A program made the translations under genes and the position numbers. Shown here piece after piece: positions 1 to 64,000 of a stretch of DNA of 64,000 nucleotides (position 1 is its first letter; each line of letters starts with the position of its first letter). A model generated the notes under the pieces. That model did not search any database. It was not told the DNA's origin and was given only the letters and a program-made list of their open reading frames with translations. The stretch is from Micromonospora sicca (GTDB taxonomy: Bacteria > Actinomycetota > Actinomycetes > Mycobacteriales > Micromonosporaceae), in contig NZ_QGKS01000258.1 in NCBI RefSeq assembly GCF_003172935.1, forward strand, positions 1 through 64,000, read 5' to 3'.

Positions 1-2
1 CC

Positions 3-1181
3 TCGTTCGGCGCGGTCCACCACCGGCACGTCCCCCGCCACACCTGCGCCACCCGGCAGCGCTGTGACTGCCGCCCCGCCCCGTGCCGCGCCCGCAGTAC
101 CTCCGGTACCTGCCCGCACGGGCAGCCCGCGGTGTGCTTCGCCCGTCACGACGCCGACGATCCGCGGCTCGGGCAGCCGTTGTGCCTTGACTGCTACAAC
201 CACGGCCACCAGGTCGTGTGGAACTACTTCTCCGGGGAGCTGTGGCGGCGCACCAAGCAGGCCATCGAACGCCACCTCGCCACCCTCTGCCGCCGACGCG
301 GCATCCCCTTCGTCCGGGTCGTCACCGCCTCCGGCAAGGCCCGCTCGGTGCCGCCGGTACGGGTGTCACACGGCAAGGTCGCCGAGATGCAACGCCGAGC
401 AGCCGTGCACTTCCACGCCCTGCTGCGCCTCGACGGCATCGATCCCGACGACCCGGATGCTCTCGTGCCACCACCGGCCGGCATCACCGTCGACGACCTG
501 GAGGCTGCCATCCACGCCGCCGCCTCCCAGATCACCGTCACGACACCTCCGCACCCCGATCGGCCGCAGGGCTGGATGGTCGCCTGGGGCGAGCAGGTCG
601 ACGTCCGGCGCATCAACAGCGCCAACGGCGAGCTGACCGACGACAAGGTCGCCGCCTACCTCGCCAAGTACGCCACCAAGGCGACCGAGGCCACCGGCCA
701 CTGCTCCACCCGACTCACCCCCGCCACGGTCGACGACTACGCCAACCCGGAAGGCGACCACCTCGCCCGCCTCATCGACGCCTGCTGGCGACTCGGACGC
801 CCCACCCAGCACGCCACGGCCATGGGCGCCCCAACGGTCGACGACCGTCAAGGCCACCTTGACACCAAACCGAACCCCTACGCCGGGCTGCGGCGCTGGG
901 CGCACATGCTCGGCTTCGGCGGCCACTTCCTCACCAAAGCCCGCCGCTACTCCGTCACCTTCGGCCAGCTCCACGACACCCGCGCCACCTACCGCCGCAT
1001 CGAGGACGACGAACCCGCCGACACCATCAACGTCGGCACCCTCGCCTACATCGGGGCCGGCTGGCTCACCGAAGGCGACGCACTCCTCGCCAACACCGCC
1101 GCCAGACAACGACGCGAGAGCAGACGCGTCGGCCGGGAAGAACTCGCCCACGAAGCTTGGCTCATCGGGGCCGCCGCATGA
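3..1181 (+). CDS. repSA: Replication initiator protein of an integrative element, C-terminal part (cut by window edge)
   Basis: The frame is open from base 3 to a TGA at 1179-1181, giving 392 visible residues; the N-terminus lies outside the window. The visible start reads SFGAVHHRHVPR followed by a cysteine-rich stretch (RCDCRPAPCR, then CPHGQPAVC, then CLDCYNH), which is the zinc-ribbon-like pattern of RepSA/pSAM2-type initiators of actinomycete integrative and conjugative elements. A YFSGELWRRT segment and HFHALLRLDG follow, as in that family. Known members nick the element origin to start rolling-circle replication after excision. The gene overlaps xis by ATGA and int follows at once, so rep-xis-int is one operon, the usual order for these elements. 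An internal start near 132 exists, but the homologous-looking sequence runs upstream of it, so I treat the gene as truncated only by the window. Family assignment is by motif memory, not by search. Confidence 0.85.
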   Translation, partial: SFGAVHHRHVPRHTCATRQRCDCRPAPCRARSTSGTCPHGQPAVCFARHDADDPRLGQPLCLDCYNHGHQVVWNYFSGELWRRTKQAIERHLATLCRRRGIPFVRVVTASGKARSVPPVRVSHGKVAEMQRRAAVHFHALLRLDGIDPDDPDALVPPPAGITVDDLEAAIHAAASQITVTTPPHPDRPQGWMVAWGEQVDVRRINSANGELTDDKVAAYLAKYATKATEATGHCSTRLTPATVDDYANPEGDHLARLIDACWRLGRPTQHATAMGAPTVDDRQGHLDTKPNPYAGLRRWAHMLGFGGHFLTKARRYSVTFGQLHDTRATYRRIEDDEPADTINVGTLAYIGAGWLTEGDALLANTAARQRRESRRVGREELAHEAWLIGAAA

Positions 1182-1375
1182 GCCGACACCTCAACCCTCG
1201 CTGGTACTCCCCCGCCGAGGTCGCCGTCCTGCTCGGCTTCGGCATTTCCAAGGTGAAGATGAAGATCGCCACCGGCGAGCTGCGCTCCATCAAGGACGGC
1301 AAGTACCGCCGCATCCTCCCCGAATGGGTCGACGACTACATCCGCGAGCAGGTCGAACGCCAGGAGGCCGCCTGA
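1178..1375 (+). CDS. xis: Excisionase, MerR-like helix-turn-helix
   Basis: A 65-residue protein starting at the ATG that overlaps the rep stop (ATGA) and ending in TGATG with the integrase start. It has a single small winged-helix/HTH domain: YSPAEVAVLLGFGISKVKMKI as the helix-turn-helix, then RSIKDGKYRRILPEWVDDYI as the wing and final helix. This is the usual form of AICE and phage excisionases (HTH_17 type), which bend attachment-site DNA and bias the integrase toward excision. A start at 1157 would add seven residues inside rep without a ribosome-binding site, so I prefer 1178. Translational coupling to rep and int suggests the three are made together when the element is induced. Confidence 0.85.
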   Translation: MSRHLNPRWYSPAEVAVLLGFGISKVKMKIATGELRSIKDGKYRRILPEWVDDYIREQVERQEAA

Positions 1376-2595
1376 TGCCCGCCCGTGCCCGCGCTAACGG
1401 CGAAGGCTCCATCTTCCCCTACCGCAACGGCTTCGCCGCCTACGTCTGGGTCACCAAGCCCGATGGCAGGCGCACCCGCAAGTACGTCTACGGCAAGACG
1501 CGGGAGGCCGTTCACGACAAGTGGATCAGGCTGCACCAGCAGGCGAAGCAGGGGCCAGTGGCGACCAGCGTCCCGATGGTCGGCAGCTTCCTCACCTACT
1601 GGCTGTCGGAAATCATCGAGCCCAACCGGGCACCCCTGACCTACGCCACCTACGAGACGTTCGTCCGCCGTTACATCGCCCCCGGCCTCGGGTCCAAGCG
1701 GCTCGACCGGCTCCAGTCGCGCGACGTGCAGAGCTGGATCAACCAGGTGGCCCGCACCTGCCAGTGCTGCGCCCAGGGCAAGGACGCCGCCCGCCGCAAG
1801 GACAAGCGCCGCTGCTGCGCCGTCGGCCGCTGCTGCCAGGCCGTCCCGTCGACGCGCACGGTCAGCGACATCCGCGCCGCGCTGCGAGCAGCCCTCACCC
1901 ACGCCCAAGCCGAAGACCTCATCATCAAGAACCCGGCCGTGGCGGTCACCCTGGCCACCGTCCGCCGCCGACGCGGCAATTCCTGGTCCAGCGACGAGGC
2001 CAGCAAGTTCCTGGAGTCCGCCCGCCACGACGAGGACCCGCTCTACGCCGCCTACGCCCTGGTCCTCGTCACCGGCTTGCGCAAGGGCGAGGCGTTAGGG
2101 CTCACCGGGGAGGACGTGAACCTCGACGCCGGGGAGTTGACCATCGGCCGCCAACTGCAACGCGTGCGCGGCCAACTCCTCCACCGCGACACGAAGACCC
2201 AGGCATCCGACGCCACACTCCCCCTGCCGGGCATCTGCTTAACGGCACTAGCAATCAGAAAGGCACAACGGGACGAGGCACGGATAACCGCCGGCAAGGC
2301 ATGGCACGAAACCGACCTCCTATTCACCACCCGCTATGGCTCGCCCATCGAGCCACGCAACTTCCAACGCTCCTGGCAGACGAGGTGCGAGAAAGCCGGA
2401 GTCAAGCCGATCACTGTCCACGACGCCAGGCGTACCTGCGCCACCCTGCTCGCCGACCTCGACGTCCACCCGAGAGTCGCCATGCAGGTGCTTCGGCACG
2501 CCCGGTTCTCCGTGACCATGGAGATCTACACCCAGGTCTCGTCCAAGGCGACCCGGGAAGCACTCAAGCGCCTCGGCGACTCCCTCGGCCGCTGA
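1375..2595 (+). CDS. int: Tyrosine site-specific integrase
   Basis: A 406-residue tyrosine recombinase that would join the element to its tRNA target. The N-terminal AP2-like arm-binding part (GSIFPYRNGFAAYVWVTKPDGRR) is followed by a SAM-like core-binding region (about residues 60-170) with an unusual cysteine-rich insertion (CQCCAQGK and CCAVGRCC, about 130-160). The catalytic domain shows Arg236 (TGLRKGEAL), His349-x-x-Arg352 (HDARRT), His375 (LRHARFS) and the nucleophile Tyr385 (EIYTQV). All expected catalytic residues are present, so the enzyme looks functional. It starts at the ATG of TGATG shared with the xis stop; longer upstream readings run through xis and rep in another frame. A terminator and a tRNA-Val 3' fragment lie just downstream, the normal place for the attachment site. 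Confidence 0.93.
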   Translation: MPARARANGEGSIFPYRNGFAAYVWVTKPDGRRTRKYVYGKTREAVHDKWIRLHQQAKQGPVATSVPMVGSFLTYWLSEIIEPNRAPLTYATYETFVRRYIAPGLGSKRLDRLQSRDVQSWINQVARTCQCCAQGKDAARRKDKRRCCAVGRCCQAVPSTRTVSDIRAALRAALTHAQAEDLIIKNPAVAVTLATVRRRRGNSWSSDEASKFLESARHDEDPLYAAYALVLVTGLRKGEALGLTGEDVNLDAGELTIGRQLQRVRGQLLHRDTKTQASDATLPLPGICLTALAIRKAQRDEARITAGKAWHETDLLFTTRYGSPIEPRNFQRSWQTRCEKAGVKPITVHDARRTCATLLADLDVHPRVAMQVLRHARFSVTMEIYTQVSSKATREALKRLGDSLGR

Positions 2596-2630
2596 CGCCG
2601 CTGCTGTACTTCACTGCTGTACGACAGCAG

Positions 2631-2664
2631 AAAGGCCACCTCCCAATACCGGGAAGTGGCCTTT
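2631..2664 (+). terminator. Intrinsic terminator after int
   Basis: AAAGGCCAC and GTGGCCTTT form the arms of a hairpin with an inner TCCC/GGGA pairing and an AATACC loop. The run of T is short (TTT), so it may work in both directions. It lies 35 bp after the integrase stop and directly before the tRNA fragment. Confidence 0.6.
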
Positions 2665-2672
2665 GACCTGCG

Positions 2673-2714
2673 TGGGCGATACTGGGATCGAACCAGTGAC
2701 CTCTTCGGTGTGAA
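2673..2714 (-). other. tRNA-Val(CAC) 3' fragment, attachment-site identity segment
   Basis: Read on the minus strand this stretch gives a tRNA anticodon loop TTCACAC (anticodon CAC), the 3' anticodon stem CGAAG, a T arm of ACTGG/CCAGT around TTCGATC, and the 3' acceptor strand ending ATCGCCCA. The 5' half is absent: to the right, where CTTCG on the minus strand should complete the anticodon stem, the sequence is unrelated. This is what a tyrosine-integrase crossover in the anticodon loop leaves at one end of an inserted element. The loop (GTGTGAA on +, 2708-2714) is also the core of the repeated modules further right. It is not a functional tRNA by itself. Confidence 0.75.
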
Positions 2715-2857
2715 GCGGGACGCTGCGATGCGTCTGACCTGGGAAGACGCAAAACCGCAGGTCGGGGCCCGTGCTGTTCAGCGCAGTTCAGTGCTGTTCG
2801 ACGCAGTTGAAGGCCGTTCGGCGCACCCCGCTGCTCCCAATCCGCTCCCCGGTCCCG
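2708..2857 (+). repeat. Attachment-like module, copy 1 (core plus right arm)
   Basis: The core GTGTGAAGCGGGACGCT is followed by a degenerate inverted repeat (GACCTGGG ... CCGCAGGTC), then five tandem 10-bp units of the form C-N-GTT-C-N-N-N-G at 2773-2822, then CACCCC and two GCTCCC motifs. The same order is found at 30.5, 57.3 and 62.6 kb. Here the left side of the core is the tRNA fragment, whereas in the other copies it is an arm-like sequence, so this copy looks like a hybrid attachment site. The insertion sequence starting at 2858 interrupts its right end; the continuation resumes at 4846. Confidence 0.65.
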
Positions 2858-2893
2858 CCTGCGTTCCGCAGCTTCGCTTCGATATAGTCCGCG
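2858..2893 (+). repeat. Left terminal inverted repeat of the IS1634-like element
   Basis: Begins CCTGCGTTCCGCAG and pairs with 4810-4845 on the opposite strand with three mismatches. TCCCG precedes it directly. Confidence 0.85.
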
Positions 2894-2970
2894 AATCTGG
2901 GGCTTGAGCTGGGCAAACACGGGTCGGCCCGGTGAAATGGCGTGTCACTAGGCCGGGGTGTTCGTGCTGG

Positions 2971-4671
2971 TCAGGCGGTTGCGGGTGTCGCGTTGATGAC
3001 GCGTGGCGGTTCGGTGATCTTCAGCTTGGCGAACAGGGCCTTCTGGGGCTGCGACAGCTCGGTGCGCTGGCAGAAGGTGCCGGCGGCGCCGGTGAACACG
3101 CCGACGTGCAGCCGCTCGGCGTCGGCGCGGATTTTGCTCCAGGTGTGGCCGGTGGTGGTCTCGGCGACGCGGATGAGCAGCAGCCCCAGCCAGCACAGCA
3201 GGATGTGGGCGCGGATGCGGTCTTCGCGGCGGTGGAACACCGGCCGCAGGTCGAGGGTGGTCTTCATGTCGCGCCAGCCACGTTCGACTTCGAGGAGCTG
3301 CTTGTAGCCCAGGGCGATGTCCTCGGCGCTCAGCTTCGGGTCGGAGCAGCGCAGCAGGTACTTACCGTCCAGGCGCGCCTCGGCCTTGACCGCCGCTTGG
3401 TCGATGCGCAGCAGGCCGCCCGGTGTGACACGTAGGTAGCGGTGCAGGCCGGGCTTGGTGGAGATCACCCCGCGTAGCTCGGCGCGCTTCGTGGCGCTCA
3501 GCTTGTCCGAGCCGTCGATTTTGGCGGTGAGCTGGGCGATCAGCCGCTCGCGGATGGCGGCGTCACGCTCGGCGGCGTCGGGGTTGAAGCAGATCACGAA
3601 CCGGTCATCGGCGCCGATGTTGACTTCCTTGACCTGCAGGTTGTCGGCGACGGTGGCGTAGTGGTCCTGCCGGGCCAGGGCGGCGTCGGCCTCGGCGGTG
3701 CCGGCGCGCAGCTTCTCACCGAGGATGTAGTTGCCGCCGCCCTGCTGCAGGAACCTTCTGTTCTCCGCGGAGGCGAAGCCGCGGTCGGCGACCCACACGA
3801 CACGGGCGAGGCTCCACTCCCGCATGTCGGTCTTGACCTGGCGGATCAGCGCCGAGTCACCCGTGTTACCCGGCCAGCACCACACCCGCACCGGGATGCC
3901 GGTGCGGGTGACAGCCATGCCGACCACGACCTGGGGCAGGTCGTCGCGGTGGTCCTTGCTCTTGCCATGAGTGCGAAATCCGGCCTGCTTGACCGCTGCC
4001 GGGTCGTCTTCGGTCACGACCTTGCCCTTGTCGTCGCGCCAGAGCACCTCATCGGTCTCGTCGAGTTCGAAGTAGGTGCTGGTCGTGTCGAAGAACAACA
4101 GGTCGACTTCGAGGTTGAGCAGGTCGGCGATGCCGTCGTAGATCGCGCGGGTCAGCGCGGGCTCGACCTCGATCAGGTCGTCCATCGCCCGGTAGCAAGC
4201 GTCGTCGGTGACCGACGGCAGGCCGGGCAGGTGCACGTCGTGGCAGACCCACTCGGACGCGGCCAGCTTCGATGACGGCTTGAGTGCCCGGTTCGCGACC
4301 AGCGCGAACAGCACCCGTTCCACGTCGACCTCCCGGCGGCCAGCGCCGACCATGCCGCGCATGATCTTGTCGATGCCCAGCTGCCGCCACAGGCCGTCGA
4401 GCAGCCACGCCCCGCCCAGCGGCCGGGACTCCACGAACGACAACCCCGCCGGGGCGGCCGCGGCGAGGGCGTCGGCCGGGTCCAGCAGCCGTGACAGGGC
4501 CTCGACCAGCCGGCGCACGCCGGCCACATCCAGCTGGTCCTCACGGCCGAAGGAGTACAACACCCGCGTCCTGGACGCCTTCGCCACCGGATCCCACTCG
4601 TTGTGGGCCAACTGCAGGTAGCGGATCGCCTGCCCGTCGCGGGTCTTACGCGTCGACGCCTTCACGTACAC
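2971..4671 (-). CDS. IS1634-family (IS4 superfamily) transposase
   Basis: A 566-residue DDE transposase with a GTG start (VYVKASTRKTRDG) and full family length. Acidic residues sit where the family puts them: FFDTTSTYFE (first Asp, about residue 198), WVADRGFASAEN (second Asp, about 300), and late ERGWRDMKTTLDLRPVFHR, which carries the E-R-x-W-x-x-M-K signature of IS4-like enzymes (third acidic residue). The N-terminal part (FGREDQLDVAGVRRLVEAL) is typical of IS1634 members. It would cut at the 36-bp inverted repeats that flank it. The frame is uninterrupted, and with intact ends and a target duplication the element may still be active. Confidence 0.92.
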   Translation of the reverse strand: MYVKASTRKTRDGQAIRYLQLAHNEWDPVAKASRTRVLYSFGREDQLDVAGVRRLVEALSRLLDPADALAAAAPAGLSFVESRPLGGAWLLDGLWRQLGIDKIMRGMVGAGRREVDVERVLFALVANRALKPSSKLAASEWVCHDVHLPGLPSVTDDACYRAMDDLIEVEPALTRAIYDGIADLLNLEVDLLFFDTTSTYFELDETDEVLWRDDKGKVVTEDDPAAVKQAGFRTHGKSKDHRDDLPQVVVGMAVTRTGIPVRVWCWPGNTGDSALIRQVKTDMREWSLARVVWVADRGFASAENRRFLQQGGGNYILGEKLRAGTAEADAALARQDHYATVADNLQVKEVNIGADDRFVICFNPDAAERDAAIRERLIAQLTAKIDGSDKLSATKRAELRGVISTKPGLHRYLRVTPGGLLRIDQAAVKAEARLDGKYLLRCSDPKLSAEDIALGYKQLLEVERGWRDMKTTLDLRPVFHRREDRIRAHILLCWLGLLLIRVAETTTGHTWSKIRADAERLHVGVFTGAAGTFCQRTELSQPQKALFAKLKITEPPRVINATPATA

Positions 4672-4809
4672 GCGCCAGACCGTACACCGACTATGACGCC
4701 CCCGATAGATCCCCAGCTAGACGAAGTCATCCACGGTCAGGCGTGTCACTAGGGGTTTTCGCCGTTTCCACCAGTCTGCAACGCCCTGACCTGCACCTTC
4801 AGGCCCGGG

Positions 4810-4845
4810 CGCCGACTATATCGACGCGAACCTGCGGAACGCAGG
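4810..4845 (-). repeat. Right terminal inverted repeat of the IS1634-like element
   Basis: Minus-strand sequence begins CCTGCGTTCCGCAG and matches 2858-2893. TCCCG follows directly on the + strand. Confidence 0.85.
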
Positions 4846-4967
4846 TCCCGGGGCTAGCCGCGACGGCAGATCTGCAGTGGTCTGCCCCGGGCTCTCCAAA
4901 ATCGCGTTGATGAATTCTGATGTCACCCGCCCGTTAGAGAGCGTGACGTGACGCGGCGTGGCTACTG

Positions 4968-5042
4968 TATCCACCGGAGCTCCGGCGCAAGATCCTGGAT
5001 CTGATCGGGGCGGGTCGGCCAGTGACCGATGTCGCGCGTCAT
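4968..5042 (+). pseudogene. Fragment of a transposase helix-turn-helix (OrfA-like)
   Basis: About 25 codons read YPPELRRKILDLIGAGRPVTD then VARH, the N-terminal helix-turn-helix of HTH_Tnp_1-type OrfA proteins (known copies begin YPPELRRKVLDL). There is no start, no continuation and no flanking repeats. It sits between the IS right end and mmsA, in a 400-bp stretch that otherwise holds only IS and module sequence. A remnant of an older insertion. Confidence 0.5.
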
Positions 5043-5072
5043 TCTGCCACCGGCGCCGGGCTGTGGAGGATC

Positions 5073-6581
5073 TCAGTCGTTTCGCGGAAAGCCCAGGTTG
5101 AGCCCACCGTGGCCCGGGTCGAGCCAGCGCGAGGTGACGACCTTGCCGCGGGTGTAGAAGTGGACGCCATCCATGCCGTGGGCGTGGGTGTCGCCGAAGA
5201 GGCTGTCCTTCCACCCACCGAACGAGTAATAGGACACCGGCACCGGGATCGGCACGTTGATGCCGACCATGCCGACCTCCACTTGATTCTGGAAGCGCCG
5301 CGCCGCGCCGCCGTCGTTGGTGAAGATGGCGGTGCCGTTGCCGTACGGGTTGGCGTTGATAAGGTTTAGCCCCTCCTCGTAGGACTTCACGCGAACGACG
5401 GACAGCACCGGGCCGAAGATCTCGTCGCGGTAGATGGACATCTGCGGGGTGACGTGGTCGAAGAGGGTCGGCCCGAGCCAGAAGCCCTGGTCGCCGCCAT
5501 CGAACTCGTCCTTGCGCCCGTCGACGACCAGGGTCGCGCCCGCATCGACGCCTGCCTCCACATAGCTGGCCACCTTGTCGCGGTGCGCGCTGGTGACCAG
5601 TGGCCCCATGTCGCATCCGCGGGTGCCGTCACCGGTGCGCAGCTTGCGCATCCGGTCCGTAATCTTTTCGATGAGCTCGTCGGCGATGGTGTCGACCGCG
5701 ACGAGCGCCGAGATCGCCATGCAGCGCTCGCCGGCGGAACCGAAGCCCGCGTTGATCGCGGCGTCCGCGGCCAGGTCGAGGTCCGCGTCGGGCAGGACCA
5801 GCATGTGGTTCTTGGCGCCGCCGAGGGCCTGAACCCGCTTGCCGTGCGCCGTCGCGGTCTCGTAGACGTACCGGGCGATCGGGGTGGAGCCGACGAACGA
5901 GACGGCCTTGACGTCAGGGTGGGTCAGCAGCGCGTCGACGGCTTCCTTGTCCCCGTGCACCACGTTCATCACGCCGTCGGGAAGACCGGCCTCGCGCCAG
6001 AGCCGCGCCATGGCCACGGCCGCCGACGGATCCTTCTCGCTGGGCTTCAGGACCACCGCGTTGCCGCAGGCGATGGCGATGGGGATGAACCACAGCGGGA
6101 CCATGGCGGGGAAGTTGAACGGGGAGATCACGGCGACGACGCCGAGCGGCTGCCGGAGCGAGTACACGTCCACCTTGGTGGAGGCGTTCTCGGTGAACCC
6201 ACCCTTCAGCAAATGCGGGATCCCGCAGGCGAACTCGGCGACCTCCAAGCCCCGCGTCACCTCGCCGAGCGCGTCGTCGAGCACCTTGCCGTGCTCGGCG
6301 GTGATCAGCGCGGCGATCTCCTGCTTTCGGGCGTTGAGAAGCTCCCGGAAGGCGAAAAGTACCTGCGTTCGCTTGGCCAGCGACGTGTCGGCCCAACCCT
6401 CCCACGCGGTCCGGGCCGTGGCCACGACCTCGCCTACGAGGTCCGCGGATGCCAGGTCGACACGGCCGGTCACCTCCCCGGACGCCGGGTTGAAGACTTC
6501 GCTGGTCCGTCCGGAGGTGCCATCCCAGCGGCCGCCGATGAGATGTGTGATGCGGGCGGGTTCGGTACCCAGGGTGCTCAT
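5073..6581 (-). CDS. mmsA: Methylmalonate-semialdehyde dehydrogenase, CoA-acylating
   Basis: A 502-residue aldehyde dehydrogenase of the MmsA/IolA type, which oxidises malonate or methylmalonate semialdehyde with NAD and CoA to acetyl- or propionyl-CoA plus CO2. The order is typical: THLIGGRWDGTSGR N-terminus, PFNFPAMVPLWFIPIAIACG cofactor region, VVLKPSEKDPSAA, then GSAGERCMAISA with catalytic Cys287, and SFGGWKDSLFGD near the end. Length and motifs fit the family without gaps. The start is the ATG at 6581 (MSTLGTEPARI); upstream reading to 6974 runs into repeat sequence. It is the most distal gene on the minus strand of block 1, separated from the uronate operon by about 470 bp that hold a repeat remnant, so it may have its own promoter. 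In this setting it could oxidise a semialdehyde made by the TPP decarboxylase or a related sugar-acid step (inference). Confidence 0.92.
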   Translation of the reverse strand: MSTLGTEPARITHLIGGRWDGTSGRTSEVFNPASGEVTGRVDLASADLVGEVVATARTAWEGWADTSLAKRTQVLFAFRELLNARKQEIAALITAEHGKVLDDALGEVTRGLEVAEFACGIPHLLKGGFTENASTKVDVYSLRQPLGVVAVISPFNFPAMVPLWFIPIAIACGNAVVLKPSEKDPSAAVAMARLWREAGLPDGVMNVVHGDKEAVDALLTHPDVKAVSFVGSTPIARYVYETATAHGKRVQALGGAKNHMLVLPDADLDLAADAAINAGFGSAGERCMAISALVAVDTIADELIEKITDRMRKLRTGDGTRGCDMGPLVTSAHRDKVASYVEAGVDAGATLVVDGRKDEFDGGDQGFWLGPTLFDHVTPQMSIYRDEIFGPVLSVVRVKSYEEGLNLINANPYGNGTAIFTNDGGAARRFQNQVEVGMVGINVPIPVPVSYYSFGGWKDSLFGDTHAHGMDGVHFYTRGKVVTSRWLDPGHGGLNLGFPRND

Positions 6582-6904
6582 GCTGATAGTCCGTCCGCGT
6601 ACGGGCGGTGTGCCGAGTGGTCGTGGGATTTCGGAGCCGGGTGAGGGCGATTGAGCTAGCGGCTCAAGGGCGCGCAGCGTCCACGACATGATCAGCTCTG
6701 AGACGCATTCACAAACTCGAAATTCTTGTTCACCACGTTGGCCAGCGGCGCCAATGACGTAGCTCTGAAGGCTTTGGACGGACATACACTGCGAGCACGC
6801 CTTCGCGGTATCCGTACCGCTTTGGGTGCACCACCGACAGGGACGGAGCGACGCGGGAGGCTCCATCCATGCCCTGGTCGAGGTGCGGAGCGGGTGCCGT
6901 TGCG

Positions 6905-6975
6905 GGCCGTCGGCTGTTGTTCGATGCAGTTCGGCGCCGGTCAGTGCACTCCCTGCTCCCAACCCGCTCCCCAAC
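6905..6975 (+). repeat. Attachment-like module, copy 2 (partial)
   Basis: Only the right part of the module is kept: four 10-bp units ending CAGTTCGGCG, CCGGTCAGTG, then CACTCCCTGCTCCCAACCC and GCTCCCC. No GTGTGAAGC core is seen to the left. It fills the middle of the gap between mmsA and the uronate dehydrogenase gene (6582-7046); nothing else recognisable is in that gap. Confidence 0.55.
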
Positions 6976-7046
6976 TGTCGTTGGACAAACGTCGGAATCC
7001 AGATAGGCGTGGCGATACGATCCGGCCGCCCTTAATGTCCAAAATC

Positions 7047-7868
7047 TCATGATCTCGTGAATTTAGCGCGGATGGGGCGCTGTCTGTCGAGGGTGTAGGC
7101 CGGCGTCGCGAGGACGCCGCCTTGGACGCTGTCCGTGGCCGGCTCCCAGGTCGACCCAGGCGGGTGGCACTCGGCGCTCTCGCTCGGGTGGTAGCCGAGA
7201 GCGCGACCGGGCTCATGGTCCCACCATCCCAGTTCGTTTGCGGAGACGGCATAAAAGGTCGTGTATCGGAGATCGGGGGCTGCCATCGCCGCGACGAAGG
7301 CGGCCGTTGCGTCTCTGGGGCTGAGCCAGGTATGGCGGTGTCGAGGCTCGGTCGGACGGGGCAGACAACTTCCAATGCGCAGGCAGGCCACCTCAAGGCC
7401 AAACTTGTCGGCGTAGAGTCTGGCCACTGCTTCGCCCGCAGCCTTGCTGACGCCATAGAACCCGTCCGGGCGTACCGCCATGTCCGGGCCGACCGGTACG
7501 CCCGTCGGGTAGAAGCCGGTGACATGGTTGCTGCTGGCGAAGATGACGCGCCCGACGTTTGCCCGCCGGGCCGCCTCGAACACGTGGTAGGTACCGACGA
7601 TGTTGACCTCGGTGAGATCCCGGAAGTCGGCCTCGTCGGCTATGCCGGCGAGGTGGATGACGCCCTGGACGCCGGCCATCGCCTCGGTGAGGCCGGTCAG
7701 GTCCTGCAGGTCCAGGCGGTAAACGCGCTCGCTGGACGAGTCGGCGGTCAACGGCTTGATGTCAAGTAGCCGCAAACCCTGCACGACGGAGCGTAGTCCG
7801 GTACGCAGAATTCCACCGATCTGCCCAGCGGCTCCGGTGAGCAGCCACTCGCCGTCCAGCCTTGTCAT
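7047..7868 (-). CDS. udh: Uronate dehydrogenase (NAD-dependent)
   Basis: A 273-residue extended SDR. Residues 10-16 give the TGAAGQIGG nucleotide-binding loop; Ser112-Ser113 in FASSNHVTGFYP, Tyr138 and Lys142 in YGVSKAAGE form the catalytic set. CLRIGSCLPRPTEPRH, TWLSPRD and SANELGWWD match known uronate dehydrogenases (EC 1.1.1.203), which oxidise galacturonate or glucuronate to the aldarolactone. I choose the ATG at 7868 because GGGAGG stands 4-5 bases before it; the longer frame to 7931 has no such site. It is the last gene of a long leftward operon, 80 bp after the DapA-like gene. Together with the enolase-superfamily enzyme and the DapA-like lyase it outlines an oxidative uronate route: uronate, aldarate, keto-deoxy-aldarate. 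I know of no better family for this sequence, though substrate preference cannot be read from it. Confidence 0.88.
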   Translation of the reverse strand: MTRLDGEWLLTGAAGQIGGILRTGLRSVVQGLRLLDIKPLTADSSSERVYRLDLQDLTGLTEAMAGVQGVIHLAGIADEADFRDLTEVNIVGTYHVFEAARRANVGRVIFASSNHVTGFYPTGVPVGPDMAVRPDGFYGVSKAAGEAVARLYADKFGLEVACLRIGSCLPRPTEPRHRHTWLSPRDATAAFVAAMAAPDLRYTTFYAVSANELGWWDHEPGRALGYHPSESAECHPPGSTWEPATDSVQGGVLATPAYTLDRQRPIRAKFTRS

Positions 7869-7948
7869 CTTGCCTCCCATGGGTGGGGCGTCGCTGGCAC
7901 GGCGATCGCCCGAGCGGGTCGGCGCGGACACGGCTCGGCCATCGGGGG

Positions 7949-8878
7949 TCAGTCGACCGGTTGCAGCCAGGTCAGCAGCGCAGGGTCAGCGGCCAGCCTG
8001 GCATCGAGCGTCGCGCGTTGCTCGGGTGACAGGGCCGGCAGCGGGGACCGGGGTGCTCCGCCGGGTAGCCCGCGCCGGTCAAGCAGGTGCTTCGCGGACG
8101 CGATGTAGGGCAGCCCGGCCGTCGCGGCCTGCAACCGCGCGACGGTGAGCTGCAGGTCCCGGGCTTCGGCGAGGCGTTCCTGGCGGTGCGCGGCAACGAT
8201 GGCCGCGAACAGTTCGGGAACCACGTTGGCCAATGTGGACACCGCGCCCGCAGCGCCCATCGTCAGGGCTCCCAGCAGCAGAACGTTGTTCCCTGTGTAC
8301 ACGATCGGCGGATCGGGCTGGGACAGGTAGGTGGTGATCCGGGCAAGCGAGTCCCCGGTGTCCTTGAGCCCGCGCAGGTTGGGGATCTCGCGAATCATTT
8401 TGATCACGAGATCCGGGCCCAGGGCGTAGCCGGTCCGGTCCGGATTGTCGTACACGTAGTGGGCACAGTCGGGCGCAGCCTCCGCGATGCGGGTGAAGTG
8501 CGTCAGCTGGGATTCCGGCGTGTACGGGAAGAACAGTGGTGGTAGCGACGCGAGTGCGGTGGCTCCGCACCCGGCCGCGTGGCGGGCAAGCTCCACCGCC
8601 GTTGCGGTGTCCGCGGCGCCGCAGTGCACGACTACGGGCACCCGGGACGAGACGAGTTTGAGCGCCGCCTCGGTGAAGGCCTTGCGCTCATCCGGCGAGA
8701 GCAGGAGGCCCTCCCCCGAGGTACCGAGGATGAACAGGCCGTCGACGCCGTGGCTGATCTGGAAGTCGATCAAAGCGGCCAGCGCGGTCTCATCCGGATT
8801 TCCGTCGGATTGGTACGGCGTCACGAGGGCGGAGAGAACGCCCTGTGCGTGCGGTGCCTGTGTCGCTGTGGTGCTCAT
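7949..8878 (-). CDS. DapA-family lyase or dehydratase (keto-deoxy-sugar-acid type)
   Basis: A 309-residue TIM-barrel enzyme of the dihydrodipicolinate synthase/N-acetylneuraminate lyase superfamily. Visible are GTSGEG (52-57), the general-base motif YVYDNPDRTG (Tyr143) and the Schiff-base lysine Lys172 in GLKDTGDS. Members in sugar-acid operons act as 5-dehydro-4-deoxyglucarate dehydratase/decarboxylase, or as aldolases giving pyruvate plus a semialdehyde. A biosynthetic DapA is unlikely because the neighbours are uronate and aldarate enzymes. The start overlaps the stop of the TPP-enzyme gene (ATGA), so translation is coupled. Exact reaction unproven. Confidence 0.8.
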   Translation of the reverse strand: MSTTATQAPHAQGVLSALVTPYQSDGNPDETALAALIDFQISHGVDGLFILGTSGEGLLLSPDERKAFTEAALKLVSSRVPVVVHCGAADTATAVELARHAAGCGATALASLPPLFFPYTPESQLTHFTRIAEAAPDCAHYVYDNPDRTGYALGPDLVIKMIREIPNLRGLKDTGDSLARITTYLSQPDPPIVYTGNNVLLLGALTMGAAGAVSTLANVVPELFAAIVAAHRQERLAEARDLQLTVARLQAATAGLPYIASAKHLLDRRGLPGGAPRSPLPALSPEQRATLDARLAADPALLTWLQPVD

Positions 8879-9501
8879 GCCTGCCCCACCTGGCTCTGCT
8901 GAAGGGCGCGCATCACGGTGCGGGCCTCGTCGCCCATCCGGGAGAACTGCGAGTCAGGGGTCTCCTCTTGAAGGTTGACGCCCGACCACTGCGTCCGGTC
9001 CGCGGCGTCCTTGTCGATGTCCAACCGGATCAGGCACGGTCCGGCGGCGGCTAGAACTGTGTCAAGGTCGGAGGCGAGTGCGGCGGGGTCGGAGAAGCTG
9101 TACGTCGCCGCGTAGCCAGCGGCGGTCGCTAGTCCCGTCCAGCTGATCCGGTCCGCAGCGGGTAACGCGAAGTTGGCGCCACCCTCAAACCAGACACCGT
9201 TGTCGAAGACGAAGTGGTAGAGGTTCCTCGGCTGGACCCCGGCCACCGTCACCAGCGACCCGAGTTGCATGAGCAGGCTCCCGTCCCCGTCGAGCAGGAG
9301 CACGCTTCGGTTTGGTTGCGCAATGGCGATTCCCAGGCCAAGCGCCGACGCACCTCCCATCAGCGGCACGCAACTTAGGTTGAGCGGGCTCGGGGACAGC
9401 CGCGGGAACTGCCGCAGCGAAGACATTGTCGAGATGACGACGGCGTCCGGCGGCCGGTGGGCCGCGATCACAGACGCCGCTTGGGCCGTGCTCATTGCCA
9501 T
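8875..9501 (-). CDS. TPP-dependent decarboxylase, C-terminal (TPP-binding) subunit, ComE-like
   Basis: A 208-residue protein that equals the pyrophosphate-binding half of a thiamine-diphosphate decarboxylase. It carries the GDG motif at 72-74 (LLLDGDGSLLMQLG) followed by a conserved Asn at about 100 (FVFDNGVWFEGG), the GDG-x(25-30)-N pattern. The pyrimidine-binding half is encoded by the upstream gene, as in sulfopyruvate decarboxylase (ComD plus ComE) and phosphonopyruvate decarboxylase relatives. The two would form an active site at their interface. The tail holds no extra domain. Two possible starts (ATG at 9501 and 9495); the first has GGGGG ten bases upstream. The stop overlaps the DapA-like start. 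The substrate is likely a 2-oxo acid made in this pathway rather than sulfopyruvate (inference from context). Confidence 0.83.
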   Translation of the reverse strand: MAMSTAQAASVIAAHRPPDAVVISTMSSLRQFPRLSPSPLNLSCVPLMGGASALGLGIAIAQPNRSVLLLDGDGSLLMQLGSLVTVAGVQPRNLYHFVFDNGVWFEGGANFALPAADRISWTGLATAAGYAATYSFSDPAALASDLDTVLAAAGPCLIRLDIDKDAADRTQWSGVNLQEETPDSQFSRMGDEARTVMRALQQSQVGQA

Positions 9502-9516
9502 TGTCCTGACCCCCTG

Positions 9517-10143
9517 TCAGCGCTTCGCGTCGTGGACTTGTGCCGCGTCGGGCGCACCGCCCGCACCATCGCCATCGCTCGTCGGAACGCCGGGCCAGGC
9601 GGTGTACGTGCCGATCAGTGTCGCGCAGGGCCACTGCCGCTCCTGCGACAGTCGATACGCCTTGCTCACGTTGCCGACGTCCTCCGGTCGCTCGCATGCG
9701 ATGTACGGGATGTCGAGAGCGTCGAGAATGCGCTCGCAATTGCGGACCAGCGGCCGTGTGGACTCCTGCCGCGACCTGCCGAGGTTGGCGTACTCCCGCC
9801 CGAACTGCCCGATCATCATGAACAGCGGCAGGCGCGCGTCGATACCCACGGCGCGAACCGCGTTGAGCGAGGCGTAGAGCCCCTGGTTCTGCATCATGAC
9901 CATCGGACGCGCTCCGCCGATGTGCAGGCCAGCCGCCATGGTCACGGCCTCGTCCTCGGTGCACGTGTAGATCAGCTGCGGGTGCGTTGCCGGCTTCGCC
10001 TCCAAGGCGCGGTAGACCGACAGCATGACGTAGTCGGGGACGGTGATCACATGGGTGATGCCGCAGTCGAGGAGTTCGCGCACCACCGCCTCCGGGTCAA
10101 GCTGATGCGTTGGCGGACGGGTGTCCTGCTGGTCTGGATTCAT
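9517..10143 (-). CDS. TPP-dependent decarboxylase, N-terminal (pyrimidine-binding) subunit, ComD-like
   Basis: A 208-residue partner of the ComE-like subunit. It has the pyrimidine-domain fold pattern (VVRELLDCGITHVITVPDYVM) and the glutamate that activates the thiazolium N1' in TCTEDEAVTMAAGLHIGG (Glu63 or Glu65). QNQGLYASLNAVRAVGIDARLPLFMMIGQFG matches ComD/phosphonopyruvate decarboxylase N-halves. The C-terminal 25 residues (SDGDGAGGAPDAAQ) are a loose, probably disordered tail. It starts at the ATG at 10143 with AAGGTG upstream and lies 15 bp before the second subunit, so both are made from one message in stoichiometric amounts. Splitting one decarboxylase over two genes is ancestral in this family, not a frameshift. 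Confidence 0.83.
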   Translation of the reverse strand: MNPDQQDTRPPTHQLDPEAVVRELLDCGITHVITVPDYVMLSVYRALEAKPATHPQLIYTCTEDEAVTMAAGLHIGGARPMVMMQNQGLYASLNAVRAVGIDARLPLFMMIGQFGREYANLGRSRQESTRPLVRNCERILDALDIPYIACERPEDVGNVSKAYRLSQERQWPCATLIGTYTAWPGVPTSDGDGAGGAPDAAQVHDAKR

Positions 10144-10215
10144 CGCACACCTTTCTCAGTGAGCGTGGTTCGGTGTCGGGCGCCGTCGGTCATGCCGCGT
10201 GGGTCAGCGTCCGCG

Positions 10216-11313
10216 TCATGAGCGGGAGGTTCTCGTCACGCGCGTCAGGCGGTCGGTGGCGAAGGCCAGCCCATGCCCGGGTGGCGTCGCGGCGCGCAAT
10301 CCGTCGCTGGTCAGGGTGACCCCGCTGGGCCGCGACAGCGCGCCGAGCGCGTCAAGTGACGCAGAGTCGATGTCCTCGACCAGCGCCGGCAGGGGCAGGC
10401 AGAGCGCGAGCTGTCCCGAGATGTCCGGTAGCAGGTGCGGCATGACGGGGATGTCGAAGGTCCGGGCGAGCCGGGCGATGCGAAGGAACGGGGTGATCCC
10501 GCCGACGCGGCAGACGTTGGGTTGGACGAAGTCGCATCCGCCGGCAGCGAGCAGATCCCGGAACTGGCGTTCGGTGTAGAGGCTCTCCCCCGTGGCGATG
10601 GGGATGTCGATCGCCTGACGCAGGTGTGCGTACCCCTGGGTGTCATCGGCGGGTAGCGGCTCCTCCAGCCAGTGGATGTCGAAGGCGGACAGGGCCTTCG
10701 CCGCGCGGCGGGCGGCGGGGACGTCCCACAGCTGGTTCGCGTCGATCATGAGCACTCGGTCGGGCCCGATGATGCGGCGTACCGCGGCGACCCGTTCGAC
10801 GTCCTCGTCCAGCTCGGGCCGGCCGACCTTTATCTTGAATCGGGTGTGTCCCGCCGCGACCCAGCGGCGCGCCTGTTCCTCGAGCTCCGCCAGGGACAGG
10901 TGCCGGTTGACGCCGCTGGCGTAGACGGGCACCTGGTCGCGTTGCCGTCCGATGAGGTCGACGAGGCTTGACCCCGCCCGCTTCGCCGTCAGGTCCCACA
11001 GCGCGGTGTCCACGGCGGCGATCGCCAGGGTGGTGATGCCACCCGCGCCGGCCTCGCGCAGCCGCCACCACAACCGGTCCCACACGGCTTCGGGCGCCAC
11101 TGGTCCGCCCTCGACGAACGGGCGGCAGTCCTCCTCGATCATCGTCTGGATGGCGAGGGCACCGATCTGGGGGGTCCAGCTGAAGCCCTGCCCGACCAGG
11201 CCGTCGCTGCTCTCCAGCTCTGTCACGATCAGGTATTGGCAGGTCACGTCGATGTCCCACGGTTGCGACATTGGCAGCCGGTAGGTGCTGGCGGTCAGGC
11301 GGTGCACACGCAT
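10216..11313 (-). CDS. Enolase-superfamily acid-sugar dehydratase (mandelate racemase/muconate lactonizing type)
   Basis: A 365-residue member of the mandelate-racemase branch. Metal ligands are Asp191 (MIDANQLW), Glu217 (WLEEPL) and Glu243 (ATGESLY). Lys160-x-Lys162 (FKIKVGRP) and His293 (VMPHLLPD) are the acid/base residues. Members of this branch dehydrate or epimerise aldarates and aldonates, which fits a step from aldarate to keto-deoxy acid between uronate dehydrogenase and the DapA-like lyase. The usual QPD before R-x-GG is QPN here (Asn266), so the Asp that normally partners the catalytic His is missing; this may alter the reaction or shift the base to the Lys side. Start at 11313: GGAAGG lies upstream, and reading further upstream runs antisense into oppF. 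It is 67 bp after the oppF-like gene. Confidence 0.85.
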   Translation of the reverse strand: MRVHRLTASTYRLPMSQPWDIDVTCQYLIVTELESSDGLVGQGFSWTPQIGALAIQTMIEEDCRPFVEGGPVAPEAVWDRLWWRLREAGAGGITTLAIAAVDTALWDLTAKRAGSSLVDLIGRQRDQVPVYASGVNRHLSLAELEEQARRWVAAGHTRFKIKVGRPELDEDVERVAAVRRIIGPDRVLMIDANQLWDVPAARRAAKALSAFDIHWLEEPLPADDTQGYAHLRQAIDIPIATGESLYTERQFRDLLAAGGCDFVQPNVCRVGGITPFLRIARLARTFDIPVMPHLLPDISGQLALCLPLPALVEDIDSASLDALGALSRPSGVTLTSDGLRAATPPGHGLAFATDRLTRVTRTSRS

Positions 11314-11380
11314 GAGGTCGTCCTTCCGCGTCGAGGACTGGTCGGCTGGTACCTGGCGGGATCTGCTGCCGGCGTACCTG

Positions 11381-12403
11381 TCACACCGGCGTTCCGGCGG
11401 CTCTGATCTTCGACGAGAGGTGACAGCTCGCGAGGTGCCGGGAATCGACCTCGGCGAGTGGCGGCACCTCGCGGCAGACGGCTTCGGCAAAGCGGCAGCG
11501 GGGGTGGAAGCTGCACCCCGATGGCGGGTTCTTTGGGCTCGGTATCTCCCCGGGCAGCAGCAGCCGCCGCCGTCCCTGCCGGCGGTGGGGGTCGGGCTCG
11601 GACACCGAGTCGAGCAGGGCGCGGGTGTAGGGGTGGGCCGGGGCGTCCAGCACCTGCTCCGCGGGGCCGATCTCCGCGACCCGGCCGAGGTACATCACGG
11701 CCAGCCGGTCGGCCAGGTAGTCGACGATTCTCAGGTTGTGCGTGATGACCAGGTACGTCAGGCCGTGACTGGCCCGCAGCGAGCGCATCAGGCTCAGGAT
11801 CTTCGCCGCGGCGGAGACGTCGAGGCCGGCCGTGGGCTCGTCCGCGACCAGGAAGTCGGGGTGCAGCGACAGGGCGCGCGCTATGCCGATTCGGCGGGCC
11901 TGCCCGCCGGACAGCTCGTGCGGGTACTTCTCGGCGAGCGTCGCCGACAGTTCGACCATCTCCAACAGCTCAGCGACCGAGTAGCGCTGGTCTGCCGGCA
12001 CGTCGTGAATGCGGTACGGCTCGGTGAGAAGGTCCGACACGCGAAGCCGCGGCGAGAGGCTGCCGTGCGGGTCCTGGAAGATCATTTGCATCTTCGGTCG
12101 CAGTCGGCGGAACTCCGCGCCCCGGAGCCCCGTGATGTCCCGTCCCTCGAAGAAGATCTGCCCGTGCGTCGCGGGGGCCAGTCGTAGGATGGCGCGGCCC
12201 AGCGTCGTCTTGCCCGAACCGGACTCGCCCACGAGGCAGACCACCTCGCCGCGGCGGATGTCCAGGTCGACGCCGTCGACGGCGCGCACGGCGGCGGGCT
12301 GGCGGCCGCGGAGGCGCTGGAACCACCACTGCCGGTCGACGTAGTGCGTTCGCAGCCCTCGCACGCTGACGATGGCGTCCGGGCGGTCATGGTCGTTGGT
12401 CAC
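11381..12403 (-). CDS. oppF: Dipeptide/oligopeptide-type ABC transporter ATPase, OppF-like
   Basis: A 340-residue ATPase with Walker [10 protein letters not shown], signature [15 protein letters not shown] (note GGQAR where most have GGQRQR), Walker [11 protein letters not shown] and switch His in [13 protein letters not shown]. The C-terminal oligo_HPY region ([16 protein letters not shown], then CSFHPRC and CREVPP) marks the Opp/Dpp class and carries the cysteine cluster that holds an iron-sulfur centre in some members. It starts at GTG 12403, which overlaps the OppD stop (GTGA). It energises the permeases encoded upstream. Clustered with uronate genes, the importer probably takes up sugar acids or their glycosides rather than peptides, as some Opp-class systems do (inference). 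Confidence 0.9.
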
Positions 12404-13458
12404 GGCTGTTCCTTCCGCCCGGTGGTCGCCGCGCTCGGCTGGCGCAGGTTCGCGTGCCCCGACTCGGGGTCGTAGAGGTGGCAGCGCACCCGCTGCCCCG
12501 TCACCTCGACGTACCGGGGCCGCTGCTCCCCGCAGCAGGGTTCGGCGTGCGCGCACCGGTTCGCGAACGCGCAGCCCTCGGGAAGCTCCGCGAGGGACGG
12601 CACCCTTCCGGGGATTGTCGGGAGTTCGGACCCTCGCCGCCGTCGCGACGGGACGGACGCCAGCAGCGCCTCGGTGTAGGGGTGCAGCGGGCGGTCGAAC
12701 AGTTCCGTCACCTCGGCCTCCTCGACGGTCCGGCCGGCGTACATCACCACGACCCGGTCGCAGATCTGGGCCACCACTCCCAGGTCGTGGGTGATGAACA
12801 GGATCGTGGTCCCGCGTTCGTCGCGCAGGTCGCACAGCAACTGGAGGATCTGCGCTTCGAGGGTCACGTCCAGGGCCGATGTGACCTCGTCGGCGATCAG
12901 CAGTGCCGGTTCCAGCAGGAGCGCCATCGCGATCATGATGCGCTGGCGTTGGCCACCCGAAAACTCGTGCGGGTATGACCTGAGGCGGGCCGCCGGATCG
13001 GGAATGCCGACCCGCTCCAGCATCTCGACGATGCGGCGCCGAGCCTCCGCGCGGTCCGCCCGCGCCGGGGAGTGGGCGCGCAGCACGTCGAGCATTTGGC
13101 TGCCAATCGTCAGCGTGGGGTTGAGGCTCGTCAGCGGATCCTGGAAGACCATGGAGATCTCGGTGCCCCGCAGCCGCCTGCGCTCCTCCGGCCCGAGCGT
13201 GAACAGGTCGCGCCCCTGGTAGAGCGCCCGCCCGCCGGTCACCTCGCCGTTCGGGGGCAGTAGTCCGAGCAGCGCGGCCGACAGCGTTGACTTGCCGCAG
13301 CCGGACTCCCCGACGATGCCGATGATTTCGCCCGGCCGGGCTGTGATGGTCACGTCCTGCAGGGCGGCGAGGGCGCGCCCCTGCGAGTGGTACGTGACGT
13401 CCAGACCGTCGACCTCAAGCAGGTACGGGTCGTTCTTGATGCGACCGTCATCGGTCAT
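12400..13458 (-). CDS. oppD: Dipeptide/oligopeptide-type ABC transporter ATPase, OppD-like
   Basis: A 352-residue ATPase, partner of the OppF-like protein. Walker A is GESGCGKST, the signature [15 protein letters not shown], and Walker B reads [12 protein letters not shown], where a Val replaces the Pro of the usual DEPT; the catalytic Glu is kept. The C-terminal [12 protein letters not shown] and [14 protein letters not shown] belong to the oligo_HPY extension. The ATG at 13458 lies inside the end of the upstream permease gene, overlapping it by 11 bp, so the two are translationally coupled. Length is normal for the family. Confidence 0.9.
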
Positions 13459-14350
13459 AGCGCAACCCCTTTGCTCCGGACAGGCGTGGATCGGAGACGT
13501 CGCGCAGGGTTTCGCCGAGTGTCGTGAACCCGATGGTGGTCAGCACGAGCGCGAGCGCCGTCCAGAGCACGGCCCACGGCGCCTCGTACACGTCCGCGAA
13601 GCCTTCGCTCAGGATGACGCCCCACGAAGGTGTCGGAGGCTGCACGCCCATGCCGAGGAACGACAGGCCGGCCTCGACCGTGATGGCGCTCGGGATGTTC
13701 ATCGCCAGCAGGATGAACAGCGGCGCGATGACGTTGGGCAGCACGTGTACGCCGATGATCCGCAGGGTGCCGGCGCCCAGGGCCCGTTCGGCCTCGATGA
13801 AGGGGCTCTGCCGCAGGGCGAGCACGGACGCCCGGGTCACTCGCGCCGACTGTGGTGCGAAGGTGATGGCGACGACGATCACGAGGTTGGTCAACGAGGG
13901 GCCGAGCACCGCGACGAGCACCAGCGCGAGCACGACCGACGGGAACGCCTGGATCGTGTCCATGAACACGACGACGGCGTTGTCCACCCACCCGCCCCGG
14001 TATCCGGCGACGAGCCCGAGCAGGAGTCCGAGCACGAGTGAGGTGCATACGGCGGGGAGCGCGACGGCGAGTTCGATGCGGACGCCGAGCAGGATCCTCG
14101 ACAGCAGGTCACGGCCGAGACCGTCGGTGCCGAGCAGGTGGCTGCCGGAGGGGCCCTGGAGCCGGTTGGGGATGTCCTGCGTCGCTCCGTCGTAGGGCAC
14201 GACGTGCGGGGCGAACACGGCGACGAGCAAGAGCGCGGCGACAACCGCCACGCCGAAGGCGCCGGCGGGGCGCCGGACGAGGCGTCCGAGCAGCGGACGG
14301 AGGCCCGCCGAGGTGGGCGGTACCCGGTCGGGAGCGGGGGCGATGGTCAC
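13448..14350 (-). CDS. oppC: ABC transporter permease, OppC-like
   Basis: A 300-residue inner-membrane permease. One membrane segment at about 30-50 ([18 protein letters not shown]) is followed by the OppC_N extracytoplasmic stretch with [20 protein letters not shown], then five more segments. The EAA loop, where the ATPase docks, reads [21 protein letters not shown] (about 190-210). [17 protein letters not shown] near 235 is typical of DppC/OppC. GTG start one base after the oppB-like stop. It forms the channel with the OppB-like protein. Confidence 0.9.
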
Positions 14351-14351
14351 G

Positions 14352-15311
14352 TCAGGCTCCTACCGCGGACTCCTCGACGCGGATCCGTGGGTCCACCAGC
14401 CGGTAGGACAGGTCCGCGAGGAGGTTCGTGAGGACGTAGAACAGGGCGATCACCAGGACGGCGCCTTGCACGACGGGAAAGTTTCGCTCGGAGATCGCTT
14501 CCACGGTGAGGCGCCCGAGTCCCGGTCGGGAGAAGATGATCTCGACGAGGACAGCGCCGCCGAGCAGGTCGGCGAGGCCCGAGCTGAGTACGGCGAGCGT
14601 GGGGATGATGGCGTTCTTCAACGCCCACTTGTAGAAGATGATCCGGTCGCGCACGCCGAACGCCCGGGAGGTGCGCACGTAGTTGGAGCCGAGCACCGAC
14701 AGCATGCTGGTGCGCACGAGCCGCGCCACGTATCCGATCCACGTGATCGCCAGCGCGGACGCCGGCAGGACCAGGTGTATGGCGTAGTCCAGGGGGTTCG
14801 CGAAGCTGCCCGTGCCGACCGCCGGTAGCACGTCCAGTTGGACGGCGAAGACGATCAGCAGCAGCAGTGCGGCGATGTAGGACGGCATCGTGATGAAGCC
14901 GATGGACAGCAGCGCCATGGCCCGGTCGGCCAGCGAGTTCTGCCGCCGGGCGGCGTAGACCCCGAGCGGTATGCCGACGAGCGCCGCGAGGGCCAGTGCC
15001 GTGATCGCGAGCACCACGGTGTGCGGGATGGCCTGCGCGATGAGCTGGGTGACCGGCGTGCGGGACAGGAAGTCCAGACCGAGGTCGCCCTGCAGGGCGC
15101 CGACGACGAAGTCCCACACCTGGATGGGGATGGGATTGTCGAGCCCCATTTCCGCACGGACGACCTCGACCTGGGCCGGCGTGGCCTGTGGACCGAGGAC
15201 GATCTCGACCGGATCCCCGGGCACCAGGTGCACGAGGAGGGAGAGAAAGGTCATCACGGCGAGCACGACGATGACCGTCATGCCGAGCCGCTTGAGCAGG
15301 TACGTGGCCAC
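14352..15311 (-). CDS. oppB: ABC transporter permease, OppB-like
   Basis: A 319-residue inner-membrane permease with six predicted segments, starting MATYLLKRLGMTVIVVLAVMTFL. LVPGDPVEIVLGPQAT is the diagnostic OppB/DppB periplasmic motif near the N-terminus, and TSRAFGVRDRIIFYKWALKNA (about 215-235) is the ATPase-docking EAA loop. SRPGLGRLTVEAISERNFPVVQG is conserved in the family. It follows the binding-protein gene by about 30 bp and precedes the OppC-like gene by one base, so all five importer genes are one unit. Confidence 0.9.
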   Translation of the reverse strand: MATYLLKRLGMTVIVVLAVMTFLSLLVHLVPGDPVEIVLGPQATPAQVEVVRAEMGLDNPIPIQVWDFVVGALQGDLGLDFLSRTPVTQLIAQAIPHTVVLAITALALAALVGIPLGVYAARRQNSLADRAMALLSIGFITMPSYIAALLLLIVFAVQLDVLPAVGTGSFANPLDYAIHLVLPASALAITWIGYVARLVRTSMLSVLGSNYVRTSRAFGVRDRIIFYKWALKNAIIPTLAVLSSGLADLLGGAVLVEIIFSRPGLGRLTVEAISERNFPVVQGAVLVIALFYVLTNLLADLSYRLVDPRIRVEESAVGA

Positions 15312-15340
15312 GAGTTGTCTCCGGTAACTGTCGGCGCGGT

Positions 15341-16963
15341 CTAGGCGTCCCGGCCGAAGGTCCAGGGGATGAAGTCCCCGTCCGGGCGGACCGGCGCCTT
15401 CAGGCCCTTGCGCTTAGCCAGGGACGCCGTCGGCCACGCCACCCACAGCGCCACCGCGTCCTCATCCATGAGCTGCTGCATTCGGATGTACATCTCGTTG
15501 CGCTTGGCGGGGTCGATCTCGACGAGCGCCTCGTTGTGCAGGCGGGTGAACTCCTTGTTGTCCCAGTTCATCCAGTTCCACTCGCCGATCTGGTCGCTGG
15601 TGAACCACTTGGTCGACCAGGACGGGTCGGGCTTGGTGGAGTAGCTCATGTAGAAGAGCTGCTTCTGGGCGTTCGCCTCCGGCGTGGCCTGGTTGAAGAC
15701 ACCGCCCTCCTGGACCAGCACCTTCACGTCGAAGCCCACTTCGTTGAGGTTGGCCTGCACGATCTCGGCGACCTTGGCCCCGCCGGGCGTTCCGGTCGAC
15801 ACCGACATCTCGATCTTCATGCCCTGCGCGCCGGCCTTGGCCAGGAACTCCTTGGCCTTGGCCAGATCGCGCTGGTAGACGGGCGCGTCCTTCCAGTAGC
15901 CGATCGGCATCCCGGGCGCGACGATTCCGGTCGCCCGGGTCCATTGGCCGTTGAAGGCACCGGCGATGATGGAGGGAACGTCGATGCCGTGGATGACCGC
16001 CAGCCGCACGTCCTTGTTTTTGAAGTTGGGGTGGCCGGCGTTGATGCCGATCCAGTTGTAGCGCAGCGAAGTCTTCTCGATGACCTCGAAGCTGTTGTTC
16101 TTCTTGACCCGCGCGACTGTCGTCGGTCCCAGCACGGCGAAGTCGAGCTCGTCGGTCTCCAGCGCAATGGTCGTCGGGTTGTCCTCGGCGATGACGACGA
16201 ACCGCAGTTCCCCCCACAGCGGCTTGTCCGCGTAGTTGGCCGCGCCGCCGTAGTTTGCGAACTTCTTGAGCACGACCTGCTGGTTGCGCTTCCACTCGAC
16301 GAACTCGTACGGGCCCGTGCCGATCGGGCTGGTGCCAAACGCCTCGCCCCGCTCCTCGACCGCCCGCTTCGACACGATCTCACCCGAACCGACCGGCAGG
16401 GTCGTGGCGAGCAGAGGAGCAAACGGCTCCTTCAGTACGATCGTCCCGCTGTACTTGTCGTGGACCTCGACGCCCTTCAACGCAATCCAGTCCGACCGGT
16501 ACGCAGACTTGATCTTCGGCTCGGTCAGGCCGGCGATGCGCTCGTACGAGAACTTGACGTCCTCGGCCGTCAGCTCTCCGTAGCCGCCGTGGAACTGGAT
16601 TCCCTTCTTCAGGGTGAAGTCGTAGCGCAGCCCGTCGCTGGACGGTTCGAACTTCTCCGCCAACTCGTTGACCAGCTCGAACTTGTCAGGCCGGTAGGTC
16701 ACCAGGTGCTCGAAGATGTTGGCCCGGACGGTCGTGTTGGTGTGCCCGGCGTTGAACGCCGGGTCCAGGTTTGAGATGTCCTCGTCGAGGTGGATCCGCA
16801 GCAGCTTGGTCGAGATGTTCGCCCCGGCCCCCTCCTCGCCGCCGCAGGCGGCCAGCAACGAACTCACACCGGCGAGGGATACGCCGAGCGCGGAGTACTT
16901 GAGCAGGTTGCGGCGGCTCAGACCGCCAGGGGTCCGGTTACCGATGTTGTTGCTCGCGTCCAT
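15341..16963 (-). CDS. ABC transporter substrate-binding lipoprotein, SBP family 5
   Basis: A 540-residue extracytoplasmic binding protein. The N-terminus has a twin-arginine-like signal (LSRRNLLKYSALGVSLAG) ending in a lipobox LLAAC with Cys40 as lipidated residue, so it may be exported folded and anchored outside the membrane. SBP_bac_5 motifs include NLDPAFNAGHTN, TLKKGIQFHGG, LTAEDVKFSYERI and PIGTGPYEFVEW. I start at the ATG 16963 because GAAGGTGG precedes it by about five bases; the GTG at 16972 has nothing comparable. It is the first gene of the importer operon. A control element shared with the iclR region lies about 107-140 bp upstream (17065-17104). Confidence 0.9.
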   Translation of the reverse strand: MDASNNIGNRTPGGLSRRNLLKYSALGVSLAGVSSLLAACGGEEGAGANISTKLLRIHLDEDISNLDPAFNAGHTNTTVRANIFEHLVTYRPDKFELVNELAEKFEPSSDGLRYDFTLKKGIQFHGGYGELTAEDVKFSYERIAGLTEPKIKSAYRSDWIALKGVEVHDKYSGTIVLKEPFAPLLATTLPVGSGEIVSKRAVEERGEAFGTSPIGTGPYEFVEWKRNQQVVLKKFANYGGAANYADKPLWGELRFVVIAEDNPTTIALETDELDFAVLGPTTVARVKKNNSFEVIEKTSLRYNWIGINAGHPNFKNKDVRLAVIHGIDVPSIIAGAFNGQWTRATGIVAPGMPIGYWKDAPVYQRDLAKAKEFLAKAGAQGMKIEMSVSTGTPGGAKVAEIVQANLNEVGFDVKVLVQEGGVFNQATPEANAQKQLFYMSYSTKPDPSWSTKWFTSDQIGEWNWMNWDNKEFTRLHNEALVEIDPAKRNEMYIRMQQLMDEDAVALWVAWPTASLAKRKGLKAPVRPDGDFIPWTFGRDA

Positions 16964-17064
16964 GAGTTCCACCTTCGAACTGTGCAGATGGCGGGGGCAG
17001 GGGCCAGGGACCGTCTCGGTGTCATGCGGTGCCGTCGGCGACGGTGACCAGCCTCACGTTTGTT

Positions 17065-17104
17065 CCGCTGAGATGAAAACAGTTCTATCCAGCGAAAGTC
17101 AACA
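17065..17104 (-). promoter_or_regulatory. Probable promoter/operator of the importer operon (copy A of a shared element)
   Basis: A 40-bp stretch matching 19319-19358 at about 35 of 40 positions; the longest shared block is CCAGCGAAAGTCAACA. On the minus strand it reads TTGACT, 17 bases, then TTTTCA, a possible -35/-10 pair for the genes to its left. TTCC ... GAA inverted half-sites lie at its right-hand minus-strand end. Because the other copy spans the start of the iclR gene, it may also be a displaced fragment of an iclR-like gene start. Confidence 0.5.
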
Positions 17105-17129
17105 GTCTCTTCGGCGCCGGTCGGGGTGG

Positions 17130-19163
17130 TTAGCAGTGGTCACGGGGGACTTCGAACGCGCGGGTGTTCGCGAAGACGCGGACCTCGCCCTCGAAGGCCT
17201 CCACTGTGTTCGTCACCAGGAAGCTCTCGCCGTCGGCCGTCATGGCGCTGCGGGCCTCGATGCGGATGCGCCAGTCGTCGCGGGCCAGGTGGTAGGTCGT
17301 CTCGCTGCTCACCCTGGCGGAGAGCGGGTCGCCCTCAGTGATCGCGTACGTCTCGAGCCTGGATCGCCGTTTCGCGAGCCCGGTGGCGGTCACCGTTGTG
17401 TCGTCCTCCGACCTGCGCAGGATCTCCACCTTCCCGGTCGCCAGGTCGCGGACGACCACCCGCTGTCCGGCGGGGTCGCTGGGCCTGGACACCACCGGCG
17501 CCGGTGCCGCTACCTCAGGCTCGCCGAAGGACGCCAGGTGCCCGTCCTCGGCCCGGGGGGTGCGAACCGGCAGGTCCAGGCGGGTGGATCCGCTGGTGAA
17601 CAACGACAGCGCGAACGGCTTCGGGGGCGGCCATACCCATGGCCAGTAGGAGGACGAGACGGCCAGGCGTAGCCAGTGCCCCGCCGGGATCGCCTGCGCG
17701 ATGGCGTTCATCGGCACCGTGACCTCGTAGCGTCGGCCAGGTTCGAGGGCCCGGGGATGCTCGTGGCCGTCCGCGTGGCTGAGGTTGAGCACGCCGCGCG
17801 TCACGAGTAGCGACGAGCCGTCCGGCGCGACGTCACACAGCCGGACGACCACCGTGGCGAGCGGCTGCGACGCGGCCAGCGAGAACGTGACCTCGGGGAA
17901 GCCGAAGATCTCGATCCGGTCCGCCAGCGGCTCCGTGTCGAAGCACAGCGACCGGGCGTCCTCGGCCCGCTGGTCCAACGGGAGGTCGGCCGCACCGCCG
18001 CCCGGGCACCAGTCGCCGGCGTCCAGGCCAACGAGTTGAGTCCCGTCGATCTCCAGGCGCCGTTCCGCGACCGGGTGGTCGACGAGTGCTCCCGCATCCA
18101 GCGTGTACGTCAGGCGTTGGTCGTCCGTCCGGGGCCACGACGGCTCGGCCACCCATCGCCCGGGGCGCACGTCGTAAGCGGGCCGGGGCGGTACCGGCTC
18201 CTGCATCCAGGCGCGAAGCACGGGCTCGTCCATGATTCCGGTATCGATTCCCTTGAGCCAGTGGTCCCACCAGCGCAGGCACTCCTGGAGGAACCCGATC
18301 GCGGGGCCGGGGACTCCAGACTCCGGATACTGGTGGCCCCACGGGCCGATCAGTGCCTTGCGTGGACCGGGGAGGCCGGCGAGCAGACGCGGGATCGCGT
18401 TGGAGTATCCGTCCGCCCAGCCACCGACGGAGTACACGGGGCATTCGATCGCCGAGTAGTCCTCACAGACCGAGCCGTGCTTCCAGTAGTCGTCGCATCG
18501 CTGGTGGCTGAGCCAGGCCTCGACGAACGGCGGGCTGCCCTCCAGGCGCTCCAGCCACATCTCCCGCCAGCGCTCGCCGACCACGGCCGGGTCCGGCGGC
18601 AGCGCGTTGAAACCGAGCATGGTCGACGCCCAGGGCAGCATCTTCGAGGCGAGAACGGTCCCGCCCAGGTAATGGACGTCGTCGGCGTACCGGTCGTCCG
18701 TGGAACAGACAGTGATGATCGCGCTGAGCTGCGCGGGACGGCGAGCCGCGATCTGAAGCCCGTTGAAACCGCCCCACGACTTGCCGATGATCCCGACCTT
18801 TCCGGTGCACCACGGCTGCTCAGCCAGCCAGGCGAGCACCTCCAGCGCGTCGTCCTGCTCCTGGGCGAGGTACTCGTCCAGGAGCACGCCCTCGGACTCG
18901 CCGCTGCCCCGCATATCCACCCGGACCGCGGCGTAGCCATGCCCAGCGAAGTACGGATGCATCTGCGAGTCGCGCACGACCGTGCCGTCGCCCTTGCGGT
19001 ACGGGATGTACTCCAGGATCGCGGGGACCGGGTCGGAGGACGCGTCCACGGGCAGCCACACCCGGGCGGAGAGCCGGACGCCGTCACGCATGGGGATCCA
19101 GACGTGGTCGATCACGTCGACCGGACGATCGAAGTGAGTCTTGACCTTACGGGCTCGTGCCAT
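17130..19163 (-). CDS. CocE/NonD-type serine hydrolase (peptidase S15 family)
   Basis: A 677-residue alpha/beta hydrolase of the X-Pro dipeptidyl-peptidase S15/cocaine-esterase family. N-terminal IPMRDGVRLSARVWLP leads to the nucleophile Ser in GIIGKSWGGFNGLQ (about 140), the acid Asp in GGWADGYSNAIPRLL (about 255) and the His in IGPWGHQYPE (about 285). The second half is the jelly-roll X-Pro C-terminal domain (FGFPEVTFSLAASQPLATVVVRL). Known members split esters or amides of bulky substrates. Start at 19163: AGAGGGG lies five bases upstream; the GTG 30 bases earlier lacks this. No signal peptide, so it acts in the cytosol. It is transcribed away from the iclR gene and precedes the importer operon, so it may deacylate or release an imported conjugate (inference). 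Confidence 0.86.
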   Translation of the reverse strand: MARARKVKTHFDRPVDVIDHVWIPMRDGVRLSARVWLPVDASSDPVPAILEYIPYRKGDGTVVRDSQMHPYFAGHGYAAVRVDMRGSGESEGVLLDEYLAQEQDDALEVLAWLAEQPWCTGKVGIIGKSWGGFNGLQIAARRPAQLSAIITVCSTDDRYADDVHYLGGTVLASKMLPWASTMLGFNALPPDPAVVGERWREMWLERLEGSPPFVEAWLSHQRCDDYWKHGSVCEDYSAIECPVYSVGGWADGYSNAIPRLLAGLPGPRKALIGPWGHQYPESGVPGPAIGFLQECLRWWDHWLKGIDTGIMDEPVLRAWMQEPVPPRPAYDVRPGRWVAEPSWPRTDDQRLTYTLDAGALVDHPVAERRLEIDGTQLVGLDAGDWCPGGGAADLPLDQRAEDARSLCFDTEPLADRIEIFGFPEVTFSLAASQPLATVVVRLCDVAPDGSSLLVTRGVLNLSHADGHEHPRALEPGRRYEVTVPMNAIAQAIPAGHWLRLAVSSSYWPWVWPPPKPFALSLFTSGSTRLDLPVRTPRAEDGHLASFGEPEVAAPAPVVSRPSDPAGQRVVVRDLATGKVEILRRSEDDTTVTATGLAKRRSRLETYAITEGDPLSARVSSETTYHLARDDWRIRIEARSAMTADGESFLVTNTVEAFEGEVRVFANTRAFEVPRDHC

Positions 19164-19318
19164 GCCGCCCCTCTGTCTTTCGCCCACCCGCATCTGCCGC
19201 TCACCGCGCCATTAGGTCGTCGTCGCAGGCCCCGGCGGAGGGCTTCTGCCGGCGACCGGGGTCGGCTACGTTGACGTTCTACGTTGGTTGACAACGGGCG
19301 GGCCCTAGTAGACCATTT

Positions 19319-19358
19319 CCGGCGAGATGAAATCAGTTCAAGCCAGCGAAAGTCAACA
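19319..19358 (-). promoter_or_regulatory. Probable promoter/operator between the S15 hydrolase and iclR genes (copy B)
   Basis: Second copy of the element at 17065-17104. On the minus strand it reads TTGACT, 17 bases, then ATTTCA, facing the S15 hydrolase gene 155 bp away. It carries ATTTC-N9-GAAAT-like half-sites at 19315-19334. It overlaps the ATG of the iclR gene, so binding by the IclR protein here would also block its own translation start region. Confidence 0.5.
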
Positions 19359-20118
19359 CGTTGAGTCCCTCGGTCGGGTGCTCGACGTGCTGGAGCTGTT
19401 CACGGCGGCCGGGCCGGAGTTGTCGCTCACGGACATAGCCGAACGCCTCAAGTGGCCGGCGCCCACGGCGCATCGAGTCGTCTCGACGTTGCTGGCGCGT
19501 GGATTCCTGGCACGGGACCCACGCACCAAGCGCCTCCGCATCGGGATGAGCGTTATGCGGCTGGTCGGACCGCTCATGTCCGGCCTGGCGCTGCCCGACC
19601 TCGCCTTGCCGTTCCTGCGCGACCTGGCGCAGGACACCGGCGAGACGGTCAACCTCGCCGTTCTCGACGGCGCGGAGGTTCTCTACCTTGCCTCCGCACC
19701 GGGCAGCTTCCTGCTCCGCGTCGACACGACACCGGGGCTGCGCACCCCGGCGCACTGCACCGCGCTCGGCAAGTGCATGCTCGCCCAGCTCGACCCCGAC
19801 GACGCGAGACAGCAGCTCGGCAAGGCGCCGTATGTGGCGCGCACCGATCGCAGCGTCCACTCCTGGAAGCAACTCGCCCCCCAGCTCGACACCATCCGCA
19901 GCGATGGCTACGCGCTCTCGCTGGAGGAGTACGAGGCGGGGCTGAACTCCTGCGCGGTCCCCGTCCCGACCCACAACGGGGTGATCGCGGCGATCAATAT
20001 CGCGGCGTCCGCGATCCGGGTACCTGCCCAGGACCTGGTAGCCACGTTCGTCCCCCGGCTGAGGGCGACCGCCGAGGCCCTCGCGCGCGCCCAGGGACTC
20101 GAGCCGGAACCTACATGA
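19327..20118 (+). CDS. IclR-family transcriptional regulator
   Basis: A 263-residue regulator. The N-terminal winged helix-turn-helix spans about 15-75 (SLGRVLDVLELF, LSLTDIAERLKWPAPTAHRVVSTL), and the C-terminal IclR effector domain includes HCTALGKCMLAQL, the common R-T-x-A-x-x-T-A-L-G-K region, and GYALSLEEYEAGLNSCAVPV. Proteins of this family sense catabolites such as aldarate or keto-acid intermediates. It is divergent from the S15 hydrolase gene and overlaps the aminotransferase gene (ATGA), so it leads the rightward unit. A sequence like its own first 35 bp recurs before the importer operon; the likely regulon is therefore the hydrolase, the importer-uronate operon and itself (inference). 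Confidence 0.9.
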   Translation: MKSVQASESQHVESLGRVLDVLELFTAAGPELSLTDIAERLKWPAPTAHRVVSTLLARGFLARDPRTKRLRIGMSVMRLVGPLMSGLALPDLALPFLRDLAQDTGETVNLAVLDGAEVLYLASAPGSFLLRVDTTPGLRTPAHCTALGKCMLAQLDPDDARQQLGKAPYVARTDRSVHSWKQLAPQLDTIRSDGYALSLEEYEAGLNSCAVPVPTHNGVIAAINIAASAIRVPAQDLVATFVPRLRATAEALARAQGLEPEPT

Positions 20119-21290
20119 GCACCAGTGCCGTCGCCCGCGACGACCTGCACGACCAGTTCCTCCTGGACCCCGGCCTCGTCCACCTGAACCACGGCGGGTT
20201 CGGCGCCTGCCCGAGGCCCGTGTTCGACGCCCTCCAGCGCTGGCAGCGAGACCTCGAACGCCACCCGTCCGCGATGCTCTCCCACGGTTACGACGCACTG
20301 ATGGAGGGCGTACGCGAGCGCCTGGCCGGATTCCTCGGCTGCTCCGCGCGCGACCTGGTCCTCGTCCAGAACACGACGGCCGGTCTGAACGCCGTTGCTC
20401 GCTCGCTGCGGCTGCGACCCGGCGACGAGGTGCTGGCGACCGACCATGAGTACGAGGCGATGGACCTGCTGTGGCAGCACGTCTGCGCCGAGGCGGGGGC
20501 CCGTTACGTCCGCCAACGTCTGCCGCTGCCCGTCGAGGACCACGGCGACCTGGTCGAGGCGGTGTGGTCGGCGGTCGGCCCGGCCACCCGCGTCATCTTT
20601 CTCAGCCACATCACCTCCAAGACCGCTATCACCCTGCCCGTGGCCGAGATCTGCCGCCGCGCCCGGGCCGCCGGCATCATGACCGTGGTCGACGGGGCAC
20701 ACGCCCCCGGACAGATACCCTTGCGGCTCGACGCGCTCGGCGTGGACGTGTACGCGGCGAGTTGTCACAAGTGGCTGTGCGGGCCGCGGAGTACCGGCTT
20801 CCTCTACGTCCGCCCTGAGTATCAGTCCGGCATCCTTGCGCCGCTCATCAGCCACGGTTCCCAGCCGGGGTCGACCTTCCTCGAACGCCACCGGTGGCAG
20901 GGCACGCGCGACCCGAGCGCATTCCTGGCGCTACCGACCGCCATCGACTGCCAGCAGACCCCAGCGTGGGATGCCGCCCGGCGCCGCAGCCATGAGCTGG
21001 CCCGGGTCGCACGCGCCGCAGTCAGCGAGCTGTTTCACCTCGAACCGTTCACGCCGGACTCCGATGACTGGTTCGTCCAGATGGTTTCGGTGCCGCTGCC
21101 ACCGTGCGACGGCGCGGCGATGCGGCGCCGGCTGTGGACCGAGCACCGGATCGACGCACCGGTGCGTGACTGGGCCGGCGGATCACTGATCCGCGTCTCA
21201 GTAAACGCCTACAACACCAGCGACGACCTCGACCGCCTGGTCGACGCGCTCGGCGCGCTGTTCACCACCCCTCGCGCCGCCCGACGGTGA
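20115..21290 (+). CDS. Class V PLP aminotransferase, isopenicillin-N-epimerase-like
   Basis: A 391-residue fold-type I PLP enzyme. HLNHGGFGACPRPVFDAL at the N-terminus and LVQNTTAGLNAVARSL (about 85-100) match the isopenicillin N epimerase/CefD-like subgroup. Asp in TVVDGAHAPGQIPL (about 195) and the Schiff-base lysine in YAASCHKWLCGPRSTGFLYV (about 220) are present. Subgroup members act as epimerases, desulfurases, lyases or aminotransferases, so the reaction is not fixed. It starts at the ATG of ATGA overlapping the iclR stop. Its role in a uronate/acyl-CoA island is unclear; it might supply or remove an amino group from a keto acid of the pathway. Confidence 0.83.
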   Translation: MSTSAVARDDLHDQFLLDPGLVHLNHGGFGACPRPVFDALQRWQRDLERHPSAMLSHGYDALMEGVRERLAGFLGCSARDLVLVQNTTAGLNAVARSLRLRPGDEVLATDHEYEAMDLLWQHVCAEAGARYVRQRLPLPVEDHGDLVEAVWSAVGPATRVIFLSHITSKTAITLPVAEICRRARAAGIMTVVDGAHAPGQIPLRLDALGVDVYAASCHKWLCGPRSTGFLYVRPEYQSGILAPLISHGSQPGSTFLERHRWQGTRDPSAFLALPTAIDCQQTPAWDAARRRSHELARVARAAVSELFHLEPFTPDSDDWFVQMVSVPLPPCDGAAMRRRLWTEHRIDAPVRDWAGGSLIRVSVNAYNTSDDLDRLVDALGALFTTPRAARR

Positions 21291-21333
21291 TGCGCGTATC
21301 CACCCGTCCGTGACCCCGAGAGGACCGGGCCCA

Positions 21334-23736
21334 ATGACTGGCATCCAGGTAGCCGCCGAACCTTCTGCTCTCCCCGCGACCCACCATGCGGGCCTCGACA
21401 TCGATGTCCTCGAGGAGATCCAACGGCGCGTACTGTGGCTGGCAACCCGCATCGTGGACGCGGCCAACCACGACCGCGACACCGGTGACGGCGTCAAGGT
21501 CGGCGGGCACCAGGCGTCGAGCGCATCGCTCGTGTCGGTGATGACGGCGTTGTGGTTCGCGCACCTCGATGCCGCGGACCGAGTGAGCGTGAAACCGCAC
21601 GCGTCGCCGGTTTTCCACGCAATCCAGTATCTGCTCGGCAACCTTGACCGGTCCTACCTGACCAAGCTGCGGGCCCGTGGTGGGCTGCAGTCGTACCCGT
21701 CGCGGACCAAGGATCCTGACGACGTCGACTTCTCCACCGGCTCGGTCGGCTTGGGTGCCGCCGCACCGCTGTTCGCCGCGGTGACCCGTCGTTACGTCGA
21801 TGCGCACTTCGGCGTCCGGCCGCGGTCGCGGTTCGTCGCCCTGATGGGCGACGCCGAACTCGACGAGGGAAACGTGTGGGAGGCAATCGCCGATCCCTCG
21901 ACCCAGGGGCTCAGCAACGTCATGTGGGTGGTGGACTTCAACCGCCAATCGCTGGACCGCGTGGTCCCCGGCGTGCGCGTCGGGCAGTGGAAGCAGCAGT
22001 TCGCCGCCGCCGGCTGGCACGTCGTCGAGGTGAAGTACGGCCGCCGGGCACGCGCGGCGTTCCAACGGCCCGGCGGTGAGCGACTGGTGGCCTGGATCGA
22101 CGCCATGCCCAACGAGCAGTACCAGTCGCTGTTCGGGCTGGGCGGGCCGGAGTTGCGCAAACAGTTCCTCGACGGCGCCCCCTCCGAGGTGGAGTCCTTC
22201 ATCGCGGACCTGGACGACACGGAACTCGCCCGGTTGATCACGGATCTTGGTGGTCACGATCTCCCGTCGCTTCTCGAGGCCTTCGCGGCCTGCGATGCCG
22301 TGACCGACCGGCCGAGCGTCGTCTTCGCCTACACGGTCAAGGGATGGGGGTTGCCGATCGCCGGTAACCCGCGCAATCACTCCGCCCTGTTGTCCAAAGA
22401 ACAGGTGGACCTGCTGCGCGCGTCGCTTGGACTCGACCGCGGCAACGAGTGGGACCGGTTCGACCCGTCGACCCCCGCCGGTCGGTGGATCGCCGCCCGG
22501 CGCACCCACCTGGCGCGACCCTCCGTCAGCAGGTCGCGGCCAGTCCAGGTGCCGGCCAGCAGTGGGCTGCGCGCCGGGAGGCAGACGTCGACGCAGGAAG
22601 CCTTCGGCCGGATCCTGAGCGAGCTGTCCCGACACCGCGAGGTCGCCCCGTACCTGGTGACGACGGCCCCCGACGTGGCCACGTCGACCAATCTTGCTGG
22701 CTTCATCAACCGCGCAGGCGTCTTCTCGCCGACGGAGCAGCGGTCGTGGAACACCGACCCGGTGCTGCGCTGGGCGGAGGGCCCAACCGGGCAGCACATC
22801 GAACTCGGCATCAGCGAGATGAACCTCTTCCTGCTCCTCGGCCAGCTCGGACTGGCTCGGGAACTGTCGGAACAGCCACTGCTCCCTGTTGGCACCGTCT
22901 ATGACCCGTTCGTGCTGCGGGGCCTGGACGCCTTCATCTACTCGGTCTACTCCGGGGCCCGGTTCGTCGCGGCGGGAACACCGTCCGGGGTCACCCTGGC
23001 TCCCGAGGGTGGCGCCCACCAGTCAACGATCACACCCAGCGTCGGGCTCGAGCTGCCGAACACGACGTTCTTCGAGCCCGCCTACGCGGCCGCGGTCGAC
23101 TGGCTGCTCTGCGATTCGCTGCGACGCATCGCCGACGGTGCCAACACCGGAGCCGAAGCAACGCCGGAGGAGTCCGGTGCCTACTACTTCCGGCTCACCA
23201 CGCGGCCGCTGGACCAGGCACCGTTCGAGACGGCGCGGGCCCGGATAAGTGACGCGGTGCTGCGACGCCAGGTCCTCGCCGGCGCCTACCGGCTGGTCGA
23301 CGCCAGCGACCTCGCCGCACGTGGCGCGCCTCAGGTGCACCTGGTCGGTTCCGGGGCCGTCCTGCCCGAGGTTCTCGCTGCCGCGGCTGAACTCGCCGAC
23401 GAGGGCATCGCCGCGCACGTCGTGGACGTGACGTCCCTGGATCGGCTCTACGGCGCGTGGCAGAGCAGCCTGCGGCGAGGCATCCGCTCCGCGCGGGTGC
23501 CCTCGATCCCCGGAGTGCTGGCCGCTGCCTTCCCGGATCGCGCGCCGGTGGTCACCGTCCACGATGCGGCCTCGCACACGATGGCCTGGCTCGGGTCCGC
23601 GCTCGGCGTCGCCTGCGTTCCGCTGGGCGTTGACGCTTTCGGCCAGTCCGGCACGGTGCACGACCTGTACGAGCTGCACGACCTGCTGCCCGGCAGCATC
23701 GTCAACGCGGCGCTCGCCGCGCTGGCGTTGCGCTGA
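21334..23736 (+). CDS. TPP-dependent E1/transketolase-like enzyme (AceE-type)
   Basis: An 800-residue single-chain TPP enzyme. The N-terminal third (GDGVKVGGHQASSASLVSVM, KPHASPVFHAIQYLLG) and the motif MGDAELDEGNVWEA followed by VVDFNRQSLDRVVPG match homodimeric pyruvate dehydrogenase E1 (AceE). The usual GDGE is GDAE, and the chain is about 100 residues shorter than typical actinobacterial AceE. The middle has GISEMNLFLLLGQLGLARELS with the activating Glu, and the C-terminal transketolase-C part ends with GVDAFGQSGTVHDLYELHDL. No E2 or E3 gene lies nearby. It may hand its product to a housekeeping complex or act as a stand-alone decarboxylase/ligase. I use ATG 21334, with AGAGGA upstream; an in-frame GTG lies at 21310. 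Confidence 0.8.
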   Translation: MTGIQVAAEPSALPATHHAGLDIDVLEEIQRRVLWLATRIVDAANHDRDTGDGVKVGGHQASSASLVSVMTALWFAHLDAADRVSVKPHASPVFHAIQYLLGNLDRSYLTKLRARGGLQSYPSRTKDPDDVDFSTGSVGLGAAAPLFAAVTRRYVDAHFGVRPRSRFVALMGDAELDEGNVWEAIADPSTQGLSNVMWVVDFNRQSLDRVVPGVRVGQWKQQFAAAGWHVVEVKYGRRARAAFQRPGGERLVAWIDAMPNEQYQSLFGLGGPELRKQFLDGAPSEVESFIADLDDTELARLITDLGGHDLPSLLEAFAACDAVTDRPSVVFAYTVKGWGLPIAGNPRNHSALLSKEQVDLLRASLGLDRGNEWDRFDPSTPAGRWIAARRTHLARPSVSRSRPVQVPASSGLRAGRQTSTQEAFGRILSELSRHREVAPYLVTTAPDVATSTNLAGFINRAGVFSPTEQRSWNTDPVLRWAEGPTGQHIELGISEMNLFLLLGQLGLARELSEQPLLPVGTVYDPFVLRGLDAFIYSVYSGARFVAAGTPSGVTLAPEGGAHQSTITPSVGLELPNTTFFEPAYAAAVDWLLCDSLRRIADGANTGAEATPEESGAYYFRLTTRPLDQAPFETARARISDAVLRRQVLAGAYRLVDASDLAARGAPQVHLVGSGAVLPEVLAAAAELADEGIAAHVVDVTSLDRLYGAWQSSLRRGIRSARVPSIPGVLAAAFPDRAPVVTVHDAASHTMAWLGSALGVACVPLGVDAFGQSGTVHDLYELHDLLPGSIVNAALAALALR

Positions 23737-23797
23737 CCAACGACTCCACCGTCGACGGCATGACGCTCCCGGCGCCGGGATCTCGACCCGGCTGGCC

Positions 23798-23827
23798 TTG
23801 ACCGGCTCGCAGCGGCAATCCTATGCT
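23798..23827 (+). promoter_or_regulatory. Sigma70-like promoter before the acyl-CoA genes
   Basis: TTGACC, 18 bases, TATGCT. It lies about 220 bp before the first acyl-CoA dehydrogenase gene, in a 310-bp gap (23737-24046) with no gene or repeat that I can recognise. Confidence 0.45.
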
Positions 23828-24046
23828 TCCGGCGTGTGAAAGATGGTTCCGATGGATGGAACGTCTGCGCAGCCCCTCCGCGGCCCGACCGGCGGCGCGC
23901 TTCCCGCCCGCAGGGCTCGACGTCGCGGCCAACTCACCACCGTTCCGACTTTGGCGGTGGGGCCCGCAGCCGGCATCGCCGGTGGGCTTCGGCAGACACG
24001 TGCCGGCACGGATCGAAGCGACTGATTGGCGAGGAACGTTGTGGTG

Positions 24047-25159
24047 ATGGGTGACCTGACAGACCGGGTGGAACAGTTCGCCGCCGCGTTGTCCGCAGTG
24101 CTCGCCGAGCGTGGCGAGAACAGGTACCAGGGCATGCCCTCCGATGCCGACTCCCGCTACGCGTACAAGGAGATGGGTAGGGCCGGGATGATCGGCCTGC
24201 ACTGGCCGGAGCGCCTCGGCGGTCAAGGCATGAGCCCCCTCGACACGTTGTCCGCCGAGGAGCGGTTCGGCTACCACTGGCTCCCGCTGTCCAGCTACCT
24301 ACTGTCCGTCAAGACAATCGGCAACGTCATGCTCCAGTTCGCCACGCCGGAGCTGCTCGAACGGTTACTTCCGCCAGTGGCGGCCGGCGATCTGGTGTTC
24401 TGCCAGGGCTTCTCCGAGCCCGAGGCGGGCTCCGACCTCGCCTCACTACGCACGCGCGCGGTGCTGGACGGCGATCGGTTCATCGTCAACGGCCGCAAGA
24501 TCTGGACGTCGAGCGCCGAATACGCGGACTGGATTTACCTCGCCGTCCGGACCGACACCCAGCGGCCCCGGCACCGAGGACTGTCGGTGCTCGTCGCGGA
24601 CATCAACACCCCGGGAGTCGAGGTACGCGTGCACGAGACACTCGGCGGTGGAACCCTCGGCGAAGTTCTCCTTGAGGATGTGGAGATCCCGGCCGACCAG
24701 ATCGTCGGTGAGCTGCACGGCGGGTGGAAGGTGCTCATGGGCACCCTCGACTTCGAGCGGGTCACCAGCGAGAAGGTCGGCGTCGTCCACTGGCTGCTCG
24801 ACCAGTTGGAGCCGCACTGCACGACCGCAGCCCATCGGCAGGCCCTGCGCCGGCTCCGCGGTGAGGTACAGGCCGCCCGGCTGCACGGGCGGCGGGCCAC
24901 CGAGCTGCTCGCCCGGCAGCAGCCGGCGAGTAAGGCGTCGTCCATGGCGAAACTGTCGGTCGCCAAGCTGATGCAGCGGCTGGCCGGCGCGGCCGTCGAG
25001 ATCCTCGGGCCGCAGGCGCTCATCGAGCCCGGTGGCGATGGGCCGGCAGAGGGTCGCATCGCCGCCTTTCACCGGGCCGCGGTGGCGACCACCATCGCCG
25101 GCGGCGCCTCGGACATCCAGCGACGGGTCATCGCCCGTCAGGGGCTGGGGTGCGCCTGA
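24047..25159 (+). CDS. Acyl-CoA dehydrogenase family protein (FAD-binding partner)
   Basis: A 370-residue acyl-CoA dehydrogenase. The middle domain shows FCQGFSEPEAGSDLASLRTRA and NGRKIWTSSAEYADWIYL, the FAD/substrate segment. The C-terminal helical domain includes FERVTSEKVGVVHWLLD, SKASSMAKLSVAKLMQR and TTIAGGASDIQRRVIARQGLG. A shorter acyl-CoA dehydrogenase-like protein is encoded two genes on, so the pair probably forms a heteromer like the steroid ChsE-type enzymes. ATG 24047 is used; GAGGA at 24031-24035 is better placed for the GTG at 24041 or 24044, so two extra residues are possible. The stop overlaps the CoA-transferase start (TGATG). Likely role: dehydrogenation of a CoA ester made by the next gene product. 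Confidence 0.86.
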   Translation: MGDLTDRVEQFAAALSAVLAERGENRYQGMPSDADSRYAYKEMGRAGMIGLHWPERLGGQGMSPLDTLSAEERFGYHWLPLSSYLLSVKTIGNVMLQFATPELLERLLPPVAAGDLVFCQGFSEPEAGSDLASLRTRAVLDGDRFIVNGRKIWTSSAEYADWIYLAVRTDTQRPRHRGLSVLVADINTPGVEVRVHETLGGGTLGEVLLEDVEIPADQIVGELHGGWKVLMGTLDFERVTSEKVGVVHWLLDQLEPHCTTAAHRQALRRLRGEVQAARLHGRRATELLARQQPASKASSMAKLSVAKLMQRLAGAAVEILGPQALIEPGGDGPAEGRIAAFHRAAVATTIAGGASDIQRRVIARQGLGCA

Positions 25160-26427
25160 TGGATTCCGCGACCACCGACCGCGCGACCGCACCAGCCCGG
25201 CGGTTACCGCTTGCCGGAGTCCGCGTGCTCGACTACGCACAGTACGTGGCCGGCCCTTTGGCGACGATGCTCCTGGCGGATCTCGGGGCAGACGTCGTCA
25301 AGGTCGAAGGGCCCGGCGGTGACGCCTGGCGCCACTACGAGCCGCACGCGCCCGGCCAGAGCAGCTACTTCTACTCCCTCAACCGCAACAAGCGGTCGGT
25401 CATGCTGGACCTGAAGACGGCGGAGGGACGCGCGGCGAGCGATCGCCTGATCGCCACCGCAGACGCGGTCGTGCACAACCTGCCAACAGCGCGGGTGGTG
25501 TCGTTCGGGCTTGACCGGGACAATGTCCGCCGCCTGAACCCCCGCGCCGTCTGCGTGTCGATCTCCGCCTTCGGCAGCCAGGGCCCCGACTCTGGGCGCC
25601 TCGGCTACGACCTGATCGCCCAGGCGCTATCCGGCCTGCTCATGGCCGACGTTCGGGTCGGCGACGAGGTACCGCGCCGCTCCGGCGGGATCCCGATGGC
25701 CGACCTCACCACCGGACTGTTGGCCGCCATCAGCGTCCTGGCCGGGCTCCACCAACGTGCCTCGGACGAGGCTCCAGGCATCGAGGTCTCGCTGCTTGGA
25801 GCGGCGCTTACCACCCAGGTGCAGCGGTTCGTGCGACTGGAGCGATCGGAGGCGGACCAGGTGCCAGCGCAGCCGCTGACCCGCGCCGACATCGAGGCCA
25901 TGGCCAGGGCTACCGCGGCCGGCGAGGAGATGGAGCCCTACTACCGCTGCTATGAAACGGCGGACGGGTACGTCGCCCTGGCATGCTTGAACGTGAGCCA
26001 GCGACGCCATGTGCTGGAGGTGCTGGGCCTCGACGATCCATGGGTCGAGAACCCCCAGGCCGCTCCCGCCAACCCGGCCGAGCGCTTCCGCCGAGTCGCC
26101 ACACATCAGCAGTTCGTGGCCGCGTTCCGGCAAAGGACGACCGCAGAGTGGATCATGCTGCTCGGATCCCGGAACATCCCGGTCGGCGAGGTGCGCCAAC
26201 TCAGCCAGTTGTTCGACGACGAGCAGGTGCAGACCAACGGGCTCGTGCAGTGTGTGCACCAGCCCGGCGTGGGACCGGTACGGCTGCTGGGCAACCTGTT
26301 CATGATCGACGGCGTAGCTACGCCTGCGGAGCGGCATGCGCCGGGGCTGGGAGAACACACCCGCGAGGTGCTCGATTCGTTACCCGCGATCCACATTATC
26401 GAAGGAGGTCGAGCGTCGTGCCGATGA
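25159..26427 (+). CDS. CaiB/BaiF-type (family III) CoA transferase
   Basis: A 422-residue family III CoA transferase. LAGVRVLDYAQYVAGPLATMLLADLGADVVKVEGP is the standard N-terminus; SLNRNKRSVMLDLKTAEGR and the catalytic Asp in LGYDLIAQALSGL (about residue 155) follow; MADLTTGLLAAISVLAGL and CYETADGYVALAC are family positions. These enzymes move CoA from one carboxylate to another through an aspartyl-CoA anhydride, so it can activate the pathway acid without ATP. Start at the ATG in TGATG with the upstream stop. It sits between two acyl-CoA dehydrogenase genes, implying that its CoA product is their substrate. Confidence 0.9.
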   Translation: MDSATTDRATAPARRLPLAGVRVLDYAQYVAGPLATMLLADLGADVVKVEGPGGDAWRHYEPHAPGQSSYFYSLNRNKRSVMLDLKTAEGRAASDRLIATADAVVHNLPTARVVSFGLDRDNVRRLNPRAVCVSISAFGSQGPDSGRLGYDLIAQALSGLLMADVRVGDEVPRRSGGIPMADLTTGLLAAISVLAGLHQRASDEAPGIEVSLLGAALTTQVQRFVRLERSEADQVPAQPLTRADIEAMARATAAGEEMEPYYRCYETADGYVALACLNVSQRRHVLEVLGLDDPWVENPQAAPANPAERFRRVATHQQFVAAFRQRTTAEWIMLLGSRNIPVGEVRQLSQLFDDEQVQTNGLVQCVHQPGVGPVRLLGNLFMIDGVATPAERHAPGLGEHTREVLDSLPAIHIIEGGRASCR

Positions 26428-27224
26428 CCGAGGTCGCCGCATTCACGTCGTCCATCCGATCCATCGTCGCCGACCACTGCTCCCCCGGCCCATGGCGGCC
26501 CGGCAGCACCGAGGACGACCGGCTGCCGGCGCTGCGAAAGCACCTGGACAGCGCCGGTTGGTTCGATCTGGCCGACGATCCGCAGGCCCTGCCATTCCTC
26601 GGTCCGGCCGCGGTGGAGCTAGGCCGCGGCCCGGCGGCGCTGCACGAACTCGACGCCCTGCTCGGCGGCAGCCCGTACGTGTCAGGGATGACCCGCTACG
26701 CCGAGCCCGGCGACCGCGCGATCGTGCCCGGCGGAGACGGCCTGCGGGTGGCGACCATCGCCGCGGTTAAACCTGTCCCGTACGGGGACTGCATCGCCGC
26801 GGCCCGCGCCCATATCGACGGCGGCGAGTTGATGGACCCCGCCGAGGCGGGCAGGCGAGAAGCTGCGTGGGTGACCGCGACCGTCGGGTACCTCGCCGGT
26901 CTGACCGCCGAGGCCCTGCGGCTGGCGCTGGAACACACGACGACCCGACAGGCGTTCGGCGGGACGCTTGCCGGGCTGGACAGCGTCCAGCAACGGCTCG
27001 CCGACGCCGCCCTCTGCGCCGACGGCCTGCTGCTGCTGGCAGAGGGTTCGCCCGACCTGGACGCCCTGGCGTACGCGGGGCCGGCGGCGTGCGCTGCGCT
27101 GGCCGAATGCCACCAGGTGGTCGGTGCGATCGGCTACACCCTGGAGTTCCCGCTCCAGCGGTACTCGCGGCGGGCGCGGGCGATCCATCTGTGGGCCGAC
27201 GCGTGGATCGAGGCACGCTCGTGA
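26418..27224 (+). CDS. Short acyl-CoA dehydrogenase-like subunit
   Basis: A 268-residue protein, about 100 residues shorter than a normal acyl-CoA dehydrogenase. The N-terminal half is reduced (FDLADDPQALPFLGPAAVELGRG), and the usual FAD middle domain (T-x-P-x-x-G-S-D) is not seen. The C-terminal helical domain is kept: WVTATVGYLAGLTAEALRLALEHTTTRQAFGGTLAGLDSVQQRLAD and CHQVVGAIGYTLEFPLQRYSRRAR. This is the pattern of the non-FAD-binding partner in alpha2beta2 acyl-CoA dehydrogenases. GGAGG at 26404-26408 fits the GTG start at 26418; an ATG two codons later overlaps the CoA-transferase stop. It probably works only as a complex with the protein at 24047. Confidence 0.78.
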   Translation: MPMTEVAAFTSSIRSIVADHCSPGPWRPGSTEDDRLPALRKHLDSAGWFDLADDPQALPFLGPAAVELGRGPAALHELDALLGGSPYVSGMTRYAEPGDRAIVPGGDGLRVATIAAVKPVPYGDCIAAARAHIDGGELMDPAEAGRREAAWVTATVGYLAGLTAEALRLALEHTTTRQAFGGTLAGLDSVQQRLADAALCADGLLLLAEGSPDLDALAYAGPAACAALAECHQVVGAIGYTLEFPLQRYSRRARAIHLWADAWIEARS

Positions 27225-27979
27225 GCACCTTCGTCATCACCGGTGGCAGCGCAGGCATCGGGTTCGGCATCGCCCGCCGCCTCGGCCGTGACGGGCACGA
27301 GCTGGTCCTGGTTGCGCGCGGCGAGGATCGGCTGGCCGAGGCGGAGCGGCGCCTACGTGAGGAGGGCGTGAGCTGCCGAAGCGCAGCCCTCGACGTGCGC
27401 GACGCCGAGGCCGTCACGGCGCTGATCAACCGGCTGCCCACAGTCGACGGCGTGGTCAACAACGCCGCCGGAAACTTTGCCTGCCCCACCGTCGACCTGT
27501 CGCCGAACGGCTTCCGGGCAGTCGTAGAGATCTCCCTGTACGGGACGTTCTTCCTGTCCCAGGCGCTGGCCCGTCGGCTGATCACCGAAGGGCGACCTGG
27601 GGTAATCCTGAACATTGTCGCCACCTATGCGTGGACGGGTGCGCCTGCCGTGGCACACTCCGCAGCGGCGAAGGCGGCGATGCTCGCGTTCACCAAGTCC
27701 GTGGCCCGTGAGTGGGGACCACACGGGATTCGCGTCAACGCACTGGCGCCCGGCTTCGTCCCGACGTCGGAGGCCACCGCCAACATCCTGTCCGACGACT
27801 CCGCGCAGGCCGCGATGCTGGACCTCATCCCGCTCGGCAGGTTCGGCGACGTCGACGACATCTCCGAATCCGCCGCGTTCCTACTCAGCGAGCGGGCCGC
27901 CTACGTGACCGGCGCCGTGCTCACGGTCGACGGCGGCAGGTCACTGGGCGTCGCGATGCACCGTGCAAAGCATGGGTAG
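27221..27979 (+). CDS. Short-chain dehydrogenase, 2,4-dienoyl-CoA-reductase-like
   Basis: A 252-residue classical-fold SDR. ITGGSAGIGFGIARRL is the NADP(H) loop, NNAAGNF the structural Asn motif, and APGFVPTSEA and TGAVLTVDGG mark the end. At the active site the usual Y-x-x-x-K is replaced by VAHSAAAKAAM: His stands at the Tyr position and Ser precedes Lys by four residues. That H-x-S/A-A-A-K pattern is known from 2,4-dienoyl-CoA reductases, so an enoyl or dienoyl thioester reduction is more likely than alcohol oxidation. The GTG start overlaps the previous stop (GTGA). It follows the acyl-CoA dehydrogenase pair in the same operon. Confidence 0.85.
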   Translation: MSTFVITGGSAGIGFGIARRLGRDGHELVLVARGEDRLAEAERRLREEGVSCRSAALDVRDAEAVTALINRLPTVDGVVNNAAGNFACPTVDLSPNGFRAVVEISLYGTFFLSQALARRLITEGRPGVILNIVATYAWTGAPAVAHSAAAKAAMLAFTKSVAREWGPHGIRVNALAPGFVPTSEATANILSDDSAQAAMLDLIPLGRFGDVDDISESAAFLLSERAAYVTGAVLTVDGGRSLGVAMHRAKHG

Positions 27980-27998
27980 CCCCACAGGAGGAACCGGA

Positions 27999-28883
27999 AT
28001 GGCAACCAGACTGGCGTTCATCGGACTCGGCATCATGGGCACGCCGATGGCTGAGCACCTCGTCCGGGCCGGATTCGACGTCACCGGTTACAACCGGAGC
28101 CCCGCGAAGACCCGTCGTCTGGTGGAAGCCGGCGGCCGCGCCGCGAACAGCATCGAGGAAGCCGTCGCGGACGCCGACATCGTGTGTGTCATGGTGCCCG
28201 ACTCGCCGGACGTGCGGGAGGTGCTGGCCGGCACTGGCGGCGTCTTCGACACCGCCCGGCCGGGAACGCTCGTCATCGACTTCAGTAGCATCCGCCCTGA
28301 CGTCAGCAACGAACTCTGGCACCAGGCGAAGGCCAAGGGCTTCCGGCTTCTCGACGCGCCGGTGTCCGGAGGACAGGCCGGCGCGGTCAACGCCACCCTG
28401 TCGATCATGGTCGGCGGGGAAGTTGCAGACGTCGAGGCGGCGCAGCCGGTACTCCAGGCCGTGGGGAAAACCATCGCTCACGTCGGCCCGCCCGGCTCCG
28501 GCCAGACCGTCAAGGCGGCAAACCAACTCATCGTGGCCGGGCACCTCGAACTGCTGGCCGAGGCGATCGTCTTCCTGGAGGCCTACGGCGTTGACACGAG
28601 AAAGGCGATGACCGTCCTGGGTGGTGGCCTCGCCGGCAGCGCCGTGCTCAACCAGAAGAGCGAGGCGATGCTGACGCGATCGTTCCAGCCCGGATTCCGG
28701 GTGGAGTTGCACCACAAGGATCTAGGCATCGTCACCTCGGCTGCCAGGGAAGCAGGAGTGGTGATCCCGCTCGGGGCCCTGGTCGCGCAGCTGATGGCAT
28801 CGCTCAAGGCCCAGGGCAACGCGGACGACGACCACTCCGCACTGCTGAAGCTGCTGGAGCGACTTAACGGTCGACGCAGCTAA
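27999..28883 (+). CDS. 3-hydroxyisobutyrate dehydrogenase family, tartronate-semialdehyde-reductase-like
   Basis: A 294-residue beta-hydroxyacid dehydrogenase. FIGLGIMGTPMAEHLVRAG is the NAD(P) loop, DAPVSGGQAGAVNATLSIMVGG the substrate loop, and Lys in GSGQTVKAANQLIVAGHLE (about 170) the catalytic residue. Sequence character is close to GarR/GlxR, which reduce tartronate semialdehyde to glycerate, the product of aldol cleavage of keto-deoxy-glucarate. That would link this gene with the uronate/aldarate enzymes to the left, but 3-hydroxyisobutyrate or a related acid is also possible. AGGAGG lies six bases before the ATG at 27999. Confidence 0.83.
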   Translation: MATRLAFIGLGIMGTPMAEHLVRAGFDVTGYNRSPAKTRRLVEAGGRAANSIEEAVADADIVCVMVPDSPDVREVLAGTGGVFDTARPGTLVIDFSSIRPDVSNELWHQAKAKGFRLLDAPVSGGQAGAVNATLSIMVGGEVADVEAAQPVLQAVGKTIAHVGPPGSGQTVKAANQLIVAGHLELLAEAIVFLEAYGVDTRKAMTVLGGGLAGSAVLNQKSEAMLTRSFQPGFRVELHHKDLGIVTSAAREAGVVIPLGALVAQLMASLKAQGNADDDHSALLKLLERLNGRRS

Positions 28884-29227
28884 CGGTCTTTGGTGGTGAC
28901 GCTCCTGGTCGGCAAGTGTTTACACCGAGTCGCGCCGGTGAGGATGGCCTGGTCTGGACCGCTCTACCACCTCGCTGCGAGGTACGGGGGAAGCCAGCCG
29001 TGGTGCTGCACGACGCGCTGGCCTGCGGCCGGGTCGTTGCCGGGCGTATGCATCATACGGCGCTCGCTGCACCCGCGAACGACTCCTCGGTCCCTCCGCC
29101 GGATTTCGGTACGGGCTGGAAACGATGTGCATCGGCGGCACCCAGGATCGTCGGGCGCTTGACGAAGAGGCGTGACTCAATCGACATCGATCCCGGCATC
29201 GGGAGCCTGGAAGGAGAGAGCAGGAAG
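28884..29227. other. Intergenic stretch without recognisable feature
   Basis: 344 bp between the GarR-like gene and the broken FabG-like gene. It has no ORF with family features, no repeat module and no clear hairpin. GGAAGGAGAGAG just before 29228 serves the next gene. Confidence 0.4.
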
Positions 29228-29984
29228 ATGAGTGATTCGCCCCGTGTCGCAGTGGTCACCGGGTCGGCGCGCGGAATCGGCGCCGCGACAGCGCAACGAC
29301 TAGCGGCGGAAGGATTCGCGGTCGCCGTGCTGGACCTCGAGGTGCCGGCAGCAAAGACTACTGTGGATGCCATCGAGTCTTGCGGCGGCCGCGCACTCGC
29401 GGTCGGTGCCGACGTGTCTGATCCCGATCAGGTCAGCGCCGCGGTCGACCGGATCAGCACCGAGCTCGGCGCCCCGACCGTCCTGGTCAACAACGCCGGC
29501 GTGACCCGGGACAACCTGCTGTTCAAGATGACCCTCGACGACTGGGGCAGTGTCGTCAACGTGCATCTGCCCGGGTCCTTCCTCATGACCAAAGCAGTGC
29601 AGAAATACATGGTGGACGCGAGGTTCGGCCGCATCGTCAACATCTCGAGTACCTCCGCCCTCGGCAATCGCGGCCAGTCCAACTACTCAACGGAAGGCCG
29701 GCCTGCAGGGCTTCACCAAGACGCTCGCCATCGAGCTCGGCAAGTTCGGTGTGACCGCGAATTGCATCGCGCCCGGCTTCATCGTCAGTGACATGACGAA
29801 AGCGACCGCTGAACGCGTCGGAGAGGACTGGAACACGTATCTCTCCACCCGCACGAAACAGATCCCTGTGGGCCGCGCCGGGCAACCCGAGGACATCGCG
29901 CACGCCGTCTCCTTCCTCGTGAGCCAAGGCGCCGGATTCGTGTCCGGACAGGTCATCTACGTAGCGGGCGGGCCGAAGGCATGA
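29228..29984 (+). pseudogene. FabG-like short-chain dehydrogenase, frameshifted
   Basis: The first part reads as a normal 3-oxoacyl-ACP/CoA reductase: VVTGSARGIGAATAQRLAAEG, VLVNNAGVTRDNLLFKM, RFGRIVNISSTSALGNRGQSNYST. At 29691-29695, inside the catalytic Y-x-x-x-K, the frame breaks: ACG-G-AAGGCC where a codon between Thr and Lys has lost two bases. The rest continues in another frame as KAGLQGFTKTLAIELGKFG, NCIAPGFIVSDM, GRAGQPEDIAHAVSFL and ends at 29984. With the shift repaired the protein would be about 252 residues. Either a real lesion or a sequencing error. GAGAGAGCAGGAAG precedes the ATG at 29228. It lies next to a repeat module, at the edge of block 1. Confidence 0.8.
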
Positions 29985-30019
29985 GCCACGCCGCATTACG
30001 GGCAGGCTGTTGAAAGTCC

Positions 30020-30150
30020 AGGAGGTAGCTATGCTCGTCGGCCGAGGAGAACGTCGCCCGGCTGACCAGCGAGCCACGGATGCTGACGCCTTCGGGTCCG
30101 CCGAAGAGGTCACCAAGCAGGAGGCCCTGGTCAGCGCACTGCTGGTGGGA
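30020..30150 (+). repeat. Module-associated upstream repeat, copy near 30.1 kb
   Basis: Contains AACGTCGCCCGGCTGACCAG and TGACGCCTTCGGGTCCGCC, then GAAGAGGTCACCAAGCAGG and CTGGTCAGCGCACTGC. Similar stretches occur at 56.8, 61.0 and 62.1 kb, each to the left of a module or of a gene in block 3. Small ORFs across it on both strands look fortuitous because the frame is not kept between copies. Confidence 0.55.
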
Positions 30151-30286
30151 TCGGAGTCTCAGCTCCTGGGACATGCACCGGCGCCTGCGCGGTTGGGGGC
30201 AGGGTCAGGCGTCGATTCAGCGGCCTCGCTCCTGGCCCGACCAGGTGTCCGAAAGATCTATCGACTCGGGTCGATCACAAAGCCAC

Positions 30287-30709
30287 AGCGGAGTGACCAC
30301 TTGGGTCTTCACTGGGAGGTCAAACAGATCCCGCCGCCGCATCATTGCTGGTCAGCCGCCTTAGCCGACGTGATGTCGGTTGACCACTTCTGTCGCGGTG
30401 ACCACTTCGTCGACGTGCACCCAATCTGCTCCCAGCGCAAGGATCGGCCCTACCGCTGATTCCTTACCGCCCTGACCTGCACATACACCTTCACCAGGTC
30501 GACTAGAGCGTCGTCGAAGTTAGCGCGCTGCCGTTGAGCACTGCGGTGTGAAGCAGGACGCCGCACCGCCCCTGAGCAGGCAGAACGTAGAACCCGCTGG
30601 TAGGGCCGGTGCGATTGGGTGCAGTTCCGCGCCGTTCGGTGCAGTTCCGCGCCGTTCAGCGCACCCCGTTGCTCCCACCCCGTTCCCCCATCATCGGTGG
30701 GGCGGCCGT
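30287..30709 (+). repeat. Attachment-like module, copy 3 (left arm, core, right arm)
   Basis: Left arm: three TGACCACTT sites (two 18 bp apart at 30381 and 30399), CCAATCTGCTCCCAGCGCAA, CCTGACCTGCAC and CCGTTGAGCA. Core: GTGTGAAGCAGGACGC at 30546-30561. Right arm: five 10-bp units at 30612-30661 (for example CAGTTCCGCG, CCGTTCGGTG), then CACCCC and TTGCTCCC. About 250 bp of the left arm and core are nearly identical to 62340-62590. The insertion sequence at 30710 sits at its right end. Confidence 0.7.
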
Positions 30710-32072
30710 CAGGGCCGCTGCAAGGTAGGGATATGACCTTTTCAGGTCAGTCCGAGGAGTTGTAGGGCTCGGTGTGGGTTTCGGCTGTTGCGGCGTAGCG
30801 CTTGGCGATGGTGGTGAGACCGGACAGTCGGAGCAGGCTGATCACGGTGTTGCGGAGGGTGGCCAGGGCGCGGGGTGCGTTGCCGGTGCGGACGCGGCTG
30901 GCGTCTTCTCGGTAGGTGGTGTCGCGGATGTGGTGTAGCACCTCGATCGTCCAGTGTCCGCGGAGCCAGTCGGCCAGGTCGGTGGGGCTGGCCTGGGTGG
31001 CGGTGAGGTTCGTGATGGCGTAGACGTTGACGGTGCTCCAGCGTCCGGTGGCGGTGTGGAGGCGGCGCCGGCGGATCCGGATCGCTTGCACGGCGTGCGG
31101 GAAGTCCAGGGCGAGTGGCCCGGTGCAGGTGACCGTTTGCAGTCGGCGGATGTCGTGGCGGCCGTGGCCGCGGCCGCGGGTGGTGTCCAGCACCGGGATC
31201 TTTGCCCAGGGCAGCGCTTTGAGCTGCCGGTACAGGTGTGGCTGGTTCTTCTTGACCGTGAACACGTAACCCGCCTTGTTCTCGGCCAGCCAGCGGGCGT
31301 GTTCGCGTTGGGTGTGCAGAGCGTCGGCGGTGACGACCGCCCCGGCCAGGTCGAGTCCGGCCAGCAACGGCTGGAACCGGGTGATTTCGTTGGTTTTACC
31401 ATCGACGTCGGTCTGCGCGAGCACCACCCCGGTGTGCTGGTCGACCGCGGCCAGCAGATGCACCTGATCGCCTGGGCGGCCGCTGCCCCGCAGCGTCTTG
31501 CCGTCCACGGCGATCACTCGGCGGGCTACGGCACCGGGCACGGCGGTCGCGCGGTTGATCAACCACCGCCCGACCGCGGTGTCCAACGCGTCCGCGTCGA
31601 CCCGGCTCAGCAGCCGCCCGATCGTCGTCGCGTCCGGCGCCACCCGGGTCCCGGTCCACGGATCCCGCGCCGCCCCCAGCGACCCCAGAACGGCATCCGG
31701 CAGGTCAGCGGCCCACTCACCGATCGCCGCGGTCGACATCTGCCCCGCCGCCACCGCCGCGACAGCGACGGCCAGGGGACTCGGCCACGGATGGATCACC
31801 CCGCGCGGATCCCGCGGGTCCGGCACCTGCGCCAACACACCCAGCAGCCCCGACCCCCACCGATGCGCCTCACCCGACACGCCCTGCAGGCGTGCGGCCA
31901 GCCCACCAATCAACGATGATGACGCCACGAGCGCGGCCCTTCCGTTGTGACCATCCAGACTCGACACCTGAATGATCAACGGAAGGCCGCGCTCTCCTAC
32001 GTAACATCACAACCCGGCGCGGCTACCACGAAGACCCCAATGCGGTCATATCCCTACCTTGCAGTGGCCCTG
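30710..32072 (-). mobile_element. Insertion sequence, ISAs1 family, complete
   Basis: A 1363-bp element. Inverted repeats begin CAGGGCC and continue with CTGCAAGGTAGGGATATG at the left (30710-30738) and, reversed, at the right (32044-32072), with one mismatch over 29 bp. The 10-bp sequence GGGCGGCCGT flanks both ends (30700-30709 and 32073-32082), a target duplication of the length known for ISAs1 elements. It encodes one intact transposase on the minus strand. It lies at the junction between the third attachment-like module and block 2. Confidence 0.88.
30747..31979 (-). CDS. ISAs1-family transposase
   Basis: A 410-residue DDE transposase. The family N-terminus ([19 protein letters not shown]) is followed by [17 protein letters not shown] with the first Asp, [20 protein letters not shown] with the second, and [36 protein letters not shown] with the Glu region. 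These are the standard ISAs1 signatures (DGKxLRG, DAxHTQ, HWxIEN/V). The frame is complete. It starts at an ATG inside the element, about 90 bp from the right inverted repeat. Confidence 0.93.
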
Positions 32073-32105
32073 GGGCGGCCGTGGATGCGACGGTGGTCTC
32101 GGTCG

Positions 32106-33332
32106 TCAATTGGCGTCTTTCCCTTGATCAGCAGATCGGTCTTCATTTGTACAGTCCCCCATCGTTTGGTGGATCGGCCCGTCCAGCGTGGTCAGCCTGC
32201 TTCCGCTGCCACCCCACCGGCCGGCGATGATCTCAGCGGCGATGCTGACCGCGGTCTCCTCCGGCGTGCGGGCGCCCAGATCCAGGCCCAGCGGGGAGGC
32301 GAGCCGCGCCAACTCGTCCTCGGTCAGCCCGACCGCGCGTAGGCGGGCCAGCCGGTCGTTGTGGGTGCGTCGGGATCCCATGGCGCCGATGTAGGCGAGT
32401 GGCAGCCGCAGCGCCACCTCCAGCACCGGTACGTCGAACTTCGGGTCGTGGGTCAGCACGCAGACCACCGTCCGTTCGTCCACCCGGCCGGCTTCGACCT
32501 CCGCCCGCAGGTAGTTGTGGGGCCAGCCGACCACGACTTCGTGCGCCTCGGGGAAGCGGCGTCTGGTGGCAAAGACCGGCCGGGCGTCGCAGACCGTGAC
32601 CCGGTAGCCGAGGAAGGTGCCGATCCGGGAGACCGCCGCGGCGAAGTCGATCGCGCCAAAGACGATCATCCTGGGCGGCATCGCGTGGGTGGACACGAAC
32701 AGCAGGAGTTCATCCCCGCGACGCTGCCCGTCGTACCCGTAGCGCAGCATGCCGGTGCGGCCGGTCGCCAGCAGGCCGCGGGCGTCGTCGGTCGCCGCTG
32801 CGTCCAGCCGATCGCTGCCGAGTGAGCCGGCGGTGCGGTCGCCCCAGACGACGAGTCGCCGCCCGAGCCGGCCGGCGGGATCACTTTCGCCGCCGTCTCC
32901 GCCGGGGTCGCCGTCTCTGCTGGCGCCGCCATCAACTCCGGCGGACACGCAGGTGACCACCGCGACCGGGATGCCCGCCCGGATCGCCCCGGCTACCTCG
33001 CCGAACTCCGGGAAGCCAGCTGGGTCGATGCGCTCCACGTACACGTCGAGGATCCCGCCGCAGGTCAGCCCGACGGCAAACGCGTCTCCGTCGCTCACCC
33101 CATAGCGCTCCAGCGCCGGCACCCCGGCCTCCATGACCTCCTGAGCCACCTCGTAAACCGCGCCCTCCACGCAGCCACCCGAGACGCTGCCCACCGCGGT
33201 GCCGTCCGGGCCAACCAGCATGGTGGCGCCCGCCGGGCGTGGCGCGGAATGCCATGTCGCCACGACAGTGGCAAGGCCGACCGGCTTCCCGGCCTTCCAC
33301 CAGCGGTCCAGCTCATCCAGTACTTCACGCAT
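32106..33332 (-). CDS. xdhC: XdhC/CoxI-family molybdenum-enzyme maturation protein
   Basis: A 408-residue protein with two parts: an N-terminal XdhC_CoxI domain (VGLATVVATWHSAPRPAGATMLV, GSVSGGCVEGAVYEVA) and a C-terminal Rossmann domain (PRMIVFGAIDFAAAVSRIGTFLGYRVTVCDARPVFATRRRF, VCVLTHDPKFDVPVLEVAL, YIGAMGSRRTHNDR). Such proteins bind and sulfurate the molybdenum cofactor and insert it into a specific hydroxylase. Between the domains lies a Gly/Asp-rich linker (about 140-165). The cognate enzyme is very likely the hydroxylase at 48.2-51.9 kb. It is divergent from the first binding-protein gene across a TGTCC-N8-GGACG site, so both are probably under the same regulator. Confidence 0.88.
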   Translation of the reverse strand: MREVLDELDRWWKAGKPVGLATVVATWHSAPRPAGATMLVGPDGTAVGSVSGGCVEGAVYEVAQEVMEAGVPALERYGVSDGDAFAVGLTCGGILDVYVERIDPAGFPEFGEVAGAIRAGIPVAVVTCVSAGVDGGASRDGDPGGDGGESDPAGRLGRRLVVWGDRTAGSLGSDRLDAAATDDARGLLATGRTGMLRYGYDGQRRGDELLLFVSTHAMPPRMIVFGAIDFAAAVSRIGTFLGYRVTVCDARPVFATRRRFPEAHEVVVGWPHNYLRAEVEAGRVDERTVVCVLTHDPKFDVPVLEVALRLPLAYIGAMGSRRTHNDRLARLRAVGLTEDELARLASPLGLDLGARTPEETAVSIAAEIIAGRWGGSGSRLTTLDGPIHQTMGDCTNEDRSADQGKDAN

Positions 33333-33399
33333 ACTCGATCACCCAACAGCTGTCACGGTCCGGTGAACCGTGCTTGACGTCACGGAAGTCCAACCTTAC

Positions 33400-33417
33400 T
33401 GTCCTCTATACCGGACG
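33400..33417. promoter_or_regulatory. Operator site A, TGTCC-N8-GGACG
   Basis: TGTCCTCTATACCGGACG, a near-palindrome 68 bp before xdhC (minus) and 36 bp before the first binding-protein gene (plus). Same layout as sites at 43846, 52546 and 53784. The central TATA suggests overlap with a -10 element. Confidence 0.6.
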
Positions 33418-33453
33418 TCACGTCTCAGCCTGAGGGCATCTAGGGAGGACCCA

Positions 33454-34410
33454 ATGCGTGTCCGCAAGGGCCTGATTGCATCACTCGCCCTCGTCGCACT
33501 AGGGGCAACAGCCTGCGGATCGAACTCCGGCAAGGGGTCCTCCGACTCCTCGGGACAGGTCAAAATGCGCATCGCTGGCAACACCAATGCGGCGGCCCTG
33601 CCGGTCTGGGTGGGGATTGAGCGCGGCTACTTCAAGGACTGCGGGGTCGACGCCAAGTACACCCTGGTCCAGAACATCACCACGCTGCCGGCGGCGCTCG
33701 GCAAGTCCTTCGACATGGCGCTCACCGTTCCGCCACTGCTCATCAGCGCCGCCGCCCAGGGGCTGCCCGTGGTCGAGGCGGCCGGGGCGACCCTGAACTC
33801 GCGGGAGAACCCGCAGACCTTCCTGGTCGCCAAGGAGGGCTCGGGCATCAACACGGTGGCCGACCTGCACGGGAAGAAGCTCGGCGTCCAGACGATCACC
33901 GGCAGCACGCACCTCGGCACCAAGCTGTGGCTCAAGCGCGCCGGCGTCCCCTACGACAGCGTGCAGATCGTCCAGGTCGACGGGCCCGCCATGGCCGACC
34001 AGCTGCGCTCCGGCCGCGTCGATGCGATGGAGACTCTCGCGCCGTTCTCGACCAGCGTCCTGAAGTACGGCAAGAGCATCGCCGACCCGCAGGCCGCGGT
34101 CGCGCCGACGGTCTCCGGCATCTTCTGGGCGGCGGATAAGAACTGGGCGTCCAGCCAGAGCAAGGCCATCAGCTGCTTCCAACAGGGCCTCAAGAAGGCC
34201 GCCGACTTCATCGGCAGCAACACGGACGAGGCCAAGCAGGTCCTGAAGCAGCAGACCAAGCTGCCCGACGACATCGTGAAGGACACGGACCTGCCGACCT
34301 ACACGGCAGAGGTCCGGCCGGACGACCTGAAGCTCTGGGAGGACGCCATGAAGGAGGTCGGCGGCTTCAAGGGCGACGTCGACGTCAAGAACCTCGTCCT
34401 CGCCGGCTGA
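33454..34410 (+). CDS. NitT/TauT-type ABC substrate-binding lipoprotein 1
   Basis: A 318-residue extracytoplasmic binding protein. Signal peptide with lipobox LGATAC (Cys21), then AGNTNAAALPVWVGIERGYFKDCGVDAKY, the NMT1/SsuA-like N-lobe. SVQIVQVDGPAMADQLRSGRVDAMETLAPF is nearly shared with the second binding protein at 53884, so the two are paralogues. No permease is encoded next to it; the matching permeases and ATPase are at 41.3-43.7 kb. GGGAGGA precedes the ATG at 33454. Family members bind nitrate, sulfonates, thiamine precursors or aromatic acids, so the ligand is open; a carboxylated heteroaromatic fits the neighbours. Confidence 0.87.
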   Translation: MRVRKGLIASLALVALGATACGSNSGKGSSDSSGQVKMRIAGNTNAAALPVWVGIERGYFKDCGVDAKYTLVQNITTLPAALGKSFDMALTVPPLLISAAAQGLPVVEAAGATLNSRENPQTFLVAKEGSGINTVADLHGKKLGVQTITGSTHLGTKLWLKRAGVPYDSVQIVQVDGPAMADQLRSGRVDAMETLAPFSTSVLKYGKSIADPQAAVAPTVSGIFWAADKNWASSQSKAISCFQQGLKKAADFIGSNTDEAKQVLKQQTKLPDDIVKDTDLPTYTAEVRPDDLKLWEDAMKEVGGFKGDVDVKNLVLAG

Positions 34411-34457
34411 GAAGTACGAAAACCGTGAGTACGCGGACGGAAGGAGTGAGCGGGGCG

Positions 34458-35612
34458 ATGTCGACGGTGCCGGCCGTCCTCCGGGCGGTCGACCTCCCCG
34501 GCGCTCCTTCCGGGCCGCTCGCGGGGCTCCGGTTCGTCGTCAAGGATGTCATCGACGTGGCTGGCATCCCGACGACGGCCGGCAGCCCCGCATGGGCGTC
34601 CTCGCACCCGACGCCCCACGAGTCCGCGCCAGTCGTCGACACCCTGCTCGCCGCGGGCGCGTCGCTGGTCGGCAAGGCCATCAGCGACGAGCTTGCGTTC
34701 AGCCTCAACGGCACCAACCCGCACTACGGCACCCCCCGCAATCCGGCCGCCGTCGGCCGCATCCCCGGCGGCTCGTCCTCCGGCTCGGCGTCCGCGGTGG
34801 CCGCCGGCGAGTGCGACTTCGCGCTCGGTACGGACACCGGCGGATCCGTCCGGATACCGGCCTCCTACTGCGGCGTGTTCGGCTTCCGACCCAGTTGGGG
34901 CCGGATCCCGGTGGCCGGGGTCACCGCCCTCGCCCCGTCTTTCGACACGGTCGGCTGGTTGGCGAGCGACGCGCGCACGATGCTGCGCGTCGGCCAGGTG
35001 CTCCTCGCGCCGCCACCGGCTGAACCGCCCCGCCCGCCGGTCTTCGTGCCCCTCGTCGAGGGCCTGGAGATCGCCGACGACGGGATCGCCGACGTCCTGC
35101 GCGCCACGCTGCGGTCACGCTTCCCCGGCCGGGTGGCCCCCGATCGGCGCCTCGGCATCGACGTGGCCCAGTGGGCCCAGATCCGGGGCGTGATACAGAG
35201 CTACGAGGCCTGGCAGCTGCACGGCGGCTGGGCACAGCAGCACGCGGACGAGTTGGGCACCGGCGTCGGCGCCCGGCTGCTGAACTGCGCGCAGACCACG
35301 CGGGCCGACTACGACCGGGCCTGCGCCGACCGGGACGCCATCGCCGCCCTGCTCGGCGGCGCCGTCGAACCCGGAGAGGTGCTGTGCCTGCCGGCAGCGC
35401 CGGGCCCGGCGCCCTCCCTCTCGGCGCCCCTCGAGGAGCTGGACCGGCAACGCGTACGGCTCTTCCGGCTCATGGCTCCGGCCGGCCTCTGGGGCGCCCC
35501 GCAGCTGTCCGTGCCGGCATGCACCGCCGGAACGCTGCCGGTCGGGCTGGGGCTGATCGCCCGCCGCGGCGACGACCTCTCGCTGCTTTCACTGTGGAAC
35601 GACACCCCCTAA
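34458..35612 (+). CDS. Amidase signature family hydrolase
   Basis: A 384-residue amidase. The Ser-cisSer-Lys triad is visible: Lys in FVVKDVIDVAGIPTTAGSPAW (about 33), GGSSSGSASAVAAGECDFALGTDTGGSVRIPASYCG with the cis-Ser and the nucleophile Ser (about 110-135). The C-terminal part is short, as in small amidases such as AtzF/indoleacetamide-type enzymes. It would hydrolyse a linear or cyclic amide of the catabolic route. Start choice is uncertain: ATG 34458 has GGAAGGAG 11-12 bases upstream, and GTG codons at 34425 and 34446 are in frame. It follows the binding-protein gene directly and begins a run of seven co-oriented genes ending at 41146. Confidence 0.85.
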   Translation: MSTVPAVLRAVDLPGAPSGPLAGLRFVVKDVIDVAGIPTTAGSPAWASSHPTPHESAPVVDTLLAAGASLVGKAISDELAFSLNGTNPHYGTPRNPAAVGRIPGGSSSGSASAVAAGECDFALGTDTGGSVRIPASYCGVFGFRPSWGRIPVAGVTALAPSFDTVGWLASDARTMLRVGQVLLAPPPAEPPRPPVFVPLVEGLEIADDGIADVLRATLRSRFPGRVAPDRRLGIDVAQWAQIRGVIQSYEAWQLHGGWAQQHADELGTGVGARLLNCAQTTRADYDRACADRDAIAALLGGAVEPGEVLCLPAAPGPAPSLSAPLEELDRQRVRLFRLMAPAGLWGAPQLSVPACTAGTLPVGLGLIARRGDDLSLLSLWNDTP

Positions 35613-35630
35613 CAACTGGAGACCTTGGCC

Positions 35631-36452
35631 ATGCGCGCCATCGACGTCCACGTCCACCTGCACACGACCGAGGCCGACACCGCCCGCAAGGACGCGCAGC
35701 AGGTCTTCGGATCGAGCGGCAGCTCCGCCGACCTATTGGAGTACTACACCAGCCGCGACATGGGCGCAGTCATCTTCGACGTGGACAAGGAGACCACCAC
35801 CGGGCAGCGGATCGACAACGGCGCGATCGCCGAGCTCGCGGCGAAGTCGGGCGGCCGGCTGATCGGGTTCGCCTCGGTTGACCCGAACAAGGGCGCGGCC
35901 GCGCTCGAGGAGCTCGAGCGGTGCGCCGCGCTCGGCCTTCGCGGCCTGAAGCTCCAGCCGATCACCCAGCAGTTCCACCTGGCCGACCGGCGGTTCTACC
36001 CGCTCTGGGAGTTCTGCCAGGCGCACAACTGGCCGCTGCTGGTGCACACCGGTACCACCGGCATCGGCGCCGGCTCCCCGGGTGGCCGCGGGCTGAAGCT
36101 CAAGTACGGGCACCCGCTGCCCGACGTGGACGACGTCGCCGCCGACTTCCCGGATCTGAACATCATCGCCGCCCACTTCGCCTGGCCGTGGCACCTGGAC
36201 CTGCTCGCCATCGCCCGGCACAAGGCGAACGTCTGGGTGGACCTCTCGGGCTGGGCACCCAAGTACATCCCGGACGAGGTCGTCAAGTACCTGAACAGCG
36301 TCATCTCCGACCGGGTGCTCTTCGGGTCAGACTACCCGTGGCTCAAGCCGGACCGGTGGATGGCCGAGTTCCAACACCTGCCGGTCAAGGACGAGGTACG
36401 CGAGAAGGTGCTCCTCACCAACGCCCAGCGCCTGCTTGGGTGGGACGCGTGA
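35631..36452 (+). CDS. Amidohydrolase-2 family (ACMSD-like) metal hydrolase or decarboxylase
   Basis: A 273-residue TIM-barrel protein. It opens with IDVHVHLH, the metal-binding H-x-H, has LKLQPITQQFHLADRRFYPLWEFC, LLVHTGTTG and IIAAHFAWPWH with further His ligands, and ends LFGSDYPWLKP with the conserved Asp. This branch holds non-hydrolytic decarboxylases (aminocarboxymuconate semialdehyde, resorcylate, 3,6-dihydroxypicolinate) as well as lactone hydrolases. Here a decarboxylase or hydrolase of a ring-cleavage or ring-hydroxylated product is likely. TGGAGA lies about eight bases before the ATG at 35631; a TTG two codons earlier is less likely. The stop overlaps the next start (GTGA). Confidence 0.83.
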   Translation: MRAIDVHVHLHTTEADTARKDAQQVFGSSGSSADLLEYYTSRDMGAVIFDVDKETTTGQRIDNGAIAELAAKSGGRLIGFASVDPNKGAAALEELERCAALGLRGLKLQPITQQFHLADRRFYPLWEFCQAHNWPLLVHTGTTGIGAGSPGGRGLKLKYGHPLPDVDDVAADFPDLNIIAAHFAWPWHLDLLAIARHKANVWVDLSGWAPKYIPDEVVKYLNSVISDRVLFGSDYPWLKPDRWMAEFQHLPVKDEVREKVLLTNAQRLLGWDA

Positions 36453-37138
36453 CCGCCGTGGCCGACGACCGGACGATGCTGAGCAAGGTCATGTCGGTCG
36501 AGGAGGCCCTCGCCCCCATCGCCGATCACTCCACCGTCATGGTCGGCGGGTTCGGCGGGGCCGGCACCCCGGTGGCGCTCCGCGAGGCCCTGGCGCTGCG
36601 GCAGCTGCGCCACCTGACGATGGTCGCCAACAACAGCGACTTCGGCAGCTTCCTCTACCCCGGCGGCCTCAAGCGGGTCATCTGCTCCTTCCCCGTCGGC
36701 CACACCGCTCCTCAGGTACTCGCGGCCGTCGAAGCCGGCGACGTCAAGCTGCAACTGGTGCCCCAGGGCACCCTCGCAGAGCGGATCCGGGCGGCCGGTG
36801 CCGGGCTCGGCGGGGTACTCACCCCCACCGGACTGGACATGGAGTTCGGCGCCGCGTACCAGGAGATGGAGTTCAACGGCCAGCGGTGGCTGCTCGTCCC
36901 GGCGCTCCCCGCCGACGCGGCGCTGATCAAGGGCGCGATCGCCGACACCCGGGGCAACATCGTCTGCCGCTACGCCGGCATCAACTTCAACCCGGTCATG
37001 GCCATGGCCGCGCGGTACACGGTGGCTCAGGTCGAGCGCGTGCTACCGGTCGGCGAGATCGATCCGCAGGCCGTGACGGTCCCCAGCGTGCTCGTTGACG
37101 CGGTCGTCGAGCTACCCACGAAGACGGCGGAGGGCTGA
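36449..37138 (+). CDS. 3-oxoacid CoA transferase, subunit A
   Basis: A 229-residue alpha subunit of a family I CoA transferase. VMVGGFGGAGTPVALREAL is the glycine-rich CoA loop, and GTLAERIRAAGAGLGGVLTPTG and GAIADTRGNIVCRYAGINFNPVMAMAA are standard. Closest in style to 3-oxoadipate and succinyl-CoA:3-ketoacid transferases (PcaI/ScoA). GTG start inside the previous stop. Works only with the beta subunit encoded one base further on. Typical donors are succinyl-CoA or acetyl-CoA. Confidence 0.9.
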   Translation: MTAVADDRTMLSKVMSVEEALAPIADHSTVMVGGFGGAGTPVALREALALRQLRHLTMVANNSDFGSFLYPGGLKRVICSFPVGHTAPQVLAAVEAGDVKLQLVPQGTLAERIRAAGAGLGGVLTPTGLDMEFGAAYQEMEFNGQRWLLVPALPADAALIKGAIADTRGNIVCRYAGINFNPVMAMAARYTVAQVERVLPVGEIDPQAVTVPSVLVDAVVELPTKTAEG

Positions 37139-37139
37139 C

Positions 37140-37811
37140 ATGCCGCAGGAACGCATCGACATCGCTCGCCGGGTGGCCGCCGACATCGGACGGGGCTGGT
37201 CGGTCAACCTCGGCATCGGCATCCCCACCCTGTGCGCGCAGTTCATCGCCCACCCCGAGACGCTGGTGCAGAGCGAGAACGGCATCCTCGGCATGGGCGG
37301 GCCGCCACCGCCCGGACAGGAGGACCCGGACCTCGTCGACGCCGGTAAGCGGCCGGCCACGATCGTGCCGGGCGGGTGCTTCTTCGACTCGCTGATGTCC
37401 TTCGGCCTCATCCGCGGCGGCCACCTCGACCTGGCCGTGCTGGGCGCGTTCCAGGTCGGCGCCAACAGCGACCTCGCCAACTGGCGGCTGCCCCAAAAGA
37501 GCACCGGCGCACTCGGCGGCGCGGCCGACCTCGCGGCCGGTGCCCGCCGCGTGTGGGTGGCGATGGAGCACGTCGGCAAGGGCGGCGAGCCGCGGCTGCT
37601 GCGGACGTGCAGCTACCCGCTGACCGCCCGCGGCGTGGTCGGGCGCGTCTACACCGACCTCGCCGTCCTAGAGCCGAGAAGCGACGGGCGCTTCGAGCTG
37701 ATCGAGCTGGCCGAGGGTGTCAGCTTCGACGAGGTGCAGGAGCGCACCGACGCCGAGCTGGTGCCGGCGACCGCTGCACAGACCCCGAGGGGAGAACACG
37801 CACGTGCCTGA
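37140..37811 (+). CDS. 3-oxoacid CoA transferase, subunit B
   Basis: A 223-residue beta subunit. It starts MPQERIDIARRVAADIG, has VNLGIGIPTLCAQFI and the catalytic Glu in LVQSENGILGMGGPPP, which forms the glutamyl-CoA thioester (about residue 46). PGGCFFDSLMSFGLIRGGHLDLAVLGAFQV is diagnostic for PcaJ/ScoB. The ATG at 37140 lies one base after the subunit A stop. With subunit A it would activate or release the acid product of the pathway as a CoA ester. No separate acyl-CoA ligase is encoded in the block, so this may be the only CoA-activation step. Confidence 0.9.
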   Translation: MPQERIDIARRVAADIGRGWSVNLGIGIPTLCAQFIAHPETLVQSENGILGMGGPPPPGQEDPDLVDAGKRPATIVPGGCFFDSLMSFGLIRGGHLDLAVLGAFQVGANSDLANWRLPQKSTGALGGAADLAAGARRVWVAMEHVGKGGEPRLLRTCSYPLTARGVVGRVYTDLAVLEPRSDGRFELIELAEGVSFDEVQERTDAELVPATAAQTPRGEHARA

Positions 37812-38343
37812 CATGCCTCCCGAGCCGCCGACCATCTCGACGGCGGAGCTGACCCAGATCGTCCGCGCCTTCGCCGACTCCGACCTGCGGGAGCTGCGCC
37901 TGGTGGTCGGCGACGTCGACCTGCTGGTGTCCCGCAACGAGCACATCGACGGCGCGGCCCCGGCCCGTCCGGCGGCCCCGGCTCCGGCGGCCGCCAGCGC
38001 TCCGGCTCCGGCTCCGACGGCGGCCCCAACGGCCTCCGCGCCGTCAGCTGCCTCTGCTATGGACAGCAGCACGCCGGCGGTCGACCGCACCGGCCTGATC
38101 CCGGTCCACTCCCCCTCCGTGGGGGTGTTCTACCGCCGCCCGACCCCGGAAAAACCGCCCTATGTGGAGGTCGGCTCCGCGGTCGCGGTCGGCGACCCGG
38201 TGGGGACGCTCGAGGTGATGAAGATGTTCACCACCGTACCGAGCGAGGTGGCCGGCACGGTCGCCGAGATCTGCGTCGAGGACGCGACGCTCGTCGAGTA
38301 CCAGCAGGTGATCATGTACCTGTCCCCGGCTGCGGGCGCCTGA
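37804..38343 (+). CDS. accB: Biotin carboxyl carrier protein
   Basis: A 179-residue carrier. The biotin-accepting lysine is Lys140 in GTLEVMKMFTTVPSEVAGTV; IPVHSPSVGVFYRRPTPEKPPYVEVGS is the usual AccB-type lead-in. Between the N-terminal helix (STAELTQIVRAFADSDLRELRL) and the biotinyl domain runs a Pro/Ala linker (about 52-88). It overlaps the subunit B gene by eight bases: GTG 37804 has GGGGAG nine bases upstream, while the ATG at 37813 does not. It carries carboxyl groups between the carboxylase and carboxyltransferase encoded directly after it. Confidence 0.88.
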   Translation: MPDMPPEPPTISTAELTQIVRAFADSDLRELRLVVGDVDLLVSRNEHIDGAAPARPAAPAPAAASAPAPAPTAAPTASAPSAASAMDSSTPAVDRTGLIPVHSPSVGVFYRRPTPEKPPYVEVGSAVAVGDPVGTLEVMKMFTTVPSEVAGTVAEICVEDATLVEYQQVIMYLSPAAGA

Positions 38344-38348
38344 CCGGC

Positions 38349-39703
<1,355 letters not shown>

Positions 39704-39707
<4 letters not shown>

Positions 39708-41146
39708 GCAAGCGCGCGGGACTCATCGACACCACACTGCGGGACGGCAACCAGTCGCTGTGGGCCACCCGCATGACGACGGACATGATGCTGCCGATCC
39801 TGCCCGCCATGGATCGGGCCGGATACCACTCGCTGGAGTTCATGGCGACGGTCAACATGGACGTCTGCGTCCGGTTCCTGGGTGAGAACCCGTGGGAGCG
39901 GATCCGGCGGGTGCGCCAGCACGTCCGGCACACGCCGCTGCGGATGATGGGCATGGCCTACTTCTTCAGCATCTCCCGCGTGTACCCGGACGAGGTCGTG
40001 GAGCTGTTCAACAAGACAGCCGCGCGGGCCGGGATCGAACACATGTGGATCACCGCCGGGATGAACGACGTACGCACGACGGAGGTCGGGATCCGGGCGG
40101 CCCGGGAGGCCGGCTGCCGCACCGAGGGCTCCATCCAGTTCACCATCAGCCCCATGCACACCGACGAGTTCTTCGCCAACGCGGCCGCCGAGTTCATCGC
40201 GCTGGGCGTCGACGCGCTGATCGTGAAGGACGCCGGTGGCCTCCTCACGCCGGAGCGGGCCGCCACGCTGTTCCCCGCGCTGCGGCAGGCGTGCGGCGAC
40301 GTCCCGATCTACTGCCACTCGCACTGCATCACCGGCATGGGGCCGGCGGCCAACATCGCCGCCATCCAACACGGGGCATCGGCGATCTGGACCTGCACGG
40401 CCCCGCTGGCCAACGGCCCGTCGCTGCCGGCCGACGATGCGATGACGCGGAGCCTGCGCTGGCAGGGGTATGAGACCGGCGTCGACGAGGAGGCGACCGC
40501 CGAGATCGCCGCGTACTTCCGCGACCTGGCGGCCCGCCTGGGCAAGCCGACCGGCACGATCGCCGAGTACGACCCCGGCTACTACGTACACCAGATGCCG
40601 GGCGGCATGCTCGCCAACTTCCGCGAACAGCTCGCCCAGGTGGGCATGAGCGACCGGCTCGCGGCGGTGATGGAGGAGATGCCGCGCGTCCGCGCCGAGT
40701 TCGGGTACCCGAACGTGCAGACCCCGTTCTCCCAGTTCATCGGTACCCAGGCGCTGCTCAACGTGGTGCACGGCCGCTACGAGATCGTCCCGGACGAGAT
40801 CCGCAACTACCTCCTCGGCTACTGGGGCCGCACCCCGGCGCCGGTCGACCAGAACCTGCTCGACCGGGTCGCGCAGGGCGAGGAGCCGGTGACCGAGCGG
40901 CCCAGCGCGCTGGCCGAGCCGATCCTCGACCGGGTACGCAAGCAGCACGGCCCCTTCCACACCGACGAGGACCTGCTCCTGGCGACCCTGTTCATGCCCG
41001 AGGTACTGGAGGAGATGCGGGCCTCGCAGCGGAAGAGGGCGCGTAACAACCTCTCCATGGCCGACGCGGGGTCGATCGCTCAGCTGGTCCGCGAGGCGAG
41101 CAAGATCCCCGGCGTGAAGCACGTCCGCCTGACCGTGCCGCGCTGA
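39704..41146 (+). CDS. Pyruvate-carboxylase/oxaloacetate-decarboxylase-type carboxyltransferase subunit
   Basis: A 480-residue HMGL-like TIM barrel with a PYC_OADA C-terminal domain. LIDTTLRDGNQSLWATRMTTDMM is the metal-binding start; the carboxylated Lys lies in ALIVKDAGGLLTPE (about 175), and the metal-binding histidines in YCHSHCITGMGPAANIAAIQHGAS. The tail (GYYVHQMPGGMLANFREQL, RAEFGYPNVQTPFSQFIGTQALLNV) matches OadA, transcarboxylase 5S and PycB, whose acceptor is a 2-oxo acid such as pyruvate. LRDGNQSLWATRM where most have LRDAHQSL-A-T-R-M is a mild variant. No membrane subunit of a decarboxylase pump is nearby, so it probably works in the carboxylation direction. Confidence 0.88.
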
Positions 41147-41156
41147 TCCGAAGCAG

Positions 41157-41193
41157 AAAGGGGGCGGGGACCGATCGGTCCCCGCCCCCTTTT
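41157..41193. terminator. Strong bidirectional terminator
   Basis: A perfect 30-bp palindrome (41160-41189; half GGGGGCGGGGACCGA) with AAAG before it and a TTTT run after it, directly behind the carboxyltransferase gene. Confidence 0.85.
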
Positions 41194-41195
41194 CG

Positions 41196-41244
41196 CGATC
41201 TTGGACACTTGGCGGGCCATGGCACCGCCAAGTGTCCAAGATCG
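41196..41244. terminator. Second hairpin between convergent genes
   Basis: Two perfect 20-bp arms (41196-41215 and 41225-41244; arm CGATCTTGGACACTTGGCGG) around a 9-base loop, with no T run. It lies between the convergent carboxyltransferase and permease genes. I recall palindromes of this style as dispersed elements in Micromonosporaceae, so it may be a mobile palindrome that also stops transcription. Confidence 0.6.
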
Positions 41245-41253
41245 GCAACGGCG

Positions 41254-42084
41254 TCAGTCCGCCGCCCCGCCGGTCATTCGCATCGAGACGGCGTGCTCGG
41301 CGTGGGTCACCGCCCAGTTGACGAGGAAGCCGAGGGCACCGGCGATCACCAGTAGCCCGTAGACCTGGGCGGTGAGGAAGCTCGCCTGGGCGAACCCGAG
41401 CAACCCGCCCAGCCCGTTGATCCGCGTCACGATCTCGACGAGGAGCGTGATGATCAGCGCGAGCGGCGCGGCGATCCGGATGCCGAGCAGCATCGACGGC
41501 GTGAGCGCGGGAATGAGGATCTTGCGTACCCGCTCGCCCCGGCCGAGCCCGAGGGTGCGCGACATGTCCATGAGCACCGGGCTCAACGACCGGCGCGCGG
41601 TGCGCACGCTCAGCAGGATGGGCCAGGTCGCCGGCAGGACGACGACGAGGAGCTTCATCTGCATCGAGTAGCCGAGGACCAGGGTCGCGAGCGGTACGAG
41701 CGCGGCCGCGGGGAGCACCCGCAGGCTCTCCAGGGTCGGCCCGAGGGCGCGGTCGACGGTGCGGTTGGCGCCGATGAGGGCGCCGATGGCCGCCCCCACC
41801 ACGGTTGCCAGCAGCAGGCCCAGGACGAAGGTGAGGAAGGACCAGCCGATGGCCGTCAGCAGCGACCCGTCCTTGACCAGTGGCAATAGGGCGCGGCCCC
41901 ACTCACTGGGCGCCGGGAAGTACGGCGACTGCGCGGGCGCCAGCACCTGCCAGAGCACGAGCCCCAGAACCAGCGGCAGCAGGCCGCGTAGCGGGGCGCC
42001 GCCCCGGCGGCGCTTGGCTCGCGCAGCCGTGGTACCGGCGGACTCCTTGGGCGTGAGCGGTGTGGTGGCCGCGTCGGCGCTCAT
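41254..42084 (-). CDS. NitT/TauT-type ABC transporter permease 2
   Basis: A 276-residue SsuC/TauC-like permease with about six membrane segments. PLVLGLVLWQVLA opens the core; LESLRVLPAAALVPLATLVLGYSMQMKLLVVVLPATWPILLSV is the family centre, and the ATPase-docking loop is MSRTLGLGRGERVRKILIPALTPSMLLGIRIA. A charged N-terminal tail (about 30 residues) precedes the first segment. Start ATG 42084 within the TGATG of the upstream permease stop, with GGGGAGAAG upstream. Two different permeases in one operon point to a heterodimeric channel. Confidence 0.88.
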   Translation of the reverse strand: MSADAATTPLTPKESAGTTAARAKRRRGGAPLRGLLPLVLGLVLWQVLAPAQSPYFPAPSEWGRALLPLVKDGSLLTAIGWSFLTFVLGLLLATVVGAAIGALIGANRTVDRALGPTLESLRVLPAAALVPLATLVLGYSMQMKLLVVVLPATWPILLSVRTARRSLSPVLMDMSRTLGLGRGERVRKILIPALTPSMLLGIRIAAPLALIITLLVEIVTRINGLGGLLGFAQASFLTAQVYGLLVIAGALGFLVNWAVTHAEHAVSMRMTGGAAD

Positions 42085-42863
42085 CACTTCTCCCCTGCGG
42101 CGGCCATCTGTCCACGAAAGACGATGCTGACCAGCCCGACGAGCAGGGCGTTGAGCACGATGCCCGACAGGCTGACGGTGACGATGTAGGCGAACATCAC
42201 TTCCGGCTGGAGCGACTGGGACGCGGAGATGAGGGCGAAGCCGACCCCGGACGGGTTGCCGACCATCTCCGCGACGAGGATAAGCACCAGGGAGACGGCC
42301 AGGCCCAGCCGCATGCCGGTGACGATGTACGGCGTGGCCGCCGGCAACCGGAGCTTCCACAACTCGCGTACCCCGTCGACCCGCAGCACCCGCCCCACCT
42401 CGATCAGCCGCGGGTGCACCGCGCGCAGCCCGGCGACGGTGTTGAGCAGCACCGGCCACACTGCGGCGTAGAAGGCGACGACGATCTCCATCTGCGTCGT
42501 GAAGCCGAGCAGGAGCACCGCGACGGGTACGAAGGCGACGATCGGCAGCGAGCGGAGCGCGTCGATGCTGGCCATCGAGTACACCCAGACCGGGCGTACC
42601 AGCGCCATCAGCGTGCCGAGCAGGACGCCGACGACGGTGGCGAGCAGCCAGCCGGCGACGGTGGCCTCCAGGGTGTGCCCGAGGTTGGTCGGTAGCTCAC
42701 CGCTGCTGACCAGATCCGCGCCGGCCGTCAGCACTCCGCTGGGGGCCGGGAGGTACTCGAAGCGCAGGATGCCCGTACGGACAAGCAGCTCCCACAGCAG
42801 GAAGAAGCCGAGGAGGGTGAGCAGGCCGAGGACGTTGACCCGGCGCAGGAGCGCGCGGGTCAC
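42084..42863 (-). CDS. NitT/TauT-type ABC transporter permease 1
   Basis: A 259-residue permease. LLTLLGFFLLWELLVRTGILRFEYLPAPSGVL is the N-terminus, SIDALRSLPIVAFVPVAVLLLGFTTQMEIVVAFYAAVWPVLLNT the core, and GRVLRVDGVRELWKLRLPAATPYIVTGMRLG the docking loop. GTG start overlaps the ATPase stop (GTGA), and its own stop overlaps the next permease start. It pairs with the product of the gene at 41254. Confidence 0.88.
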   Translation of the reverse strand: MTRALLRRVNVLGLLTLLGFFLLWELLVRTGILRFEYLPAPSGVLTAGADLVSSGELPTNLGHTLEATVAGWLLATVVGVLLGTLMALVRPVWVYSMASIDALRSLPIVAFVPVAVLLLGFTTQMEIVVAFYAAVWPVLLNTVAGLRAVHPRLIEVGRVLRVDGVRELWKLRLPAATPYIVTGMRLGLAVSLVLILVAEMVGNPSGVGFALISASQSLQPEVMFAYIVTVSLSGIVLNALLVGLVSIVFRGQMAAAGEK

Positions 42864-43663
42864 CGCGGGACCTCGTGCCCGAGCGCGGCGTACACCTGGT
42901 GGCGCAGCTGGAGGTAGTCCGGCCGTTCCTTGGTGGTGATCTGGTCGCGCGGACGGCCCAGGTCCACGTCGAGCGACAGCCCGACCGAGGCAGGCTTGCC
43001 CGCGAGCACGACCACCCGGTCGCTGAGGTACACCGCTTCCTCGACGTCGTGGGTCACGAAGACGACCGTGGTGCCGGTCGCCTCCTGGACTCTCTGTAAC
43101 TGGTCCTGGAGGGACGCTTTGGTCATGGCGTCGAGCGCGCCGAACGGCTCGTCCATGAGCAGCACCGAGGGGCGCATCGCCAGCGCCCGGGCGATCTGGA
43201 CCCGCTGCTGCATACCGCCGGACAGCCGCCAGGGGTACTCGTCGGCGCTCGCCTGGAGGTTCACCATGGCCAGGGCTGCCTCCACCCGCTCCCGGCACTC
43301 CTGCTTGGAGCAGTTCGACTCGATGCCCAGCGCCACGTTGCGGCGGACGCTGCGCCACGGCAGGAGGGAGTTGGAGTAGTCCTGGAACACTGTGACCACG
43401 CCGTCCGGCGGACCGGACACCGCGGTGCCGTTGCACCTGGCCTCGCCCCCCGCGATGCTCTGGAGGCCGCCGAGCACCCGCAGCAACGTTGTCTTCCCGG
43501 AGCCGGAGGGGCCGAGGATCGACACGAACTCGCCGGGCTGGACGGCCAGGTCCACGCCTCGGAGGATGTCGACCGCCCCCGCGGCTCCGACCAGGGTCAC
43601 CCGTAGGTCCTGGCACTCCAGTGCGGCGACGCCGCTCTTCTGAACTGTCGACATCGCGGCCAT
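42860..43663 (-). CDS. NitT/TauT-type ABC transporter ATPase
   Basis: A 267-residue ATPase of the SsuB/TauB type: Walker [19 protein letters not shown]-loop VFQDYSNSLLPW, signature LSGGMQQRVQIARAL, Walker B LLMDEPFGALDAMT, and THDVEEAVYLSDRVVVL. Start at ATG 43663 with GAGAGAGG just upstream; a second ATG three codons later is possible. It is divergent from the iclR gene; operator site B lies in between. It powers the two permeases and probably serves both paralogous binding proteins, since no other ATPase of this class is in the block. Confidence 0.9.
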   Translation of the reverse strand: MAAMSTVQKSGVAALECQDLRVTLVGAAGAVDILRGVDLAVQPGEFVSILGPSGSGKTTLLRVLGGLQSIAGGEARCNGTAVSGPPDGVVTVFQDYSNSLLPWRSVRRNVALGIESNCSKQECRERVEAALAMVNLQASADEYPWRLSGGMQQRVQIARALAMRPSVLLMDEPFGALDAMTKASLQDQLQRVQEATGTTVVFVTHDVEEAVYLSDRVVVLAGKPASVGLSLDVDLGRPRDQITTKERPDYLQLRHQVYAALGHEVPR

Positions 43664-43845
43664 GGCCCTCTCTCGGTCCGGTCTAAGCTCTGACGTGCGC
43701 CGCAACGGCCCTAAACAGTGATCAACGCGGGTCTGATTGACTTGCATGGCATACGTCACGTCTCACCTAGGAGACTAGGGACGGGTCATGCCGCAGTCAA
43801 CCGTTGCAGCCACGCCGTAAAGTTCTTACTCTGGTACAGATGCCT

Positions 43846-43863
43846 CGTCTGCTATAGGGGACA
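43846..43863. promoter_or_regulatory. Operator site B, CGTCT-N8-GGACA
   Basis: CGTCTGCTATAGGGGACA; read on the minus strand TGTCC-N8-AGACG. It lies 57 bp before the iclR start and 183 bp before the transporter ATPase gene. It suits autoregulation plus control of the transporter. Confidence 0.55.
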
Positions 43864-43919
43864 AACGTTCCTCTCCCCTGGAAAGAGCTAAGGGCTTCGA
43901 ACCCATGTCAGGAGGTCGC

Positions 43920-44729
43920 ATGCCCAGCGAGGTACCTGCGGTCGCATCGTCGGTCCGCATCCTGGAGACGCTGGCGGCCGAGTGGCCGGCCGCGGTCTCC
44001 CCCGGCCGGCTTGTAAGCGAACTGGGGCTCAACCGGAGCACGTGCTACAACATCCTCGGCACCCTCCAGTCAATGGGCTGGGCGGCCAACATGGGCGACC
44101 GCGCCGGATGGACCCTCGGACCGCGACTGCTCTCGCTGACCGGGGTCAACACCACGCTCAGCGCGGTGGTCGTCCAGGATGCCCTCAACGAACTGAGCCG
44201 TGAGCTCGCACTCGTCGTCTTCGCCGCGGAGCGTGACGGCTCCGGCGGCTACATCGTCACCGCCAAGGGTGAACGCCGGACCGGTGTCCGGGTCACTATC
44301 GGCATCGGGGACCGGTTCCCGTTCTCCGCACCTGCGATCATGCAGGCCTTCGAGGCGTGGGCGCCGTTCGACCAGTTCGAGGGGCGGGTGCGGCGGCACT
44401 CGCTGCAGAAGTTCACCGAGCACACGGTGACCGACCTCGACGAGTTGAAGAAGGTCTTCGCCAGGGTCCGACGGATCGGCTACAGCCAGAGCCTCCGCGA
44501 GTACGACCTCGCCCAGGGAGCGGTGGCCACCCCCGTGTTCGACGGGCGTGGGCGGGTCAACCTCGTGCTCACCACCATCGCCTTCTCCAGTGAGCTGAAC
44601 GAGAATACGGTCGCGGAGTTCGGCGCGCGCCTGCGCGACGGCGCCGAGCGCCTCATGCAGCGCATCGGCGGCACGCGGCCCGCCCTGGCGGACGACGTGG
44701 AGGACGACCTCGAGACGACCCCCGCGTGA
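43920..44729 (+). CDS. IclR-family transcriptional regulator of block 2
   Basis: A 269-residue regulator. The N-terminal winged HTH (AVASSVRILETLAAEWPAAVSPGRLVSELGLNRSTCYNILGTLQSMGW) is followed by the IclR ligand domain (IGDRFPFSAPAIMQAFEAW, RRIGYSQSLREYDLAQGAVATPVFDGRGRVNLVLTTIAFSSE). AGGAGG lies four bases before the ATG at 43920; an ATG five codons upstream overlaps that site and is less likely. It is divergent from the transporter operon and overlaps the MFS gene (GTGA). It is the only regulator encoded in block 2, so it is the best candidate to bind the four TGTCC-N8-GGACA sites. Confidence 0.9.
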   Translation: MPSEVPAVASSVRILETLAAEWPAAVSPGRLVSELGLNRSTCYNILGTLQSMGWAANMGDRAGWTLGPRLLSLTGVNTTLSAVVVQDALNELSRELALVVFAAERDGSGGYIVTAKGERRTGVRVTIGIGDRFPFSAPAIMQAFEAWAPFDQFEGRVRRHSLQKFTEHTVTDLDELKKVFARVRRIGYSQSLREYDLAQGAVATPVFDGRGRVNLVLTTIAFSSELNENTVAEFGARLRDGAERLMQRIGGTRPALADDVEDDLETTPA

Positions 44730-45937
44730 GACGGACGTCGACGCGGTACCACCCGGCGCCGGGCGCCCTGGCGAGCGAGCCGGTCAGCCGGGGGAACCTG
44801 CGACTGCTGCAGCTGACCTCGTTCACCAGCGCGCTGGACCGGGCCTCGATCGCCCCGATCATCCTGCTCATCGCGCGGGACCTGCACCGGTCCGTCGACG
44901 CCGTCGCACTCGTCGCAACCTCCTACTTCTTCGCGTACGGGATCATGCAGCTGGTCTGGGCGATGGTCTCCGAACGCCTGGGGCGGGTGCGGACCATGCG
45001 CCTGGCGCTCGCCCTCGCCTGCCTGTCCGGGGCGTTCTCCGTCGTGGCGCCCGGACTGCCCGCCCTGCTGGCGGCCCGGACGATCGCCGGTGCCACCTTC
45101 GCCGCCGCCGTCCCCGGAGCCCTGATCTACATCGGTGACATGCTCCCGATGCAGCGCCGGCAGCCCGCCCTCGCCGACCTCGCCACCGGCACTGCCCTGG
45201 GCCTCACGATCGGCACCGTCGCGGCCGCCGTCGTCGCCGAACACCTTGGTTGGCGCAGCGCCTTCGCCGTCACGGCCGTGGTGGCCGGCGTACTGGCGGT
45301 GCTGCTCTCCCGGCTGCCCGAGCCTCGGCGCGGCCCCCGTCAGCCGCTGTTCGGCCGGCTCCCCGCGCTCGCCCGCAACCGCGGCGCGCTGCTGGTACTG
45401 AGCATTTCCTGGCTGGAAGGCTTCACCGTGCTGGGCTTCCTCGTCTTCGTGCCCACCGTGCTGCAGACCCAGGGGGCCAGCCCGTCGGTGTCGGGGCTGG
45501 TGGTCGCGGTCTACGGTATCGGCGTGGTGGCCAGCGCGGCCGGCGTGAAGCGGCTGGCGCGACGGCGCTCCCCAGGGGCGATCATCGGCGCCGGCGGCGC
45601 CTGCCTGATTGCGGCGTTCACCCTGCTCGCGATGAGCCGCAGCGCGGTCGCCGCCTTCGGGGCCTGCGCGCTGCTCGGCGCCGCGTGGGCGCTGATGCAC
45701 ACGAGCCTGCAGGCGTGGGCCACCGACGTGGCGCCGGAGTCGCGGGCGCTGGTGGTGTCCGCGTTCGCGGCCATGCTCTTCATCGGCAACGCCGCCGGCA
45801 CCTACGTCGGCGGCCTCCTGCTGGCGGGTCCCGCGAACCCGCTGCTGTTCGTCCTGCCGGCGGCCATCGGAGTGCCGCTCAGCGTGGTGGCGACCTTCGG
45901 CCGGTCCCAGCACGTAGCCTCGACCCCGGCCGGCTGA
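44726..45937 (+). CDS. MFS transporter
   Basis: A 403-residue major-facilitator protein with about 12 hydrophobic segments. The loop 2-3 motif is VSERLGRVRTMRLALALA, and segment 5 is TALGLTIGTVAAAVVAEHLGWRSAFAVTAVVAGVLAVLLSRLPEP, typical of drug/H+ antiporter-type or aromatic-acid MFS proteins. GTG start overlaps the iclR stop, so both are made together. It may import the block 2 substrate or export an intermediate. Confidence 0.88.
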   Translation: MRRTSTRYHPAPGALASEPVSRGNLRLLQLTSFTSALDRASIAPIILLIARDLHRSVDAVALVATSYFFAYGIMQLVWAMVSERLGRVRTMRLALALACLSGAFSVVAPGLPALLAARTIAGATFAAAVPGALIYIGDMLPMQRRQPALADLATGTALGLTIGTVAAAVVAEHLGWRSAFAVTAVVAGVLAVLLSRLPEPRRGPRQPLFGRLPALARNRGALLVLSISWLEGFTVLGFLVFVPTVLQTQGASPSVSGLVVAVYGIGVVASAAGVKRLARRRSPGAIIGAGGACLIAAFTLLAMSRSAVAAFGACALLGAAWALMHTSLQAWATDVAPESRALVVSAFAAMLFIGNAAGTYVGGLLLAGPANPLLFVLPAAIGVPLSVVATFGRSQHVASTPAG

Positions 45938-45948
45938 CCCCTGATGCG

Positions 45949-45984
45949 CGCCGGCCGCCAGACCAGGTGGTGTGGCGGCCGGCG
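45949..45984. terminator. Bidirectional hairpin between MFS and UbiD genes
   Basis: Perfect 12-bp arms CGCCGGCCGCCA and TGGCGGCCGGCG around a 12-base loop, between two converging genes. No T run. Confidence 0.65.
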
Positions 45985-45997
45985 GGGGACGGGGTAG

Positions 45998-47443
45998 TCA
46001 GTCGAGGAACTGCCCCCAGCGCTGCTGCACCTCGCGCAGGTAGGCCGGGTCGCTCTCCGCGACGCGCGGGAACGACTTCAGCCGGTGCCAGGGACGGCAG
46101 GCGTCGATGACCGCACGGCTGTTGTACGGCGTCTGGTCCGGCTCCAGCATGGGGTCGAGCTTGCTGCCCCAGGTCCTGTTCATGATCTCGATGTCGGTCG
46201 CCGGATCGCTCCGGGTGGACATCGCCCAGACCACCTCGCCGAGGTCGGTGACGTCTATGTCTTCGTCCACGACCACGACGTAGCGGTTCATGTAGGCCGC
46301 CGCCGGGCACTGCGCCGCCAGGTAACCCACCTGCCGGGCGTGGCCGGCGTAGCGCTGCTCGATGGCCACGGCGATGAACAGCCGGCCGCCGCCGGTCTCG
46401 TGCGCCCAGGCCGACTTCACGCCCGGTACTCCCATGGAGACCAGCTCGTCCTGGATCATCGCGGACTTCATCACGGTCCGCATGTAGCTGTAGTCATGCG
46501 GGGGCTTGCCGGGCGGGGCACCGAGCAGGATCGGGTTGTCCCGGTAGTAGATCCGGTTCACTCGCAGGTTCGGCGTCGGGCGCGGCGAGCCGGCGTAGTA
46601 GCCGGTCCACTCGCCGAACGGGCCCTCCACCCGGCTCTCCTCGGGCGTGAGCCAGCCCTCGACCACGATCTCGGTCCCGGCCGGGATGGGCAGCCCGGTC
46701 TCCTCCCCGAGGACGACGGGGACCCGCTGACCGAGCACCGCGCCGGCGTACTCCAGTTCGGAGATGCCGCCGGGCACCTCTGTGCCGCCCAGCGCGAGCA
46801 GGAGGGGGTCGTGACCGAAGCTGACGGTGACCGGGGCCCGGCCCTCCCGGGCGAACCACCGCTCGATGTTCTGCGCCCCGTGTTTACCCGGTACGGCGGC
46901 GATCGTCGTCGCCCGACCGTCGTCCTGGACCTGCATCCGGTAGCACCCGCCATTGTGGACGCCGGTCTCCGGGTCGCTGGTTACCACCAAGCAGCCGGTA
47001 CCGATGAACCGGCCGCCGTCGTGGCCGTGCCAGCGCGGTACGGGAAACGCCAGCAGGTTGGCGTCGTTCCCCTCCAGCACGTTCTCGTGGAACGGCGCCC
47101 GCTCCACCACCTCTACCGGGAAGTCGCGAGCGGCCGCCGCCCACTTCGATGGCTTGCCCCGCAACGCCTCGACCAGGCCGAAGTCGTCGAGGTCGTCACC
47201 CAGCCGCAGGGTACGGCCGAAGCGCCTCGACGTGCCCGTGCTGCCGACCAGCAGCCGGTGGCCGGACGGGTAGTCGACGATGTCGTCGAAGAGCAGCGCC
47301 TGCGGCTTCGGTCGGCGGTAGCTCAGCTCGGCGATGCCGCCGATCTCAAGGTCCCAGTGTGCACCGTGGACGTGCCGCAGCTCCCCGATCCGCTCCACGT
47401 CCTCGATGAACGTACGCAGGCTGAGTAGCGGTTCATCGGTCAT
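45998..47443 (-). CDS. UbiD-family prFMN-dependent (de)carboxylase
   Basis: A 481-residue UbiD-fold protein. Family positions include SLRTFIEDVERIGELRHVHG, NDANLLAFPVPRWHGHDGGRFIGTGCLVVT, NGGCYRMQVQDDGRAT with the prFMN-contacting Arg, and VEGPFGEWTGYYAG holding a catalytic Glu (about residue 280). TRSDPATDIEIMNRTWGSKLDP near the end is typical. Such enzymes decarboxylate aromatic, heteroaromatic or acrylic acids (vanillate, furandicarboxylate, pyrrole-2-carboxylate types). prFMN made by UbiX is needed; no ubiX lies in the window. The start overlaps the hydrolase stop, so it is the last gene of the molybdenum-hydroxylase operon. Confidence 0.9.
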   Translation of the reverse strand: MTDEPLLSLRTFIEDVERIGELRHVHGAHWDLEIGGIAELSYRRPKPQALLFDDIVDYPSGHRLLVGSTGTSRRFGRTLRLGDDLDDFGLVEALRGKPSKWAAAARDFPVEVVERAPFHENVLEGNDANLLAFPVPRWHGHDGGRFIGTGCLVVTSDPETGVHNGGCYRMQVQDDGRATTIAAVPGKHGAQNIERWFAREGRAPVTVSFGHDPLLLALGGTEVPGGISELEYAGAVLGQRVPVVLGEETGLPIPAGTEIVVEGWLTPEESRVEGPFGEWTGYYAGSPRPTPNLRVNRIYYRDNPILLGAPPGKPPHDYSYMRTVMKSAMIQDELVSMGVPGVKSAWAHETGGGRLFIAVAIEQRYAGHARQVGYLAAQCPAAAYMNRYVVVVDEDIDVTDLGEVVWAMSTRSDPATDIEIMNRTWGSKLDPMLEPDQTPYNSRAVIDACRPWHRLKSFPRVAESDPAYLREVQQRWGQFLD

Positions 47444-48237
47444 CGCGGAAGCCTCCCGTCCACCAGGTGCGCGGCCAGAATAGGCCAGTAGTCCGGGCGC
47501 TCGAGCAGCGACATATGGCGCGCTCCGGGGAGCACCTCCAGCGCGGTCCGGGGGATCCCGTCGGCGAGCACCGCAGCCATCTCCGGCGGCGTGGCGTAAT
47601 CCCCCTCGCCGACGACGACCAGCGTCTCCGCGGTGATCCGCCCCAGTTCGGCGGTGCCGTCGAAGCCGCCCATCGCCCGGGACGCGGCGGCGTGGGCGGC
47701 GGAGTCGGTAGCCAGGAAGATGTCTACGAGCCGCTGCACTTCGTCCGGGTTTTTCTCCCGGAAGGCATCACTGAACCAGCGAGTGACCTGGAAGTCAATC
47801 AGCTCCTGGCGGGGCTTGCTTTCCACGTTCCTCGCCCGCTCGGCCCAGTTGGCCTCGCGGTCCGGGCCGTAGCAGGCGGTGGTGTCCGCCAGCAATAACC
47901 GGTCGACCAGCTCGGGGTGGCGCTCGGCGAGGGCGATCGCGGTGCAGCCGCCCATGGACATGCCGGCCAGCCGGGCCGGCGCGCCTCCGGTCAGCGTCCG
48001 CAGCACCGCCGCAGCGTCCTCGGCCATGTCGTGGATGGTGAACGGCTTGCCGTCCCAGGCCGTGGCGCCGTGCCCGCGGGCGTCGAGCGCGAACACCTGC
48101 GCCCGCTCGCCTAGGACGGCCGCGATCGGGTCCCAGAACCGGCCCGACAGCGCCAACGGGTGCAGCAGCAGGACCACCGGCCCGGTGTCTCCGGTCCGGT
48201 GCACCTCGAACGTGCCGCGCTCGGTCTCGACCCTCAT
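47440..48237 (-). CDS. Alpha/beta hydrolase (enol-lactonase or N-formylmaleamate-deformylase type)
   Basis: A 265-residue alpha/beta hydrolase. Oxyanion region VVLLLHPLALSGRFWDPI; FALDARGHGATAWDGKPFTIHDMAEDAAAVLRTL; nucleophile Ser in LAGMSMGGCTAIALAERHPE (about 98); Asp in VVVGEGDYATPPEMA (about 212); His in GARHMSLLERPDYW (about 240). This pattern is shared by PcaD-like enol-lactonases and NicD-like deformylases. In this operon it would open a lactone or hydrolyse an amide produced after ring hydroxylation or cleavage. Both ends overlap the neighbours by ATGA. Confidence 0.85.
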   Translation of the reverse strand: MRVETERGTFEVHRTGDTGPVVLLLHPLALSGRFWDPIAAVLGERAQVFALDARGHGATAWDGKPFTIHDMAEDAAAVLRTLTGGAPARLAGMSMGGCTAIALAERHPELVDRLLLADTTACYGPDREANWAERARNVESKPRQELIDFQVTRWFSDAFREKNPDEVQRLVDIFLATDSAAHAAASRAMGGFDGTAELGRITAETLVVVGEGDYATPPEMAAVLADGIPRTALEVLPGARHMSLLERPDYWPILAAHLVDGRLPR

Positions 48238-48695
48238 GCCCGCGCCCTCCGTTCCGCCGCAACCTCCACGGCCCGGCAGATCTCCTGGTACGTGCCGCAC
48301 CGGCAGATGTTGCCCTCCAGGTGGGCGACGATCTGCTCGCGGTCCGGCTGCGGGTTCTCCGCCAGCAACTCGTGCGCCATGAGGACGAACCCGGGGATGC
48401 AGTACCCACACTGCATGGCCCGCGACTCGACGAACGCGGTCACCACCGCGTCGTCCTCCGGCAGCCCGTCCGCGGTCGTCAGCTCGGCCCCGTCGTACCG
48501 CACCGCCCGCGCCAGGCAGCTGCTCACGCTGGTACCGCCGACGAGGACGGTGCACGCGCCGCACGCGCCGACCCCGCAGCCCTCGCGGACGCTGTAGGCG
48601 CCGATCTTGTCGCGCAGGACGTCGAGCAGGAGCTCGTCGTCGTCGACGGGTACGTCGTACCGGCGACCGTTGACGGTCAGCTGGATGAGCTTCAC
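48234..48695 (-). CDS. Molybdenum hydroxylase, [2Fe-2S] small subunit
   Basis: A 153-residue iron-sulfur subunit of the CoxS/xanthine-dehydrogenase type. Plant-type cluster ligands are in REGCGVGACGACTVLVGG ... SSC (about 39-60); the second cluster is in QCGYCIPGFVLMAHELL and NICRCGTYQEICRAV. It passes electrons from the molybdopterin subunit to the FAD subunit. It overlaps both neighbours by four bases. Confidence 0.93.
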   Translation of the reverse strand: MKLIQLTVNGRRYDVPVDDDELLLDVLRDKIGAYSVREGCGVGACGACTVLVGGTSVSSCLARAVRYDGAELTTADGLPEDDAVVTAFVESRAMQCGYCIPGFVLMAHELLAENPQPDREQIVAHLEGNICRCGTYQEICRAVEVAAERRARA

Positions 48696-51028
48696 TTCTC
48701 GACTCCTGCCTCGTCCATCGCCTGCAGCACGCGCTCCGGGGAGAGCGGCAGGCGGGTGATGCGGACCCCCACGGCGTCCCGCACCGCGTTGGCGACGGCC
48801 GGCGCGATCGGGATGATCCCGGTCTCGCCGACGCCCTTCGCCCCGAACGGCCCGGTGGCGTGCGGACTCTCGATGATGATCGGGGTGAGCTTGCCGGGCA
48901 GGTCCTTGACCGACGGGAGCTGGTAGTCCAGCAGAGTCGAGTTCAGCATCTGGCCCTGGTCGAAGACCAGCTCGTCGAAGAGCGCGTGGCCCAGGCCCAT
49001 GATCGCCGATCCGGCGAGCTGCTGCTCCACAAGGGTCGGGTTGATGGCGCGCCCGACGTCACCGGCCACGACGAGGTGCTCGACGCGTACCCGTCCGGTC
49101 CACCGGTCTACCAGCAACTGCACGGCGACGGCGCCGGCAAACCAGTGCTCGGTCGCCTTCGCCGACCGACCGGTCTCCTTGTCGTACGGCTGCCAGCTGG
49201 TCGTGTAGTTGAACTCCTCGGTCAGCGTCGCGCCCCGCGCTCCGAAGTGCTCGTGGATGAGCTCGGAGATGCGGTAGACCTCGCCGCTCGCCGTGTTGAG
49301 CACACCGTCGGCGGTCAGCTTCAGGTCTCTGCTGGAGCCGCCCGCACGCTTGGCGGCGAGGTCGACCAGGCGCTCGCGCATCCGCTCGGCGACACCCCGC
49401 ACCGCGTTACCGGTGTGGTAGGTCGAGCGGCTGCCAGCGGTGATGGTGTCGTACGGCGTGACGTCGGTGTCGACGGCGACGACTCGGATCCGCTCCGCGT
49501 CCATGCTCAGCACCTCGGCCACGATCTGCGGCATGATCGTGTCGCTGCCCTGGCCCATGTCGACCGTACTGATCATCAGGGTGGCCGACCCGTCCTGGTT
49601 CAGCTGCAGCACGGCGTTCGCGACGGTGGGCGTGAGGACGGCCTTGATGCCGACCGCGACACCGCGCCCGCGCCGCCAGCGACCCGAGCCACGGTCGAGT
49701 GGCTTGTCCCAGCCGATCGCCTCGGTCACCGCGTCCAGGCAGCCGACGAAGTCGGCGCTGTGCATGACGGTGCCCATGTAGCTCTCGTCGCCCTCGCGCA
49801 GCAGGTTGCGGCGCCGGAACCCGGCCGGGTCCTCACCGCGCGCGCGGGCGAGTTCGTCGATCAGCGTCTCGTGCGACCAGGTGACCTGGGGGACGCCGAA
49901 GCCGCGAAACGGGCCGGCCGACGGCTTGTTGGTGTAGATGCACCGGGACCGGATGGCGACGTTCGGGATCTTGTAGGGGCCGGCGGCGATCATCCCCGAC
50001 TTCGCGGTGATGCGCGGGCCGACGTCGGCGTACGCGCCGGTGTCGTAGCGGACGTCGGCGATGGCCGAGGTGAGGTTGCCGTCGGCGTCCGCCGACATGC
50101 TGCTGATGACGCCGGCCCCGTGGCGGGTGGTCAGCAGGAAGGCCTCCTCGCGGGAGGCGACCATCCGCACCTCGCGTCGGTGGAGCCAGGCCAGCGCCGC
50201 GATGAGGGGTTCGAGCCGGTCGTACATCTTGGACCCGAAGCTGCCACCGAGCGGCGCCACGCGGATGCGCACGTGACTGAGCGGCAGGCCGAGCATGTCG
50301 GCCACCGACTGGCGCACGTAGGACGGCGTCTGCGTCGTCGAGTACAGCTCGAGCCGGTCGGCCTCCACCCAGCCGATGGTCGCCGGCAGTTCGATCGGCA
50401 CGTGGTGCACTGGCGGCGCCCAGAACTCGAAGCCGACCGAGGTGCCCTGGGTCGCGGCGCTCTCCGGGTCGCCGAGCTTCAGGTTGTACTGGTACGCGAT
50501 GTTGGTCTCGGTCTTGCCCGACAGGTGCCGCAGGTCGCCGAAGACGACCGACGGCCGCAGCGCGTCGTGCACGAAGGCCCGCTCCGCGAGGGCGTCCGCG
50601 ACGTCGTAGATCGGCTCGAGGTCCTCGTACTCGACGTACACGAGCTCTGCGGCCTCGCGGGCCGTGGCGACGTCACGGGCCAGGACCGCGACGACCGGCT
50701 CGCCGACGTAGCGGACCCGGTCGACGGCGAGCGGCGGCTGGTCGGAGAAGGCCGGACCGGTGAACATCCGGTCACCGAGGACCTTGTACAGGTCGGCGCC
50801 GGTGACCACGCCCTCGACGCCGTCGAGGGCGGCGGCCTCGGAGACGTCGATGCTCGTGATCCGCGCGTGCGGGCGGGTGCTCCGGTGCACCGCGACGTGC
50901 GCGCAGCCGCCGTGCGGCCGGTCGGCGACGTGCCGGAGCTGGCCAAGGACCTTGCCGGCGGCGCCGACGCGGGACCGGCGGGAGCCGACGCCCGTGTCGA
51001 CGCCGGGTTCGGGGGTGGTCTGCGTCAT
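48692..51028 (-). CDS. Molybdenum hydroxylase, molybdopterin-binding large subunit
   Basis: A 778-residue large subunit of the xanthine-oxidase family. RVGAAGKVLGQLRHVADRPHGGCAHVAVHRS opens it; VAPLGGSFGSKMYDRLEP, STVDMGQGSDTIMPQIVAEVL and FGAKGVGETGIIPIAPAVANAVRDA are molybdopterin contacts, the last with the catalytic Glu. The active-site loop reads SAGPFRGFGVPQVTW, like xanthine and aromatic hydroxylases. The AYRCSFR loop of form I CO dehydrogenase is absent, so this is a hydroxylase of an N-heterocycle, aldehyde or CoA ester rather than CO dehydrogenase. ATG 51028 with GGGAGGA upstream is preferred over 51043. Confidence 0.9.
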   Translation of the reverse strand: MTQTTPEPGVDTGVGSRRSRVGAAGKVLGQLRHVADRPHGGCAHVAVHRSTRPHARITSIDVSEAAALDGVEGVVTGADLYKVLGDRMFTGPAFSDQPPLAVDRVRYVGEPVVAVLARDVATAREAAELVYVEYEDLEPIYDVADALAERAFVHDALRPSVVFGDLRHLSGKTETNIAYQYNLKLGDPESAATQGTSVGFEFWAPPVHHVPIELPATIGWVEADRLELYSTTQTPSYVRQSVADMLGLPLSHVRIRVAPLGGSFGSKMYDRLEPLIAALAWLHRREVRMVASREEAFLLTTRHGAGVISSMSADADGNLTSAIADVRYDTGAYADVGPRITAKSGMIAAGPYKIPNVAIRSRCIYTNKPSAGPFRGFGVPQVTWSHETLIDELARARGEDPAGFRRRNLLREGDESYMGTVMHSADFVGCLDAVTEAIGWDKPLDRGSGRWRRGRGVAVGIKAVLTPTVANAVLQLNQDGSATLMISTVDMGQGSDTIMPQIVAEVLSMDAERIRVVAVDTDVTPYDTITAGSRSTYHTGNAVRGVAERMRERLVDLAAKRAGGSSRDLKLTADGVLNTASGEVYRISELIHEHFGARGATLTEEFNYTTSWQPYDKETGRSAKATEHWFAGAVAVQLLVDRWTGRVRVEHLVVAGDVGRAINPTLVEQQLAGSAIMGLGHALFDELVFDQGQMLNSTLLDYQLPSVKDLPGKLTPIIIESPHATGPFGAKGVGETGIIPIAPAVANAVRDAVGVRITRLPLSPERVLQAMDEAGVEK

Positions 51029-51858
51029 CGGGCTTCCTCCCATGCGCGCCGGACGGCGTCCTCGGTTGCGACGAGGCCGAGCTTCCGCTTGTAGTCGGCG
51101 CTGCCGCGGACGTCGGGAATCGGGTCGAGCTCCGGCTCGACGGCGGCCGTGGCCGCGGCGACCGCCGCGTCGACGCCGCCACCGTCGAGCGGGACCTCGA
51201 CGTACCGGGGCACGTGGGCCAGCGCGCCGAGCCCCAGCCGGAGCGTCCGTCGCTCCGCGTCTACCTGCGCGGCCACGGACGCGGCGGGCCAGTCATTCTC
51301 CCCGAGGCTGCTCATTTTCACGAAGGTCGACGAGTTCCCGGCCGGAGCGGCCGGGATGTGCAGCGCGGTGATCAGCTCCCCCGGCTCCACGGCGGTGACC
51401 TGGAAGTCGACGAAGAAGTCGCGGATGGGCACGGTACGCGTACCGCGGACCGAGGTCAGCTCGACGCGGGCACCGAGGACGAGCAGCGCCGTCGGCGGGT
51501 CGAGCCGGTAGTCGCCGTGGGCGATGTTGCCGCCGACGCTCGCGGTGTTGCGGACCCGCGGGTTGGCGACGTGGCCGTAGGTCTGCGCGGCCAGCGGCAC
51601 CCGGCGACGGACGACCTCGCTGGTCTCCATCCGCCGGAGCGTGGTCATCGGCCCCACCCGAAGGCCCTCGGCCGTCTCCTCAATCTCGGCGAGTCCGGGA
51701 ACCCGGGAGAGGTCGACGAGGTTACCGGCGAACAGCACCCCCTGCTTGATGAGGATCTGGATCGCCGTACCGCCGCCGTAGACCATCGTCTCCTCGAGGG
51801 TGTCGAGAAGCTCGCACGCCTCGGCCAGCGAGGTCGGCTGGTGCAGTGGCGGCTTCAT
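51025..51858 (-). CDS. Molybdenum hydroxylase, FAD-binding medium subunit
   Basis: A 277-residue CoxM-type subunit. ETMVYGGGTAIQILIKQGVLFAGNLVDLSRVPGL is the first FAD loop and RNTASVGGNIAHGDYRLDPPTALLVLGARVEL the second; the C-terminal CO_deh_flav_C domain follows (VKMSSLGENDWPAASVAAQV). It hands electrons from the iron-sulfur clusters to NAD or a quinone. Gene order medium-large-small, all overlapping by ATGA, is the classical hydroxylase arrangement. Confidence 0.9.
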   Translation of the reverse strand: MKPPLHQPTSLAEACELLDTLEETMVYGGGTAIQILIKQGVLFAGNLVDLSRVPGLAEIEETAEGLRVGPMTTLRRMETSEVVRRRVPLAAQTYGHVANPRVRNTASVGGNIAHGDYRLDPPTALLVLGARVELTSVRGTRTVPIRDFFVDFQVTAVEPGELITALHIPAAPAGNSSTFVKMSSLGENDWPAASVAAQVDAERRTLRLGLGALAHVPRYVEVPLDGGGVDAAVAAATAAVEPELDPIPDVRGSADYKRKLGLVATEDAVRRAWEEAR

Positions 51859-52520
51859 TTGCCACTCCTCGCGCGCCGCCGGCCGAACAGCCAGGCCACG
51901 AACGCCAGCACCGCACCGACCAGCGCGGGCTTCTTCACCGGCACCGGCTGCTCGGCGAGCGGCGTCTCCACCACGGCCACCGGCTGCGCGACACCACCGG
52001 CCTCGGCGGCGGCCGGAGCGGCGCCGGTGGCCGGTACCGCCTTCGCCTTCCCGCCGGCCCTGACCTCGTCGATCGGGACGCCGGTGCAGATCTGGGTGAA
52101 CTTCTCGACGAACTGCTTCTCCACCTCCGCGGTGCGCCGCCGGAAGATGGACTCGCCCATCCGGCCGAGCTTGCCCCAGAGCGCCATCTCCATGCTGTAG
52201 CTGACCTCGGAGCCGTTGCCGTTGGGAAGCACGCCGAGGACGGCGTCGAGCTTGAGGGAGCTGCCCAGCCGGCGGTCCTCGCCCTTGAGCACGGCCCGCA
52301 CCTCGCGCGGCGGGTCGAGGCCGACGATCTCCGCCGAGAAGGAGGCGTTGAAGCGCACGTGCGCGATCTCGTTGACCAGGCGCCCGGAGTAGTGCCGCTC
52401 GTCGACCTGTACCAGCTCTTCGCAGCCCGGGATACAGGCCGCCATCGTGTGCGGGTCCAGGAAGAGTTCGAAGACCCGTTCGCAGTCCACGGGCACGGTG
52501 AAAGTTGAACCGATTTTCAT
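51855..52520 (-). CDS. coxG: CoxG-like SRPBCC protein with C-terminal membrane anchor
   Basis: A 221-residue protein with an SRPBCC/CoxG domain at 1-150 (FTVPVDCERVFELFLDPHTMAACIPGCEELVQVDERHYSG), a Pro/Ala linker, and a C-terminal hydrophobic helix PALVGAVLAFVAWLFGRRRARSGK. CoxG is known to tether CO-dehydrogenase-type enzymes to the membrane, so this hydroxylase probably sits at the inner membrane face and may feed a quinone. It is the first gene of the six-gene operon; operator site C lies 26 bp upstream of the ATG at 52520. Confidence 0.87.
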   Translation of the reverse strand: MKIGSTFTVPVDCERVFELFLDPHTMAACIPGCEELVQVDERHYSGRLVNEIAHVRFNASFSAEIVGLDPPREVRAVLKGEDRRLGSSLKLDAVLGVLPNGNGSEVSYSMEMALWGKLGRMGESIFRRRTAEVEKQFVEKFTQICTGVPIDEVRAGGKAKAVPATGAAPAAAEAGGVAQPVAVVETPLAEQPVPVKKPALVGAVLAFVAWLFGRRRARSGK

Positions 52521-52544
52521 TGATAGACCGCCAAGCGAGACGTG

Positions 52545-52564
52545 GTGTCCTGTAGACAGGACAC
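52545..52564. promoter_or_regulatory. Operator site C, perfect palindrome GTGTCCTG-TAGA-CAGGACAC
   Basis: Eight-base perfect arms around TAGA, 26 bp before coxG. It contains TGTCC-N8-GGACA at 52546-52563 and is the best-conserved of the four sites. It probably controls the whole hydroxylase-UbiD operon. Confidence 0.7.
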
Positions 52565-52663
52565 TAGGTTTCATCGACGGATACGTCAAGGCCGCCGGAA
52601 GGCACTGCGCCGATTCACCCGTACGCAGTGAGCGGACGGCCGCCGGCCGGGTGATAAATAGCC

Positions 52664-52933
52664 ATGAATTCCAACCACCCAGAGCCGGACCTGGCGGTGA
52701 ACGACCAGACGGGCGAGGCGAGCCCCGGCGTGATCCGATCGGTCGAGGAGCACCCGAGCGGCGACATCCCGGCCTCACCGACGCCAGAACCGCCGGAGAC
52801 CGCCGAGGAGACCCAGGCGGCCCGGCGTCCTCCGCCGGGCGCTAAGCCCGCTCAGCCGCGGTCGGACCCGGCGGCCATCTCGCCGCCGAGCAACGTGTTC
52901 GCGTACAGGTCGCGCGAAAGCCCGGCGAAGTGA
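52664..52933 (+). CDS. Small Pro/Glu-rich ORF, doubtful
   Basis: An open frame of 89 codons, MNSNHPEPDLAVNDQTGEAS onward, rich in Pro, Glu and Ala, with no domain. It ends 82 bp inside the convergent isochorismatase-like gene and lacks a good ribosome-binding site. It is the only candidate gene in the 330-bp gap between the coxG and isochorismatase-like genes. Probably not real, but the amino-acid content is not that of a simple antisense shadow over its first 190 bases. Confidence 0.2.
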   Translation: MNSNHPEPDLAVNDQTGEASPGVIRSVEEHPSGDIPASPTPEPPETAEETQAARRPPPGAKPAQPRSDPAAISPPSNVFAYRSRESPAK

Positions 52934-53652
52934 GCCACCGTGTCGGCGAGCGACCGCACGTCCGCGTACTTCTGGTGCAGGTCGAACAGCGACATCGCGT
53001 GCGACGCCTCGCCGCGGTCGAACGTGCACTCCTCGACCACGACCACCCGGTAGTTGAGCGAGAAGGCGTCGGTGACCGTCGCCCGTACGCACCCGCTCGT
53101 GGTGGTACCGCAAACGACCAGCGTGTCGGCCCCGAGGTCCACGAGGTACGAGGCGAGCATCGTGCCGAAGAAGGCGCTGGGCCGCCCCTTGCGCACCACG
53201 ATCTCGTGCGACAGCGGGGCCAGGGCGTCGACGATGTCGTTGCCACGCGGATTGGCCTGGTGCTCGCGGGACCGCGGACTCTTGTCGTTCCAGCGGCCCC
53301 GGTCGAAGAAGGTCGACCCCTCGCGGAAGCCGCTACTGAAAAAGACCGGCATGGCCGCCGCGCGCGCCGCCGCGAGCAGGGTCTTCGTCCGCTCCACAGC
53401 ATCCCACGCCTGCGGCCCGCAACTGCTGGGCCAGCGGTCGACCGACTCCCGCAGCGGCAGCCGGTACTCACCGCAGAAGTTGTAGTTGATGTCGACGACG
53501 AGAAGAACCGGGCGGGCGCCGAAGCCGACCGAGCCGCCGAAGCCCGAGCGGTCGAAGATGTCCCGGTCGCTGTCGGTCAGGAAGCGATCCCACGGGCGCA
53601 CGCGAAGCCCCTTCGTCTCACCCACGCGTCCACGAAAGACCGCGCGCCGCAC
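52852..53652 (-). CDS. Isochorismatase-fold amide hydrolase 1
   Basis: A 266-residue cysteine hydrolase of the isochorismatase/N-carbamoylsarcosine amidase family. Triad: Asp in VLLVVDINYNFCG (about 50), Lys in IVVRKGRPSAFFGTML (about 152), Cys in VCGTTTSGCVRATVTDAF (about 187) with the cis-peptide before it. The sequence RSREHQANPRGNDIVDALAP is like maleamate and carbamoyl-type amidases. It is clearly paralogous to the protein at 54851. The start is uncertain: GTG 53652 or GTG 53625, neither with a strong site. It is divergent from the second binding-protein gene. Likely role: release of ammonia from an amide of the pathway. Confidence 0.84.
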   Translation of the reverse strand: MRRAVFRGRVGETKGLRVRPWDRFLTDSDRDIFDRSGFGGSVGFGARPVLLVVDINYNFCGEYRLPLRESVDRWPSSCGPQAWDAVERTKTLLAAARAAAMPVFFSSGFREGSTFFDRGRWNDKSPRSREHQANPRGNDIVDALAPLSHEIVVRKGRPSAFFGTMLASYLVDLGADTLVVCGTTTSGCVRATVTDAFSLNYRVVVVEECTFDRGEASHAMSLFDLHQKYADVRSLADTVAHFAGLSRDLYANTLLGGEMAAGSDRG

Positions 53653-53783
53653 GGCGCGGCAGTTGACTCGCGACGAGGACAGGATGTTTTGTCAGCGGGA
53701 CGATAGGGCGATCCACCGGCGGCAGTCAAGGTCCAGACACTCGACCGGGGTGACGCGTTGACGGCCGCCATGGAGGTGGCTAC

Positions 53784-53801
53784 TGTCCTGCAAAATGGAC
53801 A
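53784..53801. promoter_or_regulatory. Operator site D, TGTCC-N8-GGACA
   Basis: TGTCCTGCAAAATGGACA, 83 bp before the second binding-protein gene (plus) and 132 bp before the isochorismatase-like gene (minus). Both half-sites match site C exactly. Confidence 0.6.
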
Positions 53802-53883
53802 CCATGCCTCGCAGAGAGGTCAATTAGCGAGCTGCACCCCTCCCACCCGAGGCGTCCGCCGCACACGATCGAAAGAGGGACCC

Positions 53884-54846
53884 GTGCGATCGAAGAGCTG
53901 GTTCTTGGCGGCGGCGGCCGCGTTCACCCTGATGGCCGCGGGTTGCGGAGGATCGACCGACGGCGGCTCCGGCAGCAGCGGGAGCAAGACCACGCTGCGG
54001 GTTGCCAGCAATTCGAACAGCAGCGCTCTGCCGCTGTGGGTCGCGGTCGAGAAGAACCTGTGCGACAAGCAGAACCTGAAGATTAACTTCACCAAGATCG
54101 AGAACGTCGGCACGCTGCCGCCGGCCCTCGGCAAGAACTTCGACATCATCTTCACCACGCCGGTCCAGGCCATCACCGCGACCGCGCAGGGCATCCCCGT
54201 CACGGAGATCGCCGGCTCCTCGACCGACACGAAGGACAACGCGAACAGCTACCTGTTCGTGCAGGACAAGTCCCCGATCCGCAACGTTAGCGACCTCGCC
54301 GGCAAGAAGATCGGAGTGCTCACCGAGGTCGGCACCCTGCACTACGCCACCCTGCGGCTGCTCAAGCAAGCGGGCGTCGACCCGAGCTCCGTTCAAATCG
54401 TCCAGGTGGACGGCCCGAGCCAGGCCGACCAGCTGGCGGCCGGACGGGTCGACGCGGTGGAGACCGTACGGCCGTTCAACGCGGCCATCAAGGCGAAGGG
54501 CGGCCGGAACATCGGCACCCCGTTCTCGTCCCTGGGCGACGAGATCAGCGTGATCTGGTGGGGCGCCAACCGCCAGTGGGCCGAGTCCCACTCCAGCGCC
54601 GTGCAGGCGTACCAGAGGTGCCTCCAGGACGCCACCACGTACATCAAGGAGCACGACGCGGAGGCGCGCCAGGTCCTGCAGAAGTACACGAAGCTGCCGG
54701 AGGAGGTCGCCAAGTCGTTCGAGCTGCCGCTCTACGACCCGTCCGTGCGCCCCGACGACGTCAAGCGGTGGCTGGACGCGATGAAAGAGCTGGGCCTGTT
54801 CAACGGCGACGTGGACGTCAGCAAGCTCGCGTACCAGGCGAAGTGA
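53884..54846 (+). CDS. NitT/TauT-type ABC substrate-binding lipoprotein 2
   Basis: A 320-residue binding protein with signal peptide and lipobox LMAAGC (Cys21). SNSNSSALPLWVAVEKNLCDKQNLKI, LPPALGKNFDIIFTTPVQAITATAQGIPV and SVQIVQVDGPSQADQLAAGRVDAVETVRPF match the first binding protein at 33454 over its whole length. GTG start at 53884 with GAAAGAGGGACCC upstream. It has no permease of its own and probably shares the 41.3-43.7 kb transporter, giving one channel two ligand specificities. Confidence 0.87.
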   Translation: MRSKSWFLAAAAAFTLMAAGCGGSTDGGSGSSGSKTTLRVASNSNSSALPLWVAVEKNLCDKQNLKINFTKIENVGTLPPALGKNFDIIFTTPVQAITATAQGIPVTEIAGSSTDTKDNANSYLFVQDKSPIRNVSDLAGKKIGVLTEVGTLHYATLRLLKQAGVDPSSVQIVQVDGPSQADQLAAGRVDAVETVRPFNAAIKAKGGRNIGTPFSSLGDEISVIWWGANRQWAESHSSAVQAYQRCLQDATTYIKEHDAEARQVLQKYTKLPEEVAKSFELPLYDPSVRPDDVKRWLDAMKELGLFNGDVDVSKLAYQAK

Positions 54847-54850
54847 GCCG

Positions 54851-55510
54851 ATGATGCACCTCGACTACACGAGGGCCGAGGCCCTCTACGCGAGCCAGGA
54901 CCTCGGGCAGGAGATCGGACTGGGCGAGCGTCCTGCGCTGCTCGTGGTGGATTTCCAGCTCGGCTTCACCGACCCGGCCAGCCCCATCGGCGGTGACATG
55001 TCCGCGGCGATCGAGGCCACCGTCGATCTTCTTGCCGCGGCACGGACCGCGGACGTGCCGGTCTGGTACACGGTGGTGGGCTACCGGCCGGACCTCGCCG
55101 ACGCCGGGGTGTGGCCGCTCAAGTATCCCCGGCTGGATGCCCTCCGGCGGAACACGCCAGCCGTGCAGGTCGACCCGCGGGTGGCCCCGTCGGATGCGGA
55201 GGTCGTCATCCTCAAGCAGTACGCGTCCGCGTTCTTCGGCACGTCCCTGCACTCGATGCTGGCGGCCGCGCGCGTCGACTCGCTGATCGTCACCGGCTGC
55301 ACCACCAGCGGCTGCGTACGGGCGACCGTCGTCGACGGGATGCAGTACGGCTACCGCGTCGTCGTGGCAGAGGACTGCTGTGCCGACCGGGACGAGGCCC
55401 CACACCTGGCCAACCTCTTCGACATGCGGACCAAGTACGCCGACGTGGCCCCCTCCGGGCAAATCATCAAGTCACTGGAACTCCGCAGCGGGCAACCGTC
55501 CCGTACGTAG
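54851..55510 (+). CDS. Isochorismatase-fold amide hydrolase 2
   Basis: A 219-residue cysteine hydrolase. Asp in LLVVDFQLGFTDP (about 36), Lys in VILKQYASAFFGTSL (about 122), Cys in VTGCTTSGCVRATVVDGM (about 156). RVVVAEDCCADRDEAPHLANLFDMRTKYADV parallels the product of the gene at 52852, so the two hydrolases and the two adjacent binding proteins look like products of one duplication. It follows the binding-protein gene by four bases. ATG at 54851 or 54854. N-carbamoylsarcosine-amidase-like in sequence character. Confidence 0.86.
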   Translation: MMHLDYTRAEALYASQDLGQEIGLGERPALLVVDFQLGFTDPASPIGGDMSAAIEATVDLLAAARTADVPVWYTVVGYRPDLADAGVWPLKYPRLDALRRNTPAVQVDPRVAPSDAEVVILKQYASAFFGTSLHSMLAAARVDSLIVTGCTTSGCVRATVVDGMQYGYRVVVAEDCCADRDEAPHLANLFDMRTKYADVAPSGQIIKSLELRSGQPSRT

Positions 55511-55562
55511 CAGGGGGAAGGACCAGCGCCGCTGCCCTTGCCGAAGACCTCGTCCATGCATT

Positions 55563-55985
55563 TCACGCGGCATGCCGGTACTCGTTGAGGATGCCGCCGA
55601 GGCGTTGGCGTCTTCGTATATCGAGGCGAGCCAACTTGTCCGGATCGGCGACCGGCGGAGGCAACGGGTACAGCGGGCGCGTTCGCAAATGCCCTGGTGC
55701 GGGCGGTGCCCGTTGTAGAACTGTTCGAAGTCGCGCAGGGCGTGGAGCAGGTGCCGCTGGTTCCAGATCAAGCTGCGGTCCAGCAGTTCGCGCCGCCCCG
55801 TCTGCACCCACCGTTCCATAACCGAGTTCATTCGCGGCATCCGGACGCCGCTCAGGACGACGTCCATGCCCGCGTCTGGGAGGACCGCGTCGAGCAACTC
55901 GGGGAGCTTCCCGCCCCCACAGGAACCGCGCCCGGCAACCGGCGGCGTCCTCGATGTCCATGACAAGGCTGTTCGCCGTCTGCAC
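55563..55985 (-). pseudogene. Remnant of an rve-type transposase, frameshifted
   Basis: Pieces of an integrase-core transposase C-terminus can be read in two frames: NSLVMDIEDAAGCRARFLWG, then MDVVLSGVRMPRMNSVMERWVQTGRRELLDRSLIWNQRHLLHALRDFEQFYNGHRPHQGI, then PLYPLPPPVADPDKLARLDIRRRQRLGGILNEYRHAA. At least two shifts separate them and the N-terminal half is missing. No inverted repeats found. It marks an old insertion at the right end of block 2, just after the second hydrolase gene. Confidence 0.75.
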
Positions 55986-56097
55986 AGTCAGAGGCAGTTA
56001 GGAGTGGTTCGGCGACGTGCGGCCATGCCCCACTATGGCGCGGCGCGCCGAACCGGCTACCTCCCGGTTCAGCGGCCGTGGCGATAGCGTTGCCGGT

Positions 56098-56679
56098 ATG
56101 CCGATGCGCCTCGCCGGGTTGGTCCTCGCGGCCGGCGCTGGCCGCCGTTTCGGCATGCCCAAGGCGCTGGTCCGCCACCACGGGCGGCTGCTGGTCGAGC
56201 GCGCGATCGAGGTAGCCGTCGCGGCGGGCTGCGCGCCCGTGGTGGTGGTGCTCGGGGCAGCGGCGGCCGACATCCGGGCGGTCGCCGAGCTAGGCGCAGC
56301 GGTTGTCGTCGACAATCCCGACTGGGAGAGCGGTATGGGCTCGTCGCTGCGGGCCGGGTTGGCGGCACTCGCCGCAACCGATGCCAGCGCCGCGGTCGTC
56401 CTGCTGGTCGACATGCCGGGCGTGACGGCGGCAGCGGCCCGACGCGTCGGCTCGCTCGCCGACGCGGACGCGCTCGCCATGGCCGGCTATGGCGAGCGGC
56501 GAGGCCATCCCGTGCTGCTCGGCCGCTCGCACTGGACCGGCATCGCCCGGACGGCCATCGGCGACGTCGGTGCCCGGCCCTACCTACGACGGCACGCAGC
56601 CGAGGTGCAGGTCGTGTCGTGCGTCGACGTCGCCGACGATGGCGACATCGACATACCCGCGGACATCCGCGAAGCCTGA
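56098..56679 (+). CDS. MobA-like NTP transferase (molybdenum cofactor cytidylyl/guanylyltransferase type)
   Basis: A 193-residue nucleotidyltransferase. AGLVLAAGAGRRFGMPKALVRHHGRLLVERA is the nucleotide-binding signature, DNPDWESGMGSSLRAGLAAL and VVLLVDMPGVTAAAARRV hold the metal-binding Asp, and GYGERRGHPVLLGRSHW follows. This is the MocA/CoxF-like group that adds CMP to molybdopterin for xanthine-oxidase-family enzymes. Its place at the end of a block with a molybdenum hydroxylase and XdhC fits cofactor supply. Start ATG 56098 (MPMRLAG); a second ATG lies two codons on. It is separated from the block by the transposase remnant. Confidence 0.83.
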   Translation: MPMRLAGLVLAAGAGRRFGMPKALVRHHGRLLVERAIEVAVAAGCAPVVVVLGAAAADIRAVAELGAAVVVDNPDWESGMGSSLRAGLAALAATDASAAVVLLVDMPGVTAAAARRVGSLADADALAMAGYGERRGHPVLLGRSHWTGIARTAIGDVGARPYLRRHAAEVQVVSCVDVADDGDIDIPADIREA

Positions 56680-56809
56680 CCCCACCTCCGCCCGCCGCGT
56701 TCGCCTCGCCCCGGATGGTGACCGGCGGACCTCGCCGAAAGCCGCTCCGGCCGCCCGCCGCACGGATCTCCCCCGCCTCCGCCAATCGGCTACAGATGAG
56801 CACGTCTCG

Positions 56810-56895
56810 TGATCATGTAACGCCCCGGCGACTGACGCCTTCGGGGTCGCCAAAGAGGTCTCAGAGCAGGAAGCGCTGGTCATCGGACTGTCGGT
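56810..56895 (+). repeat. Module-associated upstream repeat, copy near 56.85 kb
   Basis: ACTGACGCCTTCGGGGTCG, CAAAGAGGTCTCAGAGCAGG and GCGCTGGTCATCGGACTGTC correspond to 30079-30143. It lies left of attachment-like module copy 4. No gene is seen between 56680 and 57596 other than these repeats. Confidence 0.5.
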
Positions 56896-57029
56896 GAGAT
56901 TGATGTTCCAGCCCTTACGACGGGCGCCGCCACCCGAACGGGGACATGCAGCGACAGATGTCGATTAGCTCCTTCCAGCAACGTCCCGCTGAGGCGGCCA
57001 GGGAGAACCGGCGAGACGGTCGGATCCAT

Positions 57030-57440
57030 AGGGCCTGCAGGTTGACCACTTCGGTTTTCTCTGGGAGGTCACACCGACGCGCTCGCCTGCATCGTCGCAG
57101 GTCACGGCGTTCCCTCCGTCTGGCCTCGGTGAGACCACTTCGGACGGGTGACCACTTCGCCAAGCTGCGCCCGATCTGCACCCACCTGTAAGGCCCCAAC
57201 TGCTACAAGCCCCTGACCGCCCTGACCTGCGGATACTCCCCTACCAGCCGATATAGAGTGCCGTCGACTGCTGTTCACTGCCGTTGAGTGCAGTTGTGTG
57301 AAGCAGGACGCTCCGCCGGCTCTGACCTGCGAAAACGCAAGACCGCAGGTCGGGGCGTATGCCGCTGAGCGCCGTTCGGTGCCGTTGAGTGCAGTTCAAC
57401 GCCGTTCAGTGCACCCGACTGCTCCCAACGTGCTCCCCCG
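57030..57440 (+). repeat. Attachment-like module, copy 4 (left arm, core, right arm)
   Basis: Left arm: ACCACTTCGG at 57045, 57134 and TGACCACTTCG at 57149 (the last two 18 bp apart), CCGATCTGCACCC, CCTGACCTGCGG, then 10-bp units CTGTTCACTG and CCGTTGAGTG. Core: GTGTGAAGCAGGACGC at 57296-57311. Right arm: inverted repeat GACCTGCG ... CGCAGGTC, five 10-bp units at 57362-57411, CACCCGACTGCTCCCAACG and GCTCCCC. This copy is the most diverged in its left arm. Confidence 0.7.
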
Positions 57441-57596
57441 ATCCCGGCCCCAACCGACCCACACGGTCAGCCGGGACAGCCTGCCTAACGCAGGGCCGCC
57501 CGCCCCGCAGCACGGAGCGAGCGACCCGACGGTGGGCACGGACAGTGACGAGCGCGCTCACGGACGCCGCGCTTTGTCAGCGGCATGTCAGTGCGT

Positions 57597-57878
57597 TCAT
57601 CCGAGGGTGGGCCGGCCCTCGGAGATCTGTTCTTCTACCGGCCGACCGGACCAGGCCAGCCATGGGTCCGCGCCGGACTTGGGCACGACCACAGGCCCGT
57701 TGCCGGCCAACGCGTCGGAGATGCGGCCTGACTCGATGAAGGCGCGGGACTGGTAGCCCACGGACCAAGCGGTCTCGTGCTCCCACGCACCGGTGATCAC
57801 CCATCCACCGGTGCGGATCTCATCCATGCGGTCAGCGAGGAAGGCAAGTGCGATCTCGCGAGCCTCTTCATCGGTCAT
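57597..57878 (-). CDS. YrhB/Imm35-like small protein
   Basis: A 93-residue protein: MTDEEAREIALAFLADRMDEI, then WVITGAWEHETAWSVGYQSRAFIESGRISDALAGNGPVVVPKSGADPWLAW. The alpha-helix followed by a beta-rich W-x-V-x-Y-x-S ... L-x-G-N-x-P-x-x-V pattern is that of the YrhB domain, also called immunity protein 35. Such proteins often guard against a secreted or contact-dependent toxin, but no toxin gene is next to it here. Isolated, with no operon partner. Confidence 0.65.
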   Translation of the reverse strand: MTDEEAREIALAFLADRMDEIRTGGWVITGAWEHETAWSVGYQSRAFIESGRISDALAGNGPVVVPKSGADPWLAWSGRPVEEQISEGRPTLG

Positions 57879-58024
57879 GCTCGTGACCCTAACGCTGGAA
57901 CGATGATGCAGGACCGAGCCAACGCGCTGTCATCGGCACGTCCGTGCGCGTGCCGCGGAGGCTTGTCGTGACGCTGAGTAGCGCGCTAATCGTGGCATGT
58001 GGGTATGAATGGTCCGGGGACCTG

Positions 58025-58435
58025 TCACCTCTTCGGCGGCCACGGTGACGGTTTGCGGGAGATCCACCAGTAGCCGGCATAGCGCGGGTTGTGATGCCAG
58101 CGGGATCGGCGCACCTCGTCCGTCCGGGGCGCCCAGTCCCGGTACGGCAGCAACGCCATTCGCGACGCGATCTGACCCGCCATGTATGGCCACGCGATCA
58201 CAGTGATCAGCGCGTCCCGACGGCGGTAGGACACCCGAGGCGCGAGCCATGGCATTACCACGACGGGCAGCACCGACCCCGCCAGATACCCGAGCCAGTA
58301 GCTGTCGGTCGCATCCCAAACGACATAGTGAAGCACGACCGCTGGCAGCCCGATAGGGGCCCAGATGAGCACCGCGCGCAGGCCCCGGGCCAGCCCTTCG
58401 CGCGGCTTGCCTGAATCCAACGGATCATCTGGCAT
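58025..58435 (-). CDS. Hypothetical membrane protein
   Basis: A 136-residue protein with three hydrophobic segments: RAVLIWAPIGLPAVVLHYVVW, SYWLGYLAGSVLPVVVMPWLAP and DALITVIAWPYMAGQIASRMALL. A Trp/Arg-rich tail (RSRWHHNPRYAGYWWISRKPSPW) follows. I do not recognise a family. ATG 58435 is the first after a short upstream extension without coding character. It is divergent from the next gene. Confidence 0.55.
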   Translation of the reverse strand: MPDDPLDSGKPREGLARGLRAVLIWAPIGLPAVVLHYVVWDATDSYWLGYLAGSVLPVVVMPWLAPRVSYRRRDALITVIAWPYMAGQIASRMALLPYRDWAPRTDEVRRSRWHHNPRYAGYWWISRKPSPWPPKR

Positions 58436-58557
58436 TCGCGCGACGGTAGCCTCGCCGGTTGCAAATCTCAAGGGCAAACGCAACGCTCATCGGCAGTTCC
58501 GGATACGAGCGGACGGCACCGCTGTCACGTTGCGTGGCGCGCGGATCGCGGCCAGAT

Positions 58558-59394
58558 GTGTGCGCTGCAGTCCAGCCGTTCGCCGGCTGCCTGCCGATCG
58601 GGCACGGCCCGTCGGGCACTGTCCTCGTCGCCGACATCGACCCCAATCGCCTGCACGAGGCCTGGCAGGCTGCCGACGCACTGGTGCCGGTCATCGGACG
58701 CCGACCCGTCATGGTCACCGACGACTTCGACAACACGCTGAGGATCCGGCCCGAGCCCGAGCCGGGTCCGTCGGAGTCGGAGCTGCGCGCGTTCGCCGAG
58801 GCGGCCGAGTCTTCCGAACCCTGGCTGGCCTACCGCCACTACAGCGAGGACGACGAGGTCGACGAGGGCGAGGTCGAGTACTACGCGCGTGGCATGGCCA
58901 GCGTCGACCTGGACCTGACGGCCCTGGTGTCGGATGGGGCGCTGCCGACTCCGCGCCAGGCGCTGGAGCGGGCGCTGTACGATCGGCTGCTCGCCGACGC
59001 CGACCTGTACGCCCGGGTGCTTGGCCGCGTGCGGTTCGTGACGCAGACCGACTACTGGTACACGCCTGACAGCGTCCTGCTCATGTTGTTGCCCACCAGC
59101 GACGTCCCCAGCTCGGGGTACTGGGTGGACTTCTTCGGTGCGCTCACCCGGGAGTACCAGCGGACGCTCGCCGAGGTGTTGGCGCAGTGGCGTCACCGGT
59201 GGGACGCCCGCCTGGTCGCGTCGTGGGGCACCATGCTGCAGTTCCAGGTGGGTTGTCGCCCGGCACCGGGTGACGAGGCGTGGACCGCGGCCGGCCAGCT
59301 CAAGGCGCTCGCCCCGAACCTCGACCTGAGCCGGTGGGAGGTCGCGGTTGCCTTCCCCGCCGGTGACGCGTGGTTCGTGCACAACCGGCCCTGA
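58558..59394 (+). CDS. Hypothetical protein, possibly DUF4253-like
   Basis: A 278-residue acidic protein. PFAGCLPIGHGPSGTVLVADIDPNRLHEAWQAADALVPVIGRRPVMVTDDF opens it, with the pattern of DUF4253-type proteins (a W-P-V-like segment after a long helix); SEDDEVDEGEVEYYARG and RVRFVTQTDYWYTPDSVLLMLLPT follow. No catalytic motif is evident. The start is unsure: GTG 58558 leaves 120 bp for a divergent promoter; a TTG at 58459 would add 33 residues that look non-coding. Function unknown. Confidence 0.55.
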   Translation: MCAAVQPFAGCLPIGHGPSGTVLVADIDPNRLHEAWQAADALVPVIGRRPVMVTDDFDNTLRIRPEPEPGPSESELRAFAEAAESSEPWLAYRHYSEDDEVDEGEVEYYARGMASVDLDLTALVSDGALPTPRQALERALYDRLLADADLYARVLGRVRFVTQTDYWYTPDSVLLMLLPTSDVPSSGYWVDFFGALTREYQRTLAEVLAQWRHRWDARLVASWGTMLQFQVGCRPAPGDEAWTAAGQLKALAPNLDLSRWEVAVAFPAGDAWFVHNRP

Positions 59395-59689
59395 CAAACT
59401 CGACCAGACCGTGACCCGCCGAGCTCGGCCGTGGCCCCAGCTCGGCCGAGCCGCCCCCTCATCGGCACGTCCGGACGTCCCTCGGGACGCCGGCGGTAAC
59501 GCTCCGCAACGCGCCGTCCGCGGCAGAATCGGGCACTGACCTTGGCTGCGCCCTTCACGGCCTGGTGCCCCGCCATCAGACCACCTTCACGACATGTGGA
59601 TGGCCCGGCGGAGGCTCAGCCAGTCCTAGTCGCTGCGGTAGCGCCACGAGGCTGATGACAGCTTGCCCCGATGTTGGCAGGATGATCGG

Positions 59690-60706
59690 GTGCGTCGGAT
59701 CGAAGCGGAATGGGTACGTCGACTCCCGGATTTACAACTGGATCGTGTTCTTGCGCCACCTTCGCTGGAGCCGGTAGTCAGATACCACTTACTCGACCGA
59801 ACAGTAAGTGTGCTGGACGAGCAGTTGCAGCCGATCCAGCGGCTGTTCTTGGACGTGCCACCCACAGCAAAGCTTCTTGCCGCAAGTCCGGACCTGGCGA
59901 CCGTCGTCGTGACCGACACCCGTCGGGTCATCATCATGGCGGCAGGCCGGCCAATCCCGGTCGAGATTGCGGCAGCCGATTCCGCGACGCTGCTGCCGGG
60001 CGGCCGTCTGCTGGTCACCGCGCCGACACTCGAACGGCTGGAATACAAGGGCCGCGAGTACGACGCCAAGGGCGAGCACCTGGTGTTCCTGGTGGATCTA
60101 GGTTCGGGACATGTCCTGGACCAAGCCGTTCTTGATGCGGTGGACGCCAGCGTGACCACCGTGCCTCATCCGCACGACGGGTCGGTGGTCCTGGATGCAG
60201 CTATGGGTCAGGACGGCGCTTTGATCTATGTCGCCCGGGTGCTGGACGACAGGATCAAGGTGGAGCTTGTCGCCGAGAACGTGGTCGCGGCGAGCTTCGC
60301 ACCGTCCGGAGATCGCCTGCTGCTCATGCCTCACCCCAGCTTCGATAACAAGATATCCGTCCTGGAATGGCCGAGCCAGCGTCCCCTTGCTCGGCTCCAC
60401 GCGGACGATCTGGCAATCGACGACTTCGTATTCACCCTGTACGGATGTTTCCTGAGCGACCGGCGGGTACTCCTCGACACCTACGAACACGGGCTGTTGC
60501 TGTGCTCCGGCGAGCTCAGCCCTGTGGCGTGGATCAGCCTGAATCCGCCCTTTGAAACGAGCGACGTGGAGGTGTCGACAATGCGCGTGTCGCCAGAGGC
60601 CGTGTTCGGTGTCGCAGAGGACGTGTTCGCTGCCGACATCCGGGATGGGACGTCCCTCTCTTGGACCCTTTGGCGAATCCCGCCTTCGAGAGTTGATGCA
60701 GGCTGA
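59690..60706 (+). CDS. Hypothetical protein, beta-propeller-like
   Basis: A 338-residue protein with repeated beta-rich stretches ending in hydrophobic-Asp or hydrophobic-Ser turns: KLLAASPDLATVVVTDTRRVIIMAAGRPIPV, ATLLPGGRLLVTAP, VVAASFAPSGDRLLLMPHPSFDNKISVLEW, VAWISLNPPFETSDVEVSTMRVSP. These resemble WD40/YVTN-type blades, about six in number. No signal peptide. GTG start at 59690 with AGGAT upstream. Unknown role. The 295 bp before it hold nothing I recognise. Confidence 0.6.
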   Translation: MRRIEAEWVRRLPDLQLDRVLAPPSLEPVVRYHLLDRTVSVLDEQLQPIQRLFLDVPPTAKLLAASPDLATVVVTDTRRVIIMAAGRPIPVEIAAADSATLLPGGRLLVTAPTLERLEYKGREYDAKGEHLVFLVDLGSGHVLDQAVLDAVDASVTTVPHPHDGSVVLDAAMGQDGALIYVARVLDDRIKVELVAENVVAASFAPSGDRLLLMPHPSFDNKISVLEWPSQRPLARLHADDLAIDDFVFTLYGCFLSDRRVLLDTYEHGLLLCSGELSPVAWISLNPPFETSDVEVSTMRVSPEAVFGVAEDVFAADIRDGTSLSWTLWRIPPSRVDAG

Positions 60707-60954
60707 TAATCGAGGCGAGCCCGGGTCTCGCGCCATGGGGTACGTGCCACGCCGGGGAAGGCGGGTCTCCTGTCGGACAGTCGTAGACCGCCCAGCCTCC
60801 TCGGACGGGTACCAGGCGCAGCACGCCCCCCGGGCTCCTAGCACTGGGGAAGATCGATGATTCATGGTCTGAAGGCAGCACTTGTACCCAGGCCCAGGCA
60901 TCGATGTCCAGTTAGCGAGGCCTTGAAGCTACGTCGCCACGATGGCATCCGCTT

Positions 60955-61070
60955 CTCGGCAGATGAGGACGTCGCCCGGTTGACCAGCGCGACCCACGGA
61001 CGTTGACGCCTTCGGGCCGCTGAAGAGGTTACGGGGCGGAAAGCCCTGGTCTGCGCGCTGCAGGTGGATG
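60955..61070 (+). repeat. Module-associated upstream repeat, copy near 61.0 kb (no core)
   Basis: GACGTCGCCCGGTTGACCAG, GTTGACGCCTTCGGGCCG and GAAGAGGTTACGGGGCGG match 30048-30125. No core or 10-bp units follow, so this is a partial copy. It lies in the 520-bp gap 60707-61226, which otherwise holds no gene. Confidence 0.5.
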
Positions 61071-61226
61071 GTGCGGGCATCAGTACTTCGCTCCGAAGGG
61101 GTGTTCTCCAAGCCGGTCAACGGGGATCGCGCCGGCTGGGCTCGCACGAGCGGTGGTCGGTGCATTCGCAGGCCAACCAGAGAGATCAGCAAGCCGCAAT
61201 GCGAAGGCATCAGTACGCTCGCGACC

Positions 61227-62000
61227 ATGGTCGAGGGCTTCGTCTACGTAGAGAACGAGCGGCCGGGTGTCATGGCCAGGGCGACACCCGGGACGAGGGT
61301 GGCGAAGACATCGTTCGAGCCGCCGTGGATCGTCGTGGACCGCTCGCTCGAACAGATCATCGTCGCACGGTGGCCCGGCAGGTTGTTCCGGGTGGCGGTC
61401 GTACCACCGTCCTCGGCCGCAGAGCGGGCCGCGATGGCACGCGCCGCCCAAGGGCTGGTGTCCGGCGCCGGCTACGTTCGCGCGCTGGCGGTGGACGTAC
61501 TGGCCGAGCTTCCGCCGGCGCTGCTTTTCGGTTCCCAGGGCCGAGCCATCGTCGAGGTGATCGAGGTGGCCCGGTCTCTCACGGAGGAGAGAGCCACACT
61601 GCTCGCGTCGGCGGACCACCCAGCGGCGGGCGAAACCTACAGCGCCGCATGGGCCAGGTGGACGGGCACCGTCCACGCTGCAGATGAACGAGACCGGGAC
61701 CATTCCGCGACGATCGGCCACCACCAGCCCGGCCGTGCCACCTCGCCCATCGGAGCGGGCTTCACCGTGCTGCACACGGCCGTGACCGACAGCGCCCAGC
61801 TCCGCGGCCGCCCCGGCGCCCTGAGAGTGAACCCCGACGGCGAGCAACTGCTCGACGAGACCTGGGCGACGGCCGGAAGCGCACTGCTCCACGCCGCCAT
61901 GGCCTTCGGCGCGCCGGAACTGGTCACCGGCGCCGAGGCCGCCGTATTGACAGCCGCGTGGCGAGCCGTGCTCAGCGACGAGCGGCGCGGCACCACGTGA
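61227..62000 (+). CDS. Hypothetical protein
   Basis: A 257-residue protein starting MVEGFVYVENERPGVMARATPG. The first half (VAKTSFEPPWIVVDRSLEQIIVARWPGRLFRVAVVPPSSAAERAA) looks like a globular alpha/beta fold. The second half has AGFTVLHTAVTDSAQLRGRPGALRVNPDGEQLLDETWATAGSALLHAAMAFGAPELV. I recognise no family or catalytic motif. It starts at the ATG 61227; upstream frame is open but crosses repeat sequence. Confidence 0.5.
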   Translation: MVEGFVYVENERPGVMARATPGTRVAKTSFEPPWIVVDRSLEQIIVARWPGRLFRVAVVPPSSAAERAAMARAAQGLVSGAGYVRALAVDVLAELPPALLFGSQGRAIVEVIEVARSLTEERATLLASADHPAAGETYSAAWARWTGTVHAADERDRDHSATIGHHQPGRATSPIGAGFTVLHTAVTDSAQLRGRPGALRVNPDGEQLLDETWATAGSALLHAAMAFGAPELVTGAEAAVLTAAWRAVLSDERRGTT

Positions 62001-62099
62001 CGCTCCCTGTTCACTCACCAGGCAACGACAGGGACCGGCACACGGCGGACACGGCACTGACATGCCCCCCACCAGCCGGACACCGCGCAAAGCCTGCCG

Positions 62100-62175
62100 T
62101 CGTCCGCCCACGACGGCGACCCCTTCGGACTCACCGAAGAGGTCACCAACGTGGAAGCACTGGTCAGCGCGTTGC
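62100..62175 (+). repeat. Module-associated upstream repeat, copy near 62.1 kb
   Basis: CGACCCCTTCGGACTCACC, GAAGAGGTCACCAACGTGG and GCACTGGTCAGCGCGTTGCC match 30083-30143. It lies left of module copy 5. Confidence 0.5.
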
Positions 62176-62319
62176 CGGTGGGAAAACCGTCCCACGTCCC
62201 GGAATCCGTCGTGACGTCCGCCGGCCTGCCACCATAGCTGCCAATCAATACACACCCTCACCGGCTGACTGCTCGGTGGCCCGCCGACGCCGCCAATGCG
62301 AGCCGACCGCGAACGAACC

Positions 62320-62735
62320 GCGAGGTGACCTCTTCGGTCTTCACTGGGAGGTCAAACAGATCCCGCCGCCGCATCATTGCTGGTCAGCGCCTTAGCCGAC
62401 GTGATGCCGGTTGACCACTTCTGTCGCGGTGACCACTTCGTCAACGTGCACCCAATCTGCTCCCAGCGCAAGGATCGGCCCGGCCGCTGATCCCTTACCG
62501 CACTGACCTGCACATACTCTTTCACCAGGTCTAATAGAGCGACGTCGAAGTTAGCGCGCTGCCGTTGAGCACTGCGTGTGAAGCAGGACGCTGCACCGAC
62601 TCTGACCTGCAAAAACGCGAAGCCGCAGGCAGGGGTGGGTGCGGTTGCGTGCAGTCGGATGCCGTTCGGTGCGGTTGAGGGCCGTTCAGTGCACCCTGTT
62701 GCTCCCAACCTGCTCCCCCGATCCTGGCCCGTGAC
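62320..62735 (+). repeat. Attachment-like module, copy 5 (left arm, core, right arm)
   Basis: Left arm begins GAGGTGACCTCTTCGGTC, which shares GTGACCTCTTCGG with the tRNA-Val fragment; two TGACCACTTC sites 18 bp apart follow at 62412 and 62430. Core: GTGTGAAGCAGGACGC at 62576-62591. Right arm: five 10-bp units at 62642-62691, CACCCTGTTGCTCCCAACC and GCTCCCC. The stretch 62340-62590 is nearly identical to 30306-30560. The rest of the gap up to 62977 shows only a further pair of GCTCCC motifs near 62860. Confidence 0.7.
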
Positions 62736-62977
62736 CGGGTTGCCGCAGCCAGGCTGAGACGGGCCGTCTTACAGGTCGTTCGCAGAGTTCGTGGCCGCTT
62801 ACCGCTTGCCCGAGCGGCCCTGGCTGGCGTCGGCGTCCGGCCAGCCACCGTTAGGCTCAGCCGCTCCCGACCCGCTCCCACGACCCGCTTGTCAACCGGA
62901 CGTGCTCAGGAATACCGCCGCCCCATCAGCGGCAGATGACGGCACCGTCTCGACGCCGCGAGCGGGGCTCTGACGGT

Positions 62978-63604
62978 TCAGAGGGCGGCGATTGAGGCGG
63001 GAGCTCGTTCTTGCCGAGCCAGCGCACGTATTACGTTCAGGGAACCGTGTCGCCAGACTGCGAGGCTGCTCAGCAGCTTGATTGTCGCTCCGGCCGCTGT
63101 CTCTGGCATCGCTGGCGTGGGCAAGCCGAGACTGACTGCCAGGTCGTCGACATGCACGACCAGCTCCACGACCCGGGTCAGTAGGAAGTCATCGACCTGC
63201 AGACTCCAGTCGCCGAGGTCCACGATTCGGTCCGCCGGTTGTGCCGGCACCATGGCACGTAGGTCGGTCAACGCAGCGTCGACAATGTCCGCCAGCTCTG
63301 TAGCGGTGGTCGACGCGGCTGCCTGCTCGCTGCGGCGGCGGATGCCGACGTTGTCAGCGCTGTCGACGCCTGAAGTTACCCAGGCGTTGCCGGTGAAGTG
63401 CTCCAGCACCGAGATAGCTGATGCTCCTGGCGCTGCGGCAAGGAAGGTCACGGTGTGGGTGACCTGGTTAGCTAGATGACGGGCGAGGCCGCCGGTGGAG
63501 AAGTCGGGCAACGCGCTGGGGGCGGACCATCGCTCGACCAGCAGCGGTTCACGTAGAAGGACCGCAGCGGTCTTAGCGACGTCCAGGAACGCAGGTCGGA
63601 TCAT
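62978..63604 (-). CDS. Maleylpyruvate-isomerase N-terminal (mycothiol-dependent) domain protein
   Basis: A 208-residue DinB-fold protein. FSTGGLARHLANQVTHTVTFLAAAP and LLTRVVELVVHVDDLAVSLGLPTPAMP are the MDMPI_N signatures; the usual metal-binding His residues are at about 36 (ARHLANQ) and 141 (ELVVHVDDLA). Relatives use mycothiol as a cofactor or detoxify reactive compounds in actinobacteria. ATG 63604 is chosen; a GTG three codons upstream is possible and neither has a clear ribosome site. It lies downstream of the broken TetR gene on the same strand, which may once have controlled it. Confidence 0.72.
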   Translation of the reverse strand: MIRPAFLDVAKTAAVLLREPLLVERWSAPSALPDFSTGGLARHLANQVTHTVTFLAAAPGASAISVLEHFTGNAWVTSGVDSADNVGIRRRSEQAAASTTATELADIVDAALTDLRAMVPAQPADRIVDLGDWSLQVDDFLLTRVVELVVHVDDLAVSLGLPTPAMPETAAGATIKLLSSLAVWRHGSLNVIRALARQERAPASIAAL

Positions 63605-63746
63605 CGAGTGCACGTTATACGGGCGCGGCGTCTATCGTCGCCCGTGCTCGCGCGCCTGTGAGGAGCGGATCTTGGTCGGCGTGCACGCACATCGGCATGT
63701 CCGGAAGCCGGCTCGTCGGATACGTCGTCCAGACGCTGTCGTCGTG

Positions 63747-64000
63747 TCAGGACCGGTTGTCGGACGTCCACCCCTGCTGGTGGAGCCTTTCGAACCCGTC
63801 GAGCACAGGTCGACCGCAAACTCGAACTCGAACTGGTCATCGCAGCCGTGGCCCACGACCGACGCTTCGTCATGGCTGGCGGCCATAGCTATCTCCGCGA
63901 TGTGGGGATACCTGCCTGCCATCTCGTCGAACATGGCTTTCTGCATATCCGGGTCGGCGGGTAGCGGTGAGGCGGGAAAGAGTTCCTGAGTGAATCCCCA
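63747..64000 (-). pseudogene. TetR-family regulator C-terminal part, frameshifted and cut by window edge
   Basis: The frame enters from the right edge as WGFTQELFPASPLPADPDMQ, then DEMAGRYPHIAEIAMAA and FEFEFAVDL, the C-terminal ligand domain of TetR_C-type regulators. At about 63804-63809 one G is missing (GACCTGTGCTC where GACCTGGTGCTC keeps the frame); after it the other frame reads VLDGFERLHQQGWTSDNRS and stops at 63747. In this frame the protein would end normally, so the shift is either a lesion or a sequencing error. The DNA-binding N-terminus lies beyond base 64000. Confidence 0.65.

What the first reader, a model, noticed from the sequence alone, without database searches (positions are those of the whole stretch)
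32106..56679. Candidate undescribed pathway for a carboxylated N-heteroaromatic compound
Seen together: UbiD decarboxylase, three-subunit molybdenum hydroxylase with CoxG, XdhC and MobA-like support, amidase, ACMSD-like amidohydrolase, two isochorismatase-fold amidases, an enol-lactonase/deformylase-like hydrolase, a PcaIJ-like CoA transferase, a three-part biotin carboxylase, and NitT-type uptake plus MFS. Parts recall nicotinate, picolinate, furoate and pyrrole-carboxylate routes, but no ring-cleavage dioxygenase, UbiX or acyl-CoA ligase is visible, so the combination matches none of these. Hydrolytic opening after Mo-dependent hydroxylation, then amide hydrolysis and CoA transfer, would be consistent.
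Basis: partly seen in the sequence, partly recalled or inferred. Interest (0 to 1): 0.82.

Follow-up and report, generated by a model that had tools for sequence, protein, structure and literature searches.

The report
Mobile two-module heteroaromatic catabolic island
A block of about 24 genes shared by two Micromonospora strains looks like a transferable pathway that breaks down a still unidentified ring compound: one half is a route found in several soil bacteria (decarboxylate, hydroxylate, hydrolyse), and the other half appears to carboxylate and cut a methyl ketone.

Summary
The genes are real and placed as described.

Module A is a tightly coupled operon, CoxG-FAD-Mo-FeS-PcaD-like hydrolase-UbiD, with IclR, NitT-type uptake and isochorismatase-fold amidases. 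Of 66 related loci, the hydrolase accompanies UbiD in 16 of 17 with UbiD at 55% identity or more, and in 2 of the other 49. A UbiX-like gene, absent from the window, lies in 11 of those 17.

Module B (binding protein, amidase, amidohydrolase, CoA transferase, BCCP, BC, carboxyltransferase) was seen only in the window and Micromonospora sp. U21 among what I searched. The amidohydrolase groups with CouO/HpeF-type beta-ketoacyl-CoA hydrolases rather than ACMSD-like decarboxylases. The carboxyltransferase lacks the LLRGQN motif of oxaloacetate decarboxylases and is a deep lineage of its own. I read module B as methyl-ketone carboxylation, CoA transfer, and cleavage to an acid plus acetyl-CoA.

The island is 96.5% identical in U21 at another place; its UbiD occurs in 2 of 160 Micromonospora genomes, so it was probably acquired horizontally. 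Substrate, module order, and N or O in the ring remain unproven.

The parts
32106..33332 (-). XdhC-type Mo-enzyme maturation protein
   Evidence: PF02625/PF13478; 93% in U21
33454..34410 (+). NitT/NMT1-type substrate-binding protein 1, first gene of the module B operon
   Evidence: PF09084; start
34458..35612 (+). amidase (PRK08310 family)
   Evidence: NF006169 above its cut-off; plasmid relatives 40-47%
35625..36452 (+). amidohydrolase-superfamily protein, CouO/HpeF-like beta-ketoacyl-CoA hydrolase (activity inferred)
   Evidence: PF04909; 38-42% over the whole match to proteins in hpe-like and coumarate/ferulate-like clusters, 41-46% over local segments; contexts
36476..37138 (+). 3-oxoacid CoA-transferase subunit A (PcaI/ScoA family)
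   Evidence: TIGR02429 above cut-off
37140..37811 (+). 3-oxoacid CoA-transferase subunit B (PcaJ/ScoB family)
   Evidence: TIGR02428 above cut-off
37804..38343 (+). biotin carboxyl carrier protein
   Evidence: PF00364; TIGR00531 just under cut-off
38349..39707 (+). biotin carboxylase
   Evidence: NF006367 above cut-off
39704..41146 (+). carboxyltransferase of the PycB/OadA fold without the LLRGQN motif; proposed methyl-ketone carboxyltransferase
   Evidence: PF00682+PF02436; NF006761 'pyruvate carboxylase subunit B' domain model above cut-off, TIGR01108 oadA under it; motif and tree
41254..42084 (-). NitT-type ABC permease 2
   Evidence: PF00528, start
42084..42863 (-). NitT-type ABC permease 1
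   Evidence: PF00528, start
42860..43654 (-). ABC ATPase
   Evidence: PF00005; start
43905..44729 (+). IclR-family regulator
   Evidence: PF01614/PF09339
44726..45937 (+). MFS transporter
   Evidence: PF07690
45998..47443 (-). UbiD-family prFMN decarboxylase
   Evidence: PF01977/PF20695/PF20696; best PDB match 7pda; R169/E273/E278 invariant in 18 rows
47440..48237 (-). PcaD-like alpha/beta hydrolase
   Evidence: TIGR02427 E 7.3e-50, under cut-off; best PDB 2xua; S94/D213/H241 invariant in 20 rows
48234..48695 (-). [2Fe-2S] subunit of the Mo-hydroxylase
   Evidence: PF01799/PF00111
48692..51028 (-). Mo-cofactor subunit of the hydroxylase
   Evidence: PF02738/PF20256/PF01315; best PDB 1rm6; E735/R375 invariant in 23 rows
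51025..51858 (-). FAD subunit of the Mo-hydroxylase
   Evidence: PF00941/PF03450
51855..52520 (-). CoxG/SRPBCC protein
   Evidence: PF06240, start
52852..53601 (-). isochorismatase-fold amidohydrolase 1 (N-carbamoylsarcosine amidohydrolase-like)
   Evidence: PF00857; PDB 26st, 3ot4
53884..54846 (+). NitT/NMT1-type substrate-binding protein 2
   Evidence: PF09084; start
54851..55510 (+). isochorismatase-fold amidohydrolase 2
   Evidence: PF00857; PDB 26st, 4l07, 3ot4
55472..55966 (-). transposase remnant, also in U21 (type assigned by eye from the translation)
   Evidence: translation; 81% over 111 residues in U21
56098..56679 (+). MobA-like nucleotidyltransferase (Mo-cofactor maturation, inferred)
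   Evidence: PF12804; NboR and MocA family matches under cut-off
30718..32064 (.). IS element: 21-base terminal inverted repeats (CTGCAAGGTAGGGATATGACC) around a DDE_Tnp_1 gene at the left border; absent at that place in U21

Best explanation
A horizontally acquired catabolic island for a heteroaromatic compound, made of two modules. Module A: a heteroaromatic carboxylate is imported, decarboxylated by prFMN-dependent UbiD, hydroxylated next to the hetero-atom by the three-subunit Mo enzyme, and the lactam or lactone tautomer of that product is opened by the PcaD-like hydrolase; isochorismatase-fold amidases release nitrogen. Module B: a methyl ketone R-CO-CH3 is carboxylated without prior phosphorylation by the three-part biotin enzyme to R-CO-CH2-COO-, activated by the 3-oxoacid CoA transferase, and split by the CouO/HpeF-like hydrolase to R-COO- and acetyl-CoA. 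The likelier order is B feeding A (an acetyl-heteroarene becomes the carboxylate that UbiD takes), because B is the rare add-on, carries its own binding protein, and its last enzyme makes aryl carboxylates in its known kin. Shown here: gene content, kept catalytic residues, conservation of A, kinship of B's hydrolase, an altered carboxyltransferase site, mobility. Inferred: every reaction, the order, the substrate class.
For: Module A: of the 66 loci, 17 have UbiD at 55% identity or more; the PcaD-like hydrolase is in 16 of these 17 and a Mo subunit in 15; in the other 49 the figures are 2 and 10 (the 49 are shorter, median 16.5 against 21.4 kb, and the 17 include U21 itself). Order CoxG-FAD-Mo-FeS-hydrolase-UbiD, with 4-base overlaps in the window. 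L026, L028 and L029 keep UbiD and hydrolase but have another Mo enzyme (30-32%), and R. erythropolis BG43 has CoxG-FAD-Mo(64%)-FeS-hydrolase with no UbiD match in the 30 kb fetched, which fits three steps of one route. UbiX-like genes in 11 of the 17. Module B: L105 (Rhodococcus sp. JS3073) holds homologues of HpeH, HpeI, BCCP, BC, CT, HpeD, a CoA ligase and the amidohydrolase (44%) in a row, the gene set of the hpe pathway in PMC9618137; CouO is an amidohydrolase-superfamily enzyme yielding an aromatic acid (PMC4737184). CT: LLRGQN is in 3 of 22 rows, all annotated as or beside oxaloacetate decarboxylase (L112-L114), and in none of the other 19; the arginine column is not Arg in 10 of 22 rows, among them the window and the hpe-like L088, L097, L101 and L105. 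CT relatives (39%) lie beside a beta-keto acid cleavage enzyme (L089) and beside 3-oxoacid CoA transferase and thiolase (L094). Mobility.
Against: No enzyme has been assayed. CT scores above the cut-off of the domain model named pyruvate carboxylase subunit B (435.5 against 402). Nine rows from other clusters without LLRGQN still keep the arginine, so its loss is no general mark of ketone enzymes. CT is a deep separate lineage and does not group with the hpe-like rows. HpeCBA did not act on unphosphorylated ketones (PMC9618137), yet no kinase or phosphatase match is in the window. Module B has no second distant occurrence as a unit. The best plasmid relative of the amidohydrolase (51%, Thermomicrobium) lies in a neighbourhood that tells nothing. 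The amidase has no role that follows from the model. Chemistry after the hydrolase is not encoded. 10 of the 17 loci show no isochorismatase match, and no RidA match was found in them.
Confidence: 0.42

Rival explanations
1. Module B acts after module A. A methyl-substituted five-membered ring acid is decarboxylated and hydroxylated; the enol-lactone or enol-lactam is opened by the PcaD-like hydrolase to a 4-oxo acid such as 4-oxopentanoate; the ketone is carboxylated to 3-oxoadipate, activated by the PcaIJ-like CoA transferase and cleaved to succinate and acetyl-CoA.
For: The hydrolase is nearest to 3-oxoadipate enol-lactonase; the CoA transferase falls in the PcaI/ScoA and PcaJ/ScoB families; the IclR regulator's best family is PcaR/PcaU, though far under its cut-off. 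A hydroxylated furan or pyrrole is a tautomer of such an enol-lactone or lactam (chemical reasoning).
Against: Module A occurs without module B in the fetched stretch of 16 of 17 loci, so B is not needed for the usual product. Known kin of the amidohydrolase act on aryl substrates. The CoA transferase families do not separate 3-oxoadipate from acetoacetate.
Confidence: 0.25
2. The two modules are unrelated pathways that share an island and a transporter: A for a heteroaromatic carboxylate, B for a small ketone such as acetone or butanone.
For: B was not found with A elsewhere. A related carboxyltransferase cluster in Cnuibacter has 3-oxoacid CoA transferase and thiolase, one in Caballeronia lies near acetoacetate decarboxylase; in both the arginine is kept.
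Against: B carries a CouO-like amidohydrolase rather than a thiolase, and an NMT1-type binding protein that a volatile ketone would not need; both modules are in one block shared with U21.
Confidence: 0.22
3. The substrate is an oxygen heterocycle (furan type) and no ring nitrogen is involved; the amidases serve amide side groups. This cuts across the order question, so its odds do not add to the others.
For: UbiD, Mo hydroxylase and lactone hydrolysis are steps of the furandicarboxylate/furoate route (recalled). 10 of 17 loci with the core show no isochorismatase match, some of them being short.
Against: Isochorismatase-fold amidases accompany 7 of 17 loci; RidA, an enamine/imine deaminase (role recalled), is in the proteobacterial relatives L107 and L109.
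Confidence: 0.3
4. One reading: Mo-dependent hydroxylation, hydrolytic opening, amide hydrolysis, then CoA transfer and a carboxylation, with an ACMSD-like decarboxylase.
For: All these enzyme classes are present.
Against: The amidohydrolase's full-length kin in hpe- and cou-like clusters score 149-178 bits, while solved decarboxylases match only in part at 31 bits or less and ACMSD is not in the list. The full set was seen in two strains only.
Confidence: 0.1

Closest known systems
Hpe pathway of Rhodococcus rhodochrous GD02 (HpeHI, HpeCBA, HpeD, HpeE, HpeF; PMC9618137, passages seen)
   Same: Three-part biotin carboxylase with an OadA/PycB-fold carboxyltransferase, a CoA activation step and a CouO-type beta-ketoacyl-CoA hydrolase in one cluster
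   Different: No kinase or phosphatase match in the window; a CoA transferase in place of the ligase; the carboxyltransferase is a separate deep lineage (33-40% to hpe-like rows L088, L097, L101, L105); joined to UbiD and a Mo-hydroxylase. GD02 sequences themselves were not compared
CouO of Rhodococcus jostii RHA1 (PMC4737184, one passage seen)
   Same: Amidohydrolase-superfamily enzyme; the window protein shares a signature with members of cou-like clusters
   Different: CouO itself was not compared here; the cluster members used are 38-46% identical; different neighbourhood
Furandicarboxylate/furoate (Hmf) pathway (recalled)
   Same: UbiD decarboxylase, Mo-hydroxylase, lactone hydrolysis
   Different: No CoA ligase among the ORFs scanned; amidases present; Hmf sequences were not compared
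Nicotinate and picolinate routes (Nic, Pic; recalled)
   Same: Mo-hydroxylase, alpha/beta hydrolase, maleamate-type isochorismatase-fold amidase
   Different: No ring-cleavage dioxygenase or monooxygenase among the ORFs scanned; UbiD present
Pyrrole-2-carboxylate degradation of Rhodococcus/Arthrobacter (recalled)
   Same: Hydroxylated five-membered ring acid opened hydrolytically
   Different: Flavin monooxygenase there, Mo-hydroxylase here

Membership tests
UbiD decarboxylases | UbiD domains with the R-E-E catalytic residues | tested here: met
   PF01977, PF20695, PF20696; R169/E273/E278 invariant in 18 rows; that these are the catalytic residues is recalled
UbiD decarboxylases | prFMN supply by UbiX | tested here: inconclusive
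   None in the window; three PF02441 matches elsewhere in the genome, one about 2.6 kb from the second UbiD, but this family is broad and matched all 14 control genomes; UbiX-like gene in 11 of 17 relatives' loci
Xanthine-dehydrogenase-type Mo-hydroxylases | Three subunits with Mo, FAD and 2Fe-2S domains and the catalytic glutamate | tested here: met
   E735 in a GxGE motif invariant in 23 rows; its role is recalled
4-hydroxybenzoyl-CoA reductase | Equivalog scores | tested here: not met
   TIGR03194 459.8 against 994.55, TIGR03195 98.7 against 404.55, TIGR03193 130 against 257.8, although the closest solved structure is this enzyme
Pyruvate carboxylase subunit B (NF006761, a domain model) | Score above the curated cut-off | tested here: met
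   435.5 against 402
Pyruvate carboxylase / oxaloacetate decarboxylase | LLRGQN motif with the arginine of the alpha-keto acid site (role recalled) | tested here: not met
   Window reads GMAYFF there; LLRGQN in 3 of 22 rows (L112-L114); oadA equivalog 403.8 against 756.5
Hpe/Xcc-type aryl-ketone carboxylases | Carboxyltransferase groups with hpe-like rows | tested here: inconclusive
   Like L088, L097, L101 and L105 it lacks the arginine, and it shares a PLANGxSLP-like motif, but it forms its own deep branch on the other side of the midpoint, where some forks are open
Hpe pathway | HpeHI kinase and HpeD phosphatase | tested here: not met
   No match to the Rhizobium homologues in the 64-kb window at 1e-6; the rest of the genome was not searched
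CouO/HpeF beta-ketoacyl-CoA hydrolases | Full-length similarity and shared signature with members in hpe/cou-like clusters | tested here: met
   activity not testable here
ACMSD-like decarboxylases | Full-length match to solved decarboxylases | tested here: not met
   Only partial matches at 31 bits or less; ACMSD not in the list; best match 3irs is uncharacterised at 91.5 bits
3-oxoacid CoA transferases | TIGR02429 and TIGR02428 above cut-off | tested here: met
   204.5 over 128.5 and 249.5 over 243.55
3-oxoadipate enol-lactonase (PcaD) | Equivalog score | tested here: not met
   TIGR02427 169.7 against 255.85; triad residues present
Nicotinate (Nic) pathway | NicX ring-cleavage dioxygenase | tested here: inconclusive
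   None among the 40 ORFs scanned; the rest of the genome was not searched for it
Furoate (Hmf) pathway | Furoyl-CoA synthetase | tested here: inconclusive
   No AMP-binding enzyme among the 40 ORFs scanned; a CoA transferase could substitute

The most novel reading that the evidence does not exclude
A previously undescribed, oxygenase-free route for acetyl-heteroaromatics: a biotin enzyme carboxylates an unphosphorylated heteroaryl methyl ketone, a CoA transferase and a CouO-type hydrolase turn it into the heteroaryl carboxylate, and UbiD, a Mo-hydroxylase and a PcaD-like hydrolase then remove the carboxyl group and open the ring hydrolytically.
Probability: 0.28. Interest if true: 0.72.

Novelty: new variant of a known kind. 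Interest (0 to 1): 0.55.

Why it matters
If right, it links two chemistries not usually seen together, methyl-ketone carboxylation and hydrolytic opening of a decarboxylated heteroaromatic ring, in one transferable gene set, with a short list of assays. The module A core (UbiD, Mo-hydroxylase and PcaD-like hydrolase), found in Pseudonocardia, Amycolatopsis, Saccharopolyspora, Kibdelosporangium, a Streptomyces and, more distantly, a Paraburkholderia, is a catabolic unit that none of the listed papers appeared to describe (titles and abstract starts seen, open-licence papers only). The carboxyltransferase is a deep branch of biotin enzymes with an altered substrate site, useful for finding new CO2-fixing reactions.

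Tried and rejected
Oxaloacetate decarboxylase/pyruvate carboxylase reading of module B: set aside because LLRGQN is missing and the arginine is lost, although the domain model NF006761 is passed; not excluded by experiment. ACMSD-like role of the amidohydrolase: rejected on kinship. 4-hydroxybenzoyl-CoA reductase reading of the Mo enzyme: rejected on scores. Isonicotinate/citrazinate reading: two plasmid clusters with tricarballylate genes hold a Mo subunit 42% and 37% identical, but no UbiD or hydrolase match, so kept as a hint only. Attempts to name the substrate through literature: searches listed no paper that appeared to describe this combination; 7PDA was found in no paper with UbiD. A sampling of 394 genomes of the class with the Mo subunit gave only the own genome, and of 396 of the phylum with the carboxyltransferase the same; one search scored only 2 and only 4 candidates per genome, at strict limits, so relatives can be missed. 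Finding an empty insertion site through flank searches did not work: the flanks hit repeated families at many places. No structure prediction was run, since folds would not tell substrates apart.

Full report
WHAT IS THERE. The window lies in a genome of 7.88 Mb in 541 contigs. Its genus is inferred to be Micromonospora: the near-identical block is in Micromonospora sp. U21, and the genome search puts the genome holding it in the window's genus. They fall into groups: a plus-strand operon SBP1-amidase-amidohydrolase-CoA transferase A/B-BCCP-BC-carboxyltransferase (33454-41146; gaps of 47, 12, 23, 1 and 5 bases, overlaps of 8 and 4); a minus-strand ABC transporter (43654-41254); IclR-MFS (43905-45937, plus); and a minus-strand operon CoxG-FAD-Mo-FeS-hydrolase-UbiD (52520-45998) in which each gene overlaps the next by four bases. 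Isochorismatase-1, SBP2 and isochorismatase-2 follow (52852-55510), then a transposase remnant and a MobA-like gene. XdhC opens the block.

MOBILITY. The stretch 32070-55872 matches Micromonospora sp. U21 at 96.5% over 23,825 aligned positions, and 55909-56727 at 89%; the rest of the fetched 40 kb of U21 matches the window only in pieces under 130 bases. A 95-base piece at 30615-30709 abuts the block directly in U21, while in the window an IS of 1,347 bases with 21-base terminal inverted repeats sits between, so the IS probably came later. UbiD of this kind is in 2 of 160 genomes of the genus, the own one included, at E 1e-150. The island is therefore rare and probably transferred.

MODULE A IS A CONSERVED CORE. 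One scan of the species-genome collection with a two-row UbiD alignment, by two peptide patterns, gave 66 loci. In the 17 loci with UbiD at 55% identity or more, the PcaD-like hydrolase is present in 16 and a Mo subunit in 15; L016 ends before the place of the hydrolase, L027 is a 9-kb contig, and L071 ends soon after the hydrolase. In the other 49 loci the hydrolase occurs in 2 and a Mo subunit in 10. The comparison is not even: the 49 are shorter (median 16.5 against 21.4 kb) and the 17 include U21 and two loci of one strain (L015, L026). Twelve of the 17 (L014-L025: U21, Pseudonocardia, Amycolatopsis, Saccharopolyspora, Streptomyces, Kibdelosporangium, a Pseudonocardiaceae MAG) have the same Mo enzyme at 68-97%, with CoxG and IclR. 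L026, L028 and L029 keep UbiD (58-59%) and the hydrolase (49-54%) but have a different Mo enzyme (30-32%). UbiX-like genes occur in 11 of the 17; family membership was checked for two of them (PF02441). Rhodococcus erythropolis BG43 plasmid pRLCBG43 has CoxG 53, FAD 57, Mo 64, FeS 67, hydrolase 52 and IclR 48% and no UbiD match in 30 kb; Ancylobacter polymorphus ZM13 has hydrolase 43, CoxG 31, FAD 39, Mo 44 and FeS 47% with RidA; Paraburkholderia caribensis MBA4 has NitT uptake, hydrolase 44, FAD 36, Mo 40, FeS 45%, RidA, XdhC, UbiD 48% and UbiX. That Mo enzyme and hydrolase can stand without UbiD nearby, and that the Mo enzyme can be replaced while UbiD and hydrolase stay, suggests three steps of one route.

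CHEMISTRY OF MODULE A (inferred). UbiD removes a carboxyl group; the Mo enzyme places a hydroxyl group from water next to a hetero-atom; the hydroxylated ring is a tautomer of a lactam or lactone, which suits a PcaD-like hydrolase (3-oxoadipate enol-lactonase model matched under its cut-off; best solved structure 2xua). Residues taken as catalytic are kept in all rows aligned (18 rows for UbiD, 20 for the hydrolase, 23 for the Mo subunit, 7 for isochorismatase-1). Both isochorismatase-fold proteins are nearest to N-carbamoylsarcosine amidohydrolase 26st, with 3ot4/3uao also high, which fits release of ammonia from an amide. RidA in two proteobacterial relatives points the same way. Against nitrogen: 10 of the 17 loci show no isochorismatase match, and RidA queries matched neither the window nor the actinobacterial loci. 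A furan-type substrate is not excluded.

MODULE B. The amidohydrolase was thought ACMSD-like. Solved decarboxylases match it only partly (31 bits or less); the best solved match, 3irs at 91.5 bits, is uncharacterised. Among 72,556 plasmid records 41 match at 1e-20 (30 listed). The listed ones include a protein of a feruloyl-CoA cluster annotated 4-hydroxyphenyl-beta-ketoacyl-CoA hydrolase (L103), one of a coumarate-like cluster with AMP ligase, SDR and MaoC (L104), and ones beside the biotin carboxylase (L088, L097, L105), at 149-178 bits. The best listed match, Thermomicrobium at 51%, is in a neighbourhood that tells nothing; the other listed records were not looked at. The alignment shows a shared signature through the whole protein. 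L105 holds, in a row, homologues of HpeH, HpeI, BCCP, BC, carboxyltransferase, HpeD, a CoA ligase and the amidohydrolase. PMC9618137 (passages) describes HpeHI kinase, HpeCBA biotin carboxylase, HpeD phosphatase, HpeE ligase and HpeF hydrolase (95% to CouO) for acetovanillone; HpeCBA did not act on the unphosphorylated ketones. PMC4737184 (one passage) states that CouO is an amidohydrolase-superfamily enzyme yielding an aromatic acid. The window has carboxylase, CoA transferase and hydrolase, but no kinase or phosphatase match. I infer R-CO-CH3 to R-CO-CH2-COO- to the CoA ester to R-COO- and acetyl-CoA.

THE CARBOXYLTRANSFERASE. By family models it passes the domain model named pyruvate carboxylase subunit B and fails the oadA equivalog. 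In 22 aligned rows LLRGQN is present in the three oxaloacetate decarboxylase rows (L112-L114) and in none of the other 19; the window and U21 read GMAYFF there. The arginine column is Arg in 12 of 22 rows (the three, and nine others such as L081, L087, L094, L099) and another residue in 10: window, U21, L085, L086, L095, and L088, L096, L097, L101, L105, of which L088, L097, L101 and L105 have an HpeD-like gene. That this arginine binds the alpha-keto acid is recalled. In the midpoint-rooted tree the window and U21 form a deep branch on the same side as the oxaloacetate decarboxylases, L100 and L081/L082, not with the hpe-like rows; some forks there are open. So the site is altered, but membership in the hpe-like clade is not shown. 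Relatives lie beside a beta-keto acid cleavage enzyme (L089), 3-oxoacid CoA transferase and thiolase (L094), acetoacetate decarboxylase (L087), and in plasmids of Pseudomonas putida YC-AE1 and Sphingobium yanoikuyae YC-JY1, which is consistent with beta-keto acid chemistry. Of 15 genomes behind core loci, only U21's has this carboxyltransferase; 5 of the other 14 have a match at 1e-60, at 40% or less.

HOW THE MODULES FIT. Either B makes the carboxylate that A uses, or A makes a methyl ketone that B uses (for example 4-oxopentanoate to 3-oxoadipate), or the two are separate. I favour the first (0.42 for the whole model) because A stands without B in the fetched stretch of 16 of 17 loci, B has its own binding protein, and kin of B's last enzyme form aryl carboxylates. 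The second is chemically neat and gets 0.25. The furan rival answers another question and overlaps with these.

COMPARISON AND NOVELTY. Each enzyme class is known. No paper listed appeared to describe the combination (titles and abstract starts seen; only open-licence papers are held). I call it a new variant of a known kind.

Noticed in passing
window 30285-30689 and 62317-62719: A direct repeat of about 400 bases at 88% identity on either side of the island; matches to the same stretch occur in other genomes.
   Followed up: partly
window 30718-32064: IS element with 21-base terminal inverted repeats at the island border, not at that place in U21.
   Followed up: partly
window 58459-59394: Weak DUF4253 match, 25.0 bits, under the cut-off of 27.
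   Followed up: no
window 5136-6266 (-): Aldehyde dehydrogenase-like stretch, 33% to a Rhodococcus aldehyde dehydrogenase, outside the island.
   Followed up: no
L106 12414-17541 (R. erythropolis BG43 pRLCBG43): CoxG-FAD-Mo-FeS-hydrolase cluster 52-67% like the window's, on a plasmid, without a UbiD match.
   Followed up: partly
L108 and L111: Mo-hydroxylase clusters beside tricarballylate genes tcuA/tcuB in Alicycliphilus DP3 and Arthrobacter crystallopoietes; may be isonicotinate/citrazinate routes (inference from recall).
   Followed up: no
L048: UbiD (38%) beside a Mo-hydroxylase set in a contig titled as a Thaumarchaeota MAG.
   Followed up: no
L089 (G162) 5580-10832: Biotin carboxylase with a carboxyltransferase without LLRGQN, a beta-keto acid cleavage enzyme and an amidase in one run of genes, in a genome that also has module A.
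   Followed up: partly
L115 (Aromatoleum aromaticum EbN1 plasmid 2): UbiD and UbiX genes with an ABC transporter and CoA transferases; one UbiD is 42% like the window's.
   Followed up: no
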